From Candidatus Obscuribacterales bacterium (GTDB taxonomy: Bacteria; Cyanobacteriota; Vampirovibrionia; Obscuribacterales; Obscuribacteraceae), in the NCBI GenBank assembly GCA_019744775.1, contig JAIETZ010000004.1:1-64000 (forward strand): a DNA stretch of 64,000 bases, given 5' to 3'. Shown in pieces: positions 1-64,000 of the stretch. The translations under genes and the position numbers were made by a program. Numbering within the stretch: position 1 is the first letter of the stretch; each line of letters opens with the position of its first letter. The notes under the pieces were generated by a model that was given only the letters and a program-made list of their open reading frames with translations, was not told the origin of the DNA and ran no database searches.

Positions 1-2
1 GA

Positions 3-3000
3 CTAATACAATTGGATTCACTAAGAGCAGTTGGTGGCAGAGCATTTGGAGATGGCGCAGATATCACGGTGACTTCGACGACGAGCCACGTTGACATTTC
101 TCTGTTCGTTGATAGTTCTGCCTACGATCAAAATACCCCAGGTGACACCAATGCTGGAGCAGCAGGCGACATAACTATAAGCACCGGCGGCAACCTCAGT
201 GGAGGCGCTTCAATCCGCGCGGACGGCGGCATTGCCGGTGGCACGGGCGGTGTTGTTCAACTAACAGCAGTAGCTGATATGACTCTCGACTTTGTAAGTG
301 CATCAGCAACACTACCTGTTGCAACTGGTTCAGGTAACGCCGGTTCAATCACAATTACAACAGGTACTCTGCTAGCCACTTCATTAAGAACCCAGGGCGG
401 ACCGTCCTCAGGAAATGGCGGCGACATAATTGTAGACGCTACAGGTGGCATACACGTAACCTCATTCGTAGATTCCGAAGCCCGCAATGCCGGCAATGGC
501 GGATTGATTGATTTCTCCGCTGGCGGCATCCAAATAGATTCTTTTGTTAGAAGCGCGTCCTTTGCAGGTGGAGGAAATGCAGGCAATATTTCGCTTATTG
601 CGGATGGTTCGTTCAGTACCGGCGACATAATCGCACATGGCAGCGGAGTCGGAAATGGAGGTTCAGTCACAATAAGTGGCGATACTGTCGAGACTTGGGA
701 TATACTCACCTATGGCGGATCAACCGGCAATGGAAATAATGTTTTAATTACCGCTACTGGGGTAAGCCTTCAAATTATCGGCGATATCAATGCCGGAGCC
801 AACGCAGGCGACGCGGGAAATATAACTGCCACTTCCGCCGGTCTGGTCTTTATCGACGGTTTTGTCAGCACAGCCGCCGATGTGAATGGCGGAGATATTT
901 CAGTAACGGCCAATAGCGGTGCCATAAACATAAATTCTTTCGTCAGCTCACGTTCAAGAAGCAGTGGCAATGGGGGAGACATCGTACTGTCAGCCACAGG
1001 TCTACTATCGGTTCTTGCCGCCTCTACAATTAATGACGGATTGAATTCAGCAATAGCTTCAAACGGTGGGGGAACAGGCTCCGCAGGCAACATTACTCTC
1101 GTTTATAATTCATCAATATCAGCACCATTTGTAATTGATAGCACTAACGGTACTGTTAAAGGTCCAATTTCTGCTCGTGGTATCGGCTCGGGCAATGGTG
1201 GCATCATCACTCTCATTAACTCTGGAGGTAATCTTCCTGTCACTCTCAACAGTACTGTCACTGCTATTTCTACAAGTGGCGGCACATCAGGTTCGGTTAA
1301 CTTTAATTACTTGCAATCAGGTATATCAGTTGCAACAAATCCGAGCGCTGTCATATCCGTAGTAGGCACAGGATCTCTTGTTGGTCCGGTCTATGCTTCC
1401 GGCACTGAAGTTACGCTCAACCTAACGACAGCAAACTCCACTCTGACTATCGGTTCAGTGGAGGCAACTGCTGAAGATGTAACTATAACTACCGCTGGGA
1501 CGGCATCCAGCATTACTCTCAATAGCGGTAGCACTATAACTGCCGCTGACCAAATTTCCTTAAATACTGCCTCAGTGACAAACAACGGTTCCGTCTCGGG
1601 CGTCAACATTCTCATCAATAGTGAAGACGATTTGACCTTAAGCGGTAATGGATCATTTATTGGCTCGCCCGGATCGACCCTTATTTATGCTGATGTTTTA
1701 ACATTCTCAGCCAATGCCGACCTAACTTTTACAAGCAACCCTGTGAACTTTTATAGTACGTCCATAGTGTTTGGCTCCAATGTTACGATAACCGCTGACA
1801 ATCCAAGCGGTTCCTTATGGTTCGTCGGCAACGGAAGCAATCTAAATATCACGTTGCCGTCCAACGGAGTGGTTACAATTTCGAATGCCGGCGGCGTGTA
1901 TTTTGATATCAATGGCGACGGAGCAACTCTAAGTGCTTCGAGCACCGGCAATGCAACATTGCAGACCACAGGTTCGACACGTATACAATTCAATGCTGAT
2001 GTAACTGTCAACTCAAATGTCACTATTAACTCGGACGACAACCTGACAATTGGTGGTGGAACATTAGCCCCCGTCGTCGTTACGAATCATGGCGCTCTTA
2101 TAGCCAATGGCACAATGTACATGTCTTCCGGTAGCGACTTAACTGTAGTTAGTGATGGCACACTCGAAGCAGCGACTATCGACCTAACTGCCAGCACCCC
2201 ATCATCGGTGACGGCAACACTTGCCACAACAGTCGGAACAATAACAGCGTCGGCAAATTCTATCGAAATAACTGCATCGGCACCATTAACATTAGGTACC
2301 ATCCAAGCAAATGAAGGTAGCGCAACCATCATTGCCGATGGCGACATTCATGTCACTAACAATATATACGTCAACGAAGGCAACTTAGTCTTACAAGACC
2401 TGAATACTGTCGACGGTTTCATCCAAGTTGACAGTGACGTGATTCTGTCAGCCACAACTACCGGCACAACACTCGGTCGGGTATTCATTTTCATTGGTGC
2501 AGGACCTCCGGCACAGACAAACACCACAACACCGGCAAACATCAATCCGTCAACGCCAAATGACGGCCATATTTACTATGGTGCCAATAGCATTACTGCG
2601 TCAGCTCCGACAAACAATCTCACAGCAGATGGAAGCTCAATTGTGTTTGACTCAGGTGCTCTGCCGTCCACGGCAATTTCGCTGGGCGGCAATGTCACCA
2701 TAAATGCTACAGCTCAACCATCTGGAGAAGGTCCTATCTACAGCCTTGACTTTACCGATCCTAACTTAACCGCCCTCATCATTCAATTGCAGGGCGAAAG
2801 TCAAATCGGCGGCACACTCATCGTCAACGGACAGGGTGTTGCCACCGGAGGCAACGCCATCATCGGCGCCAACATGCTCTCCAATACTCTTACCGGCACC
2901 AACATCCCGACAGGCGTCACCATCACATTTGAAGACTTTACTCTTTCCGACAACGTTAATGTTCAAATCAACGAAGAAAGTCACTCCAATGTCGGCATCA

Positions 3001-5585
3001 TTGCAGGCACTCTGCAATTCACCGGCTCCTCTCCTTCTGCCGGTCTCATCACCGTCAACTCCAATCAAGCCTCCGCCAGCGGCAATCCCGCTTTTGTCTT
3101 AACCGGCACAGGACTACTCACATCCGACGGCAGCCTGTCACTTTCTGCCTCCGGTAATATGCTCCTACAAGGTACGCTAACGGCCGCCACGAATTTGACC
3201 CTTGCCACAACCGCCAATAACGGCAACATCAACATCACCGGTTCCGTCACTGCCACCAACTCTGCAACTCTGTCCACCAACGGTAATGGTACCGTCACCG
3301 GCACAATTGACACCCCGACACTCAACTTCTCATCCACTATGGGTAATCTCGGCACATCCGGCAGCCGCTTTGTCACAACTTCCGACTCTCTCGGCATTAG
3401 CACAGGCGGTGATGCTTACATCAACAATACAAGCACCGGCACGCTTTCTCTGGGAGCGACTTCTGCTCGTAATTTCGATTTGATAAATGACCACGCTGTT
3501 ACGTTGTCTTCCACTCTGCAAGCCAGCCAAAGTGCTTCAATTTTAGTCACCGGCAATAATGGCGGGGTTACACTCAACGGTAACTTCACCGCACCCAATT
3601 GGGTGGACATGGTAGCCAATGGTTCCGGTGACATCGTGCAAAATGCCGGCACGCTTAGAACTTCAAGTGTCTACCTCAAATCAGGCTCCGGCAATATCGG
3701 CTCTTCCGGTTCACCCATTCAAACTAATGCTTTCTACACCACCTTCATCACCTCCGGCGGTGAAGTTCATCTCAACTCCTCCAACTCTATCCGCGTACAC
3801 AACGCATCCTCAGGCTCGGTCATCGATATTACTTCCAATGGTCAAATTGAAGTCGCTCAACCAATAACATCCTCAAGCAGCGTTACCTTCCACGGCGCAG
3901 GGACAATTATTCTTTCCGCCAACATCACTGCTACATCATTCACCTCCCTTTACGGCAATGGTCACGGCAATATCCTCAACAACGGCGGCTCAATAATTAC
4001 ACCTGTTCTGACGACATCAACAGGCAGCGGTAACATCGGCAGCAACACGACAGCTATTGATACGACTGCCACCACAATTACATCAACCAACCAGGGCGGC
4101 AATAACACCAACATCACCGGAGGCGGCAGCCAAACCACCAACATCACCGATATTACTGCTGCCTCTGTCAATGTAACTTCTGATGGCAGTCTCAATGTAG
4201 GTAATGTTCAATCCACTTATGGCTCTATTCAACTGACAGGATCCGGCACCATTACCGTCACCGAAGGTTCGACTATCCATGCCAATGAAGGTGACATTAC
4301 CATTCACAACAACAATGAGACAGGCACCATCAACCTTGAACAAAATTCCACCATCGAAGCCTATACAAACAACAGCGGCAGCGGATTAGGCAATGTCACC
4401 ATTACCGTCGGTAACTCCATCGGCACATCCGGCACGACAGGTGCAAACGTCACCACAAATATTCAAGGTGGCGGTCAAATTGTTGTCGGCGACAACGGCT
4501 TTACCGCTGACGCTCCAAACAATACCATCAATGCAATCGGCGCAACCGTAACCATCGATGCCGGCGCTTCCGGCACAATTCATCTCGGCGGCGGTGTCAC
4601 CATCACTGCTGACCCGCCGATCACAGCTTCCATCTCTTCTTCAACTCCTATTGTGGCTGCTGTAAGAGCCGAAGTATCAGCACCAGCTCAAATCGCCAAT
4701 GTTCTGCCACTTCTGACGATCAACACAACTTCTAGCGCCGCTGCCACTGCGCCAAGTATTGTTCGTACTCAAGTAGTAACAGACGCCACTATTCTGTCAT
4801 CGCCATTCAACATGCAGGTTAATCTGACAAATTCCTTGCCCGGCATCACGCCTGCTTCCAGCACTTCGATCCTCAATAACATTAATAAGCTCAACACGAG
4901 CAATACTCCAACAACACCTACTCAACTGCAAGCGGATGACTCTGAACCAACAGCATATTTACCAATTGCATACACAACAACAGCACCATCGAATTCGACA
5001 ATCGTTAATTCGATTCATGAGATTTCAAAAATTGATTTTGGTTCTTGCAATCTAAGACACGCAGGCAATGCAGATGTTAGATACAACGCAAATGGTGGCA
5101 TCATCCTACATTCAGGCGAAGTGCTCATCCACAGCCCACATCAAACAGTTATCAATGCCGGCGCTTACACCATATCAATTGACTCCGGCAGCGTAGCCCT
5201 AATCACCAGAGAAAACAATGTCGTAAAAGTCCGTGCTTTGCATGAATCACACACCAATGCCATCGTTATCACTGTCGGCAATAACCCACTTAAACTCTCA
5301 GTCGGTCAGGAAGTAATTCTGGCGCCAAACACAGCTCACTTGCAAGCAGCTCTTCAAAAGGAAAGCCTCGGTCGCCGCCATGTAGTTGATGCAGAGCTTC
5401 CTAACGGACACTCAATGTCCCGCTCGGAATTCTCACACATTGGACTCATGGAACAGTCCCATGTACTGTCCAAACTCATCCAATCCAAGTCACCCGCCGA
5501 TAAGCAATTAGCTGATAAATTAGTCAAAACAGCCGCCTGCTTAATGACAGTAACAGGCGCCCATGGCGCTTACAGTGGCAAATAA
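3..5585 (+). CDS. Giant secreted beta-solenoid protein with C-terminal FecR-like domain, 5' end outside the window
   Basis: The frame is open to the left edge, so this is the C-terminal ~1,860 residues of a larger protein; the first possible start (TTG at 12) is not a real start. The sequence is Gly/Ser/Thr/Asn-rich with repeating strand-turn patterns typical of filamentous-haemagglutinin-like beta-helices. The whole visible part aligns with residues ~6,640-8,554 of the next gene, so the two are tandem paralogs. It has one copy of a ~225-residue module (2475-3160), a shorter version near 4390-4610, a Pro/Ser/Thr-rich linker (about 4615-5030), a FecR-like domain (about 5034-5400) and a conserved tail ending AACLMTVTGAHGAYSGK. 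Where the paralog has a CxxC pair (SSACDQC), this copy reads SSAYDQN. A surface or extracellular matrix role is inferred; ligand and secretion route are unknown. The next gene begins 132 bp downstream with its own signal peptide, so this is not one frameshifted gene. Confidence 0.88.
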   Translation, partial: LIQLDSLRAVGGRAFGDGADITVTSTTSHVDISLFVDSSAYDQNTPGDTNAGAAGDITISTGGNLSGGASIRADGGIAGGTGGVVQLTAVADMTLDFVSASATLPVATGSGNAGSITITTGTLLATSLRTQGGPSSGNGGDIIVDATGGIHVTSFVDSEARNAGNGGLIDFSAGGIQIDSFVRSASFAGGGNAGNISLIADGSFSTGDIIAHGSGVGNGGSVTISGDTVETWDILTYGGSTGNGNNVLITATGVSLQIIGDINAGANAGDAGNITATSAGLVFIDGFVSTAADVNGGDISVTANSGAININSFVSSRSRSSGNGGDIVLSATGLLSVLAASTINDGLNSAIASNGGGTGSAGNITLVYNSSISAPFVIDSTNGTVKGPISARGIGSGNGGIITLINSGGNLPVTLNSTVTAISTSGGTSGSVNFNYLQSGISVATNPSAVISVVGTGSLVGPVYASGTEVTLNLTTANSTLTIGSVEATAEDVTITTAGTASSITLNSGSTITAADQISLNTASVTNNGSVSGVNILINSEDDLTLSGNGSFIGSPGSTLIYADVLTFSANADLTFTSNPVNFYSTSIVFGSNVTITADNPSGSLWFVGNGSNLNITLPSNGVVTISNAGGVYFDINGDGATLSASSTGNATLQTTGSTRIQFNADVTVNSNVTINSDDNLTIGGGTLAPVVVTNHGALIANGTMYMSSGSDLTVVSDGTLEAATIDLTASTPSSVTATLATTVGTITASANSIEITASAPLTLGTIQANEGSATIIADGDIHVTNNIYVNEGNLVLQDLNTVDGFIQVDSDVILSATTTGTTLGRVFIFIGAGPPAQTNTTTPANINPSTPNDGHIYYGANSITASAPTNNLTADGSSIVFDSGALPSTAISLGGNVTINATAQPSGEGPIYSLDFTDPNLTALIIQLQGESQIGGTLIVNGQGVATGGNAIIGANMLSNTLTGTNIPTGVTITFEDFTLSDNVNVQINEESHSNVGIIAGTLQFTGSSPSAGLITVNSNQASASGNPAFVLTGTGLLTSDGSLSLSASGNMLLQGTLTAATNLTLATTANNGNINITGSVTATNSATLSTNGNGTVTGTIDTPTLNFSSTMGNLGTSGSRFVTTSDSLGISTGGDAYINNTSTGTLSLGATSARNFDLINDHAVTLSSTLQASQSASILVTGNNGGVTLNGNFTAPNWVDMVANGSGDIVQNAGTLRTSSVYLKSGSGNIGSSGSPIQTNAFYTTFITSGGEVHLNSSNSIRVHNASSGSVIDITSNGQIEVAQPITSSSSVTFHGAGTIILSANITATSFTSLYGNGHGNILNNGGSIITPVLTTSTGSGNIGSNTTAIDTTATTITSTNQGGNNTNITGGGSQTTNITDITAASVNVTSDGSLNVGNVQSTYGSIQLTGSGTITVTEGSTIHANEGDITIHNNNETGTINLEQNSTIEAYTNNSGSGLGNVTITVGNSIGTSGTTGANVTTNIQGGGQIVVGDNGFTADAPNNTINAIGATVTIDAGASGTIHLGGGVTITADPPITASISSSTPIVAAVRAEVSAPAQIANVLPLLTINTTSSAAATAPSIVRTQVVTDATILSSPFNMQVNLTNSLPGITPASSTSILNNINKLNTSNTPTTPTQLQADDSEPTAYLPIAYTTTAPSNSTIVNSIHEISKIDFGSCNLRHAGNADVRYNANGGIILHSGEVLIHSPHQTVINAGAYTISIDSGSVALITRENNVVKVRALHESHTNAIVITVGNNPLKLSVGQEVILAPNTAHLQAALQKESLGRRHVVDAELPNGHSMSRSEFSHIGLMEQSHVLSKLIQSKSPADKQLADKLVKTAACLMTVTGAHGAYSGK
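2475..3160 (+). repeat. ~225-aa repeat module, copy A
   Basis: One of five related protein modules across the two giant genes. The order of landmarks is constant: GRVFIFIG, then GGxIYYGAN-like, TASAPTN, GGNVTINA, SLDFTDPNLTALIIQLQG, GGTL, GVATGGN, NIP-GVT-T, EDFTLS, and finally GLLTSDGSLSLSASGN. It is closest to copy E at 28204-28890. The boundaries are approximate and were set by eye. Confidence 0.75.
3873..4102 (+). repeat. 230-nt tract identical to 29607-29836 in the paralogous gene
   Basis: Read base by base, this tract is identical to 29607-29836 (constant offset 25,734). It sits in a longer patch of about 90-95% identity (about 3490-4320), while sequence before and after is clearly more diverged (roughly 75% or lower by eye). 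Such a local peak between tandem paralogs suggests recent gene conversion or unequal exchange. Confidence 0.85.
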
Positions 5586-5717
5586 CACTAGCAATCAACA
5601 GCCTAATATATTAAATTTCGGTTTATGATGCCAAGGGAAGGGGTATATCTAACGTGAGGGTCTCGGCAGACTCTGACTGTGGACGTTGTGGCGTTTTAAG
5701 ATCCAACTATGGGATGA

Positions 5718-8700
5718 ATGGGCATGGGTCGCATATTAATATTGGCGCTGGTTATTCAGCTGGTATGCCCTTGGGCTGCATATGCACAAGATGCTCCTAA
5801 TAATTCACCGACAAATCTGGATTTGTCATCGACAGACAGAAATGTTGCAGCATCAAGTGTATTGCCGTCAGCTGGACAGGCGACTATTAACTTAGGCGGA
5901 GTTACAAGAGCTGTGACGGCTGCAGACATGCTGACGGCAGCTGAGATGGTTGCTGTTCGCCAGGTATTCAACACAGGCAATCAGTATTTGCAATTAAATG
6001 ACATGGGTGCAGCCGTGGGTGGCGGCATACACTTGCAATATTACGCTACAAACGGCTTGACCAACCTGGTAATTCCGGAAGGAGTACGAGCATCGCAAAA
6101 CGCCGCCGTTTTACAAAGTCTCAACCTCACAGGAAATCTTACCAACTCCGGTACATTCAATATTTTCTCCAGCAACGCAGCAGTCACTTCCGCGACCGTC
6201 AACGCAGCAAATATTTACAACAATGTTGGAGCCACAATTTCATCCACACTAGCCACACTAAATCTCAACGCAGTCAACAATATAGTCAACGCCGGAACCA
6301 TCAGCAGTGCCGGCGTTTTAAATATGACGGCAGGTAATTCAATTACCAACCTGGGCGTCATGCAAGCAATCAACAACTTATCGGCTCAAGCTGCAACCAT
6401 GGTCAATACAGGTACGATGATGGCGCAGCTAGGCAACGTCAATGCCGTTACTTCAAACCTGGTCAATTCTGGTGTGATGCAAGCACTAGCCGGCAAACTG
6501 ACTATTTCAAATCTTGCATCATCCAATGTTTTGATGATAGATGGTCTCAATGGCGTGTTTTCTGCGGCAAAAGAATTGTCGGTATTGAACAACATCACGA
6601 CCTTCGATTCTGAAGGAAATTTGTTGTCTAAAGGTCGTTTGGGAGTTACTGGAGGCACGTTTACCGGGCAATCGGTAAACTTCTCCAGCCCAAGCGGCAT
6701 CGTCGGCGTTGCCGCTGAAGAAATTAACGGCCCGCTAAACGTGGCCGGCGGATTTGCTGCTGTCGGCGTCGAGCGTGGCACTCTTCAAGTTAACGGCATG
6801 GCAATTACCGGTACCGACCCAATCTTTTCCAGTGGCGGCAATTTAGAACTCAACTTAGGCGGCATTCTACAAACGGCAATTGCCGGCGGGGCTTATGGTG
6901 GACTGGATTTTATTGCCCTTGCCGGAGGTAACATTAGCGCAACAAACAGTCAGGCCAATTCACTATCGAGTGCTGCCGGAACACCTAATGGAGGACATAT
7001 TCTTCTGGCATCAGGAGTCGACTTCACAGTCAACAATCCTAATTGTTCCACTTGTACGGACCCGGGAGACTACACAATAAATGGTCCAAGCACCACAGGC
7101 GGTAATGTCAACCTTGCCAACAATGCATTCGAGACAAACAACAATAACATCGATGTAATAGCTTATGGCGGATCCACCAATAATGGATCAGTTGCCATAA
7201 ACGGACTGAGAGCATACGGCGCCAATTCCAACGTATCAATTACTGCTGACTCAAGTGTCCAACTGGGCTCAGCCGCCTCATTTGCCGGCAACCAATTCAC
7301 TATCAGCGCCGGTAGCAACATAACGCCCATCGGCACAATTACGGCAAACCAAGTGACAATTGAATCCACGGGCGGAAATGTCAATTTGCGCCAAGACATA
7401 ACGGCAACAACCGACATATCGGTATCAGCTGCAGCAGGCGACATAACTCGTACCAACGGCACGCTTACCGCACCGACTATTGCCCTTGATGCAGCAGGCA
7501 ACATCGGCACTGCACTGGCCAATGTTGTCGTAAATGCTCCAACACTTGGCGCTAATTCAGATGGAAATGTCTACATAACCAGCGTCAATCCCGGCATAAC
7601 GCAGTTGTCCATATCTAGTGCCGGCTCGTCACATACATTCAGCGTGACATCAGTAGGCAGCCTTTTCCCAGGACTTATTACAGGCAATGACATTATTTTG
7701 ACAACGACAGGTGCCAACAGTCGTATCATGAGCACCGGCAACATAACAGCCGGCTCCACACTTTCTTACTTCACCAACAATTTCGTTAATGGAGCATCTC
7801 AAAGTGCCGGTACTTCTATTACAGTAACTGGTGATAATTTATTTGTGACTGACGTAGGCAGTATGTTCGGCGGCGGCACCCTGACAGCACCAAGCATAAA
7901 TTTCGTAGCAAACAATGGTTCACTTTCAGTCAATCAAGAGCAGCTCAGCGGTACGGTAAATGCATCAGCACCTGAAAATATTATTGTGCACGTAGACAAT
8001 ACTTCCGGCTTTACTCTGGGGACGATTTCCACCTCATACACCGTTAACAACGCTCCATTTGCCGGGATCACATATTATGCAGGCAACACATCAGCCGTTT
8101 TTAATTTCGGGGCTGTCATAGCGTTGAGCGAAGGAAGTAGCAGCCCGACAATTAACGCAACGCTCAACGGCTCGCAGGAGTTAATAAATACACTGGACGT
8201 TGACGGTCAATCATCAGGAAACATGCTGGTATTTGTAGCAGCGACAAATCTTGCAACTACTTCCGTAACCAACACAGGCAGTATTCTTCTGGACAACCCG
8301 TACAGCGCCGTCACTATAGATACTCTCACTGCCACAGATAATATTATCGTAGGGGCAGGAGGCACCATAACTACCACCGGCACAAGCACCATTTCCGCAA
8401 CCAACGACTTCACGTTGAGAACTAACGGCAACAACCCGGATATAGTTATCGGAAACGGAATTACTGCAGGATCGAATATTGCTCTCAACTCACTAATAGA
8501 TATCGAGCAAACAGGCGGCACACTGTCATCATCAGCACTCAGCTTGCAAGTTTATATGGGACATATTGGTACTTCTGCCGAGAATATTATCAGCGACGCT
8601 GCTTCGATAAATGCCAATGCGGAATTCGGCACAGATGTCTACATCAATGCCACCAATGCATCGGTGCAAATAGGCAAATCGAGCGCCGGCACAAACAGCG

Positions 8701-11700
8701 GTAACACCCTGCAAATCACATCCGGACAACACCTGAATATAATTGACAGTCTGAAGGCTAACACAATTAGTCTTCTCGGCGGCAACAACGGCAACATATA
8801 CATCTCTGGAAATATTGTTGCCGGTCAATCACTTTCAATCGCTGCTCAAGGGTCGGGCGAAATTAATGCCGCTGCAACGGTTTCATTAACAGCTCCTGCA
8901 ATATCACTAACCAGCGATACTGGTGGCATCGGCACGGGCACGGCCTTAACAATAGGATCGATGCAATCGGTTGCGGCCTTACAAATAGATCTGGATATCC
9001 AGTCCAACAGCAATGCTTCTATTTCCAATCAAAGCAATATGTTGCTGCAGCTGCAATCTTCATCAGTTGCCGGCACTTTCAACTTATCTTCTAATTACGA
9101 AATTGATGTTGTAGGTGACGTTGATGCTGACACTCTTGCCATATCCACAACCAACAGCATGGGCAATATAGTGCTGTCGGCTAACCTGACCGGCACAACA
9201 TCAGTTAGTTTGACACCAGGTGGTGCCGGAGCTATCACTCAGACAAACGATAGTTATGTCATTACCGCTCCCACGGTTAACTTAATTACCCAAATAGGCA
9301 ATATCGGCAGCATGAGTGATACCGGCACAAACATCCAGCGAATAAATGTTGATGCCGACAACTTAACTGCAAGGAATGAATCATTATTCGGCGGAGGATT
9401 CCAAGGCACCGGTTCGAACCCAGGGGGCGCTCGAGGCATTGTATTTGTGCACAGCGTCAACGCAGGTGCGACCAACATTAATGGGCTTAACGGATCTGTA
9501 GGTCAGGAGTTTAGTCTCATCGCTGATGGAGCGATTACCTTCACTAGTGGCTCGACCACTCAGGGCACGTTTTCGTTTTCGCAAGGCTTAACCAATCCGG
9601 CAATGGTCATTACCGCACCCTCAATTACTGTGCAGAGCGGTGCGTTAATTCAAAATACGAATAATGGTCAATCCGGTTCAATTCAAATCAATACAAATAC
9701 TTTAGTCAATGATGGACAAATTCTAGGTGAAAGCATATACATCACTTCCCTTGGTGTGTCTGCCGGTACCAACAATCTCACTATCAGTGGTGATGGAAAT
9801 CTATCCGTAGCCTTCTTGCCAGGCTTTGTTGACGAAGGATACATTCACTTCAACAGCAACGCAGTAGTATCCGTTAGCCAAGGCAGCATCAGTGGAATCG
9901 TTACAAACGGCACCGGATTTCAGATGTCTGTACCAACCTATACTGCATCGTCATTCAGCCTTACGGTCGATGGCGATACATTACACGTTGGCAGAATCGC
10001 CAGCAGCGGCGCTGTAAATATCACCAATCAGACAGGGGATATCGAAGTCGGCAACAACAACGATCAATTTGCTGGAGTTACCGGTACCAATATTACATTC
10101 ACCGTAAATCGTGAAAGCAACGGCATTCGTAACGGCAGAATATTTCTCGCCCCGAATAGCGGCGTGAACGCTTCAGGAGCACTTGTCTTTAACACACCGG
10201 TCTTCAGCAACAACACCGGCGCCTTGCTCTACAATCCTTCGGGCGCTGGTTCCTTTTCCGGAAATACCAGCTACATAATAAATACTACGCTGACGCTTGA
10301 CATAAATACTCCTAGTCCATCGCAATATAATGGCACATGGATTTTTCTATGGGGACTGCCTCAAGTGCATGGACAAACGTCAATCACCATTCAAAATACC
10401 GGTGGTGGTGATCTTCTCGTAAGTGGAATTGGTGGCATGTACACAGGAAGTACAACCGGAGCAGCAGTAAAGAGCGGCGATTACTCAGGGATTGGTACCG
10501 GCAATATCACAATGAGCGCACCGAACGGCAGCGTAGTTGCCAGCCAATCAGTCATTATGGGCAATGTAATTCTAACAGCTAAAACATCGCAAGATTCGTT
10601 CGGCAATGCAGGACTAGCCATGCTGGACGTAGGCATTCCCGGACTGTATACATTTAGCAATTACAACGAAACCGCATTTTTGAATAATACAAGCGGTTAT
10701 GAGCCTTTGCTTAATCAAGTTACACCAGGAACACCTCAATATGGCACCTGGCATCCAAACACGGCAACAAACTCAATCAGAAGCATGAGCATAACTGCAG
10801 CAGGCACGCAAAGCTCGCAGAATTGGACATTTTCTACCTGGACTGGTACCACATATTACAAAGCTCCTGCTGCTCAAATCGTAAACGGCATGGTTATCTT
10901 GTCGTCTCTGTTCGATGGAGACCCAACTATTGTAGTCAACAGTGTAGCCTCAGGCAGCTACGTAGTAAACGGAAATCTAACAATAGGCACGCAAGGTCCA
11001 CCGAACCCACAAAACGAACATTCACATCCAGCCAATACTCTAGTCGTGCACACAAGTTTACCCTTCCAAGTCAACGGCAACATGACCGTATCAAGCAACG
11101 GCAATGTTTATATCGACACAGGCAGCTACGGAGCCTTCAACATAGGCTCGGACAGTTTGTCCGCTAATTTATCAGTGACCGGCTCCAGTGCGGTTGCCTT
11201 TAACGGAACCGGCGCACTCATTTATGCAAGCTCCACACAGGATAGTGGATTCGTGCATGAGATATATGCGCCAAGAGGAATCATCAGCGCCAACGTCAGT
11301 GCCAGTTCAACGACCGGTAACTTCATCAATAATGGCTCTCAAATAGCAGGCGGACGTATAGATGCGTCATTTACAGGAACCGGAGCCGGTCGCATCTTCA
11401 CCGGTCAACTAGTCACACTTGGCGGCAACAATCCACAAAACGGCAATATAACAGTTACAAACAGCACCAGTCCGTTGTCCGGAACTACCGACATTCAAAT
11501 CGGATTTATTGATGCTTTCGGAAATGTAAGCATTAGAAATCAATACGGGGATATTTACATGGACGCCCAGACCATCCAGGCTGGTCACAATAATGATAAC
11601 GCCAAATCAATTTCGCTAATTTCAGACAATGGCAGTATCGACATTACACTCAATTCAAATATTCTCGCTTCTGGTTTGGCCGGGTCTGACGGCACAATAA

Positions 11701-14700
11701 CTATTCAATACAACGGCAATTTCAGTCTAACGAATCTATCTAGACTTGGTCAAAGCACAGATGCGCTAGTCACGATAACGGATCTCGATCTTAGCTCTGC
11801 TTCCGGCAATAGTTTCACAATGTCAAAATCCTACATCGCAAGCAGAAACATATCTATAAGCACTTCCGGAACAGCTCATTACTTAGTAGGCGCTGGAGTC
11901 GGCAACAACGGCGGCGGAGATGTGAACATCTATCACTATGGTGACTTAATATTCGAAGGCGGCGCCAGCTCCAACGGCAACAACGTCCTAATTTCTAATC
12001 GGGATGGCGATTTCATCATGGGCAATACGGTTGCAGGAACCGCTAATTCCAACGGCGGCACCGTAACTTTACGCAATCAAAACGGCAATATGCTGATTAC
12101 CAGTGACTCTGAAATCTTAGGAAACAACGGTATCATAATTTCCAACATTGGTGGAGACCTGACAATCAACCATGGCGCCACAATCAATTCAATCCCACAA
12201 GGATCTTCGGAACTCATCAATATCTCCGTATCAAATAGTGGCGGCACAATTACCATAGATGCTCTGCCGGTTAACGCATCAGGCGGTCCCAACTTCTCTT
12301 ATTCACCAAACTTCGGCAGTCTTGGTCAGCGTGGAGGAAACCTTCTAGCTTCAGGAACACTCACCATTACCAATGATGGCGACATAAATATAATCGGACC
12401 GGGAGCAGATGCAATTTGGGCACCACAAGGAATTTTCTTAATCAGCTCCAACGGATCCGTCAACGTATCACAATTCCAAATTTCCTCTCCCATAATTGGA
12501 CAGTCTTACAATGCGTTCAACGTTACAACAACCGGGTCAGGGCTAACCATCGGGAGCGTCTATGCCAATCCAACCGGCACAGGCACCAATGGCTCAATCA
12601 GTTTAGTAGCGGGTACAGGCACATTGCAAGTACTGGCCAATTCTTCAGTTAGAGCCAACATCGGCAATTTACTCTTGCAAAACACTTCAGGCGGCTTCAT
12701 AACTTTAGGACAAAATGCATTTTTGTCGGCCGTAGCTAACGCGACAGATAACGGCACAGTGAAAATAGTGAGCGGTCCGCTACCGACAAGCCCTATTGCC
12801 GGAAGCGCGCCTGCCAATGTGATTTCCGGAACAGCTAGTGGAGGTCAGATATACTTTGGTAGAAATAGATTCACAGCAAATGCTCCGGACAATTATGTGA
12901 CCACAGCGGCAAGCACAGTGACTTTTGACGCTTCCGCCTCGGATATGATCACACTTGGCGGCAACGTAATTATCAATGGCACAACGGCAGGAGAACTGCC
13001 CTATCAACTAATTACCAGTCTTGATTTAGTCAATGATCCCAATGCAATACAGCTCTTACTCGACTTGCAAACAGCCGGAGTTATTGTCGGCAATCTACAA
13101 TTGATCGGTTCGGATCTGGTAGGTGAAGCAACGCTGCTTCCATCAAATCTATCTTTATCCCTCAGTGCGCAATACATACCAAGCACCGTCACATTAACCA
13201 TGCAGGATTTCCAATCAACCAATCCACTCAACATTAACATAACTGCATCAAGCACAACTACGCAGGCGTTGGTAGCCGGCACAATGGAATTTGTCGGTAC
13301 TGGTCCTGCATCAAATGCTGTTCTAAATGTCAATTCAACGCAAGCCGGTCCTGTCCTTGTATTCCAAAGCGGCGGACTACTGACCAGCGACGGCACGCTG
13401 GCTCTTGGATCCAACGGTGACATCACATCGACAGGAGGACGGATCCAAACTCCTATTTTGACAGTGGCAAGCTCCGGAAACGTCACCCTAGTAAATGACG
13501 GCGACATAACGCTTAGATCATCCCAAATAGGAGGAACATTTACCTTATCCACAATCAGCAACGGCACAATTACAATCGACCTAAACGCTGTCGTTGTTGC
13601 CGGTGGTGATGTAAACCTGACAGCAACAGGGACAGGTTCTATTAACGCTCCATCATACTTCGATCCGGACACTTTTACAACCAGTTATGGGGGTTATGTC
13701 AAAGCAGGCGACACGGTAAATCTAACCACGGACACCGGAAATATCGGTGCCGATGATTGGGACTCACCAGTATGGTTTCAGGGTCCTAATGTCACAGTAC
13801 ATACGCAAGGAAGCGCTTGGATCAACAACTGCTGGCTCTGCCCGGACACACCAACTTATTTAGGCACATCCTCAGTCGGAGGCTCACTACATGTAATTGT
13901 CTGCTGTAACGGCAACTTAGAAATTGCTTCCGGAGCCACTGTCGAAGTCAATACGCTAGGCAACAGCACAGACTTCTATACATTCTATGCTGAAACAAAC
14001 TACGGACAATTTATAGTTGGTCAAGGAGCCAACGTGCAAATTTACGGCACAGGCGCAAACCCTGCTAACGTTCTTGTGGAAACATACGGAGCCCCAATGG
14101 TTGTTCAAAACGGCGCTCATTTTCAAATCACCGGTGACGGCGTGATGACCTTGAATCTTGTTCCATACAACGGCTTTGAAAACGACGGCTTGATCAATTA
14201 TGGTTTCATCGGCACGGAAGCAGGAGCCTCTAACGGCACCTATATAAACAATGAATACGGATACAGTGGCTTTGCCATAGGCGGCAACGGTTACTTTACA
14301 GGTGACGTGTATACAAATATGCAGGGAGGTAGTTACCAAAGCATTTATATCAACGCGATAAGCGGCTCAATTACGACAGCCGAAGACATCAACACGGAAA
14401 ACATCTTCAATAATGCCAACGGTGGTAACGTAACACTAATTGCCAGCGGCGATATTACCGTTGGCGGCACAGGACTCGTCTCAACGCACGCAAGCGATCC
14501 AAACGGCAACGGTGGCAACGTTGTGCTAAGCACGACTTCAGGAACACTTTCAGTAGGCACAATTTCTACAATTGGCGGCTCCACAAGCGGGAATGGCGGC
14601 AATGTCACAATTTATTCCGGTACCGACTTAAATCTACTTGAGACAATCGAGACTTACGTTTCCGGTGGCACGAGCACAGCAGGCAATGTCACGATTACCT

Positions 14701-17700
14701 CCGGTGGCAATATTGGGCTCAGCAGCTTGGTTGACACAGATGCATGGTCCGGAGCAACCGGCGGACAAATCGTCATGACGGCTGCCGGCTCAATAAACAC
14801 AGGCGATTTATATTCATATGGCGGCAGCGCCAATGGCGGCTCGATCATTTTAAAGGCCGGAACAGACATTACGACAGGACTACTTGATTCCGATGGTGAA
14901 AACGGCGTATCTGCCGGCGCAATATCACTCATTGCCGGCGGCAATTTGACCACTCAAGCGATATGGGCAACCAGCGGTACCGGTGATGCCGGAGCTGTTA
15001 GAGCTATTTCGGGCGGTAACATCTCACTTGGTTATATACACGCGCGCAGCGTTGATGGAGGCTCTGGCGGCGATGTAACAGCAGTAGCATCCGGTTCCCT
15101 GACGACTGGACAAATTGACTCTTATGCAAACACAGGCGCCACAGCCAGCGGTGGTACTGTGACCCTGGCGGCCGGCACGAGCATCAACACGGGCACCATC
15201 TTCACCCACAGTAGCGTCGGACTCGATGGTGGAAGCATCACCATCTCTGCAGGTACCTCTGTTACTACCAATGCATTAATTGCATATGCAGGCTCAGGTA
15301 CAGGCGGCAGCATCACAATTGTATCCGGGTCTACCGTCTCGACCGATAACATCAACGCCAATGGAGGCGGACCTGGTGGTGAAATCAATATCTATGCCAA
15401 GCAAACTGTTACAACCGGATACTTATCGTCCGGAGGCGCTATTTCAGATGGAGCCTTAGGCGATGCCGGTGCAATAACCGTGATTGCCGGCGGAACCATA
15501 ACAGCCGACAGCATAAGCGCCAAATCAGATAACGGCAATGGTGCATCAACAGTTTTGGTCAGCACCGGTGGAAACATAGCCATCACTGGAGGTTATAGCA
15601 ATACCATCGACAATACATCTACAGGCAATGGATCACTTGGCGGATCGGTAGCTCTTGTTGCCGGTGGCACCGTAAGCGTAGTAGGTGGAATTCAAGTCCA
15701 ATCAGCCAATGCCAATGGAGTGGGCGGCAACATCTTTATTTCATCAGGTGATACCAGCGGCAATTCAAGCGTTTCAACAGGCGCTATCAATACTAGTGCC
15801 GGCACAGGAGGCACAGCTGGAATTATCTTCCTAGGAGCAAATACAACAGGAACCAATGGTCAAGGTTCTTCAAGTTCAAGCTCCGGTGCGATTCGGTATA
15901 GCCTTTCAGGAACCGGTGCAGCATCGCCAACTACAAATCCATATCTGTTTTACGACTCAACAAACAACCCAAGCACGGTAATGGCTATTACCGGTTCTGG
16001 TTCAACCACGCTATCTGTCACAACTTCCAATATTACAATGCGCCCAGGTGTCTACACTACGGATATTGGTTCCTCGCAATCTGCTGTCATTTTCGTGGCA
16101 GTGGGAGGCGACAGTCGCACTATTGTACCGATTGTCTCCAGCGGTAATGTTAATCTACTCACTTTCGAAGCCAGCGCACCATACACAATAGGAAGCGGCT
16201 ACAACATGGTTGTTGCTAGCGGCGGCACAACGGGAATTTCATTGACAGGCAATCTGAACTCGGACATAGAGGTGAAGTCATCAACTTTTGCAGCATTGAG
16301 CACGGGATCAATTAGTCAATCAGCCGGTGCAATTAATGCTACAGGCATTGCAAGGTTATTCGCTGTTGGAGGCGATGTTGGAGTCAGCGGCAATGGAATC
16401 CATTTTGACAGTCCAACATTGGCAACAGGCACCGTTGGTTCTGGGAATGCACTAGCATGGAAGTTCACAAGCGGTGCATTAACCGTGACTACAGGTACAG
16501 CAGGAGTCGCAACGGGAACTGGAAGATTGTTTGTCTTCAATGCAGATTCTATTGATGTTACCGGTGCGGCAGTTGCACAGATAACCGATTTTATTAGTTC
16601 TACAGGAAACTCCGACATTACCCTCCACCACGATGTTGTTGGTGTGACCCAGGTAGATATCGAAGCTAATGGAACAGGTAACATCAATCAACTTGCAGGT
16701 ATGATAATCGGTGGCTCAGACGATATTATTCTTCGCTCAGACTCAGGTAATATTGGCACCAGCGCAAACGCAAGAATAAATACCATCGCCACTCGCGCTC
16801 TGGCGGCAGAAACGTCCGGTACCGGAACAGTATTCATTAGTCAGCTCGGCGGAACGATCCTTTTAGGCTCATCTTCAGGTGGAGATTTCGATCTGGCGAT
16901 AACCGGTGGAGGTGCCACACAAATTGTCGGAGATATTACAGTAGCTGATGGCAACATGACAATAACAACGAGTTCAACCAATACGGCGCTCACTGTCGGT
17001 AGCGGCTTGACTACAAATCTCACGGTTCATGGTGGCAGCATAACAATTGAAAATGACAATACGGATTTAGGTACTATTGTTCTTGCTTCTAACCTAACTC
17101 TTCAAACAGCTACCGGCGGCAATGTAAACATAGTCATTGGCAGCGTGCCGTCCAATCCAGTAACAGGGACAACTCCAGATAACGTCAATGTGACTACATC
17201 CGGCGGCGGCTCAGTCTACTTTGGAACATATGGGGTCACAGCCAACGCCCCCACAAATAACATTGATGCTAACGGTGCCTCCGTGATTTTCAGTACGGGC
17301 AATTCCAATCTCCTAGCTCTCACTCTCGATGGCAATGTAACAATTAACGCTTCAAACACAGCCCCATTCACCGGACTTACCAGCCTTGACCTTACCGACC
17401 CGGCCACTGTTGCCCTTATTGTCCAACTACAAGGAGACAGTATTATCGGTGGCACCCTGCAGGTTAGCGGCGGCATTGCAGTCGGCGGCAACGTTATTCT
17501 GGCACCGACAGATCTTGCCGCAAGCATTACCGCCTATAACATCCCTCAAGATGTTACCTTAACCATGCAGGATTTTGCGCTCACTAATGTAGTGCATATC
17601 GACATAACTGGCTCGAGCACCACCAGCCAAGCATTACTGAGCGGCACTCATGAATTTGTCTGGACAGGAGTCACCGGCACGGGCTCGTTGAATATAACAT

Positions 17701-20700
17701 CAACACAAGCCGGACCCGTGTTCGTTATAGCTAACACAGCGACACTGTCGAGTGCCGGCGCACTCAACGTCACGGCTGACGGTGATATTCAAATTGATGG
17801 CACTGTTTTAACTAACGGCAACATAGCCATAAACAGCACAGGCGGCAGTATAGCGGTATCAACTGTCGTATCGGCCGGCTTCTACAGTTCCATAAGTTTT
17901 ACGGCTGCAGAAGATATCGGACTGACTTCTCTCACCACATATGGTGGCGGCAACTTTACTGCGTTGGCAGGCCGCGACATTTATCAAACGACAATTAACT
18001 CAGACATTAACACCACCGCAAACACCGGCACTGTCGTAGGTGGCAATATAACTCTAGCTGCCGGTGTCGCCTTCACTCTCACACCAAACACGCAATGTAG
18101 TGGCTGCAGTATCTTCAATATTACAGGCGCTAGCTCCACTGGCGGGGATATTGACGCTTCCACATTGAGTCTGACTACTAACCGTAGCGATATTAATTTG
18201 CAAGCCCATGCAGGCTCAGATCGAACAGGTACGATCGCCATTCAAAATCTTAAAACCGCAGGCGGAGAAGGTGGTGTGCAAGGCGGTGGTGATAGGCTTG
18301 ACGCAGGTAACATTATCGCTTCCGCCAGCGGTTCGATCGTGACCGGAGACTTATTGGCCTACGGTGGCGGAGCCGGCGCTGCCGCAGGTGGCGGTGGTGA
18401 CGGCGGTGCAGGCGGATATGTGAGCATAGCATCGACAAGCGGCGACATAACCATCGCCGGCATAATAAACGCTTTCGGTGGCGGCGGCGCCGGAGCAGCC
18501 GGCGGCGGCGGTGATGGTGGTGACGGCGGAGAAATTGGGCTTTACGCATATAACGGTTCCATCACCGTGGACAGCGGCATTAACACATCAGGTGGCGGAG
18601 GCGGTGCCAATCTTGGTGGCGGCGGCGATGGAGGTAGAGGTGGCAATATTACATTGTTTGCGACTAATTCCATCTCGATTGATGGACCGGTGTTAGCAGC
18701 TGGAGGCGGCAGCAAAGGCGCAATTGGCATCGGCGGCGGCGGTGGCAGCTTCGGCGGCGGTGGCGGTGCAGCGCCATCCATCTCCGCCGGCACGGTAACC
18801 AGTGCTGCGACCGGTGGAGGCACCTTCGGGGTGGGAGGAGCAGCAGCTAGTGGCGGTGGCGGCTGGTATGGTGGCGGCGCCGCGGGCAACTGGTGTTGCT
18901 ATGGCGGCAGCGGTGGCAGCGGCACTGGCGGCGAGGGCGGCTCGAATGTCGCCGGCGGCAGTAATCCCGGCACTTTCGGTCATGGCGGCAGTGGCGCCGT
19001 GGACGGAGTTGGAAGCGCAGGCACGAATGCCGGTACCAGACCAGGCGGTGTCATCAGCTTGAACGGTTCATCCGTCACAGTCTCTCAAACAATCGGATCC
19101 GAATTTGGTTTCACTGATTCGCCGTTTGCCGGATATTCGATTTACGCAGGAAATTCGGGACAGGTATACATCAGCACACCCAATGTACTTTTGCAAGATG
19201 GTAATTTTGAATCAGGCAGCAGAGCATATTCGGCAAACCTGGGATCTTCTTCTTTCACAGTTGGCGGCAGCGGATCAGCCGGCAGCATAAATGCACAGGG
19301 TGGTATTTATATCAATCGAACCTCCGCCGGCACTGACATATCGTCAGGGACTTATGCTGCTGATAGTTCACCTGTAACAATATCGGAAAATGGTAGTCTT
19401 CAAGTCACAAACGGTCTTTCTGTAACCCCTGCAGAATGGCTGGCAGTAATTCAAACGCTAAATGGCGGTCAAACAATTACCCTAGATTCTAACGGAAACG
19501 CCGTTGGTGGTAGTCTCAATCTAGGAGTAGCGAATCTACCAGCAGGCGGATTTACCGAACTAATTCTGCCAGCCGGAATTACAGCGTACACGAACGCCGC
19601 CAGTATTCACTCAGTCAATTCTATTACCTTGAACACCAACCTGTCTTACGAAACTCTTACAGGTGATTTTACACTTATGGCACCGACAATCGTCGTAGCC
19701 AGTGGTGTGCAGGTAAGCCCTGCAGTCTATAGCTCCGGACTCACCATCATCACCAATAATCTTGTGAACAACGGTACGCTAACGTCCTCTTACTACACAA
19801 TAATTGAGGCACTGGGAAATTGCAATTTAAACATTTCAGGTAATGGCACTCTCGAACAAACCCTCTCTGGAACTTCCTACTTCTACTTTTCGGCATACAA
19901 AGGACTCAATCAAAGCATCACCTTCAATGGCGATCAACTAATATCCTTCCCAGACAGCGCCAATGTCTCATACTATGCATACGGGACAGGCTCTTCTGTT
20001 AATTTCGGCGACAACACAACACAAACAATCGACGGCGACGCAAATGTTACATTCTTTACGCCTGGTGTGACCTTTGGTGCATCATCTCAATACAATGTTA
20101 CTGGCTCTGGAACAGTTGATTTCTACGCAACTCAATCCATTACTTTAGCAGACAATTCCAATGCAACGCTGTCGGTCGGCGGCGGCAACATAAATTTCAC
20201 AGCCACGTACGCAGACATTGCCTTCAATACATCAGGCTCTGCCGGTCCATCAACTCTGTATTTATATGGAGCTCCTGTGAACATCTCAGTTGGAGGTACT
20301 GCTTCAATTGACGGGGTTACCATAGCCACGGACAATTCCCTCACATTCTCTTCCAACAATGTCAATCTCATAATCACAGGCACCGGCTCATTGGCAGCCG
20401 ATCTGGGAGTTGCCTTTAACAGCACCATCGGCGCAGTTACCGTCTCCCAAGAAAGTATTACCGGCACAGTATCTGGTGCCGCCGGCAGCGGCGACTTTAA
20501 TTTGACAGTCAACACAGGCGATCTAACCCTGGGCAACATCAGCACCACTAACGGTTCAATTGCAATTCTTTTAGGAGCAACAGGTGGAGCATTATCAACC
20601 GTACCCGGTGCTCAGATACATGCCAATCTCGGAAATCTCTCTCTGGAAAACGATAACACCAGCACTGGAACAATATTCATCGGAGCAAACTCAGTACTTA

Positions 20701-23700
20701 GCGCCTACAGCAACAGCGGCAATACCATTGGCAATGTCTACATCACGATTGGAACAGTACCGTCCAACCCGGATGCAGGAACAGCTCCATCGAATGTAGT
20801 CATCAATACACCAAATGGCGGCAGCGTCTATTTTGGCGACAGCCCATCCTCGACTATCACGGCCAATGCACCAACAAACACTCTTACGGCCAACGACTCC
20901 TCCATCCTGTTCAATACCGGAACGGCCTCATCAAACGCGATAACACTGGATGGTAATGTAACAATCAATGCATCCAATGCAACTCTGTTAAACAGTCTGG
21001 ATCTAACAGATCCTACGGTAACCGCCCTGATTATTTCACTACAAGGAAGCATGGAGTTGGGTGGCACCCTAGTAGTAGACGGCAACGGTGTGGCCACAGG
21101 CGGCAATGTTATTATAGCCCCATCAAATCTTTCAGCAACGCTTACCGGTTACAACATCCCGGCAAACGTAACCGTGACCATGGAAGATTTCACGTTGTCC
21201 GATTCTGTATCCATAGATATTACCGGAACAAGCAACACACTATACGCTCGATTGGCAGGAACTCACGAGTTTATTGGTTCGGTTAATCCGTCAGGAGCGG
21301 TGTTAAACATCACCTCCGACCAAGCAGGCCCGATATTCTACATCTACAGCACCGGGCTACTAAGCAGTGACGGTTCAATAGACATTACCGCCAACGGCAA
21401 TATTGCTGCCGCTAACAACGGCTACATAACTGCCGATGTTGTTACACTTACCACCACCAACAATGCCAGTATTGGAGTCGAGGGTACCGTACGCGTTCAA
21501 CCATTCACATCCGGCGGTCCAACAAATTTAACCATAACTTCTGACGGCAGTTCTTACGTGTCACACTTAGGTGACGTCAATTTGCAAGCATCGTCTGCTG
21601 TTGGTGTATTTTCACTTGTTACAACCGGAGGCGGGAATATAAACCTATCAGGAACCGGAGTTAGCGCCGCTGCTATAACAATGTCCGCCGGCGGCTCGGG
21701 CAGCATCTTGGATACAACTTTGAACGCAGAGTTGGTGGCGACAGCCAACATAACCCTATCAGCCGGTACAGATGTAATTGTTAATGGCATGGTCAACAGC
21801 TTTGGTGGCACCGGTTATGTTTCAGGCAATCAAAGCGCAGGCGATATTTCCATTACGGCCGGTCACGATATTTTGCTTGCAGGTGGTATTTTTGCCTCAG
21901 GCAATGCAGATATTGGTGATGGTGGCAATGTAACTCTTTCCGCAGGGCACAATGTTTCAGTTAACCCCGGCGGCTCTTTCCCAGAGGCAATTACTACCTC
22001 AAGCTATTATGGACACGCAGGCAATGTTAGTATCACAAGCAGCACCGGCTCAATTAGCTTGGGTTCATGGATAGATGCTTCATCTTATTACGGACAAATG
22101 GGCGGCGCCGTAACACTGTCAGCCGGAACGACTCTTACCACTGATGGCATTTACACCAATGCCACTGAAATTGCAGGCGGCGCCATAACTCTCACTGCCG
22201 GAGACTCAATCGTTGCAGGATGGTTGGGTTCTGTTTGCGATTATGGAGTAGCCGGCGGTATTACTCTGACAGCCGGAACAACCATTGAAACCCTGGCACT
22301 TGATGCTCGCGCTGAGCTCGGAAAAGCAGCCGGCAGCATAACTGCAATTGCCGGACAAAGCATTGACACGGAGGAAATTTACGCTTACACCTTAGGCTCA
22401 TCGGATGGTCATGGAGGTTCGGTCACTTTTATGGCCGGCACAACAATATCCACCGGCTTCATCAGGGCCTCTTCCAGCGCAGGCGTCAGCGGCGGCAATG
22501 TCAGCATGACTGCAGGACAATCAATAGACACCGGCTACATAGAAGCCAACAGCAACAGCGGCTACGGAGGCTTTGTCTCCTTGCTTGCAGGCACAACAAT
22601 TACAACCAGCACAATTGATACTTCTACCGGCGCAACCGGCATGTCCGGTGGCACCGTCACACTCGGCGCGGTTGAGGCAATTGCCACCTCGGATATCACC
22701 ACCAGCGGTGGTCTGGTCAGCAGCGGTTCTGTTCATGTCTTCACCGGCAACAATTCAAATGCAGCGACAATTCTCCTGGGCGAAATTAACGCTTCCGGAG
22801 CAAATGGCGGCTTAGTACAAATTATCAACTCAGCAGCCAACACAAGCAGCACAAATCTTACGGTCGGCAATATTTCAACTTACACCACAGGTACTAATCA
22901 CGGTGGCGGATCGGTTTCACTAGTCTCATCGGGAGCAATCAGTGCCGGTGACATTGCAACAGATGCCGGCGCCTCAAATCCTTATGCCGGAGGCGTATTC
23001 GTTTCCAGCGGAGGAACCGGCTCTACTGCCATTAACGTCGGCAACATCAGCACTACTGCACCATCAGGAGTAGCAGGAGCGGTAATTCTTTTGAGTTCTC
23101 AAACATCATCTTCTGCCCTCAATCCTACCAATATTACATACGCAAGCATTGATGCGTCCGGTGACACCAACGGCGACACACTAGTGTACGGGCTATATGG
23201 CGCATCTGCTACCCTGCCATCAAACTTAGATATAACACCTACCACCAACATCAACATACGCCCAGGAGGTTATGCCACCATAGCCGGCTCTGCGACTGTT
23301 CCTCTGCAACTGACGATAGTTGGTGGCGGCTATCCTAACATGTTGGTACCAATTAACATTGGCGTATCGGATGTTAACGGTAATTCCTTATATCTAGACT
23401 CAGTCAGTACAAACGAAAACGTTGGATTTGTGTTAAGCGGCAATGCAACACTACCAAGCACTTTAGCAGTTTCAGCAAATCTAAGCATATTGGCACTCGG
23501 CACAATAAGCACGCAAGGACCATTGGCCATTTCAAGTCCGGCCAGTATGACACTTGTCGCCAGACAAGGTCTATCAGTCAGCGCGCCCTACAGTGTATAT
23601 CTGCACGCCGGACAGACAATTACAACGATGGGCGTTGTTTCAACATCGTCAAGCGCAGCCGGCGTTAACGCCGGCAATATCATCATGCGCGCAGGCGAAG

Positions 23701-26700
23701 TTATCGCGCAAGACATAAGAGCAATTGGGGCCAACTGCTCAGGCAGTTGCGGTAGCGGCGGCGATGTTGTCGTCAATGGCGGACGAATTAATATTGGCCT
23801 CATTGATGTCACAGGAGGATCAGGTCTATCACAAGGCTCCGTGACAGGTAATGCCGGTTCGGTCCTGATTTCTGCCATTTATGGCATAACAGGCGACATA
23901 TCCATTAACTCTATTACTGCAAAAGGCGGCATCGCATATGGACATGATCCTGGAGCATTTGGCGGCAACGTAACAGTAAATGCCGGATTATCACCTTTAC
24001 TGGTAAATTACATCAACACTAGTGGTGGCATCTCATATGGACATGGGCTAGGCGGAGACGGAGGAAACATCAACATAATTGCCCAGTCAATAATTGCTCC
24101 TTCGCTGGTTGCTTCCGGTGGGACAACATATGGGCACGCCAACGGCGGCAATTCAGGCAGCATTGACTTGATTGCAGCATCAAGTATCAATGTCGGGACT
24201 ATGGCAGCCGGCGGTGGCGGCAGCTGGGGATTTGGGCTAGGAGGTAACGGTGGCAACACGCTTGTTTGGAGCGACGACTCCGTCACTTTCGGCACCATTG
24301 ACACTACAGGCGGATTCAATGTTCTCACTCCCGGACAAGGTGGCAACGTAACACTACTGGCCAATCAATCAATAACAGGCGTCGGTATTGCTGCTGCCGG
24401 CGGCACCGAACTAGCGGCACCCACAGGCAAGGGTACAGGCGGCAATGTATTGCTCGCTTCGCTTAATGGTTCAATTGTTCTCACTGACAGCATTCTTACA
24501 TCCGGCTCATTCAACACTTCCTCTGCAATTGGCGGTTCTGTAAGCGCAGCAGCCTCAGGTTCTATCAGCATCAATGGTATTACCAGCAACAGCCTGCAGG
24601 GTTATGCAGGCAATATCTTTGTTTCATCCGGTGAATCCGTCGACCCAGTCGTATCCGTCGGCACTCTGGATGTCAGCTCCGGCATAGCTGCAGGCAATGG
24701 ACAAATTTTCCTCGGCGCTAATGTGGCCGGCACTGACGGAGCTTCAAGCACATCCACCTCATCCATTGTTTTTGAATTGGCAAGCGCATTTACTACTGCC
24801 GCCACTCCGGACGCATACTTGTTCTACGCCAACGGCGGGCACCCAAGCGAAATTACAACTTCAACCACTATTGAAGTCACGACATCCAATGTCAACATTT
24901 TTCCCGGCGTTTACACATCAGATATCGGATCATTCAGCACGCCGGTGACAATAACTCTTGATGTTGGCGGCGACAGTCGCACAATAGTGCCCATAATCAC
25001 CACAGGCGACATGTATCTAAGCGGCTTCAGCGCCGACAACACCGTTGGCGGCTCACTCAGCTATCAGAACAATGGCTACTCAACATTGCTTGCCTCCAGC
25101 GGACCTCAAGGGATTGTTGGAACCGGAGCATTTACCGCCGCAGCTCAGAACCCCGGCTCCGGGGGCAGCTACTACTTGAGCGCATTTGGCGGCGGCACAA
25201 TTCAATTCACCACAATCACAACGGACGCCAATGACATCGGCAATGGTGGCAACGTTGTCATGCTTGCCGACAATGCGGTTATTGGTACATCACTAACGGC
25301 AGTTGGCGGTTCCACTTCCGGCAATGGCGGCAATGTCCGTATTTCAGCTTATGGAGACTACATACAACTCAACAGCTATATTGATACCAGTGCAGTAGGA
25401 GACTCAGGACGCGGTGGGGCAATATCATTGTCTGCCAACACTTCCATTCAGGGTACATCGTTAAATGCAATTGGCGGCACGGATGCAGGCGGAGGCGGAG
25501 ACATTTCAGCTATCACTACAAGCATGGGTGTTGTTTTCTCCAGCTTTATAGATTCTTCCTCCGGTTCTGCCTTTTCGCAAGCATCTACCGCCACAGGTAA
25601 TGCCGGCTCCATCACACTAAGCAGCGCCAGCAACGGCGTCATATATGACTCTTTACGAGCTACAGGCAGCAGAGCTTCCGGAAACGGCGGAAATATCCTT
25701 ATCAACGCCGGCGATGCATTTGTTGGAGTGTCGTTTGTTGACAGTTCCGCATGCGATCAGTGCGTAGTCGGTGATGACAATACCGGTAAGGCAGGAAACA
25801 TTACAGTTGTGGCAACCGCGCTTATTACGGGTTCGCCATCCATTAGGGCAGACGGCGGAATGGAAGGTGGCACGGGTGGCACTGTCACCCTGGTAACAGA
25901 TTCAAACGTTGATGTCTCATTCGTTAGTGCATCTGCGCAAATCCCAACAGCAACATCAGGATCAGGTAATGCCGGTTCCATCACTGTGCTTGCCAAAGAT
26001 TCCATAAACGGTACCTCTTTCAGAACACAAGGCGGCGTGACATCGGGTAACGGTGGTCCGATAAGCCTGATTTCTAGAAATGACAGCATTAATGCCACTT
26101 CGTTTATAGACTCCCAAGCCATGGGTGTTGGCGATGGAGGCGACATTATCATCCAGGCACAAAATTACATAACACTGGATTCCTTCGTTCGCAGCAATTC
26201 CTTTGGCTCAACCGGTAGTGCCGGTGATATTCAGCTAGCCTCACGCAATAGCACCATTGAAACCGGTGATATAGTTGCCAATGCGGTGACTGCGGGCAAT
26301 GGCGGGACCATTTCCATTACGGCATTATCGAATATTACGACAGGCGCAATCTACTCATACGGTGGCAGTACATCAGGCAATGGTGCATCCATTACCCTGC
26401 TATCAAGCGACACTGCCGGTGTAATAAACACACTTGAGATTAACGCAGGCGCCACGGTAGGCAGTGGCGGCAACGTGTCCTTGCAGTCCGGATACGATGT
26501 AAATGTCGATGGCTATATCAGTACGGCAGGCGGTATTAACGGTGGCAATATTGAGGCTGTTACGCTTTTCAATAATCTTGCAATAGACTCATTTGTCAGC
26601 TCCAGATCGCGGACAGACGGCAATGGTGGAAATATCACAATACGAGCTCCCGGTGGAACGGTTGCCGTCTATGGATCAGCCACCATCTCAGACGGACACA

Positions 26701-29700
26701 ACTCAGTAATCTCAGCCTCCGGTGCCGGTTCCGGCCATGGTGGAAATATAGTTATGGAATTTAATTCCAATGATTCATTTGATATCGGCAGTGGACTTTC
26801 AAACAGCAACGGTGTCGGAGGCAACATCTCTGCTTTTGCCGACAGCGGCAATGGCGGCAGTTTCTCTGTTGTGGCAGATGACGACACTGATCTTTATATC
26901 AACCTAAATAACACGATAAATGTATCATCAAACTCCGGAACACAAGGAACTATCAATCTTAACTATCAACAGCCAGGCATTGACCTGACTCCTGATCCAA
27001 CCAGCTATGTTTATGTCGTTGGCAATTCCTCAAGCGAACTTTTAGGTACCACTTATGCTGAAGGTGTGGGCATAGACATTAACCTATCCAAGTCCAACAC
27101 AACCCTAACCATCGGCACGCTTAGCGCTACGGGAAGCAATGTCACGATAACTGCCAACACAGGCAACTCAAGCGTTGTTCTTTTAAACACATCTACAATA
27201 ACATCCGACTTAGGCAATATTACCGTTAACACTACAAACATCACAATTGATGGCGACATGTCAGCTGCCCTGGGCTCTATCACCATACAAAGTTCCGGAG
27301 ACTTACATGTGAGCGGCAGTGGCAGCCTGGAAGCCAGTAACAGCGTTTACTCAAACTCTTTCAACACCTACTCTCCTACCGGTGTCATTCGATTTGAGGA
27401 TGGAACTTCACTAACACAAGTCGGTCAAGGTACAACACTGGTACTTGCACCATTTATAGAATTTGGTGCCGATGTCGTATTTTCAAATGATTATACCGGT
27501 AACAGCCTGGGTTATATATTCGGTCGTGGCTCGTCTCCCATAGTAGTCACCTTAACGTCCAATTCCACGGTCACTTTTAATACGTCGGACTCCGGACTAA
27601 TTCAGTTTGATAGTGTTGCCGGATCGCTCACTTTCAATGCTTCAGGCACTGGCAATGCACAATTGACAACAACTGGAACAACAGGAATAAATATCTGGTC
27701 TTCCGAAAACGACCTGACTATTAATCAGCATGTGACAATCAACAGTGGTGGCACGCTCTCTGTTTATACTTTGGATGGACCGACCGATCAAATTATCAAT
27801 CATGGGTCATTAATAGGTGCCGGCCAGATAAATATTTCAGGAGAGGGCAATTTGAACCTCGTCAGTGACGGCACTGTTCAAGCGTCAACAATTGCTTTAA
27901 CGGCTTTTACGGGAGATTTTTCAACCGCGTCCATTAATGCAACCGTGACAAGCCTTACAGGCACCGTGACGGCAACAGCAAATAATACGATCAATCTAAC
28001 GGCTTCTTCACCACTAACTTTAGGACTTATCGAATCTGCTAATGGTTCAACAACAATTGTCGCCGACGGCGACATTCACGTTACAAATAACATTCAAGTT
28101 ACCGAAGGCAACCTCATACTGCAAGATCTAAACACAGTCGATGGATTCATTGATATAGACAGCGGCGTCACAATATCTGCAACCACTACAGGTAACACTC
28201 TGGGCCGTGTTTATATCTTCATCGGCACCTCACTGCCGAGCGGCACCAACAGTACAGCTCCCGGCAACGTGGTTGTTTCCAATACCAATGGTGGCACTAC
28301 ATATTTTGGAGCCAATAGCATCACAGCGTCAGCTCCGGATAATCATGTAAATTCAAACGGCAGTGTCGTTATTTTCGACACAGGTTCCCTGTCAGCCAAC
28401 TCAATATCATTAGGCGGCAATGTCACAATCAACGGAACATCACAACCTCCGGTTGATGGGCCGATTTACAGCCTTGACTTCACCGATCCAAATCTCACCG
28501 CTCTAATCATCCAACTGCAAGGAGAAAGTCTAATTGGCGGCACATTGCAGGTCGATGCACAAGGCGTTGCAACAGGCGGCAACGCCATCATCGGCTCCAA
28601 CATGCTGTCCAGCACACTCACCGGAACCAATATTCCAACCGGTGTAACTGTTACCTTTGACGGTTTTACAGCCTCAAACCCATTGAATATCAACGTCAGC
28701 GGTTCCAGTCTCTCTCCAATAGCCACAATATCCGGCACTGCTCAATTTATCACATCAGGTTCTCCATCCGGTGGTCTAATTAACATAGCCTCGGATCAAG
28801 CTTCCGAAAACGGCCGCCCTGCATTCCTTCTAACTGGTACAGGTCAACTAATCAGTGACGGTAGTTTGTCACTTTCGGCATCCGGAACGATGACTCTTGC
28901 AGGTACAGTATCCGCTGAGACAAACTTGACACTAGCCACTACAGCCAACAACGGCAATATCAACATTACAGGTCCAGTTTCTGCTACTAATGCGGTCAGT
29001 CTATCGGTCAACGGCAACGGTAAAGTCACAGGCACTGTTGATTCACCAGCATTAAGTTTCGCATCCTCAATGGGTAATCTTGGTTCTTCCACCGGCAGTC
29101 GTTTCAATAGTAATGCGCAATCTATATCCGTAAATACAGGTGGCGATGCATTTATCGGTAATACCAGCACCGGCACTTTGACACTAGGCGCTACATCGGT
29201 TCGCAATCTAGACTTAACCAACAACCACGCTGTTACATTGTCTTCCACTCTACAAGCCAGCCAAAGCGCTTCAATTTTAGTCACCGGCAATAACGGCGGG
29301 GTTACACTCAACGGTAACTTCACCGCACCCAATTGGGTGGACATGGTAGCTAATGGTACCGGTGACATCGTGCAAAATGCCGGCACTATTAGAACTTCAA
29401 GTGTCTACCTCAAATCAGGCTCCGGCAACATCGGCTCTTCCGGTTCACCCATTCAAACTAGTGCTTTCTATACAACCTTCATTACCTCCGGCGGTGAAGT
29501 TCATCTCAACTCCTCCAACTCTATCCGCGTACACAACCCATCTTCAGGCTCGGTCATCGATATTACTTCCAATGGTCAAGTTGAAGTTGCTCAACCGATA
29601 ACATCTTCAAGCAGCGTTACCTTCCACGGCGCAGGGACAATTATTCTTTCCGCCAACATCACTGCTACATCATTCACCTCCCTTTACGGCAATGGTCACG

Positions 29701-31382
29701 GCAATATCCTCAACAACGGCGGCTCAATAATTACACCTGTTCTGACGACATCAACAGGCAGCGGTAACATCGGCAGCAACACGACAGCTATTGATACGAC
29801 TGCCACCACAATTACATCAACCAACCAGGGCGGCAACAACACCAACATCACCGGAGGCGGCAGTCAAACAACTGTTATCACCGGCATAACTGCTGCCTCT
29901 GTCAATGTAACATCCGATGGCAGTCTCAATGTAGGTAATGTTCAATCCACTTATGGTTCGATTCAACTGACAGGCTCCGGCACAATTACCGTCACCGAAG
30001 GCTCAACTGTTCATGCCAATGAAGGCGATATCACAATCCACAACAACAATGAAACAGGCACCATCAACCTCGAGCAAAATTCCACCGTCGAAGCATACAC
30101 AAATAACGGTAGCAGCGGTCTGGGCAATGTCACCATCACCGTCGGTAACTCTATCGGCACATCAGGTACGACAGGCGCCAACGTCACGACTAATATTCAA
30201 GGCGGTGGTCAGATTATCATAGGCAACAATGGCTTCACCGCTGATGCTCCAACCAACACCATTAATGCAATAGGCGCCAATGTCACTATTGATGCCGGCG
30301 CTTCCGGCACAATCAACCTCGGCGGCAATGTCACAATTACAGCTGACCCACCAGTTGTACCGACTCCATCGAGTCAGCCAGTCGTGGCAATTTCCAACAC
30401 CTCACCAATAATTGTTGCCTCTCCATCATCATCTGTTAAAGTTGCTCTTGCTCCGTCTACCAACTCAACCTCGGCTAGCACGACGGCCACAACGGCTCAA
30501 CCATTGACTGTGACAGCCCTTGCCAACATCACTCCATTACTCACAATCAACACTGCCATAGTGGCTTCACCCCCCGTGCCGCAGCTGCTCACAACGACTC
30601 CGCATGTTCCTTCAGCATCCATGGTCATCAACAACTTCAACTCGACGCAAGTTAATCTCATTGACCCGAGCGCAGTCACACCGAGTGCACCACCCAGCAA
30701 TTCTGACAATCAACCATCTACTCAATCAACATCTAACAACTCCGACGAGAAAGCTTATTTACCAATAGCATTTACAACATCGGCGCCATCAAGCCCGGCG
30801 ATGAGCAACACTGCATATGAGCTACAACAAGCTGACCTCGGCTCTTGCCAGGTAAGACATGCAGGCAACGCTAATGTTTCATATGCCGCCGGACATGTCG
30901 ATCTTCACTCTGGTGAAGTTCTTATCCACAGCCCGCAAGCGACAACTGTTAAAGCCGGTGATTACACCATCTCAATTGAGTCTGGTTCAGTAGCGCTCGT
31001 AAGCCGCGACAACCATGTCGTCAAGGTTCGTGCCTTGCATGAAACTCACACCAACGCCATCGTCATCAAAGCCGGCAATAATTCCATCAAGCTCAACATC
31101 GGACAAGAAGTAATGCTGGCAGCCAATTCGACGCACCTGCAAGTTGCCGCCCAAGCTGATAGTCTTGGACGTCGCCACGTGATTAATGCCGACCTGTCGA
31201 ATGGGCACGCCATGTCGCGTTCGGAATTCTCGCATATGGGTCTTATTGAACAATCGCCTGTTTTAACCAAGCTCATCCAATCCAAGTCTCCCACCGATAA
31301 GCAGCTTGCGGGCAAGTTAATCAAGACGGCTGCCTGTTTAATGACCGTAACCGGGGCTCACGGAGCCTTTACCGGCAAGTAA
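5718..31382 (+). CDS. Giant (8,554 aa) secreted modular beta-solenoid protein with C-terminal FecR-like domain
   Basis: A single uninterrupted frame of 25.7 kb; at ~95 Da per residue the product is around 0.8 MDa. ATG at 5718 is followed by a clear signal peptide (hydrophobic ILILALVIQLVCPWAAYA, then AQ). The Shine-Dalgarno signal is weak. Domains by residue: N-terminal domain ~55-145; CxxC module ~393-495; 225-aa modules at ~2345-2571, 3800-4025, 5004-5229 and 7496-7725; GDSRTIVPI-type modules ~3368-3486, 5788-5897 and 6328-6440; glycine-rich block ~4178-4448; a second copy of the N-terminal domain ~4555-4650; Pro/Ser/Thr linker ~8211-8371; FecR-like domain ~8373-8498; conserved tail. Between modules lie runs of GG-N-V/I-T/S turns, as in right-handed beta-helices. 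Cysteines are rare and mostly in CxxC pairs. No TpsB/Omp85 partner is nearby, and the N-terminus lacks an obvious classical TPS domain, so the secretion route is unclear. A surface adhesin or matrix role is inference. Confidence 0.9.
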   Translation: MGMGRILILALVIQLVCPWAAYAQDAPNNSPTNLDLSSTDRNVAASSVLPSAGQATINLGGVTRAVTAADMLTAAEMVAVRQVFNTGNQYLQLNDMGAAVGGGIHLQYYATNGLTNLVIPEGVRASQNAAVLQSLNLTGNLTNSGTFNIFSSNAAVTSATVNAANIYNNVGATISSTLATLNLNAVNNIVNAGTISSAGVLNMTAGNSITNLGVMQAINNLSAQAATMVNTGTMMAQLGNVNAVTSNLVNSGVMQALAGKLTISNLASSNVLMIDGLNGVFSAAKELSVLNNITTFDSEGNLLSKGRLGVTGGTFTGQSVNFSSPSGIVGVAAEEINGPLNVAGGFAAVGVERGTLQVNGMAITGTDPIFSSGGNLELNLGGILQTAIAGGAYGGLDFIALAGGNISATNSQANSLSSAAGTPNGGHILLASGVDFTVNNPNCSTCTDPGDYTINGPSTTGGNVNLANNAFETNNNNIDVIAYGGSTNNGSVAINGLRAYGANSNVSITADSSVQLGSAASFAGNQFTISAGSNITPIGTITANQVTIESTGGNVNLRQDITATTDISVSAAAGDITRTNGTLTAPTIALDAAGNIGTALANVVVNAPTLGANSDGNVYITSVNPGITQLSISSAGSSHTFSVTSVGSLFPGLITGNDIILTTTGANSRIMSTGNITAGSTLSYFTNNFVNGASQSAGTSITVTGDNLFVTDVGSMFGGGTLTAPSINFVANNGSLSVNQEQLSGTVNASAPENIIVHVDNTSGFTLGTISTSYTVNNAPFAGITYYAGNTSAVFNFGAVIALSEGSSSPTINATLNGSQELINTLDVDGQSSGNMLVFVAATNLATTSVTNTGSILLDNPYSAVTIDTLTATDNIIVGAGGTITTTGTSTISATNDFTLRTNGNNPDIVIGNGITAGSNIALNSLIDIEQTGGTLSSSALSLQVYMGHIGTSAENIISDAASINANAEFGTDVYINATNASVQIGKSSAGTNSGNTLQITSGQHLNIIDSLKANTISLLGGNNGNIYISGNIVAGQSLSIAAQGSGEINAAATVSLTAPAISLTSDTGGIGTGTALTIGSMQSVAALQIDLDIQSNSNASISNQSNMLLQLQSSSVAGTFNLSSNYEIDVVGDVDADTLAISTTNSMGNIVLSANLTGTTSVSLTPGGAGAITQTNDSYVITAPTVNLITQIGNIGSMSDTGTNIQRINVDADNLTARNESLFGGGFQGTGSNPGGARGIVFVHSVNAGATNINGLNGSVGQEFSLIADGAITFTSGSTTQGTFSFSQGLTNPAMVITAPSITVQSGALIQNTNNGQSGSIQINTNTLVNDGQILGESIYITSLGVSAGTNNLTISGDGNLSVAFLPGFVDEGYIHFNSNAVVSVSQGSISGIVTNGTGFQMSVPTYTASSFSLTVDGDTLHVGRIASSGAVNITNQTGDIEVGNNNDQFAGVTGTNITFTVNRESNGIRNGRIFLAPNSGVNASGALVFNTPVFSNNTGALLYNPSGAGSFSGNTSYIINTTLTLDINTPSPSQYNGTWIFLWGLPQVHGQTSITIQNTGGGDLLVSGIGGMYTGSTTGAAVKSGDYSGIGTGNITMSAPNGSVVASQSVIMGNVILTAKTSQDSFGNAGLAMLDVGIPGLYTFSNYNETAFLNNTSGYEPLLNQVTPGTPQYGTWHPNTATNSIRSMSITAAGTQSSQNWTFSTWTGTTYYKAPAAQIVNGMVILSSLFDGDPTIVVNSVASGSYVVNGNLTIGTQGPPNPQNEHSHPANTLVVHTSLPFQVNGNMTVSSNGNVYIDTGSYGAFNIGSDSLSANLSVTGSSAVAFNGTGALIYASSTQDSGFVHEIYAPRGIISANVSASSTTGNFINNGSQIAGGRIDASFTGTGAGRIFTGQLVTLGGNNPQNGNITVTNSTSPLSGTTDIQIGFIDAFGNVSIRNQYGDIYMDAQTIQAGHNNDNAKSISLISDNGSIDITLNSNILASGLAGSDGTITIQYNGNFSLTNLSRLGQSTDALVTITDLDLSSASGNSFTMSKSYIASRNISISTSGTAHYLVGAGVGNNGGGDVNIYHYGDLIFEGGASSNGNNVLISNRDGDFIMGNTVAGTANSNGGTVTLRNQNGNMLITSDSEILGNNGIIISNIGGDLTINHGATINSIPQGSSELINISVSNSGGTITIDALPVNASGGPNFSYSPNFGSLGQRGGNLLASGTLTITNDGDINIIGPGADAIWAPQGIFLISSNGSVNVSQFQISSPIIGQSYNAFNVTTTGSGLTIGSVYANPTGTGTNGSISLVAGTGTLQVLANSSVRANIGNLLLQNTSGGFITLGQNAFLSAVANATDNGTVKIVSGPLPTSPIAGSAPANVISGTASGGQIYFGRNRFTANAPDNYVTTAASTVTFDASASDMITLGGNVIINGTTAGELPYQLITSLDLVNDPNAIQLLLDLQTAGVIVGNLQLIGSDLVGEATLLPSNLSLSLSAQYIPSTVTLTMQDFQSTNPLNINITASSTTTQALVAGTMEFVGTGPASNAVLNVNSTQAGPVLVFQSGGLLTSDGTLALGSNGDITSTGGRIQTPILTVASSGNVTLVNDGDITLRSSQIGGTFTLSTISNGTITIDLNAVVVAGGDVNLTATGTGSINAPSYFDPDTFTTSYGGYVKAGDTVNLTTDTGNIGADDWDSPVWFQGPNVTVHTQGSAWINNCWLCPDTPTYLGTSSVGGSLHVIVCCNGNLEIASGATVEVNTLGNSTDFYTFYAETNYGQFIVGQGANVQIYGTGANPANVLVETYGAPMVVQNGAHFQITGDGVMTLNLVPYNGFENDGLINYGFIGTEAGASNGTYINNEYGYSGFAIGGNGYFTGDVYTNMQGGSYQSIYINAISGSITTAEDINTENIFNNANGGNVTLIASGDITVGGTGLVSTHASDPNGNGGNVVLSTTSGTLSVGTISTIGGSTSGNGGNVTIYSGTDLNLLETIETYVSGGTSTAGNVTITSGGNIGLSSLVDTDAWSGATGGQIVMTAAGSINTGDLYSYGGSANGGSIILKAGTDITTGLLDSDGENGVSAGAISLIAGGNLTTQAIWATSGTGDAGAVRAISGGNISLGYIHARSVDGGSGGDVTAVASGSLTTGQIDSYANTGATASGGTVTLAAGTSINTGTIFTHSSVGLDGGSITISAGTSVTTNALIAYAGSGTGGSITIVSGSTVSTDNINANGGGPGGEINIYAKQTVTTGYLSSGGAISDGALGDAGAITVIAGGTITADSISAKSDNGNGASTVLVSTGGNIAITGGYSNTIDNTSTGNGSLGGSVALVAGGTVSVVGGIQVQSANANGVGGNIFISSGDTSGNSSVSTGAINTSAGTGGTAGIIFLGANTTGTNGQGSSSSSSGAIRYSLSGTGAASPTTNPYLFYDSTNNPSTVMAITGSGSTTLSVTTSNITMRPGVYTTDIGSSQSAVIFVAVGGDSRTIVPIVSSGNVNLLTFEASAPYTIGSGYNMVVASGGTTGISLTGNLNSDIEVKSSTFAALSTGSISQSAGAINATGIARLFAVGGDVGVSGNGIHFDSPTLATGTVGSGNALAWKFTSGALTVTTGTAGVATGTGRLFVFNADSIDVTGAAVAQITDFISSTGNSDITLHHDVVGVTQVDIEANGTGNINQLAGMIIGGSDDIILRSDSGNIGTSANARINTIATRALAAETSGTGTVFISQLGGTILLGSSSGGDFDLAITGGGATQIVGDITVADGNMTITTSSTNTALTVGSGLTTNLTVHGGSITIENDNTDLGTIVLASNLTLQTATGGNVNIVIGSVPSNPVTGTTPDNVNVTTSGGGSVYFGTYGVTANAPTNNIDANGASVIFSTGNSNLLALTLDGNVTINASNTAPFTGLTSLDLTDPATVALIVQLQGDSIIGGTLQVSGGIAVGGNVILAPTDLAASITAYNIPQDVTLTMQDFALTNVVHIDITGSSTTSQALLSGTHEFVWTGVTGTGSLNITSTQAGPVFVIANTATLSSAGALNVTADGDIQIDGTVLTNGNIAINSTGGSIAVSTVVSAGFYSSISFTAAEDIGLTSLTTYGGGNFTALAGRDIYQTTINSDINTTANTGTVVGGNITLAAGVAFTLTPNTQCSGCSIFNITGASSTGGDIDASTLSLTTNRSDINLQAHAGSDRTGTIAIQNLKTAGGEGGVQGGGDRLDAGNIIASASGSIVTGDLLAYGGGAGAAAGGGGDGGAGGYVSIASTSGDITIAGIINAFGGGGAGAAGGGGDGGDGGEIGLYAYNGSITVDSGINTSGGGGGANLGGGGDGGRGGNITLFATNSISIDGPVLAAGGGSKGAIGIGGGGGSFGGGGGAAPSISAGTVTSAATGGGTFGVGGAAASGGGGWYGGGAAGNWCCYGGSGGSGTGGEGGSNVAGGSNPGTFGHGGSGAVDGVGSAGTNAGTRPGGVISLNGSSVTVSQTIGSEFGFTDSPFAGYSIYAGNSGQVYISTPNVLLQDGNFESGSRAYSANLGSSSFTVGGSGSAGSINAQGGIYINRTSAGTDISSGTYAADSSPVTISENGSLQVTNGLSVTPAEWLAVIQTLNGGQTITLDSNGNAVGGSLNLGVANLPAGGFTELILPAGITAYTNAASIHSVNSITLNTNLSYETLTGDFTLMAPTIVVASGVQVSPAVYSSGLTIITNNLVNNGTLTSSYYTIIEALGNCNLNISGNGTLEQTLSGTSYFYFSAYKGLNQSITFNGDQLISFPDSANVSYYAYGTGSSVNFGDNTTQTIDGDANVTFFTPGVTFGASSQYNVTGSGTVDFYATQSITLADNSNATLSVGGGNINFTATYADIAFNTSGSAGPSTLYLYGAPVNISVGGTASIDGVTIATDNSLTFSSNNVNLIITGTGSLAADLGVAFNSTIGAVTVSQESITGTVSGAAGSGDFNLTVNTGDLTLGNISTTNGSIAILLGATGGALSTVPGAQIHANLGNLSLENDNTSTGTIFIGANSVLSAYSNSGNTIGNVYITIGTVPSNPDAGTAPSNVVINTPNGGSVYFGDSPSSTITANAPTNTLTANDSSILFNTGTASSNAITLDGNVTINASNATLLNSLDLTDPTVTALIISLQGSMELGGTLVVDGNGVATGGNVIIAPSNLSATLTGYNIPANVTVTMEDFTLSDSVSIDITGTSNTLYARLAGTHEFIGSVNPSGAVLNITSDQAGPIFYIYSTGLLSSDGSIDITANGNIAAANNGYITADVVTLTTTNNASIGVEGTVRVQPFTSGGPTNLTITSDGSSYVSHLGDVNLQASSAVGVFSLVTTGGGNINLSGTGVSAAAITMSAGGSGSILDTTLNAELVATANITLSAGTDVIVNGMVNSFGGTGYVSGNQSAGDISITAGHDILLAGGIFASGNADIGDGGNVTLSAGHNVSVNPGGSFPEAITTSSYYGHAGNVSITSSTGSISLGSWIDASSYYGQMGGAVTLSAGTTLTTDGIYTNATEIAGGAITLTAGDSIVAGWLGSVCDYGVAGGITLTAGTTIETLALDARAELGKAAGSITAIAGQSIDTEEIYAYTLGSSDGHGGSVTFMAGTTISTGFIRASSSAGVSGGNVSMTAGQSIDTGYIEANSNSGYGGFVSLLAGTTITTSTIDTSTGATGMSGGTVTLGAVEAIATSDITTSGGLVSSGSVHVFTGNNSNAATILLGEINASGANGGLVQIINSAANTSSTNLTVGNISTYTTGTNHGGGSVSLVSSGAISAGDIATDAGASNPYAGGVFVSSGGTGSTAINVGNISTTAPSGVAGAVILLSSQTSSSALNPTNITYASIDASGDTNGDTLVYGLYGASATLPSNLDITPTTNINIRPGGYATIAGSATVPLQLTIVGGGYPNMLVPINIGVSDVNGNSLYLDSVSTNENVGFVLSGNATLPSTLAVSANLSILALGTISTQGPLAISSPASMTLVARQGLSVSAPYSVYLHAGQTITTMGVVSTSSSAAGVNAGNIIMRAGEVIAQDIRAIGANCSGSCGSGGDVVVNGGRINIGLIDVTGGSGLSQGSVTGNAGSVLISAIYGITGDISINSITAKGGIAYGHDPGAFGGNVTVNAGLSPLLVNYINTSGGISYGHGLGGDGGNINIIAQSIIAPSLVASGGTTYGHANGGNSGSIDLIAASSINVGTMAAGGGGSWGFGLGGNGGNTLVWSDDSVTFGTIDTTGGFNVLTPGQGGNVTLLANQSITGVGIAAAGGTELAAPTGKGTGGNVLLASLNGSIVLTDSILTSGSFNTSSAIGGSVSAAASGSISINGITSNSLQGYAGNIFVSSGESVDPVVSVGTLDVSSGIAAGNGQIFLGANVAGTDGASSTSTSSIVFELASAFTTAATPDAYLFYANGGHPSEITTSTTIEVTTSNVNIFPGVYTSDIGSFSTPVTITLDVGGDSRTIVPIITTGDMYLSGFSADNTVGGSLSYQNNGYSTLLASSGPQGIVGTGAFTAAAQNPGSGGSYYLSAFGGGTIQFTTITTDANDIGNGGNVVMLADNAVIGTSLTAVGGSTSGNGGNVRISAYGDYIQLNSYIDTSAVGDSGRGGAISLSANTSIQGTSLNAIGGTDAGGGGDISAITTSMGVVFSSFIDSSSGSAFSQASTATGNAGSITLSSASNGVIYDSLRATGSRASGNGGNILINAGDAFVGVSFVDSSACDQCVVGDDNTGKAGNITVVATALITGSPSIRADGGMEGGTGGTVTLVTDSNVDVSFVSASAQIPTATSGSGNAGSITVLAKDSINGTSFRTQGGVTSGNGGPISLISRNDSINATSFIDSQAMGVGDGGDIIIQAQNYITLDSFVRSNSFGSTGSAGDIQLASRNSTIETGDIVANAVTAGNGGTISITALSNITTGAIYSYGGSTSGNGASITLLSSDTAGVINTLEINAGATVGSGGNVSLQSGYDVNVDGYISTAGGINGGNIEAVTLFNNLAIDSFVSSRSRTDGNGGNITIRAPGGTVAVYGSATISDGHNSVISASGAGSGHGGNIVMEFNSNDSFDIGSGLSNSNGVGGNISAFADSGNGGSFSVVADDDTDLYINLNNTINVSSNSGTQGTINLNYQQPGIDLTPDPTSYVYVVGNSSSELLGTTYAEGVGIDINLSKSNTTLTIGTLSATGSNVTITANTGNSSVVLLNTSTITSDLGNITVNTTNITIDGDMSAALGSITIQSSGDLHVSGSGSLEASNSVYSNSFNTYSPTGVIRFEDGTSLTQVGQGTTLVLAPFIEFGADVVFSNDYTGNSLGYIFGRGSSPIVVTLTSNSTVTFNTSDSGLIQFDSVAGSLTFNASGTGNAQLTTTGTTGINIWSSENDLTINQHVTINSGGTLSVYTLDGPTDQIINHGSLIGAGQINISGEGNLNLVSDGTVQASTIALTAFTGDFSTASINATVTSLTGTVTATANNTINLTASSPLTLGLIESANGSTTIVADGDIHVTNNIQVTEGNLILQDLNTVDGFIDIDSGVTISATTTGNTLGRVYIFIGTSLPSGTNSTAPGNVVVSNTNGGTTYFGANSITASAPDNHVNSNGSVVIFDTGSLSANSISLGGNVTINGTSQPPVDGPIYSLDFTDPNLTALIIQLQGESLIGGTLQVDAQGVATGGNAIIGSNMLSSTLTGTNIPTGVTVTFDGFTASNPLNINVSGSSLSPIATISGTAQFITSGSPSGGLINIASDQASENGRPAFLLTGTGQLISDGSLSLSASGTMTLAGTVSAETNLTLATTANNGNINITGPVSATNAVSLSVNGNGKVTGTVDSPALSFASSMGNLGSSTGSRFNSNAQSISVNTGGDAFIGNTSTGTLTLGATSVRNLDLTNNHAVTLSSTLQASQSASILVTGNNGGVTLNGNFTAPNWVDMVANGTGDIVQNAGTIRTSSVYLKSGSGNIGSSGSPIQTSAFYTTFITSGGEVHLNSSNSIRVHNPSSGSVIDITSNGQVEVAQPITSSSSVTFHGAGTIILSANITATSFTSLYGNGHGNILNNGGSIITPVLTTSTGSGNIGSNTTAIDTTATTITSTNQGGNNTNITGGGSQTTVITGITAASVNVTSDGSLNVGNVQSTYGSIQLTGSGTITVTEGSTVHANEGDITIHNNNETGTINLEQNSTVEAYTNNGSSGLGNVTITVGNSIGTSGTTGANVTTNIQGGGQIIIGNNGFTADAPTNTINAIGANVTIDAGASGTINLGGNVTITADPPVVPTPSSQPVVAISNTSPIIVASPSSSVKVALAPSTNSTSASTTATTAQPLTVTALANITPLLTINTAIVASPPVPQLLTTTPHVPSASMVINNFNSTQVNLIDPSAVTPSAPPSNSDNQPSTQSTSNNSDEKAYLPIAFTTSAPSSPAMSNTAYELQQADLGSCQVRHAGNANVSYAAGHVDLHSGEVLIHSPQATTVKAGDYTISIESGSVALVSRDNHVVKVRALHETHTNAIVIKAGNNSIKLNIGQEVMLAANSTHLQVAAQADSLGRRHVINADLSNGHAMSRSEFSHMGLIEQSPVLTKLIQSKSPTDKQLAGKLIKTAACLMTVTGAHGAFTGK
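5881..6150 (+). repeat. N-terminal domain of the giant protein, first copy
   Basis: Residues ~55-145. The landmarks are MLTAAEMVAVRQVFNTGNQ, LQLNDMGAAVGGGIHL, LTNLVIPEGV and NAAVLQSLN. The same landmarks recur in the same order at 19381-19665 in the middle of the same protein. Confidence 0.7.
6895..7200 (+). repeat. CxxC-containing module, first copy
   Basis: Landmarks: FIALAGGNISAT, GGHILLASGVDFTV, CSTC near 7045, GPSTTGGNV and NGSVAINGLRAYG. It is repeated at 17940-18260 with CSGC in the same place. Boundaries are by eye. Confidence 0.65.
12752..13430 (+). repeat. ~225-aa repeat module, copy B
   Basis: Most diverged of the five copies. It reads GGQIYFGRN, TANAPDNYV, GGNVIINGT, TSLDLVNDP, YIPSTVTLTMQDF, then GGLLTSDGTLAL, in the same order as the other copies. 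Confidence 0.7.
15819..16174 (+). repeat. GDSRTIVPI module, copy 1
   Basis: Landmarks: IFLGANTTGTNG, NPYLFYD, VTTSNITMRPGVYTTDIG, VGGDSRTIVPIVSSG. A closely related copy lies at 24699-25035 and a more distant one at 23080-23405. Confidence 0.7.
17115..17790 (+). repeat. ~225-aa repeat module, copy C
   Basis: Landmarks: VNIVIGSVPSNPVTGT, GGSVYFGTYG, TANAPTNNIDANG, DGNVTINAS, SLDLTDPATVALIVQLQG, IGGTLQVSG, NIPQDVTLTMQDFALT, ending near LNVTADGD. It is closest to copy D. Confidence 0.75.
17940..18260 (+). repeat. CxxC-containing module, second copy
   Basis: Landmarks: FTALAGRDIYQTT, GGNITLAAGVAFTLT, CSGC near 18096, GASSTGGDI, GTIAIQNLKTAGG. It matches the module at 6895-7200 in order and spacing. 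Confidence 0.65.
18250..19060 (+). repeat. Glycine-rich low-complexity block inside the giant gene
   Basis: About 270 codons dominated by GGN and GCN, giving strings such as GGGGDGGAGG and GGGGWYGGG followed by NWCCYGGSGGSGTGG. The nucleotide sequence is much richer in G+C than the flanks. The later part (about 18720-19060) resembles glycine-rich domains of the ALK/LTK type in style, but this was judged by eye only. The block lies just before the second copy of the N-terminal domain. Confidence 0.8.
19381..19665 (+). repeat. N-terminal domain of the giant protein, internal second copy
   Basis: Residues ~4555-4650. The landmarks LSVTPAEWLAVIQTLNGGQ, ITLDSNGNAVGGSLNL, FTELILPAGI and NAASIHSVN match the first copy at 5881-6150 in order, spacing and many residues. 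Confidence 0.7.
20728..21405 (+). repeat. ~225-aa repeat module, copy D
   Basis: Landmarks: VYITIGTVPSNPDAGT, GGSVYFGDS, TANAPTNTLTAND, DGNVTINAS, SLDLTDPTVTALIISLQG, GVATGGNVIIAPSNL, NIPANVTVTMEDFTLS, then GLLSSDGSIDITANGN. Confidence 0.75.
23080..23405 (+). repeat. GDSRTIVPI-type module, diverged copy 2
   Basis: Landmarks: DTLVYGLYG, TPTTNINIRPGGYATIAG, LTIVGGGYPNMLVPINIG. The position of LVPI and the RPGGY turn match copies 1 and 3, but GDSR is not kept. Confidence 0.5.
24699..25035 (+). repeat. GDSRTIVPI module, copy 3
   Basis: Landmarks: IFLGANVAGTDG, DAYLFYANG, VTTSNVNIFPGVYTSDIG, VGGDSRTIVPIITTGD. It is close to copy 1 at 15819-16174. Confidence 0.7.
28204..28890 (+). repeat. ~225-aa repeat module, copy E
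   Basis: Landmarks: GRVYIFIGTSLPSGTN, GGTTYFGAN, TASAPDN, GGNVTINGT, SLDFTDPNLTALIIQLQG, GVATGGNAIIGSNML, NIPTGVTVTFDGF, then GQLISDGSLSLSAS. It is the positional equivalent of copy A in the upstream gene. Confidence 0.75.
29607..29836 (+). repeat. 230-nt tract identical to 3873-4102
   Basis: This is the second member of the perfect 230-nt direct repeat shared by the two giant genes. It lies in the solenoid region between module E and the FecR-like domain. Confidence 0.85.
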
Positions 31383-31407
31383 GTTCGTGACTAATGTTGG
31401 CGGAGCC

Positions 31408-31476
31408 AATACTGGAAAGTATTTGCGACCCAAGTGGGGAGCCTACGATTGCCAGCCTGGTTAGGTTTGGCTAACC
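31408..31476 (+). other. Two small hairpins after the giant gene
   Basis: AATACT-ggaa-AGTATT lies at 31408-31423 and GGTTAG-gtttgg-CTAACC at 31459-31476, both between the giant gene and the VWA gene. Neither is followed by a run of T, so they are not convincing intrinsic terminators. They may stabilise the mRNA end or act in a leader. Confidence 0.3.
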
Positions 31477-31513
31477 TCTCCTTGTATATGGCTTCGAGGC
31501 AATTCCGTTAAAC

Positions 31514-32305
31514 ATGGACGGTTACGATTCACTTACGAAAAAGCCGGAGCAGGCAGGTCCTGAGACACTGCTCTTGGTTCTCGACTGCTCATCCTCAATG
31601 ACCGACGGCAATTACCAGCAGTGCAAGGCGGTCATAGAAAATGCCATTTGCCCGCAACCGACTATGTCCGGCGCCTATCCTGAAGGGGCTATCGGAGACG
31701 ATGTGCTTTTAGGACTTAGGGAGTTCGGCGAGCACAATCCAGCATTAACCAACGAATGCAGACAAAGCGAGCTTGTCGTCAGACCCGGTTTAGCCAATCG
31801 CTCACAAGTCCTAGGCAAACTCAACAGCGTCAGCTTCGGTTATACAACGCCACTTACCTATGCGATAAATCAATTACCTCTAGATTTAGCTCGGGCACGC
31901 GGACCCAAGCACGTCATTTTGTTTACGGACGGCGATGGGACATGTCCTGATGAAGATGCTTGCAACGCATTGCAGAGAGTACAGCAACAAACCGGTGCCA
32001 GAATAGATATTATTGGTTTGCGCGGCGCTAATCAGGATTTACTTAAGTGCATAAACGATCTGCACAATCCAAACATTCAAGCGCAGTCAGCAAACGCTGA
32101 AAACCTCAATGATATTTTCGGCAGCATGGTGCGCAAGAATCTTGAAGGAAAAGTTCTACCTCACCAATCAACGCATCGTAGTCTGTGGAACAAGTTCCAA
32201 GCATTTTTGCATCCCGAGCATAAACATGAGTGCCATTGCCACAAGCCGCCACTTAATAAAATCCAAGCGTCTAAGACCGGATATTATCGGGAGGGACAGC
32301 AGTAA
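31514..32305 (+). CDS. VWA-domain protein with His/Cys-rich tail
   Basis: 263 residues. A von Willebrand A domain fills residues ~15-215. The metal-ion-dependent adhesion site is intact: D24-x-S26-x-S28 (LDCSSSM), T111/T112 (YTTPLTYAI) and D139 (FTDGDG). There is no signal peptide or membrane helix, so it appears cytoplasmic unless exported another way. The C-terminal part has a dense cluster, HPEHKHECHCHK (residues 223-234), that looks like a metal-binding site and is not part of a standard VWA domain. The start is ATG with only a weak upstream GAGG. Its stop overlaps the next start (TAATG), so the two are translationally coupled. With the TadG-like gene at 33920 it may form a secretion or surface-assembly unit; this is inference. 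Confidence 0.82.
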   Translation: MDGYDSLTKKPEQAGPETLLLVLDCSSSMTDGNYQQCKAVIENAICPQPTMSGAYPEGAIGDDVLLGLREFGEHNPALTNECRQSELVVRPGLANRSQVLGKLNSVSFGYTTPLTYAINQLPLDLARARGPKHVILFTDGDGTCPDEDACNALQRVQQQTGARIDIIGLRGANQDLLKCINDLHNPNIQAQSANAENLNDIFGSMVRKNLEGKVLPHQSTHRSLWNKFQAFLHPEHKHECHCHKPPLNKIQASKTGYYREGQQ

Positions 32306-33723
32306 TGGCCGCTCCTTTAGATAAACATCCTACAGATAAGCACCCAACAAAACAAGCAGATGTGCATCAACTTGTGCCGCAAAAGCCAATGGAAGATTTA
32401 TCCATTGAGGCTAACAGCCATCCAAAAGAGTTGAAAAAAACTCCTGGGATAGAACTCACTCTCACCAAACGACAAGAAATCGAGAAAAGCACCAACAACT
32501 TGAAGATGACGTGCAAGCGAATCGTAGATCACGTTTGCGGTTGCCCATACCATCTCGAAGATATTATCATCGGCGAAGCATCGATAGACAAAGAACATTT
32601 TGTCAAACCCAACTCAATTACCTTGCAACAGCAAGGACTTGCACTAATCAATTCAATCGAAACACTGACGAATGGTGCATCTAATTTGGTACCTGAGCAG
32701 AGTCCATATCCAATGGAGATCAAATATAAGACAGCCATTGTCGATGCTTTGAAAGAAGACATCGCTAAGACGAAAGCGCCATTCGAGAAGGTGAAAACAG
32801 CATTATTCGGCGATTCAATGTCAGTTGAAACGACGGAACAACTTTTAGACGATACTGTCAATCTAATCCGCAACACACAAAACGTCATGGTGCAAATCGA
32901 CAAGCTAAAAGCAGCCGACACAATTGATTGGCAGCGAGAAGAATACAAAGCCCAGCGCAAGAAAGAAGAAGAGGAAGCTCGCCGCGTTCACGAGGCAGAA
33001 GTACTTCCGTTGCGTGCAGAGAAACAAGTCTTAGATCAATTCGATGGTGTCATTACCGGTTTTAGCCAATTGCCGGATACGCTTCACAAGGCTGAGAAAT
33101 TAACAGATCCTTCTCTGCAGGAATTGCCGAAATTCATCAGGCACACAAAAGACGGTTACGACCCAGAACCTCTTGTTTCTGAAGACGACACAGTTTGGTT
33201 GTGCAGTCCGGCAACAGCTGCCGGACTCTTAGGTGCGATTGCCATACGCGCTATCGCCAGAAAAGCAAATACGGTCAAAGAGCCAAATCCGGAAAGACCG
33301 ACGCAGGACAAAATTGACACTGGACTCAAAGAGCTATCCGGTCAAATCACATCATTAAAGCAGCAAGTTGAGTTTGTCGCAAACTATCCAAACACCAGAA
33401 ATCCAAACGTCAATTGGTCAACAATGCAGCAAATTGACGCCCTCAAGAAAGCAGTGCCTCAAGTCTTGCCTATTTTGAACGAATTGGAAGACTTGCCCAA
33501 CAAACAAGGCACCTGGAATTTAGCCACTATTCGCGCCAGCATGTTGAAAGCAGAAAATAGCCCTGAACTCCAACAGGTTATCCAGGCATGTAAGGAACTC
33601 GACACCGAGAGAAAGGCTTTGGATAGTCAAATAAATCCTCCGACTAAACCCCAGCGCAACTACTACGACCCTTACGGCAATATCCCTAATACCCCTAATA
33701 CAAATCCAAACTGGCCCTATTAG
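32305..33723 (+). CDS. Unknown helical protein coupled to the VWA gene
   Basis: 472 residues, no family recognised. Coupled to the VWA gene by a TAATG overlap, with a good Shine-Dalgarno (GGGAGGG) about 8 bp before the start. The sequence is hydrophilic and mostly helical: a charged stretch around residues 210-235 (EEYKAQRKKEEEEARRVHEAE) looks like coiled coil. A short hydrophobic segment near residue 310 (ATAAGLLGAIAIRAIA) could be a weak membrane helix. Cysteines C70, C78 and C80 lie close together (MTCKRI...VCGCPYH) and could bind metal or form a disulfide. The C-terminus is Asn/Pro/Tyr-rich. It may partner the VWA protein as a scaffold; no function is assigned. Confidence 0.75.
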   Translation: MAAPLDKHPTDKHPTKQADVHQLVPQKPMEDLSIEANSHPKELKKTPGIELTLTKRQEIEKSTNNLKMTCKRIVDHVCGCPYHLEDIIIGEASIDKEHFVKPNSITLQQQGLALINSIETLTNGASNLVPEQSPYPMEIKYKTAIVDALKEDIAKTKAPFEKVKTALFGDSMSVETTEQLLDDTVNLIRNTQNVMVQIDKLKAADTIDWQREEYKAQRKKEEEEARRVHEAEVLPLRAEKQVLDQFDGVITGFSQLPDTLHKAEKLTDPSLQELPKFIRHTKDGYDPEPLVSEDDTVWLCSPATAAGLLGAIAIRAIARKANTVKEPNPERPTQDKIDTGLKELSGQITSLKQQVEFVANYPNTRNPNVNWSTMQQIDALKKAVPQVLPILNELEDLPNKQGTWNLATIRASMLKAENSPELQQVIQACKELDTERKALDSQINPPTKPQRNYYDPYGNIPNTPNTNPNWPY

Positions 33724-33744
33724 TCGCAATCCCATATTAAATTC

Positions 33745-33832
33745 ACAGCCTAAAATCTAGGCTGTCCAAATAGCGTCCAGGCAAAGGTTTGAGGCTCTGC
33801 AAGCCTGAAGCAGGCATCCCTGGCATTGACGC
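33745..33832 (+). ncRNA. Candidate structured leader upstream of the TadG-like gene
   Basis: The 196-bp gap before 33920 contains a perfect 8-bp hairpin (ACAGCCTA-aaatc-TAGGCTGT, 33745-33765). A second nested structure follows: GCGTC/GACGC (33773-33777 with 33828-33832), CAGG/CCTG (33778-33781 with 33819-33822) and an inner GCCTG-aag-CAGGC (33803-33815). GCCT at 33803-33806 can instead pair with AGGC at 33793-33796, giving two exclusive folds. No known riboswitch class is recognised. The pairings were found by eye. Confidence 0.3.
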
Positions 33833-33919
33833 TCTTGGACTCAGATGGTATCGTCAAAAAGGGATTCTTAAACGCAGTTAATATTCATCGTCTGGCCCAA
33901 TCCATATATAGGAGCTGCC

Positions 33920-36214
33920 ATGGCACGTCTATCCAAAGGCAACACACTTGCCCTAGTCGCCGTCACTATTGGTCTTTTAACCCTCCTTATCGCCTTCTGC
34001 ATAATGAATTACAATCTCCTTTTAGGCGGGCATAAAGTCGCGGCCTCCGCAATTGACGCGGCTTCTCTTCAAGCAGCTTCGGATATGGCACGTATTGTTA
34101 TCGACGGCAAGATGGGCAAAGTTGCCCTCGTCGATGATCTACCAAGTAATAGCCAGCGACCAATACTGGGAATTAACACACTGCTTGCCACCATTCGCCT
34201 CGATGCTCTCATTGGAGATCGACTCGGCAATGACACCATTAAGACTCTGGCAAATGAAGATCTACAAAAAGCGCTAGATGACGCGGCAACCTTGCAGCAA
34301 GCAATAGAAGCATCGGCAAATGGTGCGGACAAAAAAGACAGAGATGGCAAGACCATCAATTTAAAAGCGAGCGTAGAAAGTGCTTACGATGCCAATTCAC
34401 TGCGTTTAGGTACAGGCAAACGAACCGGCGACTTAGTTTTCACTTTCGGTCGGCTCAAAGAATCCGGTGCACCAACTTCAACGCCAATTCCTGTTCCAAA
34501 TAATTTAGCACAGTTAAACAGCTCCGACTATACAAGTAGCAGTATTGGCTCTGTGTATAAAGCTTACACACCGGTTACCGCGCCGGGACTGAGCCAACCC
34601 ATAAGCTTTGTCGCGTTAGGACAAGAGCCACAGCTTATAGACAACGATCGCATCACGTCGTTATCTGCCGGCGAAACACCGGTGGCAACAGTTGTGCAAA
34701 TAAGCGCGCAACATCAAGTCACTCCAATAGGCGACAGTAAATTTCCGCCACCAATGCTTGTTAAATCAACATCGCAATGTGGCGGTCGCAATATCACATT
34801 CGCTTCTAGTGTTCTTGTATTGAACTTTCCTCAAGGTTTGTCCATTGGCAATAACAAGGTTAATTTCAACAGTGTTCTTGGGATACTAGATAGCGTCGGA
34901 AAATGGGATGGTTCAGGTTCGTGGGCTCCTACTTACAGAAACAGATCAATTGACGATCCGTCTGTTGCACTAGCTTGTGAAGTTTACGATTGGATCCGTA
35001 GCTTAGGTCTGAGACCCAATATTGAGTCGATAAAAACTGTTTTGGAACAACCATTGCTGCCGCCTACACAATCGCTGGCTGACTTCGAACGCGATCGCGC
35101 CATTGCTAATTTTCTGAATAATTTCAATTTGCTGCCTGCCTGGGCACAAGCAGGAGGAAATCCATGGCTACCTCAAAACATAAAAAGCGTATATCCAAAT
35201 ACGCCGGTTAATTCACCAAATTACTTTCCAGGCAATCACATAAGAATGGTTGATGCCAATACTCCTGGCGCCAAGCGTGAATTTTTCAACGGCAATCAGG
35301 CATATCACCTTGGTCCTTCAGGAGCCGTCACAGATGCAGCCATCGGACCGTCACTCAAACAACCAACAGCAGGCTACCAGACCGAGTTTAGAGTGCTTGA
35401 TGGAGCAGGTGCCGGCTACAATTATCACAATGCCCCCTATCCAGGCATCAAAGATGGATTCGACTATGCATCTGGTGCTAGCGGTGTTCGCTTCGTCGAT
35501 TATTTCGATCAAGCACCACCACCAACACCCCCGCCACCGCCACCACCACCTCCTCCTCCAACACCCCCGCCGCCACCTCCGGCACCTGCTCCTGCTCCGG
35601 CGCCAATTTCCACTCCAACTCCAACGCCAACTCCGCGACCGAGCCCGGTGCCAACGCCGACACCGACGCCGTCTATTGCTCCTCCGGCACCAACTCCACA
35701 ACAGCCGCCAAGTGCTGCTCCGCCGCCACCAAGCAACGTGTGGCACCCTCCAGCTTCACCTACTCCGCCACCACCTCCGCCGGCTGCACCAACGCCGGCT
35801 GCACCAACGCCGCCGGCGCCACCACCGCCAACGTCATATTCGCCGCCTCCCTCGCTCATATTTATTGCGGCAATTCAAGGCAGCGCTGTCGACTCATCTG
35901 TCCCCGGAGGAGGCGTTATCCGTTTCGTGCGCTGCGACACATCGCCGTTTCCGGATGGCAACATAACTGGACAACCAACATACCAGTCGCAAGCAGCTCT
36001 CTTTGGCATAGGCAGCCAGACTAACCATTGGAATGTCACCGCTCGCGATCTAAACGGCAACCCGGATGGCGATCATTTCAGTACGCTCGGTACTCGTGCC
36101 TCTGACTGGTGTACTGATCCAAAATACGGTGCTATGTTCTCTTCGGGAAATTTCCAGGCTAATACTGTTAGATCTTGTCCACTGTTGGGCGTAGAATGGA
36201 AAATCCATCAGTAA
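33920..36214 (+). CDS. TadG-like membrane-anchored protein with long proline-rich region
   Basis: 764 residues. The N-terminus has a short positive start, one transmembrane helix (residues ~9-32) and then KVAASAIDAASLQAASDMARI, the pattern of TadE/TadG pseudopilin-like proteins of the Flp/Tad system. The bulk would lie outside the membrane. Residues ~533-655 are a long proline-rich region with poly-Pro runs and PTPTPTP repeats, which may span the cell wall or periplasm. A ~110-residue C-terminal domain with four Cys follows. Start ATG has GGAG six bases upstream. Typical TadG proteins carry a VWA domain; here a separate VWA gene lies two genes upstream. No other tad genes are in the window. 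The end overlaps the convergent PPIase gene by 7 bp. Confidence 0.7.
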   Translation: MARLSKGNTLALVAVTIGLLTLLIAFCIMNYNLLLGGHKVAASAIDAASLQAASDMARIVIDGKMGKVALVDDLPSNSQRPILGINTLLATIRLDALIGDRLGNDTIKTLANEDLQKALDDAATLQQAIEASANGADKKDRDGKTINLKASVESAYDANSLRLGTGKRTGDLVFTFGRLKESGAPTSTPIPVPNNLAQLNSSDYTSSSIGSVYKAYTPVTAPGLSQPISFVALGQEPQLIDNDRITSLSAGETPVATVVQISAQHQVTPIGDSKFPPPMLVKSTSQCGGRNITFASSVLVLNFPQGLSIGNNKVNFNSVLGILDSVGKWDGSGSWAPTYRNRSIDDPSVALACEVYDWIRSLGLRPNIESIKTVLEQPLLPPTQSLADFERDRAIANFLNNFNLLPAWAQAGGNPWLPQNIKSVYPNTPVNSPNYFPGNHIRMVDANTPGAKREFFNGNQAYHLGPSGAVTDAAIGPSLKQPTAGYQTEFRVLDGAGAGYNYHNAPYPGIKDGFDYASGASGVRFVDYFDQAPPPTPPPPPPPPPPPTPPPPPPAPAPAPAPISTPTPTPTPRPSPVPTPTPTPSIAPPAPTPQQPPSAAPPPPSNVWHPPASPTPPPPPPAAPTPAAPTPPAPPPPTSYSPPPSLIFIAAIQGSAVDSSVPGGGVIRFVRCDTSPFPDGNITGQPTYQSQAALFGIGSQTNHWNVTARDLNGNPDGDHFSTLGTRASDWCTDPKYGAMFSSGNFQANTVRSCPLLGVEWKIHQ

Positions 36215-38103
36215 GAGCTAACAATTACTGCTGATTGCCAGTCTTTGCAAATGCTTTCGAGCGTTTTCATCGTCTGTGGATCTTCACTAATGTGCCCGAC
36301 GACGGAATACTTGCGGTCCAGATGCGGCGACTCGCCGAGTATAAGGCACATCGAAGAAGCGCCGGAATTCTCGTCCTTTACTTGCCGGGCAATACTTATT
36401 GCATATTTTCTATGATGTTCGTTTGCTTCCAAAGGCAGACGTCTCAGTTGCTTTCGCAGATCAGGTGACATCGGAATTTGTCCTTTTGCCTTGTCCTCAG
36501 CAGCGGCAACTTGCAATAAAAAGCCGGGCTGGAATGCGGCAAATCGTGTGCCGTTAAATCCACCATGAGTCAACAATTTATAGAGTTGTGTCACCGAACA
36601 GGGCGCAACATTCGCATCAAACACAAGTTTCATCTTGCCGCGGTTCGTCTTTAAAACAACTGTCTTTTCGCCTTTTAAAAGTGGTCCATCTTTAGCCTTA
36701 TCAAACAGTGGATACACCGTTCCACTAGTTACGGCATTCGACGACTCCTTGCTGCAAACTACGCCGCAGTAAGCTGCCTTCGAGTCCGGCAACGCCCACG
36801 CCGGTCTGCGAAAATTTGTGTCTTCAAAAAACATGCCGACCGCAATCATTGAATCCAATGCAGTCGGCAGCGGATTGTTGTAGGTACCTTCAACTTCATA
36901 GTTGCCGTTCTTGGGAAATACGATGGCATCTTTCGGTTTTATCAATTCAATATCGACAAGCTCAAGACCTGGTTTAGTCTTAGTCTTGACGTTCGCCGTA
37001 AACATTTTCTGCTTGGTGCCACCATCGCAACGCGTAATGGAAACATCCATGCAGCAGGGGTGTATGTGCGTCCAGGCAAAACGCAGTTTTTGATCACACT
37101 GAGAAAAGATAGGGTCTAAGTCATTGACCGAGCTTTTATACGTATGTAGCCCCGGAGGCACCACCCAGTGTCCGGAAATTACACGACCGGATCTATCAGG
37201 ACTGACACCGCCTGTGACATTATTCGGTGCATTGACGGCAAAAGCCTGCACATCACATGACGGATGGCGTTTTAAATCATCTTTTTTTGCGTCCTCGAAA
37301 TTTCTATCAACGATTACTTGAACAAAAGGTACTCGACCATATAAAGCAGTCACTGGATAAACCAGATCCGAGTCTTTGACGAAATAGAAAGTAGCTTTAT
37401 GTTTTAGACGTCGATGCTCGTTGCTGGTTCTGTTAGCCGCCTGAAAAGTCACACGGAAAGATTCATCACTAGCAAGAGGAACAGCAAAACCATTCGGGAA
37501 AATAATTTTGGTTTGTCCTTGCGTAATCGTGATCAGTCGATCATTATTCCAGCGCTCGCCCTCCGTAAAAAGCATATTGTGATCAACAAACGAAAAATCC
37601 AAATTCGTATGACAAATAAACTCCGCACTCGGCATAGTATTGCCATGCTCATCAATAACTTCAACCTTGAGACCTTTGAACCAATAGAGTTCCCTCTTGT
37701 CACTCATCGAGCCTTTGAGGTCACTTAGCTCTTCTCCAAAAGGCGGCAAACTCGATTTGCCGTTCATCAACGGCGCCGGTCCGTTTTCATACTCGACATA
37801 ATGGATGTGGTTGTCCGGCACTGTCGCCGTGCCCGAAGCGATTAATTCGCCAATTTTAAATTTAGCCACCGCCCAAGGACCTTCCATGGAGCGGTACTTT
37901 CTATGAATGTCGAATGTCCCGACAGTGACTTCGCAACCAATGACCGGACCTTCGCTAATACCCTCGTTGCTTTTAGGACCAGCCGGCTTAGGACTTAGAA
38001 AAGCCCGGATTTGACTGGATTCCGGCCAACTCACCAAAGCTAAACCCAGCCCCGCAACAAGTACAAGGACAATTGCCCAGTTTGTTTTCCGATTGATTTT
38101 CAT
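36208..38103 (-). CDS. Membrane-anchored SURNod19-like/cyclophilin-type PPIase fusion protein
   Basis: ATG at 38103 (MKINRKTNW) was chosen over an upstream TTG at 38148 because an AAGG lies 5-6 bases before it and it directly precedes the membrane helix. An N-terminal anchor (residues ~8-28) is followed by a ~400-residue extracytoplasmic region with motifs GLKVEVIDEHGN-MPSAEFICHTNLDF and FAWTHIHPCCMD. These resemble the SURNod19 family, where His-rich motifs may bind metal. The last ~150 residues form a cyclophilin-type peptidyl-prolyl isomerase domain: VVLKTNRGKMKLVF, FNGTRF, PGFLLQVA, YAISIAR and KYSVVGHI. A role in folding or modifying exported proteins is plausible. The PPIase call is fairly sure, the N-terminal family less so. 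It overlaps the convergent TadG-like gene at 36208-36214. Confidence 0.72.
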   Translation of the reverse strand: MKINRKTNWAIVLVLVAGLGLALVSWPESSQIRAFLSPKPAGPKSNEGISEGPVIGCEVTVGTFDIHRKYRSMEGPWAVAKFKIGELIASGTATVPDNHIHYVEYENGPAPLMNGKSSLPPFGEELSDLKGSMSDKRELYWFKGLKVEVIDEHGNTMPSAEFICHTNLDFSFVDHNMLFTEGERWNNDRLITITQGQTKIIFPNGFAVPLASDESFRVTFQAANRTSNEHRRLKHKATFYFVKDSDLVYPVTALYGRVPFVQVIVDRNFEDAKKDDLKRHPSCDVQAFAVNAPNNVTGGVSPDRSGRVISGHWVVPPGLHTYKSSVNDLDPIFSQCDQKLRFAWTHIHPCCMDVSITRCDGGTKQKMFTANVKTKTKPGLELVDIELIKPKDAIVFPKNGNYEVEGTYNNPLPTALDSMIAVGMFFEDTNFRRPAWALPDSKAAYCGVVCSKESSNAVTSGTVYPLFDKAKDGPLLKGEKTVVLKTNRGKMKLVFDANVAPCSVTQLYKLLTHGGFNGTRFAAFQPGFLLQVAAAEDKAKGQIPMSPDLRKQLRRLPLEANEHHRKYAISIARQVKDENSGASSMCLILGESPHLDRKYSVVGHISEDPQTMKTLESICKDWQSAVIVSSY

Positions 38104-38313
38104 TGGGACCTTAAGCTGTCTACCATCATTATTATGCCCTAGAGGCAAAACAGACTATATTAGGTAGGCATTGCGCGATGCCAACACCCTGACATCACGC
38201 CTAGAAAAGCTTACTGGACGGACGATTCGGGGCCGCAGGTCCAGTGCCCCCAGCCGGTGTGTTAATCTAGTTAAGTGCACAGTCCAATTTGCACTAGATG
38301 CGGGTGTCTTTTC

Positions 38314-38685
38314 ATGACCGGCAGAATCTTAGTTCAGAGCAAAAAGCCAGTTCAGGCAACTATGGCCGCACTGGCAGTTCTGCTTTTTGTTCTCTGCCAA
38401 TTTACTTGCACCATGTTCGACCCTTACTCGTCTGAGTTGGGATCGCAAACAAAGCTGCAAGCCCGCAACCATCCGTTTCATTGTGTAATCAAGCACGCTG
38501 TTAACCACAGTCAAAACCAAATTCGTGTTCAACGAGATTTCAAAGTCATTCCGTTGGCGGAAAGCTTCGTCAATGATACGGTCTGCATTTTTACGCAAGT
38601 GCAATTAATTGATGAGTTGGCTCATCGATTCAGCAAAGCTATCACTTACAAACTTTGGCTTATTTATTGTTATCTACTAATTTGA
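38314..38685 (+). CDS. Possible small membrane-anchored hypothetical protein
   Basis: 123 codons from ATG at 38314 (an upstream GTG at 38275 would add 13 residues). The N-terminus has basic residues and a hydrophobic segment (ATMAALAVLLFVLCQFTC) like a signal anchor, then a hydrophilic part and a hydrophobic C-terminus. No family is recognised and no clear ribosome-binding site is seen. A 91-codon frame exists on the opposite strand in the same place. If this gene is not real, 38104-38756 is a ~650-bp non-coding gap. Confidence 0.4.
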   Translation: MTGRILVQSKKPVQATMAALAVLLFVLCQFTCTMFDPYSSELGSQTKLQARNHPFHCVIKHAVNHSQNQIRVQRDFKVIPLAESFVNDTVCIFTQVQLIDELAHRFSKAITYKLWLIYCYLLI

Positions 38686-38756
38686 CCCGCAGCAGTCTGA
38701 ACGCTCAATAGTTTTTCAAAGTAGCAACAATATAGATCAGCTCGGAGTAGAGAGAT

Positions 38757-41261
38757 ATGACCACGTCTACAACTGTAACTAAGCAGCCACGCTTTGGCCT
38801 TGATATGCCTTTCCTATTGCAAGAATGGAAAGACATGTTCAAAGGCAAAACAATGATGCCGGACATCTGGGCCGGTATCACTGTCGCACTCGTGGCGTTA
38901 CCGTTAAACCTGGCATTGGCAATCGCCGCCGGTGTTGATCCGGGTGTCGGCATAACGACAGGTGTTATTGCCGGAATTATCGGTTCACTCTTGGGCGGAC
39001 AGAGATTTGCCGTCACCGGCCCAGCGGCAGCAATGGCCGTAGTACTTATAGAAATTGGTCAGACTTACGGTATTCAAGGCATCTGGCTCGTGGGTATTAT
39101 TGCCGGTGTTCTGCAAATTGTTGCCGGATTATTCCGGTGCGGCAAACTTATCTCTTATATCCCAATGCCTGTGATGGTGGGATTTGCCAATGCCATCGGT
39201 ACCCTAATTATCTTCAACGCGTTAGACGACTTCAGCGGGTTGTCACCAACACCGTTGGCACATCCCGGACAACCGGCACCACTGCAGGGACATCCTCTTA
39301 TCCCGGAATTCCTGCAGGACATAACAGCTCTTTTCTGGCGCTTAGCTGTTCACCACGAGGGCAGTTTGCCGGCATTTATGGTGGCATTAGTTACATTCGC
39401 CGTTGCTGCTTTCCTACCACGCGTATTCAAAGCAATCCCCGGTCAATTGGTGGCAATCGTTGTCGGTACAGGATTGGCATCATTTTTGCATTTGCCTATC
39501 CCCCGCATTCACGACATAAGTTCTGTTCCTAATTATTTGCCGTTGCCTTCCTTGCCGGTTTTACCGTGGGAGCAATTGGATACGCTTTTTGCCTCGGCAA
39601 TAACGGTGTTTATGCTGGGTTCAATTGAATCATTGCTTTCAGCCTCAGTTGCCGACGGTATGACTCAATCCAAACATAAATCCGATCAGGAATTAATCGG
39701 TCAGGGCTTAGCCAACGTAATTGTGCCTTTCTTTGGTGGCATTCCGGTAACAGGTGTCATTGCCCGTACGGCAGTAAATATTCGCGCCGGAGCAAAAACG
39801 CGATTGTCCGGCATTGTGCACTCTTTAACATTGATGCTGCTCATTTTCTTCCTGGCAAAATACGCAGAACAAATTCCATTGGCTGCCTTGTCCGGCATTC
39901 TTGTTCTTACAGGAATTCGATTAATTGAATGGGATGAATTACGCGAAATCTGGCGCGCTTCACGCACAGAAGCCTGGGTCATGCTCATAACGACGGCAGT
40001 TTCAGTCCTTGTCGACTTAACAGCCGGCGTGATGGCCGGTCTCATATTTACTTGCGCCTTATTTGTCAGACAGATGAGCGCCGTGCGCGTCACAGCAGCA
40101 ACAACTGAAAATGGCAACGGCTCTGCCTATTCCGGTCGCCTGCCGAGTTGCAAATTCATTCAAACATTCACCGTTGATGGTCCGCTGTTTTTCGGTGCTG
40201 CTGAACGATTCATTGAAAACATCATAGTCGTAAAAGACGTGAAGGCTGTTATCTTAAACATGCACGCCGTTTCTGCCATGGATGTGACAGGCGTTCGCAC
40301 ACTGCTGTCAATTCACAGCAGGTTGTCCCGCGAGGGATGCAGGCTTATCATTGCAGAACTGCCAAGTCAGCCAATGCAATTGCTTGAGCGTTCTTCCAGT
40401 ATCGAAATTCTTGGTAGAGAAAATATCTTCAAAGATTATGACGAGGCTTTGACCGATGCTGACTTGCGAATGCTCAAAACATCTTGTTCCGGATGCGCTG
40501 CAAGCATCAAGGATGTTCTTGAAGTAAAAGCAGGCGCACACACCGGACCGAAAGATTGTCCACTAAAAATAGCTCTTGCAAGTGATAGCTCACCGGCAAC
40601 CCGTTTGCTTACAGCCAAGTTGCAACCGGTTGAAATAATGCTTTCAGATCACCCTGAGATGAGTAAACTGGTGCCCGTTTCAAAAGATTCTGATATTCCG
40701 GAGATGTTGAGAAACACCCCAATTGAAACTTTGCTCAAGAGTAATAACATGGGTAAAATCGATGTTCCACCGAGCGAGAATCCTGAGCTTCTCATCGGCA
40801 TGTGCATCGACTACAGAAAATCATTGTACTTGCCGCGGGATTGGGCATTTGTAATCAGACGCGAAGGAGCTAATATGCTTGGTGCAGAATTTGCACTTGC
40901 ACTCGGTATGTCCATGGGTACTAAATACATGGCCTTAATTGCGCACGATAACTGTGCGATGGCCAAGCCTCAAAACAGTCGCGAGAACTTCATAAAATGT
41001 CTAACGGAAGAACATGCCTGGACAACTGATCTTGCTACTCGCTTTTTCGAAGATCACATTCGCAGCCGTGAGATTGGCAACGAAATTAGTTTCATTCTTG
41101 AAGAAACTAATCGACTACAACACACATTTAAGGGTTTGACAATTGTGCCTATGCTTTATCGCCTGGAGGATAACAAGCTTTATCTAATCAAGGACTGGCT
41201 TGCTTCTCGAGGAGTCACGGTTGCCAATAACCAGAATCACGAAGGAGCTGTCAAGGCTTAA
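38757..41261 (+). CDS. SulP-family anion transporter fused to STAS and beta-carbonic anhydrase-like domains
   Basis: 834 residues. Residues ~30-440 form the SulP membrane domain (PDIWAGITVALVALPLNLA, GPAAAMAV, GGIPVTGVIART). A STAS domain follows at ~460-572 with the usual D-x-T-G motif (MDVTGVRTL). The C-terminal part (~670-834) is carbonic-anhydrase-like: C683-x-D685-x-R687 (GMCIDYRK), FVIRREGAN, and H730-x-x-C733 (AHDNC). These match the zinc ligands and Asp/Arg dyad of beta-carbonic anhydrases, though the usual Gly after the second Cys is Ala. Such fusions are known and are thought to couple bicarbonate transport with CO2 hydration. The likely substrate is bicarbonate or sulfate. A CxxC (SCSGC) sits in the linker. 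Confidence 0.88.
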   Translation: MTTSTTVTKQPRFGLDMPFLLQEWKDMFKGKTMMPDIWAGITVALVALPLNLALAIAAGVDPGVGITTGVIAGIIGSLLGGQRFAVTGPAAAMAVVLIEIGQTYGIQGIWLVGIIAGVLQIVAGLFRCGKLISYIPMPVMVGFANAIGTLIIFNALDDFSGLSPTPLAHPGQPAPLQGHPLIPEFLQDITALFWRLAVHHEGSLPAFMVALVTFAVAAFLPRVFKAIPGQLVAIVVGTGLASFLHLPIPRIHDISSVPNYLPLPSLPVLPWEQLDTLFASAITVFMLGSIESLLSASVADGMTQSKHKSDQELIGQGLANVIVPFFGGIPVTGVIARTAVNIRAGAKTRLSGIVHSLTLMLLIFFLAKYAEQIPLAALSGILVLTGIRLIEWDELREIWRASRTEAWVMLITTAVSVLVDLTAGVMAGLIFTCALFVRQMSAVRVTAATTENGNGSAYSGRLPSCKFIQTFTVDGPLFFGAAERFIENIIVVKDVKAVILNMHAVSAMDVTGVRTLLSIHSRLSREGCRLIIAELPSQPMQLLERSSSIEILGRENIFKDYDEALTDADLRMLKTSCSGCAASIKDVLEVKAGAHTGPKDCPLKIALASDSSPATRLLTAKLQPVEIMLSDHPEMSKLVPVSKDSDIPEMLRNTPIETLLKSNNMGKIDVPPSENPELLIGMCIDYRKSLYLPRDWAFVIRREGANMLGAEFALALGMSMGTKYMALIAHDNCAMAKPQNSRENFIKCLTEEHAWTTDLATRFFEDHIRSREIGNEISFILEETNRLQHTFKGLTIVPMLYRLEDNKLYLIKDWLASRGVTVANNQNHEGAVKA

Positions 41262-41302
41262 GGCATTGGCAGTCAGAGCAAAGATTAGCGCCTAACAAGG
41301 TA

Positions 41303-42466
41303 TTGGCTAAATCAATACGTATACTTGAATGTATGCTTTCAACCAAGCGAAAAGTAGCCATTGGCATTATCGCCCTCACAGTCGTGTCGGCACTGTTTGC
41401 CTATTTCGTCAAACCGCATCCGCCGCTTTTGGAAATGGTAAGTCCGCAGCAAGAATTGCCGGACTACAAAGCGCATTACCCGGGTGACACCAGTCTGGCC
41501 AATCGATTGTCAAAATCATTTGGATTGGCAATGGTGCTCATTCAAAGTCCATACACGGAAAACAATGTAATAGCACTTGAGGCAATTCGCAGTTGGGGCA
41601 GAGATCAGTTTCAGAAGGAACCTGATTTTCTCCATCCTGTCAGTTTGGAATATCCAAACCCCAGACGTCACAGTTTTATCGAAGCATTTTTCTACAATTT
41701 GTTCACATCCCCCAGATACTATCTGGAAGAACAAATAGGCAATCTCATCAGCTGGCGAATTGCTGATTTTCACAACACGTCTGAGTACGCAAGCTTCCGC
41801 ACATCGTACTTCGAAATTTTTGGAGTTGATGCGGATGCAGCTGCGCTTCTAGCTCGCTATCAGACCGAAAAAGGCAAAACAGCGGTCGGCGTAGTGCTCT
41901 GGAGTTTGATGTGGCTTTTCGCGACGCTTATGGGACTGGTTTACTTGATAACGAGCCCGGCAAAGCTGCGATTTGAAAGACTGCAAATGGTGCTTGCTTA
42001 TCTGTGGCTGTTGCTTGCTCCCTGTTACTTGGCTCGCGCCTACATTGAAAACAGTGTTGCCACTCTGGTTTCAGGCGTTGTTTCTGCCTTCGTCGGCATT
42101 TATTTGCGCTTTCCCTTCATCATCAAGATTGAAGACCGCGGCGCACTTCGTGTGTATCGAACAACAATGAATTCCAAGCGCGTCGCTTTTGCCGCTTGGC
42201 TTTCTTACAGTTTGATGGCAATCCAAGTATTAACCTGGCTCAAAACCGAGTCCCTCATTGATCCGGATCCGATTAGCTTGCTTATCTCAGCAATCACCGG
42301 CAATTTCGTCCATGATCCTATCGCCGAAGAGAAAGTAATCGGTAGAGTTATCGCTCTTATCTGGGTTGTTATGAGCGCTTGGGCGGCTCGCGAAATCAAT
42401 CGCGATGCCAAGGCCGCTTTTGAAGCGGAAGAAAAGCTTGCCTCATTGAAAGGACCAGCAACCTAA
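41303..42466 (+). CDS. Integral membrane protein of unknown function
   Basis: 387 residues. The chosen start is TTG with AAGG just upstream; ATG at 41333 is an alternative that loses 10 residues and has no Shine-Dalgarno. One N-terminal helix (about residues 17-36) is followed by a ~150-residue soluble region, then about five membrane helices (about 196-218, 225-245, 248-268, 295-313, 349-366), and a charged C-terminus. No family is recognised. It begins 41 bp after the SulP-carbonic anhydrase gene on the same strand and could be cotranscribed. Confidence 0.72.
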   Translation: MAKSIRILECMLSTKRKVAIGIIALTVVSALFAYFVKPHPPLLEMVSPQQELPDYKAHYPGDTSLANRLSKSFGLAMVLIQSPYTENNVIALEAIRSWGRDQFQKEPDFLHPVSLEYPNPRRHSFIEAFFYNLFTSPRYYLEEQIGNLISWRIADFHNTSEYASFRTSYFEIFGVDADAAALLARYQTEKGKTAVGVVLWSLMWLFATLMGLVYLITSPAKLRFERLQMVLAYLWLLLAPCYLARAYIENSVATLVSGVVSAFVGIYLRFPFIIKIEDRGALRVYRTTMNSKRVAFAAWLSYSLMAIQVLTWLKTESLIDPDPISLLISAITGNFVHDPIAEEKVIGRVIALIWVVMSAWAAREINRDAKAAFEAEEKLASLKGPAT

Positions 42467-42496
42467 ACTACAATATCTAGACTTCGATATTCACAC

Positions 42497-42580
42497 GCCT
42501 TTGTGTCGGAACTGGTATACGAGTCGCACTTAAAATGCGATGCCCGTAAGGGATTGAGGGTTCGAATCCCTCCAAAGGCA
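42497..42580 (+). tRNA. tRNA-Leu (anticodon UAA), intronless
   Basis: All arms fit. The acceptor stem is GCCTTTG/CAAAGGC with discriminator A. The D stem is TCG/CGA with a GG-containing loop. The anticodon stem TCGCA/TGCGA encloses loop CTTAAAA (anticodon TAA). A long class II variable arm (TGCCCGTAAGGGATT) follows, then T arm GAGGG-TTCGAAT-CCCTC. CCA is not encoded. The anticodon loop is continuous, so the group I intron typical of many cyanobacterial tRNA-Leu(UAA) genes is absent. Confidence 0.96.
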
Positions 42581-42589
42581 AATATTTCC

Positions 42590-43108
42590 TCAAAACGACT
42601 TTGCTTTAGTTATGTCCTTGGCGGCCATGGAATACTTGCCCAGGTCTGCATAGATTTGCGCACGCTGCGCATAGCCGTGGCTGTAGCGAGGAAATTTCTC
42701 AATCAACGAATTACAGTCTTTCAACGCCAACTGCAACTGCCCGGCTTCGCGATAAGCTATTGCACGATTATCGAGTGGACCTGGACGATCAGGATCCAAT
42801 TGCATCGCTTTGGTGCTGTCACTAATAGATAACTCGTATTGTTTCAATTCGATGTAAGCCAGCGCACGCTGCTGGTAGGCAGCAACATCCTCTGGGTTTC
42901 TCGCTATCATTTCGCTGTATTTGCGTACTTTGCATTCCGCCTCTCGCATAGCCTTGGGCACCTTACTTGGAGCAGGCTTTGTATTCAATGTCTGCTCAAA
43001 TAACGGAATCGAAAGTGCAATAGCAGCAATAAGCAACAAGCCGCACACAATTGTGGCAACACGCACACTGGTAATTCGTTTTGCCTTTGGTGTCGCTTCG
43101 TGCGTCAT
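42590..43108 (-). CDS. Membrane-anchored TPR protein
   Basis: ATG at 43108 (MTHEATPK) overlaps the stop of the upstream gene as ATGA, the usual coupling arrangement, so it is preferred to the ATG at 43126. After a short cytoplasmic start there is one membrane helix (VRVATIVCGLLLIAAIALSI). About three tetratricopeptide repeats follow (NPEDVAAYQQRALAYIELKQY, DPDRPGPLDNRAIAYREAGQ, YSHGYAQRAQIYADLGKY). TPRs mediate protein contacts; the partner is unknown. It is the last gene of a three-gene operon and ends 9 bp from the convergent tRNA gene. Confidence 0.85.
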   Translation of the reverse strand: MTHEATPKAKRITSVRVATIVCGLLLIAAIALSIPLFEQTLNTKPAPSKVPKAMREAECKVRKYSEMIARNPEDVAAYQQRALAYIELKQYELSISDSTKAMQLDPDRPGPLDNRAIAYREAGQLQLALKDCNSLIEKFPRYSHGYAQRAQIYADLGKYSMAAKDITKAKSF

Positions 43109-43785
43109 GGTTTCAATTGAGTCCATGGTGTGGGTTTACTAGACGGATCGTGTTTGCAGATAGAACAATCAGCCGGCGCGGAGATTGGAATATTTACTTG
43201 TATCGTCGAATAAAACATGTCGCCGAATTTTTGCTCAGCGGCTTTTACTCCGTCGGCTGTTCCTTTAGCAAAGACTGCAGCAGCTATAGGCTGTCCACCC
43301 AAATTTTCAACAAAAAACGGCAACCTGTTGCTGACACATCGACCTTGCTGAGACACACCATTGAACACAAGCACCTTTGCACCCGGCTTCAATTCGCCGG
43401 AGACAACTTTGCTACCGAACCAGCCACCTGGAAGATATTCCAAATAAACAGCCTGAACATTTTTCTTCTGTGCAAGCTTGTCGACAACAGTCTTAACTGC
43501 CGGTTGTGCCGGAGCAAAGACAGCGTCTACCTTTATTTTCTGCGCATCCATCCAACGCGCAACATCTTCAACAATCCAGTCAACAAATTGTGCGTTGGAT
43601 GCTATTGGCTCAATGAGAAAAACAGACCGCAAATGATTGCCGATTTGCTCGTCATTGCTGACTGGGTACTCAAAATGTCCATCTTTGAAAAAAATGCCCG
43701 GCGTAGAAAGGATTTGCCCAATCTTGTCGGCGGGCATCGTTTTCGATGTGACTGTTATCGCACCATCTATCAGCGCATCAGCCAT
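43105..43785 (-). CDS. Orotate phosphoribosyltransferase-like protein
   Basis: 226 residues. The fold pattern of type I phosphoribosyltransferases is visible: VDAVFAPAQPAVKTVVDKLA near residues 87-106, YLEYLPGGWF, then GAKVLVFNGVSQQGRCVSN near 137-155, at the place of the PRPP-binding loop. In active enzymes this loop usually reads VxDDxxxTG; here the two acidic residues are replaced by FN, so PRPP binding or catalysis may be lost. The C-terminus ends in a C-x-x-C (ADCSICK), as in some OPRT-like proteins. The start overlaps the previous stop by one base (TAATG) and the stop overlaps the next start (ATGA). A pyrimidine role is not supported by the neighbours. Confidence 0.62.
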   Translation of the reverse strand: MADALIDGAITVTSKTMPADKIGQILSTPGIFFKDGHFEYPVSNDEQIGNHLRSVFLIEPIASNAQFVDWIVEDVARWMDAQKIKVDAVFAPAQPAVKTVVDKLAQKKNVQAVYLEYLPGGWFGSKVVSGELKPGAKVLVFNGVSQQGRCVSNRLPFFVENLGGQPIAAAVFAKGTADGVKAAEQKFGDMFYSTIQVNIPISAPADCSICKHDPSSKPTPWTQLKP

Positions 43786-44627
43786 TACTTCACCTTGGCG
43801 TACTCAGCTATCTTTACCTTGTTTTCCAGGGTACCAATACCTTCCACTTCCATCGTAACGACATCGCCCGATTTCAGCCAGGGGTATTTAGCCGGCTCAA
43901 TAACTTCTCCGGTTTTCGGATCAGTCTTGGCCATAAATTCAGCAATACAGCCATTGCCAACTGTGCCGGAGCCAATGATGTAACCACCGTGAATGGTGAT
44001 GTTGTGTGCGCCGAGCCAAGCCATAAAGCGCGGGAAACTCCACGCTTCACGTGCATTGGTTTTCGGATCGTTGTAATAAAGAGTGTTGTAGTTGCTGCGC
44101 ATGCGCTCCTGACCGTTAATCTTCAGGATCATCTCCATATCCATTACGCCTTTTTCGTCGAGTTTGAAATCGGATACAGGCACAAGACGCGGTCCAAAGC
44201 TATTGCCTAAAATGCCTTTACTGTGTGTTGGTCCAAGACCTTCCATGTCTTTCTTCTGAACATCACGCGCGGACCAATCGTTGAGGATGGTCAAATAACA
44301 ATGATTCTTGAAGAAATCCATTGCTTCATCAAAGCTTGTAAGCAATGCTGTCTTTGTTGCTACGCAGGCAATTTCAAATTCGTAATCAGGAGCCATAATG
44401 CTCGAAGGAATAACCACTTCTTCGCCAGGTCCATAAACTTTTTCCGGCGGCAGATCAACTACATAATAAGCTGCGTGCTCGTACCAACCTGGCCAAATTT
44501 GTATGCCGCGTTTTGCACGGATTTGAACAACGTGCTTTTCAAAGCCCAAACAATCAAGCAAAATTCTCGGTTCGGGAATTTCAACATTGAGGAATTTAAC
44601 TGTACGCGGATTGCGCTCAAACAACAT
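43785..44627 (-). CDS. Fumarylacetoacetate hydrolase-family protein
   Basis: 280 residues. The FAH catalytic domain is clear: PDYEFEIACV (E83 and E85 as metal ligands), NDWSARD (D117, R121, D122), GPTHSKGILGNSFGP and GYIIGSGTVGNGC. Family members hydrolyse or decarboxylate acyl-pyruvate-type compounds using a divalent metal; the substrate here cannot be read from sequence. An N-terminal ~75 residues precede the core. ATG at 44627 has GAGG about 8-9 bases upstream. It is the first gene of a coupled operon with a phosphoribosyltransferase-like gene and a TPR gene, and is divergent from the rhodanese gene. Confidence 0.85.
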   Translation of the reverse strand: MLFERNPRTVKFLNVEIPEPRILLDCLGFEKHVVQIRAKRGIQIWPGWYEHAAYYVVDLPPEKVYGPGEEVVIPSSIMAPDYEFEIACVATKTALLTSFDEAMDFFKNHCYLTILNDWSARDVQKKDMEGLGPTHSKGILGNSFGPRLVPVSDFKLDEKGVMDMEMILKINGQERMRSNYNTLYYNDPKTNAREAWSFPRFMAWLGAHNITIHGGYIIGSGTVGNGCIAEFMAKTDPKTGEVIEPAKYPWLKSGDVVTMEVEGIGTLENKVKIAEYAKVK

Positions 44628-44763
44628 TTAGCTTGCCTCGCTCATTACAACGCCCATTGGGTACGTTTTTGATAGTTATGAATGAACATATTATGGCATT
44701 CAGAGACGCACTTGAGAACATGAAAGAGTACAATATTTCCACTCTGAATTGAGGATATCGCCA

Positions 44764-45138
44764 ATGAAACATAGTGCCGCATTTGAAAAGCTGGCTGAAG
44801 ACGCCAAGACTCGCGTAAAAGAGATCTCGGTCGACGACGTATTTGCAAAATTGCAAAACCGCGTGCCGTTCTACTTTATAGATGTACGTGAAGATCATGA
44901 ATGGACAGCCGGACATGCTCAAGGAGCCCAACACCTCGGGCGCGGCATTATAGAGCGCGATATCGAGAAAGAAATACCTGACTACAATGCAGAAATAGTC
45001 CTTTACTGCGGAGGCGGCTACCGCTCAGCCATGGCTGCCGATAACCTACAAAAAATGGGTTACAAAAACGTCCTGTCTATGGCAGGCGGAATAAGACTCT
45101 GGCGCGAGAAGAACCTACCGGAAACCAATCCTTCGTAA
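44764..45138 (+). CDS. Rhodanese-domain protein
   Basis: 124 residues from ATG 44764, with GAGG ten bases upstream; a TTG at 44749 is in frame but lies on that Shine-Dalgarno. A single rhodanese domain covers nearly the whole protein: FYFIDVREDHEW, GHAQGAQHLG, then the active-site loop YCGGGYRS with C82, and SMAGGIRLWREKNLP. The CxxGxR loop fits an active sulfurtransferase. It is cytoplasmic, with no signal peptide. The reductase-like gene follows 12 bp later, so the two form an operon. Confidence 0.92.
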   Translation: MKHSAAFEKLAEDAKTRVKEISVDDVFAKLQNRVPFYFIDVREDHEWTAGHAQGAQHLGRGIIERDIEKEIPDYNAEIVLYCGGGYRSAMAADNLQKMGYKNVLSMAGGIRLWREKNLPETNPS

Positions 45139-45150
45139 GGTGATAGACCG

Positions 45151-46200
45151 ATGACGTGGATGTTATACGGTGCCAACGGCTACACAGGTAAATTAATTGC
45201 TCGACTTGCCAAGGAAAAGGGACTCAAGCCTATTTTGGCCGGTCGCAATTCAGTACAAGTTGAACAGTTAGGCAAAGAGCTTGATATGCCTTGGCGGGCA
45301 TTTTCGCTTTTATCCAGCGATGAGATTGCGTCCAATCTGCAAGGTGTAGATTTAGTGTTGCATTGTGCAGGACCTTTTTCGGCAACATTTCGGCCAATGT
45401 TCAATGCTTGCCTCAAAGCTAAAGTGCACTATTTGGATGTCACCGGTGAAATTGGTGTATTTGAGGAACTCTTCTCTCGCAATTCCGATTGCGTAGATGC
45501 CGGTATCACGGCAATTTGCGGAGTGGGATTTGATGTGGTTCCTACAGATTGCTTGGCGGCAATGGTAAAAGAACGCCTGCCTGAGACAACTCAGTTGCGT
45601 CTAGGTATCGCAGGTGTTGGAGCAGGTATAAGCCGCGGTACCGCCAAAACAATGTTTGAAGGCACCGCCCATGGTGGCTGTATCAGACAGGACGGCAAGC
45701 TTGTTAAGGTACCGCTTGCCTATAAGACAACAAAGTTCCACTTCAATCACAAAAACACAATTTCAGTAACTATGCCGTGGGGAGATTTGGCGACGGCTTA
45801 TAGATCTACCGGCATTCCCAACATTGAAGTTTATTTTGCCACCACAACCAACGCAATTATGTTTATGCGTTTGGCAGAGTTATTCAGACCGCTTCTTGCC
45901 AGTCCGCCGGTGCAGATAATCGGCAAGCAAATAATTTCGAAATACATAACCGGTCCGACCGATGAAGGACGCTCCGCGGCCAAATGCGTAATCGTCGCAG
46001 ATGGAAAATTTGGAGACATGCAATGCACATTGCGCATGCGTTGTCCTGAAGGCTATACACTGACCAGCCATTCGGCACTTACTTGCGTGGAAAGACTCCT
46101 TGCCGGCGGCATTGCCACAGGTGCACTAACACCGTCGATGGCCTTCGGCGCGGATGTAGTCAACGCAATACCAGGAATTGAAATAGAAACACTCAACTGA
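45151..46200 (+). CDS. Saccharopine dehydrogenase-like NAD(P)-binding oxidoreductase
   Basis: 349 residues. The N-terminus holds a Rossmann nucleotide site (YGANGYTGKLIA) and AGRN, as in the saccharopine dehydrogenase/trans-acting enoyl reductase family. Further family-like motifs are VLHCAGPFSATF, HYLDVTGEIGVFEE and GVGFDVVPTDCLAA. The substrate is unknown; relatives act on lipids, polyketides or amino acids. The start ATG has AAGGTGAT nine bases upstream and lies 12 bp after the rhodanese gene. Confidence 0.87.
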   Translation: MTWMLYGANGYTGKLIARLAKEKGLKPILAGRNSVQVEQLGKELDMPWRAFSLLSSDEIASNLQGVDLVLHCAGPFSATFRPMFNACLKAKVHYLDVTGEIGVFEELFSRNSDCVDAGITAICGVGFDVVPTDCLAAMVKERLPETTQLRLGIAGVGAGISRGTAKTMFEGTAHGGCIRQDGKLVKVPLAYKTTKFHFNHKNTISVTMPWGDLATAYRSTGIPNIEVYFATTTNAIMFMRLAELFRPLLASPPVQIIGKQIISKYITGPTDEGRSAAKCVIVADGKFGDMQCTLRMRCPEGYTLTSHSALTCVERLLAGGIATGALTPSMAFGADVVNAIPGIEIETLN

Positions 46201-46274
46201 GTATGCCGCATGACAAAGGCAAAGCCTCATGCCATAATTTCCATTATAAATAGGTCGCCTCAAGGGGGTTGTAA

Positions 46275-46952
46275 ATGAGATGGATACTTGCTGCTATTCT
46301 GGCTAGCACAGCGATTTCTGCGCAGGCTTGCGATATGCACCACCCCGATGCATGCGCCAAAGGACCCTGCAACACAAAATCCAAAGCCGTAGCTCAGGCG
46401 ACCGAATCAACTACGACCATAACAACAACGACAACAACCTCAACACCACTACAAGGCAGCGTGGTTAAGACAGTTAAAGAAGCTCAACTCGGACTCAACA
46501 CACTCGCCAAAACACTCGGACAAGTGAAGCATTCCGACACAGATCTTTACAACGAAGCGACAAGACAAGTCGCAAACCTAATTGAAGAACCAGAAATTAT
46601 CGCCGGGACAGTCATCTATATTCCGGTAAATTTCACGACTGGTGATTACCTGCCAATGCGCAAAAAGTGGGTTGACTACTACATGACTCAATTAGCTAAT
46701 CTAATTCCGATGCTACAAGAAGACATCGACGCTATTTTGATCCCTGACGACAAGGTAGAAAAAGCAGACGAATACATGACTGAATTGAAGTCAGGCGTTC
46801 AAGACATTCAAAACCAATATCAAATTCTGCAAACGTTAGCGGTTGGTCCAAATTACAATCAAACGGCCATTGCAGCAATTTGCCACAACATCGATCACGA
46901 CATCAAACAAATGGATGAAAGCCGTAAAAGGGCATTTCACGCAATTCGTTAA
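46275..46952 (+). CDS. Secreted protein of an unnamed family sharing the YLPxRKKWVDxYM motif
   Basis: 225 residues with a signal peptide (MRWILAAILASTAISAQA, then C). A Cys/His stretch (CDMHHPDACAKGPC) is followed by a Thr-rich linker and a helical domain. Residues ~115-155 match the secreted protein at 62221: GTVIYIPVNFTTGDYLPMRKKWVDYYM here and [28 protein letters not shown] there, so the two are paralogs. No known domain is recognised. A strong AAGGGGG Shine-Dalgarno precedes ATG. The stop overlaps the convergent gene by 4 bp (shared TTAA). Confidence 0.8.
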   Translation: MRWILAAILASTAISAQACDMHHPDACAKGPCNTKSKAVAQATESTTTITTTTTTSTPLQGSVVKTVKEAQLGLNTLAKTLGQVKHSDTDLYNEATRQVANLIEEPEIIAGTVIYIPVNFTTGDYLPMRKKWVDYYMTQLANLIPMLQEDIDAILIPDDKVEKADEYMTELKSGVQDIQNQYQILQTLAVGPNYNQTAIAAICHNIDHDIKQMDESRKRAFHAIR

Positions 46953-47449
46953 ATCCAGGGAAATGCTTCGTCAAGGAAGTACAGAACTTTGTTAACTGCT
47001 TTGCCTGTGAAATTCAGCATGTGACCGGCACCTGTTAGTGGTGACGTGACTACTTTGCCCATGCCGTCAACGATGCCGCCCTTCCAATTTTTTTCCGGTT
47101 TCTCATCATAATAATGAGGCTCTGGATATTTGGATGAATCAGCTCCGTCTGGTCTTGTACCAGTGTTCGGATGCAATTCGTCCCGCAGTGGAACATCCGG
47201 AGAATTTTCCGCGAGCAGCGGGTGATAGCCAAGCCGCTTTTCCATGTGGACTTTGCTTGGCTTGGACTTGAAGGTGCGCGAGTCCTTTATTCTTTTGTCC
47301 GTCTTATTTGCCCACGACTGCAAATCAGTTATGGACATCTTTTGCATTTGCTCTTCGGTCAACCACTCTGCATCATCAGCTGCTCTCACCGGAGCAAATG
47401 AAAACGAGATAGCGACCAAACAAGAAACCGGAATCAATAATTTACGCAT
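46949..47449 (-). CDS. Small secreted hypothetical protein
   Basis: 166 residues with a signal peptide (MRKLLIPVSCLVAISFSFAPVRA, then ADD). The mature part is hydrophilic. It starts with a helical stretch (EWLTEEQMQKMSITDLQSWANKTDKRI) and continues as a Pro/Asp/Tyr-rich segment. A weakly amphipathic C-terminus (GHMLNFTGKAVNKVLYFLDEAFPWI) closes it. No family is recognised. It shares its stop region with the convergent gene at 46275. Confidence 0.72.
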   Translation of the reverse strand: MRKLLIPVSCLVAISFSFAPVRAADDAEWLTEEQMQKMSITDLQSWANKTDKRIKDSRTFKSKPSKVHMEKRLGYHPLLAENSPDVPLRDELHPNTGTRPDGADSSKYPEPHYYDEKPEKNWKGGIVDGMGKVVTSPLTGAGHMLNFTGKAVNKVLYFLDEAFPWI

Positions 47450-47498
47450 GACAAGTGACCCCTTAATACCATCGGTATTATCTCACAGAGTTGGCAAC

Positions 47499-48071
47499 CT
47501 ACATACCAATAGCTGGTGTAGTAACTCCATTTTCATTGCGAACTTTTTGATCGAGTGCAATTAATGCCTCACGCACTTTGATCAATTGTTCTTTCTTTTG
47601 TACAAGCTGTGGAGCAAGCAATTGTCCACTGTCGTCTGTCGCAGCCAATCCCATCGGATTGTCTATCAATTTCAAATACGTTTGGAACAACTTGGATGTT
47701 TCAAGATAGTACCAAGCATATCCTTCGTATAGTTGTTTTGTTTGCGTCATCTTCGGCATTGCATCAAGCATTTGCGAAGCGCGCACGTAGCGACCCGACA
47801 ATCCTGACAGCAAAGTTCTGGCTGAGCCTTTGTCAAAATTCGGCATTATCGCTTGGGCTAACAATCCATCACACTGCTCTTTTTCTTGCATGGTGATGAT
47901 ATTTGCATGCATGATTTGATCAAACTTAGTGAACCACTGACCAACACTCACAGGTGCAATCGGAGCACGCTGAGCGACCGTTTGGGGAGCAGCTAACACT
48001 GCAGATTGAATCATGGGCACTGAGCTAGCTATCAAAGTCAAAGCTGCCAAGCTACGCAAATTTTTGATCAT
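47499..48071 (-). CDS. Small secreted hypothetical protein
   Basis: 190 residues from ATG 48071, which has GAGG eight bases upstream; the in-frame TTG at 48077 is too close to that site. A signal peptide (MIKNLRSLAALTLIASSVPMIQSAVLAAP) is followed by an all-helical mature region. No family is recognised. A palindrome CACAAA-tt-TTTGTG (48083-48096) lies in the leader just before the Shine-Dalgarno. Confidence 0.72.
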   Translation of the reverse strand: MIKNLRSLAALTLIASSVPMIQSAVLAAPQTVAQRAPIAPVSVGQWFTKFDQIMHANIITMQEKEQCDGLLAQAIMPNFDKGSARTLLSGLSGRYVRASQMLDAMPKMTQTKQLYEGYAWYYLETSKLFQTYLKLIDNPMGLAATDDSGQLLAPQLVQKKEQLIKVREALIALDQKVRNENGVTTPAIGM

Positions 48072-48251
48072 CGCCAAATCCTCACAAATTTTTGTGTTTC
48101 CTATTTTATATGCCTGACAAGGTCTTCTCTAAGGCTCACCAGCTCTTGCTAACGGCCACATTAAAATCTTCAAAACAATGTTGTCAATAAATTTCGCTCA
48201 TCAAAATTAAGGGTAAGTCCAATATACTTAATAGGCTAATTTCGGGAGATC

Positions 48252-49421
48252 TTGCTCTTGCCGGAAAAGGAAAAAAAGGCGACCGTGCGGACGTTTCAAG
48301 AAGAAAGACAACTTCAATTGGCCGAAGATGGCGAGCAGCAAGCTTTGGAATTTCCCAACTGCGACCCAAAGAAAGCGGCGCGTCTTTCGCTTATCCCTGG
48401 ATTGGGGCAGCTCTACGTCGGTGACAAGCGTCGCGGCTATCTCTACCTGGCTGTATCCGCCACAAACTTTCTAATTCTGGGTTGGATGTTTTTCTCCGAG
48501 CCCATTCTCAAAGCGATTGAAAACGTCTTTGGTTCTATCGGCTTGCAAGTACATTGGGATTCCGCATCGCCTCTGCAAGTGCATTTTGGAAGTGCTCTTT
48601 CATTTGTAATTCTCGGCTTGATAATTTCTTTCACGCTGTTTGCCAGCAGACAAGCGTATGACTATGCCAAGCGCCTTAAGCAAGGGTATATCGTTCACCA
48701 CCGCACATTGATGTTGTCCGAAACAACAAGCGGATCGTATCTGGCACACTTTGCCTTCATCATGGCATTTCTTGTTTTGATTCTGTTCTTCATTGCGCCT
48801 AAGCCACCGCAAGAACAAATCACCGAGATTGAACTTGTCCCATCAAATCCAGCACCGAAGAAGAATCCTTCTCCAGCTGCACCCAAAAAAGCTCCGGAAC
48901 CACCGAAGCCGGTACCACCAAAACCAGTACCAAAACAAGTTGTAAGACCAGTAGCACCAACACCTATCGCAGTGGTATCACCGAAGCCGGCGCCTGATAT
49001 GGTGCCGATGCCTGCACCACAACCAGCTCCTACTGCACCATCAACAAGCAGCGGCGGCGGATCATCTTCCGGTGGCACAGGATCAGGAGAAGGTGACGAC
49101 GGCGATGGAGCAGCTGATGTCGACTACGGCTCCTGGCTAACTGCCATGCAAAGAAAAATCAAAAAGAGTTGGTTCCCACCACGCGGCAACGAATCCAACA
49201 AAATCGTCATCGGCTTCAAAGCACATAGAGACGGCACAGTAACCGGCATCAAGATGGTCACTTCATCTGGTGTGGCTGTCGCCGACCAAGCAGCAGTAGA
49301 AGCCATCAAGCAAGCTCAGCCCTTGCCACCACTGCCAAAAGGCGCACCGGATATGATCCAGGTCAACTTCAAATTCGACTACGACGTCTTCTCCGGCACG
49401 GGATCTTTCCGTCAGTTTTAA
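48252..49421 (+). CDS. TonB-like protein with an N-terminal GLGQxY membrane domain
   Basis: 389 residues. TTG at 48252 or 48258 is the likely start, after GGGAG at 48244; no ATG fits. Residues ~44-135 contain LSLIPGLGQLYVGDKRRGYLYL and hydrophobic helices, the pattern of TM2/GQ-Y-type membrane domains. A further helix at ~165-182 is followed by a Pro/Lys-rich stretch (~183-275), a Gly/Ser-rich linker and a TonB C-terminal domain (~303-383: WLTAMQRKIKKSWFPP, GFKAHRDGTVTGIKMVTSSG, QAAVEAIKQAQPLPPLP). TonB proteins energise outer-membrane import together with ExbB/ExbD, which are not in the window. The extra N-terminal membrane domain is unusual for TonB. Confidence 0.83.
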   Translation: MLLPEKEKKATVRTFQEERQLQLAEDGEQQALEFPNCDPKKAARLSLIPGLGQLYVGDKRRGYLYLAVSATNFLILGWMFFSEPILKAIENVFGSIGLQVHWDSASPLQVHFGSALSFVILGLIISFTLFASRQAYDYAKRLKQGYIVHHRTLMLSETTSGSYLAHFAFIMAFLVLILFFIAPKPPQEQITEIELVPSNPAPKKNPSPAAPKKAPEPPKPVPPKPVPKQVVRPVAPTPIAVVSPKPAPDMVPMPAPQPAPTAPSTSSGGGSSSGGTGSGEGDDGDGAADVDYGSWLTAMQRKIKKSWFPPRGNESNKIVIGFKAHRDGTVTGIKMVTSSGVAVADQAAVEAIKQAQPLPPLPKGAPDMIQVNFKFDYDVFSGTGSFRQF

Positions 49422-49430
49422 GTATTTGAG

Positions 49431-50654
49431 TTAACGAACAGATCCAGCCATCTGCTTACCGGCAGTTGTGCCTGTACGAACGCCTGTTAGGTGTTCAAAT
49501 ACAAGCTGGTCGAGTCTCTCGTAGCCATAGCCGCGTTTAGCTAGTGCGTTGATATCGAATTTGTGGTCTTTCAATTTGGTGGCACCGATGCTGCTGTAAT
49601 GGTCGATGGCGAATTCGTCTTTGCCGCCGGCTTTAGCTAGTCCAGAAAGAATCTCTTTTACTTCGGCATCGTTGGCAAATGATTTAGCTTTTGATTTGAG
49701 GATGTTGTACGAACGCATGCAGCCGAGAGCAAAATCCCATACGCCTTCTTCGTCTTCCGAGCGGTAAGCGTGTGCGTCAAAGTGTAGTGGTCCGGAATAG
49801 CCCGACTCCTCAAGCAATTTTACGAGGAAGAACATTGGCTTGATGTTTTCGCTACCGAAACGCAAGTCTTGATCGTAGCGTCCTGGCTTTTGATCATTTA
49901 AATCAATATGGAATAGTTTGCCTGCGTCAATTGCTTGAGCAATTGAGTGATAGAAGTTCAGACCACTCATATGTTCGTGAGCAACTTCCGGATTTACGCC
50001 GACTATTTCTGGATGATCCAATGTCTCGATGAAAGCAAGCATGTGACCTGTTGTCGGCAAGTAAATGTCGCCGCGTGGCTCGTTCGGTTTTGCTTCGAGT
50101 GCAAACTTCATGTTGAGTTTGCGATCAGAAACATAGCTTGTTAGGTAGTTGACTGCTTCGCGATACCACTTAAGCGCTTCCATCGCATCTTTGCCGGCAT
50201 CGACTTCAATTCCTTCGCGTCCGCCCCAGAGAACAAATATCTCTGCGCCTAATTCAACGCCAAGGTCAATTGCGTGTAGTGTCTTTTGAATTGCGTATGC
50301 TCTAATACGTGCGTCGCTTGATGTGAAAGCGCCGTCGCGGAAAATTGGATGATAGAAGAGGCTGACTGTCGACATCGGCACTTTCATGCCGTAGTCATTT
50401 AGAGCCTTCTTGAATTCGCCGACGATTTTGTTGCGTTCAGCAGGCGTTGCATCAATTGGGACGAGGTCGTTGTCATGCAGATTTACGCCATAAGCGCCTA
50501 GTTCAGATAAGCGCTTGACGATGGTCGTGGGGCTAATTGCGTCACGTACAACATCGCCGAATGGGTCACGTCCGCGATTGCCTACTGTCCAAAGACCAAA
50601 TGTAAAACGGTCTTCTTTCTTCGGTGTAAATTCATCAGTAGAATACTTCGGCAT
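49431..50654 (-). CDS. xylA: Xylose isomerase (class I)
   Basis: 407 residues, the size of class I (actinobacterial-type) enzymes, which isomerise D-xylose to D-xylulose with Mg/Mn/Co. All expected active-site residues are visible: H60 and D63 (LHDND), E187 and K189 (EAKP), E223 and H226 (NPEVAHEH), D251 (HIDLND), D261 and D263 (YDQDLRFG), and D294 (HFDAHAYR). ATG at 50654 has GAGG nine bases upstream. It is divergent from xylB with a 132-bp gap that likely holds both promoters. No XylR-type regulator or xylose transporter is in the window. Confidence 0.97.
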   Translation of the reverse strand: MPKYSTDEFTPKKEDRFTFGLWTVGNRGRDPFGDVVRDAISPTTIVKRLSELGAYGVNLHDNDLVPIDATPAERNKIVGEFKKALNDYGMKVPMSTVSLFYHPIFRDGAFTSSDARIRAYAIQKTLHAIDLGVELGAEIFVLWGGREGIEVDAGKDAMEALKWYREAVNYLTSYVSDRKLNMKFALEAKPNEPRGDIYLPTTGHMLAFIETLDHPEIVGVNPEVAHEHMSGLNFYHSIAQAIDAGKLFHIDLNDQKPGRYDQDLRFGSENIKPMFFLVKLLEESGYSGPLHFDAHAYRSEDEEGVWDFALGCMRSYNILKSKAKSFANDAEVKEILSGLAKAGGKDEFAIDHYSSIGATKLKDHKFDINALAKRGYGYERLDQLVFEHLTGVRTGTTAGKQMAGSVR

Positions 50655-50786
50655 ATCGCTTGACCTCAGGTTCGGATAAACGCAGGAAGATCCTAGCGCA
50701 CTTAATCTCTTTGGATCGCCTATATATCACTGCTTGTCATTCCGCATTTTGTAGAATACGCACAAACCAATTGGTGAGGCGTAATC
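50655..50786. promoter_or_regulatory. Shared divergent promoter region of xylA and xylB
   Basis: 132 bp between the divergent starts of xylA and xylB. It carries the ribosome sites of both genes (GAGG for each). No convincing -35/-10 pair or operator palindrome could be picked out by eye. Confidence 0.45.
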
Positions 50787-52319
50787 ATGAGTGTGTTTAT
50801 CGGGATAGATATCGGCACATCCAGCACAAAAAGCATTGCTATTGATGGCAACGGGAGAATTCTTGCCGAGGCGACTGCTGGCTACCCGCTCTATCAGCCA
50901 AAACCGCTTTGGAGTGAGCAAGACCCCAATGATTGGTGGAAGGCAACGGTTGAGACAGTTCAGAAAGTAGTTAAGTCTGCGCAACTGAAACCATCTGATG
51001 TAAAAGCAATTGGTCTTTCTGGACAGATGCATGGGGCGGTGTTTTTAGATAAGAACAACAGCGTCATCCGACCAGCCATATTATGGAATGATCAACGCAC
51101 GGCAGAAGAATGTGTTGATATCGAGAAAGCAGCAGGCGGCCGTAATGAGTTAATTAAGCTGGTAGCGAATCCGGCTTTAACAGGTTTTACGGCGCCGAAA
51201 ATAATTTGGTTGAGAAAACACGAGCCTGCTAATTTCGCGCGAGTTGCTAAAGTGTTGTTGCCCAAAGATGAGATTCGCAGACGCTTGACTGGTGAGTTCG
51301 CCACGGACGTTAGTGATGCCAGCGGCATGCTGCTGTTTGATGTGGCGAATAGAACTTGGAGTAAGGCGCTGCTATCTAAACTAGACTTGTCGCAAGACTT
51401 GTTTGCACGAGCATACGAGTCTCAAGAAGTTACTGGTAAATTGACCGCCGAAGTAGCGAGTCTTTTAGGACTAACCACGGCTTGCGTAGTTGTAGGTGGC
51501 GCAGGAGATTGTGCGGCGGGCGCAATAGGCAATGGCATTGTGCGTGAGGGGCTGGTCTCAACTTCAATTGGAAGTTCGGGTGTTGTTTTTGCGCATAGCG
51601 AAAAGTTCGCGGTTGATCCGTCAGGCAGGCTGCATACGTTTTGTCATGCCGTCAAAGACAAATGGCATTTAATGGGCGTTACGCTTTCAGCAGGTGCTAG
51701 TTTGCAGTGGTTCCGCAACAGTCTTTGCTTGAGTGATGACTCTGCAATCTATGAGAAGTTGACGGCTGAAGCTCAGGCAGTAGCAGCAGGAAGCGACGGA
51801 CTTTTCTTTCTACCTTATTTATTCGGAGAGCGGACACCACATGCTGATCCTAATGCGCGTGGATCGTTCATTGGACTTACATTGAGTCATACGCGTGGGC
51901 ATTTCGTTCGTTCGATAATGGAAGGGGTTACTTATTCGCTGAATGACTGTCTGGCGATTATGCGAGAGTTGAATATTCCGGTTGACGAGATTCGCGCTTC
52001 AGGCGGCGGCGCGAAGTCGGATTTGTGGCGGCAGATTCAGGCAGATGTATTTGGTGAAGAAGTTGCTTTGCTGACGGCGGAGCATGGGGCTGCTTATGGG
52101 GTGGCGTTGCTTGCGGCGGTGGGGACGGGCGCGTTTATGAGCGTGGAAGAAGCTTGTGAGGCAACTGTTGCTGTTCGGCAGCGGAGTAATCCGAGTGCTG
52201 TGGCGTCCGCGTTTTATAAGCGAGCGTTTCCGGTTTATCGGGGGTTGTATCGATCGTTGAAAGACGATTTTAAGAAGATTGCGGAGTTAGAGCAGCAGGA
52301 ACGGGTAGCGACGCTTTAA
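50787..52319 (+). CDS. xylB: Xylulokinase
   Basis: 510 residues of the FGGY carbohydrate kinase family, which phosphorylates D-xylulose to xylulose-5-phosphate. Motifs: phosphate-binding GIDIGTSSTKS at the N-terminus, GLSGQMHGAVFLD, WNDQRTAEEC, the second ATP-binding half with VVGGAGDCAAGAIGNGI, LPYLFGERTPHADPNARG, and the FGGY-type signature ending RASGGGAKSDLWRQIQADVFG. ATG has GAGG eight bases upstream. The last ~280 bases shift to G-rich codons (GCG, GGG, CGG) unlike the flanking genes, which could mean a different origin or simple drift. A REP-like hairpin follows 9 bp after the stop. Confidence 0.97.
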   Translation: MSVFIGIDIGTSSTKSIAIDGNGRILAEATAGYPLYQPKPLWSEQDPNDWWKATVETVQKVVKSAQLKPSDVKAIGLSGQMHGAVFLDKNNSVIRPAILWNDQRTAEECVDIEKAAGGRNELIKLVANPALTGFTAPKIIWLRKHEPANFARVAKVLLPKDEIRRRLTGEFATDVSDASGMLLFDVANRTWSKALLSKLDLSQDLFARAYESQEVTGKLTAEVASLLGLTTACVVVGGAGDCAAGAIGNGIVREGLVSTSIGSSGVVFAHSEKFAVDPSGRLHTFCHAVKDKWHLMGVTLSAGASLQWFRNSLCLSDDSAIYEKLTAEAQAVAAGSDGLFFLPYLFGERTPHADPNARGSFIGLTLSHTRGHFVRSIMEGVTYSLNDCLAIMRELNIPVDEIRASGGGAKSDLWRQIQADVFGEEVALLTAEHGAAYGVALLAAVGTGAFMSVEEACEATVAVRQRSNPSAVASAFYKRAFPVYRGLYRSLKDDFKKIAELEQQERVATL

Positions 52320-52322
52320 TAC

Positions 52323-52351
52323 AAAAAAGGGCGCATGCAATGCGCCCCTAC
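52323..52351 (-). terminator. Intrinsic terminator built from a REP-like element, reading from the hydrolase gene
   Basis: On the minus strand the palindrome GGGCGCAT-tgc-ATGCGCCC is followed by a run of six T, 50 bp after the stop of the minus-strand hydrolase gene. The hairpin can also form in xylB transcripts, but there it is not followed by T. Confidence 0.65.
52329..52351 (-). repeat. REP-like palindromic element, copy 1
   Basis: 23 bp; the minus strand reads GTA followed by GGGGCGCATTGCATGCGCCC. It has an 8-bp stem and 3-nt loop. Identical copies lie at 55454-55476, 55529-55551 and 58013-58035. Confidence 0.9.
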
Positions 52352-52401
52352 AAATACAATAAGACAAAAAGACCAATGGACAACCAAAGTACAAAAACAA
52401 G

Positions 52402-53532
52402 TTAGCGTAGAGCTGTCGCCGGCTGTTGCTGGTTGAGCATTGCGGTTGGGTTCAGTGCTTTGTGCGGTACATCTACGTGATTTGGGGCGATCGGGTTTTT
52501 CGCCATTTCGATTTTCACGTTGACTGCGACTGTTTCGTCGTTAAACCATTTGGTTACGAGATTCATGATCGGTTCTTTGATATAGCTTGTGCCGAGCATT
52601 ACGTGTCCGCTATCTGGAAAGACGACCATTCGCTTGTCGTCGCTGCTCATGTTGCGCATGAGGGCTTCAGCTGTAGCTGGGCTGACGATGTGATCTCGTC
52701 CACCTTGAAGAAGAAGAATTGGAAGCTGTGCAGGCAACTTGCGAGCAATGCCTTGCATTGAGTTGATAAACCAAAGTGTCTTTAAGATTTCTTTGGCGCT
52801 TAGGAAACTTCGTGAAAGAGGATCAGAAACCATCTCGTTGACGATGCGCTTGTCCTCGGAAGCATATTTTAGAATGTAGGGTGAACCATCGATTTGTTTA
52901 TCGAGATTGGTCAGTCCCTTGGCGAGATCAGGCACAATGAGTTTTAGATTGAAAATGTTTGTGCGGGTTCCGGCACTGGCTAAAACCATGCCGTCGAATA
53001 GATCATTGCGCTCGGCTACTGCATGCATCGCAACTCCGGCACCGGTGCTTTCACCTAAGCAAAAAAGCGGAATGCCCGGATAACGTTTTCTCATTTCAAT
53101 AGCAAGAGCTTGCAAATCCTTAACGCTCTGTGTGTAGCTAATTGCCTTGCCGCCTACTTTCGAGAATGGTCCAAAGTACCAGCGACCATGACCTCGCAAA
53201 TCTAATCCGACAATTACGTAGCCTTGCTCAGCCAAATGCTTCGCAAGTACATCAAAACTACCGGCTTGTTGAGTTGCTCCATGCAACGCAATAATTGCAG
53301 CTTTGGGTTTCACATCTGGATTGGTCCACTCAAGCACAGGAATATCAGAAGCGGCAGGCATTACTTCTGCGGCTTCTTTCTTTGCCTTAGTCAGTGAGAA
53401 TGCGAAACTCGTGGATTGCATAGACAGCAGCATAGTTAAAAACAACGACATCATCAATGGTGCAAATACGCGTGAATTCGCGAAAGACATTGCACCTTTT
53501 TCAACTGTGTCCGCGCCAACTTTCCTTTTCAT
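52402..53532 (-). CDS. Exported alpha/beta hydrolase (lysophospholipase/monoacylglycerol lipase-like)
   Basis: 376 residues. An N-terminal hydrophobic segment (about residues 22-45) acts as signal peptide or anchor. The hydrolase core (about 75-340) has AALHG-type oxyanion motif IALHGATQQ, DLRGHGRW, nucleophile elbow GESTG with S162, acid D280 (GGRDHIV) and H310 (DSGHVM). The HG-DLRGHG pattern fits the serine aminopeptidase S33/monoglyceride lipase group. The last ~50 residues are Pro/Ala/Gln-rich and outside the domain. The natural substrate is unknown. ATG has AAGGTAGG just upstream, and a structured leader lies at 53548-53600. Confidence 0.9.
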   Translation of the reverse strand: MKRKVGADTVEKGAMSFANSRVFAPLMMSLFLTMLLSMQSTSFAFSLTKAKKEAAEVMPAASDIPVLEWTNPDVKPKAAIIALHGATQQAGSFDVLAKHLAEQGYVIVGLDLRGHGRWYFGPFSKVGGKAISYTQSVKDLQALAIEMRKRYPGIPLFCLGESTGAGVAMHAVAERNDLFDGMVLASAGTRTNIFNLKLIVPDLAKGLTNLDKQIDGSPYILKYASEDKRIVNEMVSDPLSRSFLSAKEILKTLWFINSMQGIARKLPAQLPILLLQGGRDHIVSPATAEALMRNMSSDDKRMVVFPDSGHVMLGTSYIKEPIMNLVTKWFNDETVAVNVKIEMAKNPIAPNHVDVPHKALNPTAMLNQQQPATALR

Positions 53533-53547
53533 CTACCTACCTTGAGA

Positions 53548-53600
53548 TTATCGCTTCGGGGAATTCAACGCTTCCCCGTGGCGGGAAGTTGCCGCGATAA
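53548..53600 (-). promoter_or_regulatory. Candidate two-state structured leader RNA of the hydrolase gene
   Basis: In the minus-strand transcript, TTATCGC (53600-53594) pairs with GCGATAA (53554-53548), enclosing two exclusive hairpins. GGGGAAG can pair upstream with CTTCCC (loop GCCACG), or GGGGAA can pair downstream with TTCCCC (loop gcgttgaa). The outer stem ends about 5 nt before the Shine-Dalgarno. No known riboswitch family is recognised. Confidence 0.45.
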
Positions 53601-53672
53601 GTCACGAGCTGTCAAGAATGCCAGATATAGAACTAAAAGTCTACTAAATCGCTCTAAGTATCTGCATTGACG

Positions 53673-55448
53673 TCAGCTAAGGGCGTTCGTTACCGCTTCC
53701 TTTAATCTTGCTAATCCAGCCTCCACACCGCCGGTCACATGGACACGCAGTGCTCGCCTTTGTCGTTCAGCTAACACTTGAAAGTCGCCGCGTGCTTGCG
53801 CACTTTTTACGACGCCGAAGGTATAGGTTTGTTCCGGTACAGGTAGATCTTTTTTGTCGTCAGCAGTAATTTGCAAGAAAACGCCTGAATTTGGACCGCC
53901 TTTGTAGGCTTGTCCTGTCGAGTGAAGGAACCTCGGACCAAAGCCCAGACAGGTTGCCTCGTGCCTTGTATCCCTTACCAGGTGGCGAATTTCCTGCAAT
54001 GCCTTCTCGTGCCGGTTGTTCATTTCTATGTAGCCGAGCAGGGCAAAGTAGTCTCCTGCCTTGAGGCGTCCCAAATGAGCCTTAAGCATACCGGCAAGGG
54101 TCTTGTCCGAGCCTGCAGCCTGGGTAATAGCCTTAGCATTTACCTCATCCGTGAAGAGTTTGATGCCATTTTCCTCAAAGAAAGGCTTCTCAGCGGGCAA
54201 TGAGCCTGTCTTTTCGTAGGCGGTGGTCAATTCACGGGTGACGACTTTGCTGGCTTCCACGTCGGGCTGATTGAAGGCATTAATGCCGATTATAGAACCG
54301 GCAACAGCCGTAGCAATTTCCCAACGGAAGAATTCTTGTCCTAAATGATAGATGTCCGGAATGGAAATGCGGACAACGGGTTGTCCGGCTTTTTCCAAGG
54401 CATCTACTAATTTGTCTTGTTCGGTACAAGCGTCAGATTCAAGACGAATGTAAGCGAAGACTCTGTCCTTACCATATGTGTTAGGAGAGCCTAGAGACTC
54501 ACGATCGACAGGAATAATTCCGTGTCCTTGCTTACCTGTTGACTCAGCAATTAATTGCTCGAGCCAAGCACCTACGTCGTAAATTGCCGGTGATGTGATA
54601 AGTGTCAACTTATCGCGACCGGATCTTGCCGCAACACCAAGAATGATACCGAGAATAACTCCAGGATTTTGTTCTACCGGATGTGATGGCGAGCATGACT
54701 CAACCATCTCTTGTGTGTTCTTCAAGAATTTTGCGACATCAATTCCGGCAGCGGCAGCAGGTACCATACCGAAATTGGAAAGTGCTGAATAACGTCCGCC
54801 AATTCCAGGCAAGCCGTAGAAGATGTGACGGAAACCATCTTTCTTCGCCACTTGTTCCATTTTGGATCCTGGATCGGTAATAGCTACGAAATGTTTTCCG
54901 GCATTGCCTTTTCCGAGTGCTTCTTCTGCCTTAGCGTAGAAAAACTGTTTGAAAATATTTGGTTCAAGCGTGCTGCCGGATTTGCTGGAGACAATAAACA
55001 ATGTCTTTTTCAAATCGATTGAGTCAAGTCTTGTTTGAACTTCTTGTGGATCTGTTGAATCCAGAATGAGCAATTTTGGAAATCCATTTTGTTGACCAAA
55101 AGTAATCGACATAACTTCCGGACAAAGACTCGATCCGCCCATACCTAACAATAAGATATGCGTGAAGCCTTCTTGCTTGACTTCGGCAGCAAGTTTTTGC
55201 AACGCATCTATCTGCTTAATTTGATCACTTGTAATGTGCAACCAATCCAGCCACTTGCCTTCGTCATCACCCGTCCACAAGCTAGCGTCTTTATCCCAGA
55301 GTCGCTTGACTTTGTTATTCTTTTGCCAATCTTCTATAGACGATTTGACTGCCGATGTGAGTTCTTGTGGCAATCGATAACTTATCCGATCGATAACTTG
55401 CACGTTTGTGACCTCGAGCGTCGATATAAACGCTGGTGATCGTAGCAT
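53673..55448 (-). CDS. pgi: Glucose-6-phosphate isomerase, of the transaldolase-Pgi fusion type but stand-alone
   Basis: 591 residues. It interconverts glucose-6-phosphate and fructose-6-phosphate. SIS-type sugar-phosphate motifs are clear: LLLGMGGSSLCPEV, VSSKSGSTLEPN, ITDPGSKMEQVA, GIGGRYSALSNFG, LIAESTGKQGHGIIPV. The C-terminal motifs HSTGQAYKGGPNSGVFLQI and YTFGVVKSAQARGDF match the Pgi half of bifunctional transaldolase-Pgi enzymes rather than classical Pgi. No transaldolase domain is attached. The ATG at 55448 lies only 5 bp from a REP element and has no Shine-Dalgarno; GTG at 55403, preceded by GAGG at good spacing, is a strong alternative start. Confidence 0.93.
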   Translation of the reverse strand: MLRSPAFISTLEVTNVQVIDRISYRLPQELTSAVKSSIEDWQKNNKVKRLWDKDASLWTGDDEGKWLDWLHITSDQIKQIDALQKLAAEVKQEGFTHILLLGMGGSSLCPEVMSITFGQQNGFPKLLILDSTDPQEVQTRLDSIDLKKTLFIVSSKSGSTLEPNIFKQFFYAKAEEALGKGNAGKHFVAITDPGSKMEQVAKKDGFRHIFYGLPGIGGRYSALSNFGMVPAAAAGIDVAKFLKNTQEMVESCSPSHPVEQNPGVILGIILGVAARSGRDKLTLITSPAIYDVGAWLEQLIAESTGKQGHGIIPVDRESLGSPNTYGKDRVFAYIRLESDACTEQDKLVDALEKAGQPVVRISIPDIYHLGQEFFRWEIATAVAGSIIGINAFNQPDVEASKVVTRELTTAYEKTGSLPAEKPFFEENGIKLFTDEVNAKAITQAAGSDKTLAGMLKAHLGRLKAGDYFALLGYIEMNNRHEKALQEIRHLVRDTRHEATCLGFGPRFLHSTGQAYKGGPNSGVFLQITADDKKDLPVPEQTYTFGVVKSAQARGDFQVLAERQRRALRVHVTGGVEAGLARLKEAVTNALS

Positions 55449-55453
55449 ATGAC

Positions 55454-55476
55454 GGGCGCATGCAATGCGCCCCTAC
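55454..55476 (-). repeat. REP-like palindromic element, copy 2
   Basis: Identical to copy 1, in the same orientation. It abuts the annotated ATG of pgi and forms an inverted pair with copy 3, 52 bp away. Confidence 0.9.
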
Positions 55477-55528
55477 GCACGTACACTGAACCAACTTCAA
55501 TGAACTATAGAAATACCATTCACTTGTT

Positions 55529-55551
55529 GTAGGGGCGCATTGCATGCGCCC
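55529..55551 (+). repeat. REP-like palindromic element, copy 3
   Basis: Plus-strand orientation, identical sequence, followed by TTTTT (55552-55556), which would make a plus-strand terminator although no plus-strand gene precedes it. It lies 14 bp after the stop of the minus-strand FecR-like gene. Confidence 0.9.
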
Positions 55552-55565
55552 TTTTTGGCTGGAAA

Positions 55566-56486
55566 CTAATTAAACGAACTCACCGGATCCAACATTCCGC
55601 CTGTTGCATCGACATCTGGTCCTTCTTGATTGCGTCCCCACATGCTTTCTAAGCCGCTGTCATCTTCCGCGGCGGCTTCCGGTTGGAATTCGCCTTGCTG
55701 AACATTTTCACGCGCTGTCTGAAAACTGTCGGCAGGTTGAATGTCGGTTGTCGGAACATCGTTAGGTGAGTCGATACTCGTTGTGGTATCACTACCCGTG
55801 GCGTTGAAAACACTATCGGAATCAATGTCGAAATCATCAACCCAATTATCAATTAACGGTGTCTTGGTCACAGAGGCAAATCGCATACGTGAAGCGGGAT
55901 TAGGCATATTCTTCATCATCGAAGTAATGGTCTTGCCTGTTGCCTGCAGACCGGCTTCGCTAATAGGTGCTACCGTCGGCACGGGAGTCGGCAATGGCGG
56001 TATCGCTTCTTTCGTTGTCGGATCCACTTGCCGTACAGGTACAGCCCCGTGCATATGCTGTCCAACAGCAATTGTCAACGGCTTGTCGCTTGCATCTTTG
56101 AAGAGACTTGTCTTGAGTGTTGCAGAAAGATTGCTGCCACTTGTGCCATGCAAATGCTGCACTTGCAATTCACCATTAGCCAAACTGACATAGACTACCG
56201 AATCGGCTGGGACGATAACGGTTCCATATGCGGTCTTGATCATACCTGACTGCAGAGGCGGCTTAACCGAAACCAGCAAATTACCCTTTGCCAACAGCAA
56301 AGTTGTTGCATCCACCCGCTTAAAAATGCTGCCGTCTGTTGCTGCCACGAAAACACGCGGTACTGCCTTCGGCTTAACCTGAGCTGCCGGCTTGGCGGCA
56401 CCCGGCTTAACCGCTGCTGCTTCGGCACACAGTCCAGGAGCAGTGCTAACCAGTATCGAAAGGGCCAGGTACTTAATTCTCTGCAT
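55566..56486 (-). CDS. Secreted FecR-like domain protein
   Basis: 306 residues from ATG 56486; the TTG nine bases earlier touches the GAGG Shine-Dalgarno. A signal peptide (MQRIKYLALSILVSTAPGLCAEAAA) is followed by an Ala/Pro/Lys linker and a FecR-like domain (~residues 60-155). The domain runs LAKGNLLVSVKP, AYGTVIVPADSVVYVS, ELQVQHLHG, KPLTIAVGQHMH. The same order of features ends both giant proteins (SGEVLIHSP, TISIDSGSVAL, VVKVRALHE, LKLSVGQEV). The C-terminal half is acidic and disordered-looking. The function is unknown; FecR domains in regulators sense periplasmic signals, but no membrane anchor is seen here. Confidence 0.75.
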   Translation of the reverse strand: MQRIKYLALSILVSTAPGLCAEAAAVKPGAAKPAAQVKPKAVPRVFVAATDGSIFKRVDATTLLLAKGNLLVSVKPPLQSGMIKTAYGTVIVPADSVVYVSLANGELQVQHLHGTSGSNLSATLKTSLFKDASDKPLTIAVGQHMHGAVPVRQVDPTTKEAIPPLPTPVPTVAPISEAGLQATGKTITSMMKNMPNPASRMRFASVTKTPLIDNWVDDFDIDSDSVFNATGSDTTTSIDSPNDVPTTDIQPADSFQTARENVQQGEFQPEAAAEDDSGLESMWGRNQEGPDVDATGGMLDPVSSFN

Positions 56487-56600
56487 TCTTAGCAACCTCT
56501 ACCGAAAATTTTCCCGTTTAACCTAATACTGAAACTGAATGTAACACAAGCTTGTAGAATATCCGTGGAGTTTCTAAGTCACTCGTTTAGGAAAACAGCC

Positions 56601-57929
56601 ATGTCAACAAGCGCGCCTACGATGGAAAAACCTGCTACGACAACGTCACCGGGCAACAACAAATCCCAAGCTATCGCCTGGGTGCTCTATCACTTCGGAA
56701 ACTCCGGCTATCCGGCAGTAGTCGCCGCAGCCATATTCAACACATTTTTCGTAACTGTTATAGCTAAGGGCGCGGGGTTCGACAAAGGCACTTCGACATT
56801 GCTGTGGACGCTGGCTGTAGGTCTGTCCAATTTGCTTGTAGTTGTCTCCGCCCCATTATTAGGTGCACTCTGCGATTACAGCGCCGCCAAGAAATCGGTG
56901 CTATTCGGAGCGACTATCGGCTGCATCATTTTGACATCACTACTGTTTTTCACTGGTCCTGGCTCCATCGTACTAGCATTTGCTTTGATAACTCTTTCCT
57001 ACTTCATGTTTTCCACCGGCGAAAATTTCCTAGCTTCCTTTCTGCCTGAAATTTGCACATCGGAAAATATGGGACGTGTCTCCGGTTGGGGTTGCACTAT
57101 AAGCCACCTCGGTGCATTGATAATTCTAATGGCCTGCAAAGCTTATGTAGATTGGGCTCAAGCTGCCGGTCAGCAACCAGCCGAATACATTCCAATGACT
57201 GCTGTTCTTGTCGCTATCAACTACGCGGTTTTTGGATTGCCTTTCTTTGCGTTTGTTAAAGAGCACGCAAAACCAAAAACGCTGCCTGCAGGTCAGACGT
57301 ATTGGTCAATCGGCACACATCGTCTGATGGAAACATTAAAAGATGCGCCAAAGTTTCAAGATCTTTTCCGCCTTCTTCTAACAGTAATGATGTATACATG
57401 CGGCACCTCGACGGTCGTTGTGCTGGCATCAGTATTCGCTCATGAAGTTATGGGCTTTTCAGTATCCGATGCGATTATGTTGTTTATCGTAATCAACTTA
57501 ACGGCTACTGGTGGCGCTTATGTTTTTGGTGAAATCCAAGATCGAGTCGGATCGAAACAGACTCTACTCATTGCACTTTCATTGTGGCTCTTGTCTGTTC
57601 TGACACTTACATTTAGTCCGGATCGCACTATATTTTGGATTGCCGCATCATTAGCAGGTGCTGCTAACGGCGGCAGTTTCACTGCCGGTCGCGCCACAGT
57701 CGGCTTGTTAACACCAGAAGGACGCGCCGGAGAATTCTTCGGACTCTGGGGACTTGCTTGCAAAACCGCAGCCATAATTGGACCAATTAGCTATGGCTTA
57801 ATGGCATATGCAACTGGCGGAAATCACCGCCTGGCAATTTTCTGCACTTGCATATTCTTCGGTGTTGCTTTAGCACTGGCCACAACCATCAATATGAAGC
57901 GCGGACAAGAAGCAGCCCGTCAGTCGTAA
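56601..57929 (+). CDS. UMF1-family MFS transporter
   Basis: 442 residues from ATG 56601 (AGGA nine bases upstream); a GTG at 56565 would add 12 residues. About 12 membrane helices. Motifs AWVLYHFGNSGYPAVV near the N-terminus, APLLGALCDYSAAKK and GRVSGWGCTISHLG fit the UMF1/Atg22-like group of the major facilitator superfamily, members of which export amino acids or other small molecules. The substrate here cannot be read. The N-terminal ~25 residues are Ser/Thr/Pro-rich and cytoplasmic. Confidence 0.87.
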   Translation: MSTSAPTMEKPATTTSPGNNKSQAIAWVLYHFGNSGYPAVVAAAIFNTFFVTVIAKGAGFDKGTSTLLWTLAVGLSNLLVVVSAPLLGALCDYSAAKKSVLFGATIGCIILTSLLFFTGPGSIVLAFALITLSYFMFSTGENFLASFLPEICTSENMGRVSGWGCTISHLGALIILMACKAYVDWAQAAGQQPAEYIPMTAVLVAINYAVFGLPFFAFVKEHAKPKTLPAGQTYWSIGTHRLMETLKDAPKFQDLFRLLLTVMMYTCGTSTVVVLASVFAHEVMGFSVSDAIMLFIVINLTATGGAYVFGEIQDRVGSKQTLLIALSLWLLSVLTLTFSPDRTIFWIAASLAGAANGGSFTAGRATVGLLTPEGRAGEFFGLWGLACKTAAIIGPISYGLMAYATGGNHRLAIFCTCIFFGVALALATTINMKRGQEAARQS

Positions 57930-57971
57930 CTTACTTTCGTCAGGGCACAACGCCTGCACCCGCTGAATTTC

Positions 57972-57994
57972 GTAGAGACGCATTACATACACAC
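57972..57994 (+). repeat. Decayed REP-like element
   Basis: Matches the 23-bp element except at six positions, five of them G to A and one C to A. It is 18 bp upstream of the intact copy 4. Confidence 0.65.
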
Positions 57995-58012
57995 CAACCG
58001 TAGCAGGATCTC

Positions 58013-58035
58013 GTAGGGGCGCATTGCATGCGCCC
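58013..58035 (+). repeat. REP-like palindromic element, copy 4
   Basis: Intact copy in the plus orientation, ending 5-8 bp before the AAAGGAG ribosome site of the P450 gene. An in-frame ATG (58028) lies inside the element and is not the start. Confidence 0.9.
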
Positions 58036-58054
58036 GCCCACCAAAGGAGCACTA

Positions 58055-59284
58055 ATGTCACTAGCCACTCAACTGTGCGATCCACTGAATCCCATGACGG
58101 ATGAATTTATTCAAGATCCATATCCTTGGTACAAACGGCTTCGCGAAGAAGATCCTGTATTCTGGAGCGACAACAGCAACCAGTGGATACTGACCCGCTG
58201 GGACGACATTAACGCATGCATTCGCGACATCAAATTTGGCAAGAAGTTTCAACCAGCGCAACGTTTCTGGTTGACTCGCATGTTAAACCCTAAGTTTTTC
58301 CCGCTCTTGTCGGCATCAGCTCTCTTTATGCTGAGGCAAGATCCTCCAGATCACACACGATTGAGAGGGTTAGTCAATAAAGCGTTTACCCCGAAGATGA
58401 TCGAGCAACTGCGTCCGCACATCGAGATCATCTCAAACAAACTCATTGACCAAATTGTGAAGGGCAGCGAAGTGGAGCTAATGTCTCAATTTTCATTCCC
58501 TCTTCCTGTTACCGTTATTTCCGAAATGTTGGGAGTACCTCCCGAAGATCTGCACAAGATCAAAAAGTGGTCCACTCCAATTACTTTTGCATTTGACTTA
58601 GGCGGCGGATTTGATCTTGGCAAATTGCTGGCTGCCAACAAAGCAATCGGCGAATTTATCAATTACCTCCGCCCGATTGCCGAAGATCGCCGCAAGAATC
58701 CAAAAGACGATTTGATTTCCGCGCTTGTTCAAGCTGAAGAAGAAGGCAATAAGCTTACACAAGATGAATTGCTGGCAAACTGTGTTCTATTGCTTCTTGC
58801 CGGACACGAGACAACTGTAAATCTAATTGGTAATGGCGTACACGCTTTTCTCACGCATCCTGATCAGCTGTCAATCCTCAAGGCAAATCCTGAGCTTATG
58901 CCTCAGGCAGTCGATGAAGTTCTCCGCTGGAATTCTTCAGTTCAACTAGTTCGTCGTATGGTGTTAGAAGACACGGAAATACGCGGCAAGAAGCTCAAGA
59001 AGAATGACTTGATGGTCATGTTCGTCGGGGCAGCTAATCGCGATCCAGAAATGTTTGCCGATCCGGACAAATTTGATATCACGCGCAAGGACAGCAAATA
59101 CCTTTCCTTTGGCGCAGGAATTCACCACTGCCTCGGTTGGTCGCTGGCTAAGACTGAAGCAGAAATCGCTTTTGCCACGCTGTTTAAACGCCTACCGAAT
59201 CTCCAAATAAAGCCCGGCAAAGAAGTACGCTTCCGCAGACACCCGGCATTACGCGGGCTGCAAGAGCTTTGGCTGACGTTCTAG
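58055..59284 (+). CDS. Cytochrome P450
   Basis: 409 residues, soluble bacterial class. The heme-binding loop FGAGIHHCLGW has ligand C359. The I-helix reads LLLAGHETTVN (A249 to T254). The ExxR pair is E288/R291 (DEVLRW). The substrate-contact sequence LRQDPPDHTRLRGLVNKAFTP near residues 90-110 is typical. It would oxidise a hydrophobic substrate using electrons from a ferredoxin and reductase, neither of which is encoded nearby. ATG 58055 has AAAGGAG six bases upstream; the in-frame ATG at 58028 sits inside a REP element. Confidence 0.96.
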   Translation: MSLATQLCDPLNPMTDEFIQDPYPWYKRLREEDPVFWSDNSNQWILTRWDDINACIRDIKFGKKFQPAQRFWLTRMLNPKFFPLLSASALFMLRQDPPDHTRLRGLVNKAFTPKMIEQLRPHIEIISNKLIDQIVKGSEVELMSQFSFPLPVTVISEMLGVPPEDLHKIKKWSTPITFAFDLGGGFDLGKLLAANKAIGEFINYLRPIAEDRRKNPKDDLISALVQAEEEGNKLTQDELLANCVLLLLAGHETTVNLIGNGVHAFLTHPDQLSILKANPELMPQAVDEVLRWNSSVQLVRRMVLEDTEIRGKKLKKNDLMVMFVGAANRDPEMFADPDKFDITRKDSKYLSFGAGIHHCLGWSLAKTEAEIAFATLFKRLPNLQIKPGKEVRFRRHPALRGLQELWLTF

Positions 59285-59378
59285 CGCACCCAATCTACCT
59301 TACACGGGCAACAATTAACATAGCGAAGTTGAGCATGGGTATATTATGGATAGTGGAGCCCCAGCACGGTAGTAGATT

Positions 59379-59594
59379 ATGTCGACTGAGTCTTATAACC
59401 GAATCCTACATCTTTTGCAGCAGCTACCGGAACCGCAACAAGCGCAACTCCTTAAGGTAATGGAGTGCCAAATCGCCAATTCTAAGCAGAAGGACGCTAG
59501 CATTTCATCCCTCCGCGGATTGGGAAAGGAAATCTGGCATGATTTCGATGCCCAGGATTACGTCAACAAGGAGCGTGACTCTTGGAGTGGATAA
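59379..59594 (+). CDS. VapB-type antitoxin
   Basis: 71 residues. The C-terminal part (LRGLGKEIWHDFDAQDYVNKERDSWSG) matches the tail of VapB-like antitoxins that wrap around PIN toxins. The N-terminal half (YNRILHLLQQLPEPQQAQLLKVM) is helical and probably mediates dimerisation or DNA binding. The stop overlaps the toxin start by 13 bp, so the pair is coupled and the antitoxin is made first. Confidence 0.82.
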   Translation: MSTESYNRILHLLQQLPEPQQAQLLKVMECQIANSKQKDASISSLRGLGKEIWHDFDAQDYVNKERDSWSG

Positions 59595-60034
59595 GCTCGC
59601 TCTCTGGAAAAACGATCGGAATAGACACTGCGCCATTCATCTATTACATAGAAGAAAATGCTACTTACTTTCCACTAATAGAACCACTGTTTCAAGCAAT
59701 TGCAGATTCCAAGCTTGAGGCAGTCACTTCAGTCATAACACTGCTTGAAGTATTGGTGAAACCATTAAGAGAGCAAAGATTTGACTTGGCAGGACAATAC
59801 CGACACATTTTGCTTAATTCGCGTGGCTTAACAATCGCAGAATCAAATACAACAATTGCTGATCGCGCCGCTCATATACGAGCAGAATACAACATTCGCA
59901 CTCCCGATGCGATACAAATTGCTACAGCAATACTTAACAACGCATCCGTGTTTTTAACGAATGATTCGCAGCTTCCAAAGATTGAAGGTATTGAGATCGT
60001 AAAACTAGACGAATTGGTCTCTACTTCGAAGTAA
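59582..60034 (+). CDS. VapC-type PIN-domain toxin
   Basis: 150 residues. The PIN acidic residues are all present: D15 (GIDTAPFIYYIEEN), E56 (LLEVLVKP), D109 (RTPDAIQIATA) and D128 (FLTNDSQL). VapC toxins are Mg-dependent RNases that cut tRNA or rRNA. The start is TTG at 59582 inside the antitoxin gene; no in-frame ATG lies close. The end overlaps the convergent SRPBCC gene by 14 bp. Confidence 0.9.
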   Translation: MEWISSLSGKTIGIDTAPFIYYIEENATYFPLIEPLFQAIADSKLEAVTSVITLLEVLVKPLREQRFDLAGQYRHILLNSRGLTIAESNTTIADRAAHIRAEYNIRTPDAIQIATAILNNASVFLTNDSQLPKIEGIEIVKLDELVSTSK

Positions 60035-60599
60035 CCGGTTTTGTGGATACGCGATTCTGTAGTTTTTCTACAAACGCTTGTACTTCCTGCAAGCGGCCTT
60101 TAACACGTTGCTTCGTTGTGATATCAATGATAAAACGCGGGATGGGAACACCGGCATCAGTGTAAGAGGTTAACTCCACCATGGTGTGTTTGCCGTTGTC
60201 TGCAGGCGTTAGTATCCAACTACCTTCCATTGCTTTGAATTTGTCCGAGCGAACTAATTCAAAATCAATGCGCTTGTATGGATCTTCTGTTTGTTTGATG
60301 ACAGCTACTGCATCGCCAATAATCGGTAACTTGACGTATTTCTCTTCGATAATCGCGACGTTACCCTTGCGCTCTAGCTGTTTGCTGTACGCCATGTCGT
60401 CGGAATCAGGCACATCTAAAATGGCATCCCAGACAACTTCCGGTGGTGCTTTGATAAGCATGCTGGCTCTTGCATGATGAGCCTTATGAGATTGTTTTGT
60501 CGCTGAAGCAATCTTTTGCGTTTCTCCTGCAAATGATGCGCTGCAAACGCCACTTGCGAGTGTTGCCGCCAAAGCTAAAGTCAAAACGAATTTATTCAC
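60021..60599 (-). CDS. Secreted SRPBCC-family (START/polyketide-cyclase-like) protein
   Basis: 192 residues from GTG 60599, chosen because GGAGG lies five bases upstream and the signal peptide (NKFVLTLALAATLASGVCSASFAG) starts there; an upstream TTG is part of the ribosome site. The mature part has the SRPBCC pattern: ASMLIKAPPEVVWDAILDVPDSDD, IEEKYVKLPIIGDAV, KFKAMEGSWILTPADNGKHTMVELTSYTDAG, IPRFIIDITTKQRVKGRLQEVQAFVE. This fold binds lipids or other hydrophobic ligands. It is in the same operon as the POT transporter, 13 bp downstream of its stop. Confidence 0.87.
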   Translation of the reverse strand: MNKFVLTLALAATLASGVCSASFAGETQKIASATKQSHKAHHARASMLIKAPPEVVWDAILDVPDSDDMAYSKQLERKGNVAIIEEKYVKLPIIGDAVAVIKQTEDPYKRIDFELVRSDKFKAMEGSWILTPADNGKHTMVELTSYTDAGVPIPRFIIDITTKQRVKGRLQEVQAFVEKLQNRVSTKPVTSK

Positions 60600-60612
60600 A
60601 GTAACCTCCAAA

Positions 60613-62034
<1,422 letters not shown>

Positions 62035-62220
62035 TTTCGTACCTCTCAGAATAAGTCACAGATAAACCATAAATTGTATAAGAAATACGTGTTGCCAACT
62101 AATGGAGAAGTTGCCAATATCTCTAATGTCAAGCAGTATCAAAGCGGAAATAGCTTGACCATTCGACTTGTCAATAACCAATACTAGAAAGAAATCATCT
62201 TCGATTATTGAGGTTTACCG

Positions 62221-62958
62221 ATGACCAAGTCACTTACTGCCGCTCTTGCTCTGTCTCTTCTTCTTGGAACATTTGCCTACGCAGAAGGTGAAACGCCTGA
62301 CCCAACAGCAGAAGAAGCAACGACACCTGTTCAACAAACAGATGACATACGCAAGGGTGTCAACCCAAGTGACGCGCCGGACATCAAAGTCGGGGTCAAC
62401 GTCTATGTCGTTTCGCTCGAGAATTTAAAAGAAATCGGCATGGCCATTCAAGAAGTCCGTGAAGCAGCAAGCGATCTCTGCGAGGAAGTTAGCAGACGCG
62501 AAGTAACCCTCACATCGACTCCCAACGTAGTCGGCTACACAGTACTGAGCATGCCATCGGGATTTACCCAAGGCGCATATTTGCCACCACGCAAGAAGTG
62601 GGTCGATGCATACATGCAAGACATGAGCAGAATCGTTAAACTTATGAAAGACGAATGTGACGACGTGCTGGCAGGTAAGGCACCACTAGTAGTGCCGGCA
62701 CCTCAACAGGAAGAAGTGAAAGCCATGTTTGCGCAATGGGTAGGACTGGTAAATGACACTTTCAACAAAGTGGCCGAGCTGGAAAAAACCACTAGTCAAC
62801 CAATGCTAAACAACGCATCCATAGCCAATGCCGCTCTAGCTATCAACAAGGACATGAAAAACCTCGAAGCCTTGCGCAAGAAGGTCTATAAGATCTACCA
62901 AAAAGCCGGGCAACGAGCAGAAGAAACAGCAAGTCTAACCGGAGATCAAGTGAAGTAA
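62221..62958 (+). CDS. Secreted protein, second member of the YLPxRKKWVDxYM family
   Basis: 245 residues with a signal peptide ([21 protein letters not shown], then EGE). An acidic Thr/Glu-rich linker precedes a helical domain. It shares its central block ([13 protein letters not shown]) and surrounding helices with the protein at 46275-46952. No known family is recognised. GAGG lies eight bases before ATG. The stop overlaps the msrA start (TAATG), which suggests the two are made together; a link to oxidative damage in the cell envelope is only inference. Confidence 0.82.
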
Positions 62959-63443
62959 TGGAAAAAGCAACATTTGGAGCCGGCTGCTTCTGGGGAGTCG
63001 AAGAAACCTTTCGCCAAGTCACTGGTGTTAGTGAAACGGCTGTCGGCTACATGGGCGGCACTCTCAATAGTCCCACGTATGAAGATGTCTGCACCGACGA
63101 GACAGGTCATGCTGAAGTCGTGCAATTGACTTATGACCCCAGCAAAGTATCTTACGAACAACTGCTCAAGATATTTTGGGGATTGCATGATCCGACAACA
63201 CTAAATAGACAAGGCCCTGATATTGGATCGCAGTACCGCTCCGGTGTGTACTTCCATACTAAAGAACAAGAACAGGCAGCACGAAATCTCAAATCAAAAC
63301 TAGATACAAGCGGTCACTTCAAACGTCCAATCGTCACTGAAATTGAACCCGCCCAAACATTCTGGCGCGCTGAGGAATACCACCAGAAGTATTTCCAGCG
63401 CCGCGGATTACCCAGCTGCCACGTGCCGCAGCCTATAGAATAG
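62958..63443 (+). CDS. msrA: Peptide methionine sulfoxide reductase MsrA
   Basis: 161 residues. It reduces methionine-S-sulfoxide in proteins. The catalytic motif GCFWGVEE has C10, followed by GYMGG, the substrate-binding [11 protein letters not shown], and [13 protein letters not shown]154 near the C-terminus may act as resolving cysteine. There is no signal peptide, so it is cytoplasmic. It is coupled to the preceding secreted protein gene by TAATG. Confidence 0.96.
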
Positions 63444-63469
63444 GCACCAAAGCTCTTGGCTTGCGTGAC

Positions 63470-63500
63470 ATTGGTGTCATACACTATGTATGACACCAAT
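63470..63500. promoter_or_regulatory. 31-bp palindrome upstream of the ribbon-helix-helix gene (likely operator)
   Basis: ATTGGTGTCATAC-actat-GTATGACACCAAT is a perfect 13-bp inverted repeat ending 11 bp before the start at 63512. It is not followed by a T run, so it is more likely an operator for the downstream DNA-binding protein than a terminator for msrA. Confidence 0.6.
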
Positions 63501-63511
63501 AGGTATAGTCA

Positions 63512-64000
63512 ATGCGGATCACGTTCAATTATCGTGACCTCAAGATTACTGAAGACGAATGTCTTCAAATACTCGATATCGCCAATGAATCCACAGAAGA
63601 ATTTGATATGAAAACTGCAACGAGCAAGCAACCAAAACGACCAGCACACATAAATAAAGCAATGAAAGACCTTCGCTCCTATGCGAGATCGGAAATGTCT
63701 AAAACTGAAATTGTACAATTCAGAGTCGACAAGTCGGATTTTGAAACATTAGTTGAAGCCGCCTCAAAGCTGCAAATGCCAATGGGAGCAATGGTGAGAC
63801 ATTGGGTTTTGGAAAAACTAGGGTCCTCTGCTGGGAAACAAGCCAAAAAAGAGGATTACCTATTTGTAGCCGAACGAACTTCTGAGTTATGGCAATCCTC
63901 AAAGCCGAAACAAAGTACCGGTGAACTCGCTGGAGATCTTTTGCGAGAGTTAGCCTCGCTGAAGAAGCGAATAGACAAACTTGAATCGAAAGCGCAAGAC
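63512..64000 (+). CDS. Ribbon-helix-helix-type DNA-binding protein, 3' end outside the window
   Basis: 163 codons from ATG 63512, open to the window end. An N-terminal ~65 residues are hydrophilic. Residues ~66-105 (TEIVQFRVDKSDFETLVEAA followed by MGAMVRHWVLEKL) match the beta-helix-helix pattern of Arc/CopG-type DNA-binding domains. A helical, lysine-rich C-terminal part follows (LRELASLKKRIDKLESKA, probably coiled coil). The palindrome directly upstream fits autoregulation. It could be an antitoxin, but the partner would lie beyond the window. Confidence 0.7.
   Translation, partial: MRITFNYRDLKITEDECLQILDIANESTEEFDMKTATSKQPKRPAHINKAMKDLRSYARSEMSKTEIVQFRVDKSDFETLVEAASKLQMPMGAMVRHWVLEKLGSSAGKQAKKEDYLFVAERTSELWQSSKPKQSTGELAGDLLRELASLKKRIDKLESKAQD

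Follow-up and report, generated by a model that had tools for sequence, protein, structure and literature searches.

FecR-like Module at the C-termini of Giant Exported Proteins in Obscuribacterales

Tandem Giant Genes at the Contig End

The window, that is, the whole stretch of DNA analysed, comprises the first 64 kb of contig C4 from a 4.1 Mb genome (G000) that is 98% complete. The organism belongs to the uncultured Obscuribacterales, which are non-photosynthetic diderm bacteria within the cyanobacterial phylum (PMC4040986). Two neighbouring genes on the plus strand occupy the left half of the window. The ORF of giant protein A (3..5585) shows 1,860 aa and is open at its left end, with the N-terminus lying off the contig, because the window begins at contig base 1. 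Giant protein B (5718..31382) has 8,554 aa and an ATG start. Both ORFs are real and uninterrupted; the chance of an 8,554-codon run without a stop is about 10^-178. Over its full length, A aligns with the C-terminal 1,914 residues of B at 59% identity, and the two genes are therefore tandem paralogs, in agreement with the first-pass annotation.

Protein B begins with a signal peptide predicted by eye (5718..5786, ending in CPWAAYA and followed by QDAP). Next comes a conserved N-terminal leader (5787..6413), which by profile and model looks like the start of a beta-helix of the two-partner secretion (TPS) or filamentous-haemagglutinin type. The long body (6414..30332) is rich in Gly, Ser, Thr and Asn and poor in Lys and Arg. 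It is presumed from this composition to be a beta-solenoid, the fold having been modelled in the leader alone; a Pfam search of the body gave no match. The body is followed by a linker (30333..30803, residues 8206-8362) containing 47% P+S+T, a FecR-like beta domain (30807..31121, residues 1-105 of the AlphaFold2 model used for Foldseek) and a C-terminal extension (31122..31379, model residues 106-191) consisting of a helix, two strands and three helices. In A, the corresponding parts are a P/S/T-rich linker seen in the sequence (approximately 4620..5006), the beta domain (5007..5324, limits by alignment with the model of B) and an alpha/beta extension with the conserved pattern R...E.S...K...GxY (5325..5582). 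The Pro/Ser/Thr linker proposed earlier for both proteins is indeed found in A and B but is rejected as a family feature, with 27% P/S/T in the linker against 28% in the upstream sequence across the family.

The last 191 residues of A and B are 71% identical. With dS near saturation, dN/dS between the two proteins was 0.06 in the tail and 0.21 in the body, and the tail is thus under stronger constraint than the body. Downstream of B, the region 31514-36214 encodes a protein with a von Willebrand A domain (31514-32305), an uncharacterised one of 472 aa, and one of 764 aa whose N-terminus looks TadG-like by eye and which contains a long proline-rich segment.

Structure and Conservation of the C-terminal Module

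The module at the end of A and B, referred to here as D2, has about 190 residues and includes a beta domain of about 105 residues and a helical extension of about 75-80 residues. The extension had been described as a tail of about 55 residues, which the secondary structure of the model shows to be too short. The AlphaFold2 model of the B tail, built with seven sequences, reached pLDDT 87.8 and pTM 0.86. It contains about ten strands over residues 6-105 and then the extension up to residue 182. DSSP assigns to the extension a helix at 108-117, strands at 122-129 and 135-141, and helices at 143-149, 151-158 and 162-182.

A Foldseek search of the PDB with the B tail returned four matches with E<1e-3, all of them FecR/PupR-type periplasmic domains with a probability of 1.00, among them 4m0n (E 2e-5), 4m0h and PupR 6ovk (E 4e-4). 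The match spans 114-118 columns and covers the beta half alone (TM 0.46 by query length); for the extension after about residue 105 no structural match was found. Sequence comparison gave a different picture. The Pfam FecR profile PF04773 did not match the window tails; among 20 family members the best value was E=0.098 in one member, and in 38 related genomes the profile matched other proteins and not the D2 carriers. Profile-profile comparison of D2 tails with the Pfam-type FecR proteins of the order was not significant. An HMM from 20 tails aligned with 4m0h as two in-register pieces, again weakly and without significance (E 0.13). Since the structural matches are of FecR type and neither Pfam nor the profile-profile comparison provides a link, the beta domain of D2 is FecR-like by predicted fold, and common ancestry with FecR is plausible. 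The FecR-like assignment of the first-pass annotation is thereby supported by structure prediction and not by the Pfam search of the tails.

Two other matches of the tails were rejected. Pfam GGA_N-GAT, a eukaryotic trafficking family, was matched on the tail helix in 3/20 members (E 8e-5, below the cut-off) and is considered a chance helix match. Matches to C1q profiles in the PDB (best E 0.009) reflect local strand likeness without support from Foldseek. The order also has a separate secreted family with a true Pfam FecR domain, found in this genome at G000:C5:219313-219585 and in relatives (L128-L137) from several genomes as ORFs of 398-864 aa.

The strongest polar conservation of D2 lies in the extension: R117 (94%), E134, S136 (93%), K167 (93%) and Y182 (85%). 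In the beta part, G30 and G93 are near invariant. In 90% of the copies, the final 75 residues have a net basic character, whereas the bodies are acidic and poor in Lys and Arg. The exoprotein HMW1 is held by a disulphide-locked anchor. Such an anchor is rejected as a general mechanism for D2 because no cysteine is conserved in more than 29 of the 83 tails.

A second FecR-like copy, D1, is present in about one third of the 83 proteins; among giants examined outside the window the share is roughly one half. It lies about 300-410 residues from the protein end and lacks the extension. D1 is usually followed by a motif like EELIPVDGVDREP, occurring as (D/E)EELIPVDGVDREP in L080, L025, L086 and others. 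The profiles of D1 and D2 are clearly related (profile-profile E 9e-17). No D1 was found in A and B.

Distribution of D2

A search of the genome with the terminal ~190 residues of B gave 30 matches, corresponding to 28 proteins, A included, after second matches within the same ORF are removed. Nineteen of these are giants of 1,728-25,007 aa, together 119,800 aa or 8.8% of the genome. Most of the remaining proteins are small and secreted, with 230-580 aa. Among them are stand-alone secreted D2 proteins of 230-280 aa, which keep the conserved R117, S136, K167 and Y182. Their existence shows that D2 does not need a fibre in order to work. Match positions and ORF lengths point to a tandem array of four giants at C6:20.9-105.5 kb (5,780, 7,414, 3,947 and 10,865 aa), all with both leader and D2. 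The longest ORF (L008, L071) lies on the minus strand of G000:C2 at about 174.65-249.7 kb and spans 25,007 aa without interruption; it encodes D1 and D2 as well as the signal peptide and leader, and its product ranks with the very large proteins of bacteria.

Of 83 distinct copies of D2, taken from many genomes, 81 end 0-32 residues before the stop codon. Of the two exceptions, L053 is a probable frameshift and L075 has a C-terminal extension. The latter, a 497-aa ORF (G000:C1:209000-214000) with 233 residues after D2 that resemble TPR repeats by look, is the sole examined copy with a real extension behind the module. The unusual placement of a FecR-like domain at the end of a giant exported protein, remarked on in the first-pass annotation for the two paralogs, therefore proves to be an order-wide rule, the tail being present on many other large exported proteins of the same genome and of related genomes.

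Within Obscuribacterales, D2 occurs in 36/39 genomes, with at least 55 domain matches at the top of the range; none was detected in G005, G014 and G032. The module was likewise found neither in 21 genomes from the rest of the class nor in 385 further genomes sampled from the phylum. The tail also occurs on a 1,759-aa ORF (L056, SBAT01000417.1) in a metagenome-assembled genome labelled Chloroflexi, which is probably a mislabelled Obscuribacterales bin. A viral origin of D2 was rejected: viral contigs contained no relative, no viral structure matched significantly, and PHROG matches were sub-threshold only.

N-terminal Leader and the TPS Transporter

All 18 giants of this genome with a readable N-terminus have a signal peptide (by eye) and the conserved leader. 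A search with the leader profile gave 20 sites in this genome and matches in 38/53 genomes of the order. Leader and tail counts per genome are correlated (Spearman 0.89 over 39 genomes), and in no genome does the leader occur without the tail. Pfam gave no match to the leader, either to the TPS domain (Haemagg_act PF05860) or to any other family. TIGR01731, a filamentous-haemagglutinin beta-helix repeat, matches 9/13 leaders. The leader model has a low overall pLDDT of 59.7 with a confident solenoid at roughly residues 90-230, and its top Foldseek matches, weak ones with a best E of 0.044, are the TPS secretion domains of HMW1, EtpA and HxuA. Neither NPNL nor NPNGI was found in the 18 leaders; NPN followed by V or I occurs in four, and one NPNG is located further downstream. 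By its model and its TIGR01731 matches, the leader may be described as resembling a TPS beta-helix.

The outer-membrane transporter of TPS systems, TpsB, is absent from this genome according to a search with ShlB PF03865. Across the order, the ShlB/FhaC search gave no convincing match in 53 genomes and marginal partial matches in three of them. Outside the order, the same search was positive in 59 of 79 genomes of the phylum, with nearly every member of the best-sampled sister family among them. The transporter is thus common both in the remaining families of the class and in further members of the phylum. The TPS transporter has thus apparently been lost in Obscuribacterales alongside the expansion of TPS-like giants. 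This genome encodes a single Omp85 protein with POTRA repeats, which is BamA-like. As the TPS transporter was not found in the order, the outer-membrane crossing of the giants is a step without a known machine.

Relation to Known Systems

The periplasmic signalling domain of FecR/PupR (PDB 6ovk, PMC7186176; 4m0n/4m0h, BDI_1681) has the same fold as the ~105-residue beta domain of D2 and is likewise found in an exported setting, periplasmic or extracytoplasmic. Unlike FecR/PupR regulators, the D2 carriers have no anti-sigma domain or transmembrane segment, and the STN subdomain is unmatched; ahead of the domain they have a signal peptide and then a solenoid or nothing. D2 further differs in its new helical extension, its C-terminal place on giants and a sequence missed by PF04773.

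TpsA exoproteins such as FhaB, HMW1, HxuA and CdiA (PMC5422565) share the general plan of signal peptide, beta-helix leader and very long repetitive body, which is presumably beta-helical in the giants as well. They also end in a distinct C-terminal domain, to which D2 is unrelated. The giants differ from them in lacking a Haemagg_act/TPS-domain Pfam match, the NPNL/NPNGI motifs and a TpsB in the order. The D2 giants follow the plan of TPS exoproteins and have one domain with the fold of FecR, yet fail tested defining features of both.

The C-terminal domains of PEP-CTERM (PMC1569441) and T9SS proteins are also lineage-restricted and placed on many otherwise different exported proteins. D2, however, has another fold and length, occurs also stand-alone, and no sorting enzyme was identified for it. 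An NCBIfam search of the tails gave no match to a sorting signal or to the T9SS C-terminal sorting domain. Tandem genes of giant surface proteins taking up several percent of the genome are known from Apilactobacillus kunkeei (Giant1-5, PMC12863079), but that bacterium is Gram-positive and its giants have an unrelated architecture; here the share is 8.8% and one terminal module is shared. The literature searched contained no description of the D2 giants. The family would fall among giant surface fibres whose C-terminal domain is specific to a lineage, the end module having been previously unnamed.

Possible Role of D2

A and B are most likely members of a family of giant exported beta-helical fibres that is specific to the order. 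For D2 itself, we favour, with a probability of roughly one half, the function of a cell-envelope retention or docking module for these fibres. The giants would be exported by their Sec-type signal peptide, the TPS-like leader being followed by the long solenoid and then by D2, i.e., the FecR-fold domain with its helical extension. The fibre would cross the outer membrane and fold outside, while the compact basic D2 would be held back within or at the periplasm or outer membrane, docked on a common envelope partner. D2 would then serve as a stop-and-anchor element keeping the fibre attached, a role comparable to that of the retained C-termini of TpsA proteins, e.g., FhaB. The analysis shows the architecture, the FecR-like fold, the distribution and the conservation of the module; surface exposure, a solenoid fold throughout the body, periplasmic retention and the partner itself are what we infer. 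Docking on a common envelope component is suggested by the strict C-terminal position at any protein length, the restriction to one order and the stand-alone use, and also by the basic D2 next to acidic bodies and the stronger constraint on the tail. The FecR fold fits docking because the periplasmic domains of FecR/PupR are protein-binding and contact the signalling domain of an outer-membrane receptor (PMC7186176). It also fits because the C-terminal domains of TpsA proteins such as FhaB are handled in the periplasm (PMC8263021; PMC5422565). Searches for a partner protein of D2 found none, the STN-domain search giving one sub-threshold match.

The anchoring or sorting function suggested in the first-pass annotation fits the C-terminal position, the independence of body length and the one-order restriction, but given the stand-alone forms D2 cannot be solely a secretion signal. 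The same position at any protein size, the confinement to one order and the many copies per genome would suit a C-terminal export or sorting signal for a dedicated secretion machine, perhaps removed during export and providing no permanent anchor, the more so as the missing TPS transporter calls for another route. We consider this unlikely, since the giants already carry a TPS-like leader at the N-terminus, the stand-alone versions are little besides D2, and L075 has 233 residues beyond the module. In addition, a PEP-CTERM-like transmembrane helix with a basic cluster is not visible on inspection of the sequence and of the last helix of the model. Because small stand-alone secreted versions exist, D2 is not merely a solenoid cap for giants either. 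Its beta-rich structure, its invariable position after the body in giants and the upstream D1, present in about half of those giants that were examined beyond the window, could be expected of a folding cap or chaperone-like element that ends and stabilises the solenoid without a binding partner. A linker, however, separates body and D2, and proteins of 230-280 aa without any solenoid still preserve the four conserved residues, so that such a role appears improbable.

Binding of a cell-wall or envelope polymer (peptidoglycan, LPS or a secondary polymer) instead of a protein, as in the surface anchors of other bacteria, has a similarly low probability. The net basic extension and the use of D2 both alone and on giants would agree with it, but the sole structural relatives found are the protein-binding FecR/PupR domains, and Pfam, PDB profile and NCBIfam searches of the tails matched no known polymer-binding family. 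The least probable reading, in which D2 is a signalling domain and its carrier a normal regulator of FecR type joined to a sensor fibre, has the FecR fold in its favour. Against it stand the absence of an N-terminal anti-sigma domain and a transmembrane helix, the unmatched STN-like subdomain of PupR, the tens of copies per genome and the neighbourhood of five stand-alone copies, where the genes look by eye like unrelated housekeeping genes.

The docking reading of D2 may be extended, tentatively and with rather low probability for the combination as a whole, to an undescribed surface-display pathway. In such a pathway, dozens of giant beta-helical fibres would carry a TPS-like leader although the TPS transporter is missing, and a partner in the outer membrane or periplasm would take the place of TpsB by recognising their FecR-fold docking module.

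Significance for Obscuribacterales

About 9% of one bacterial genome is invested in a single unnamed family of giant exported proteins with a two-ended architecture. Its host is a non-photosynthetic order of the cyanobacterial phylum with a little-known cell surface. D2 provides a marker for finding and counting such giants and represents a FecR fold reused outside signalling. The family raises the question of how proteins of 5,000-25,000 residues reach the surface and stay on it without the usual transporter.
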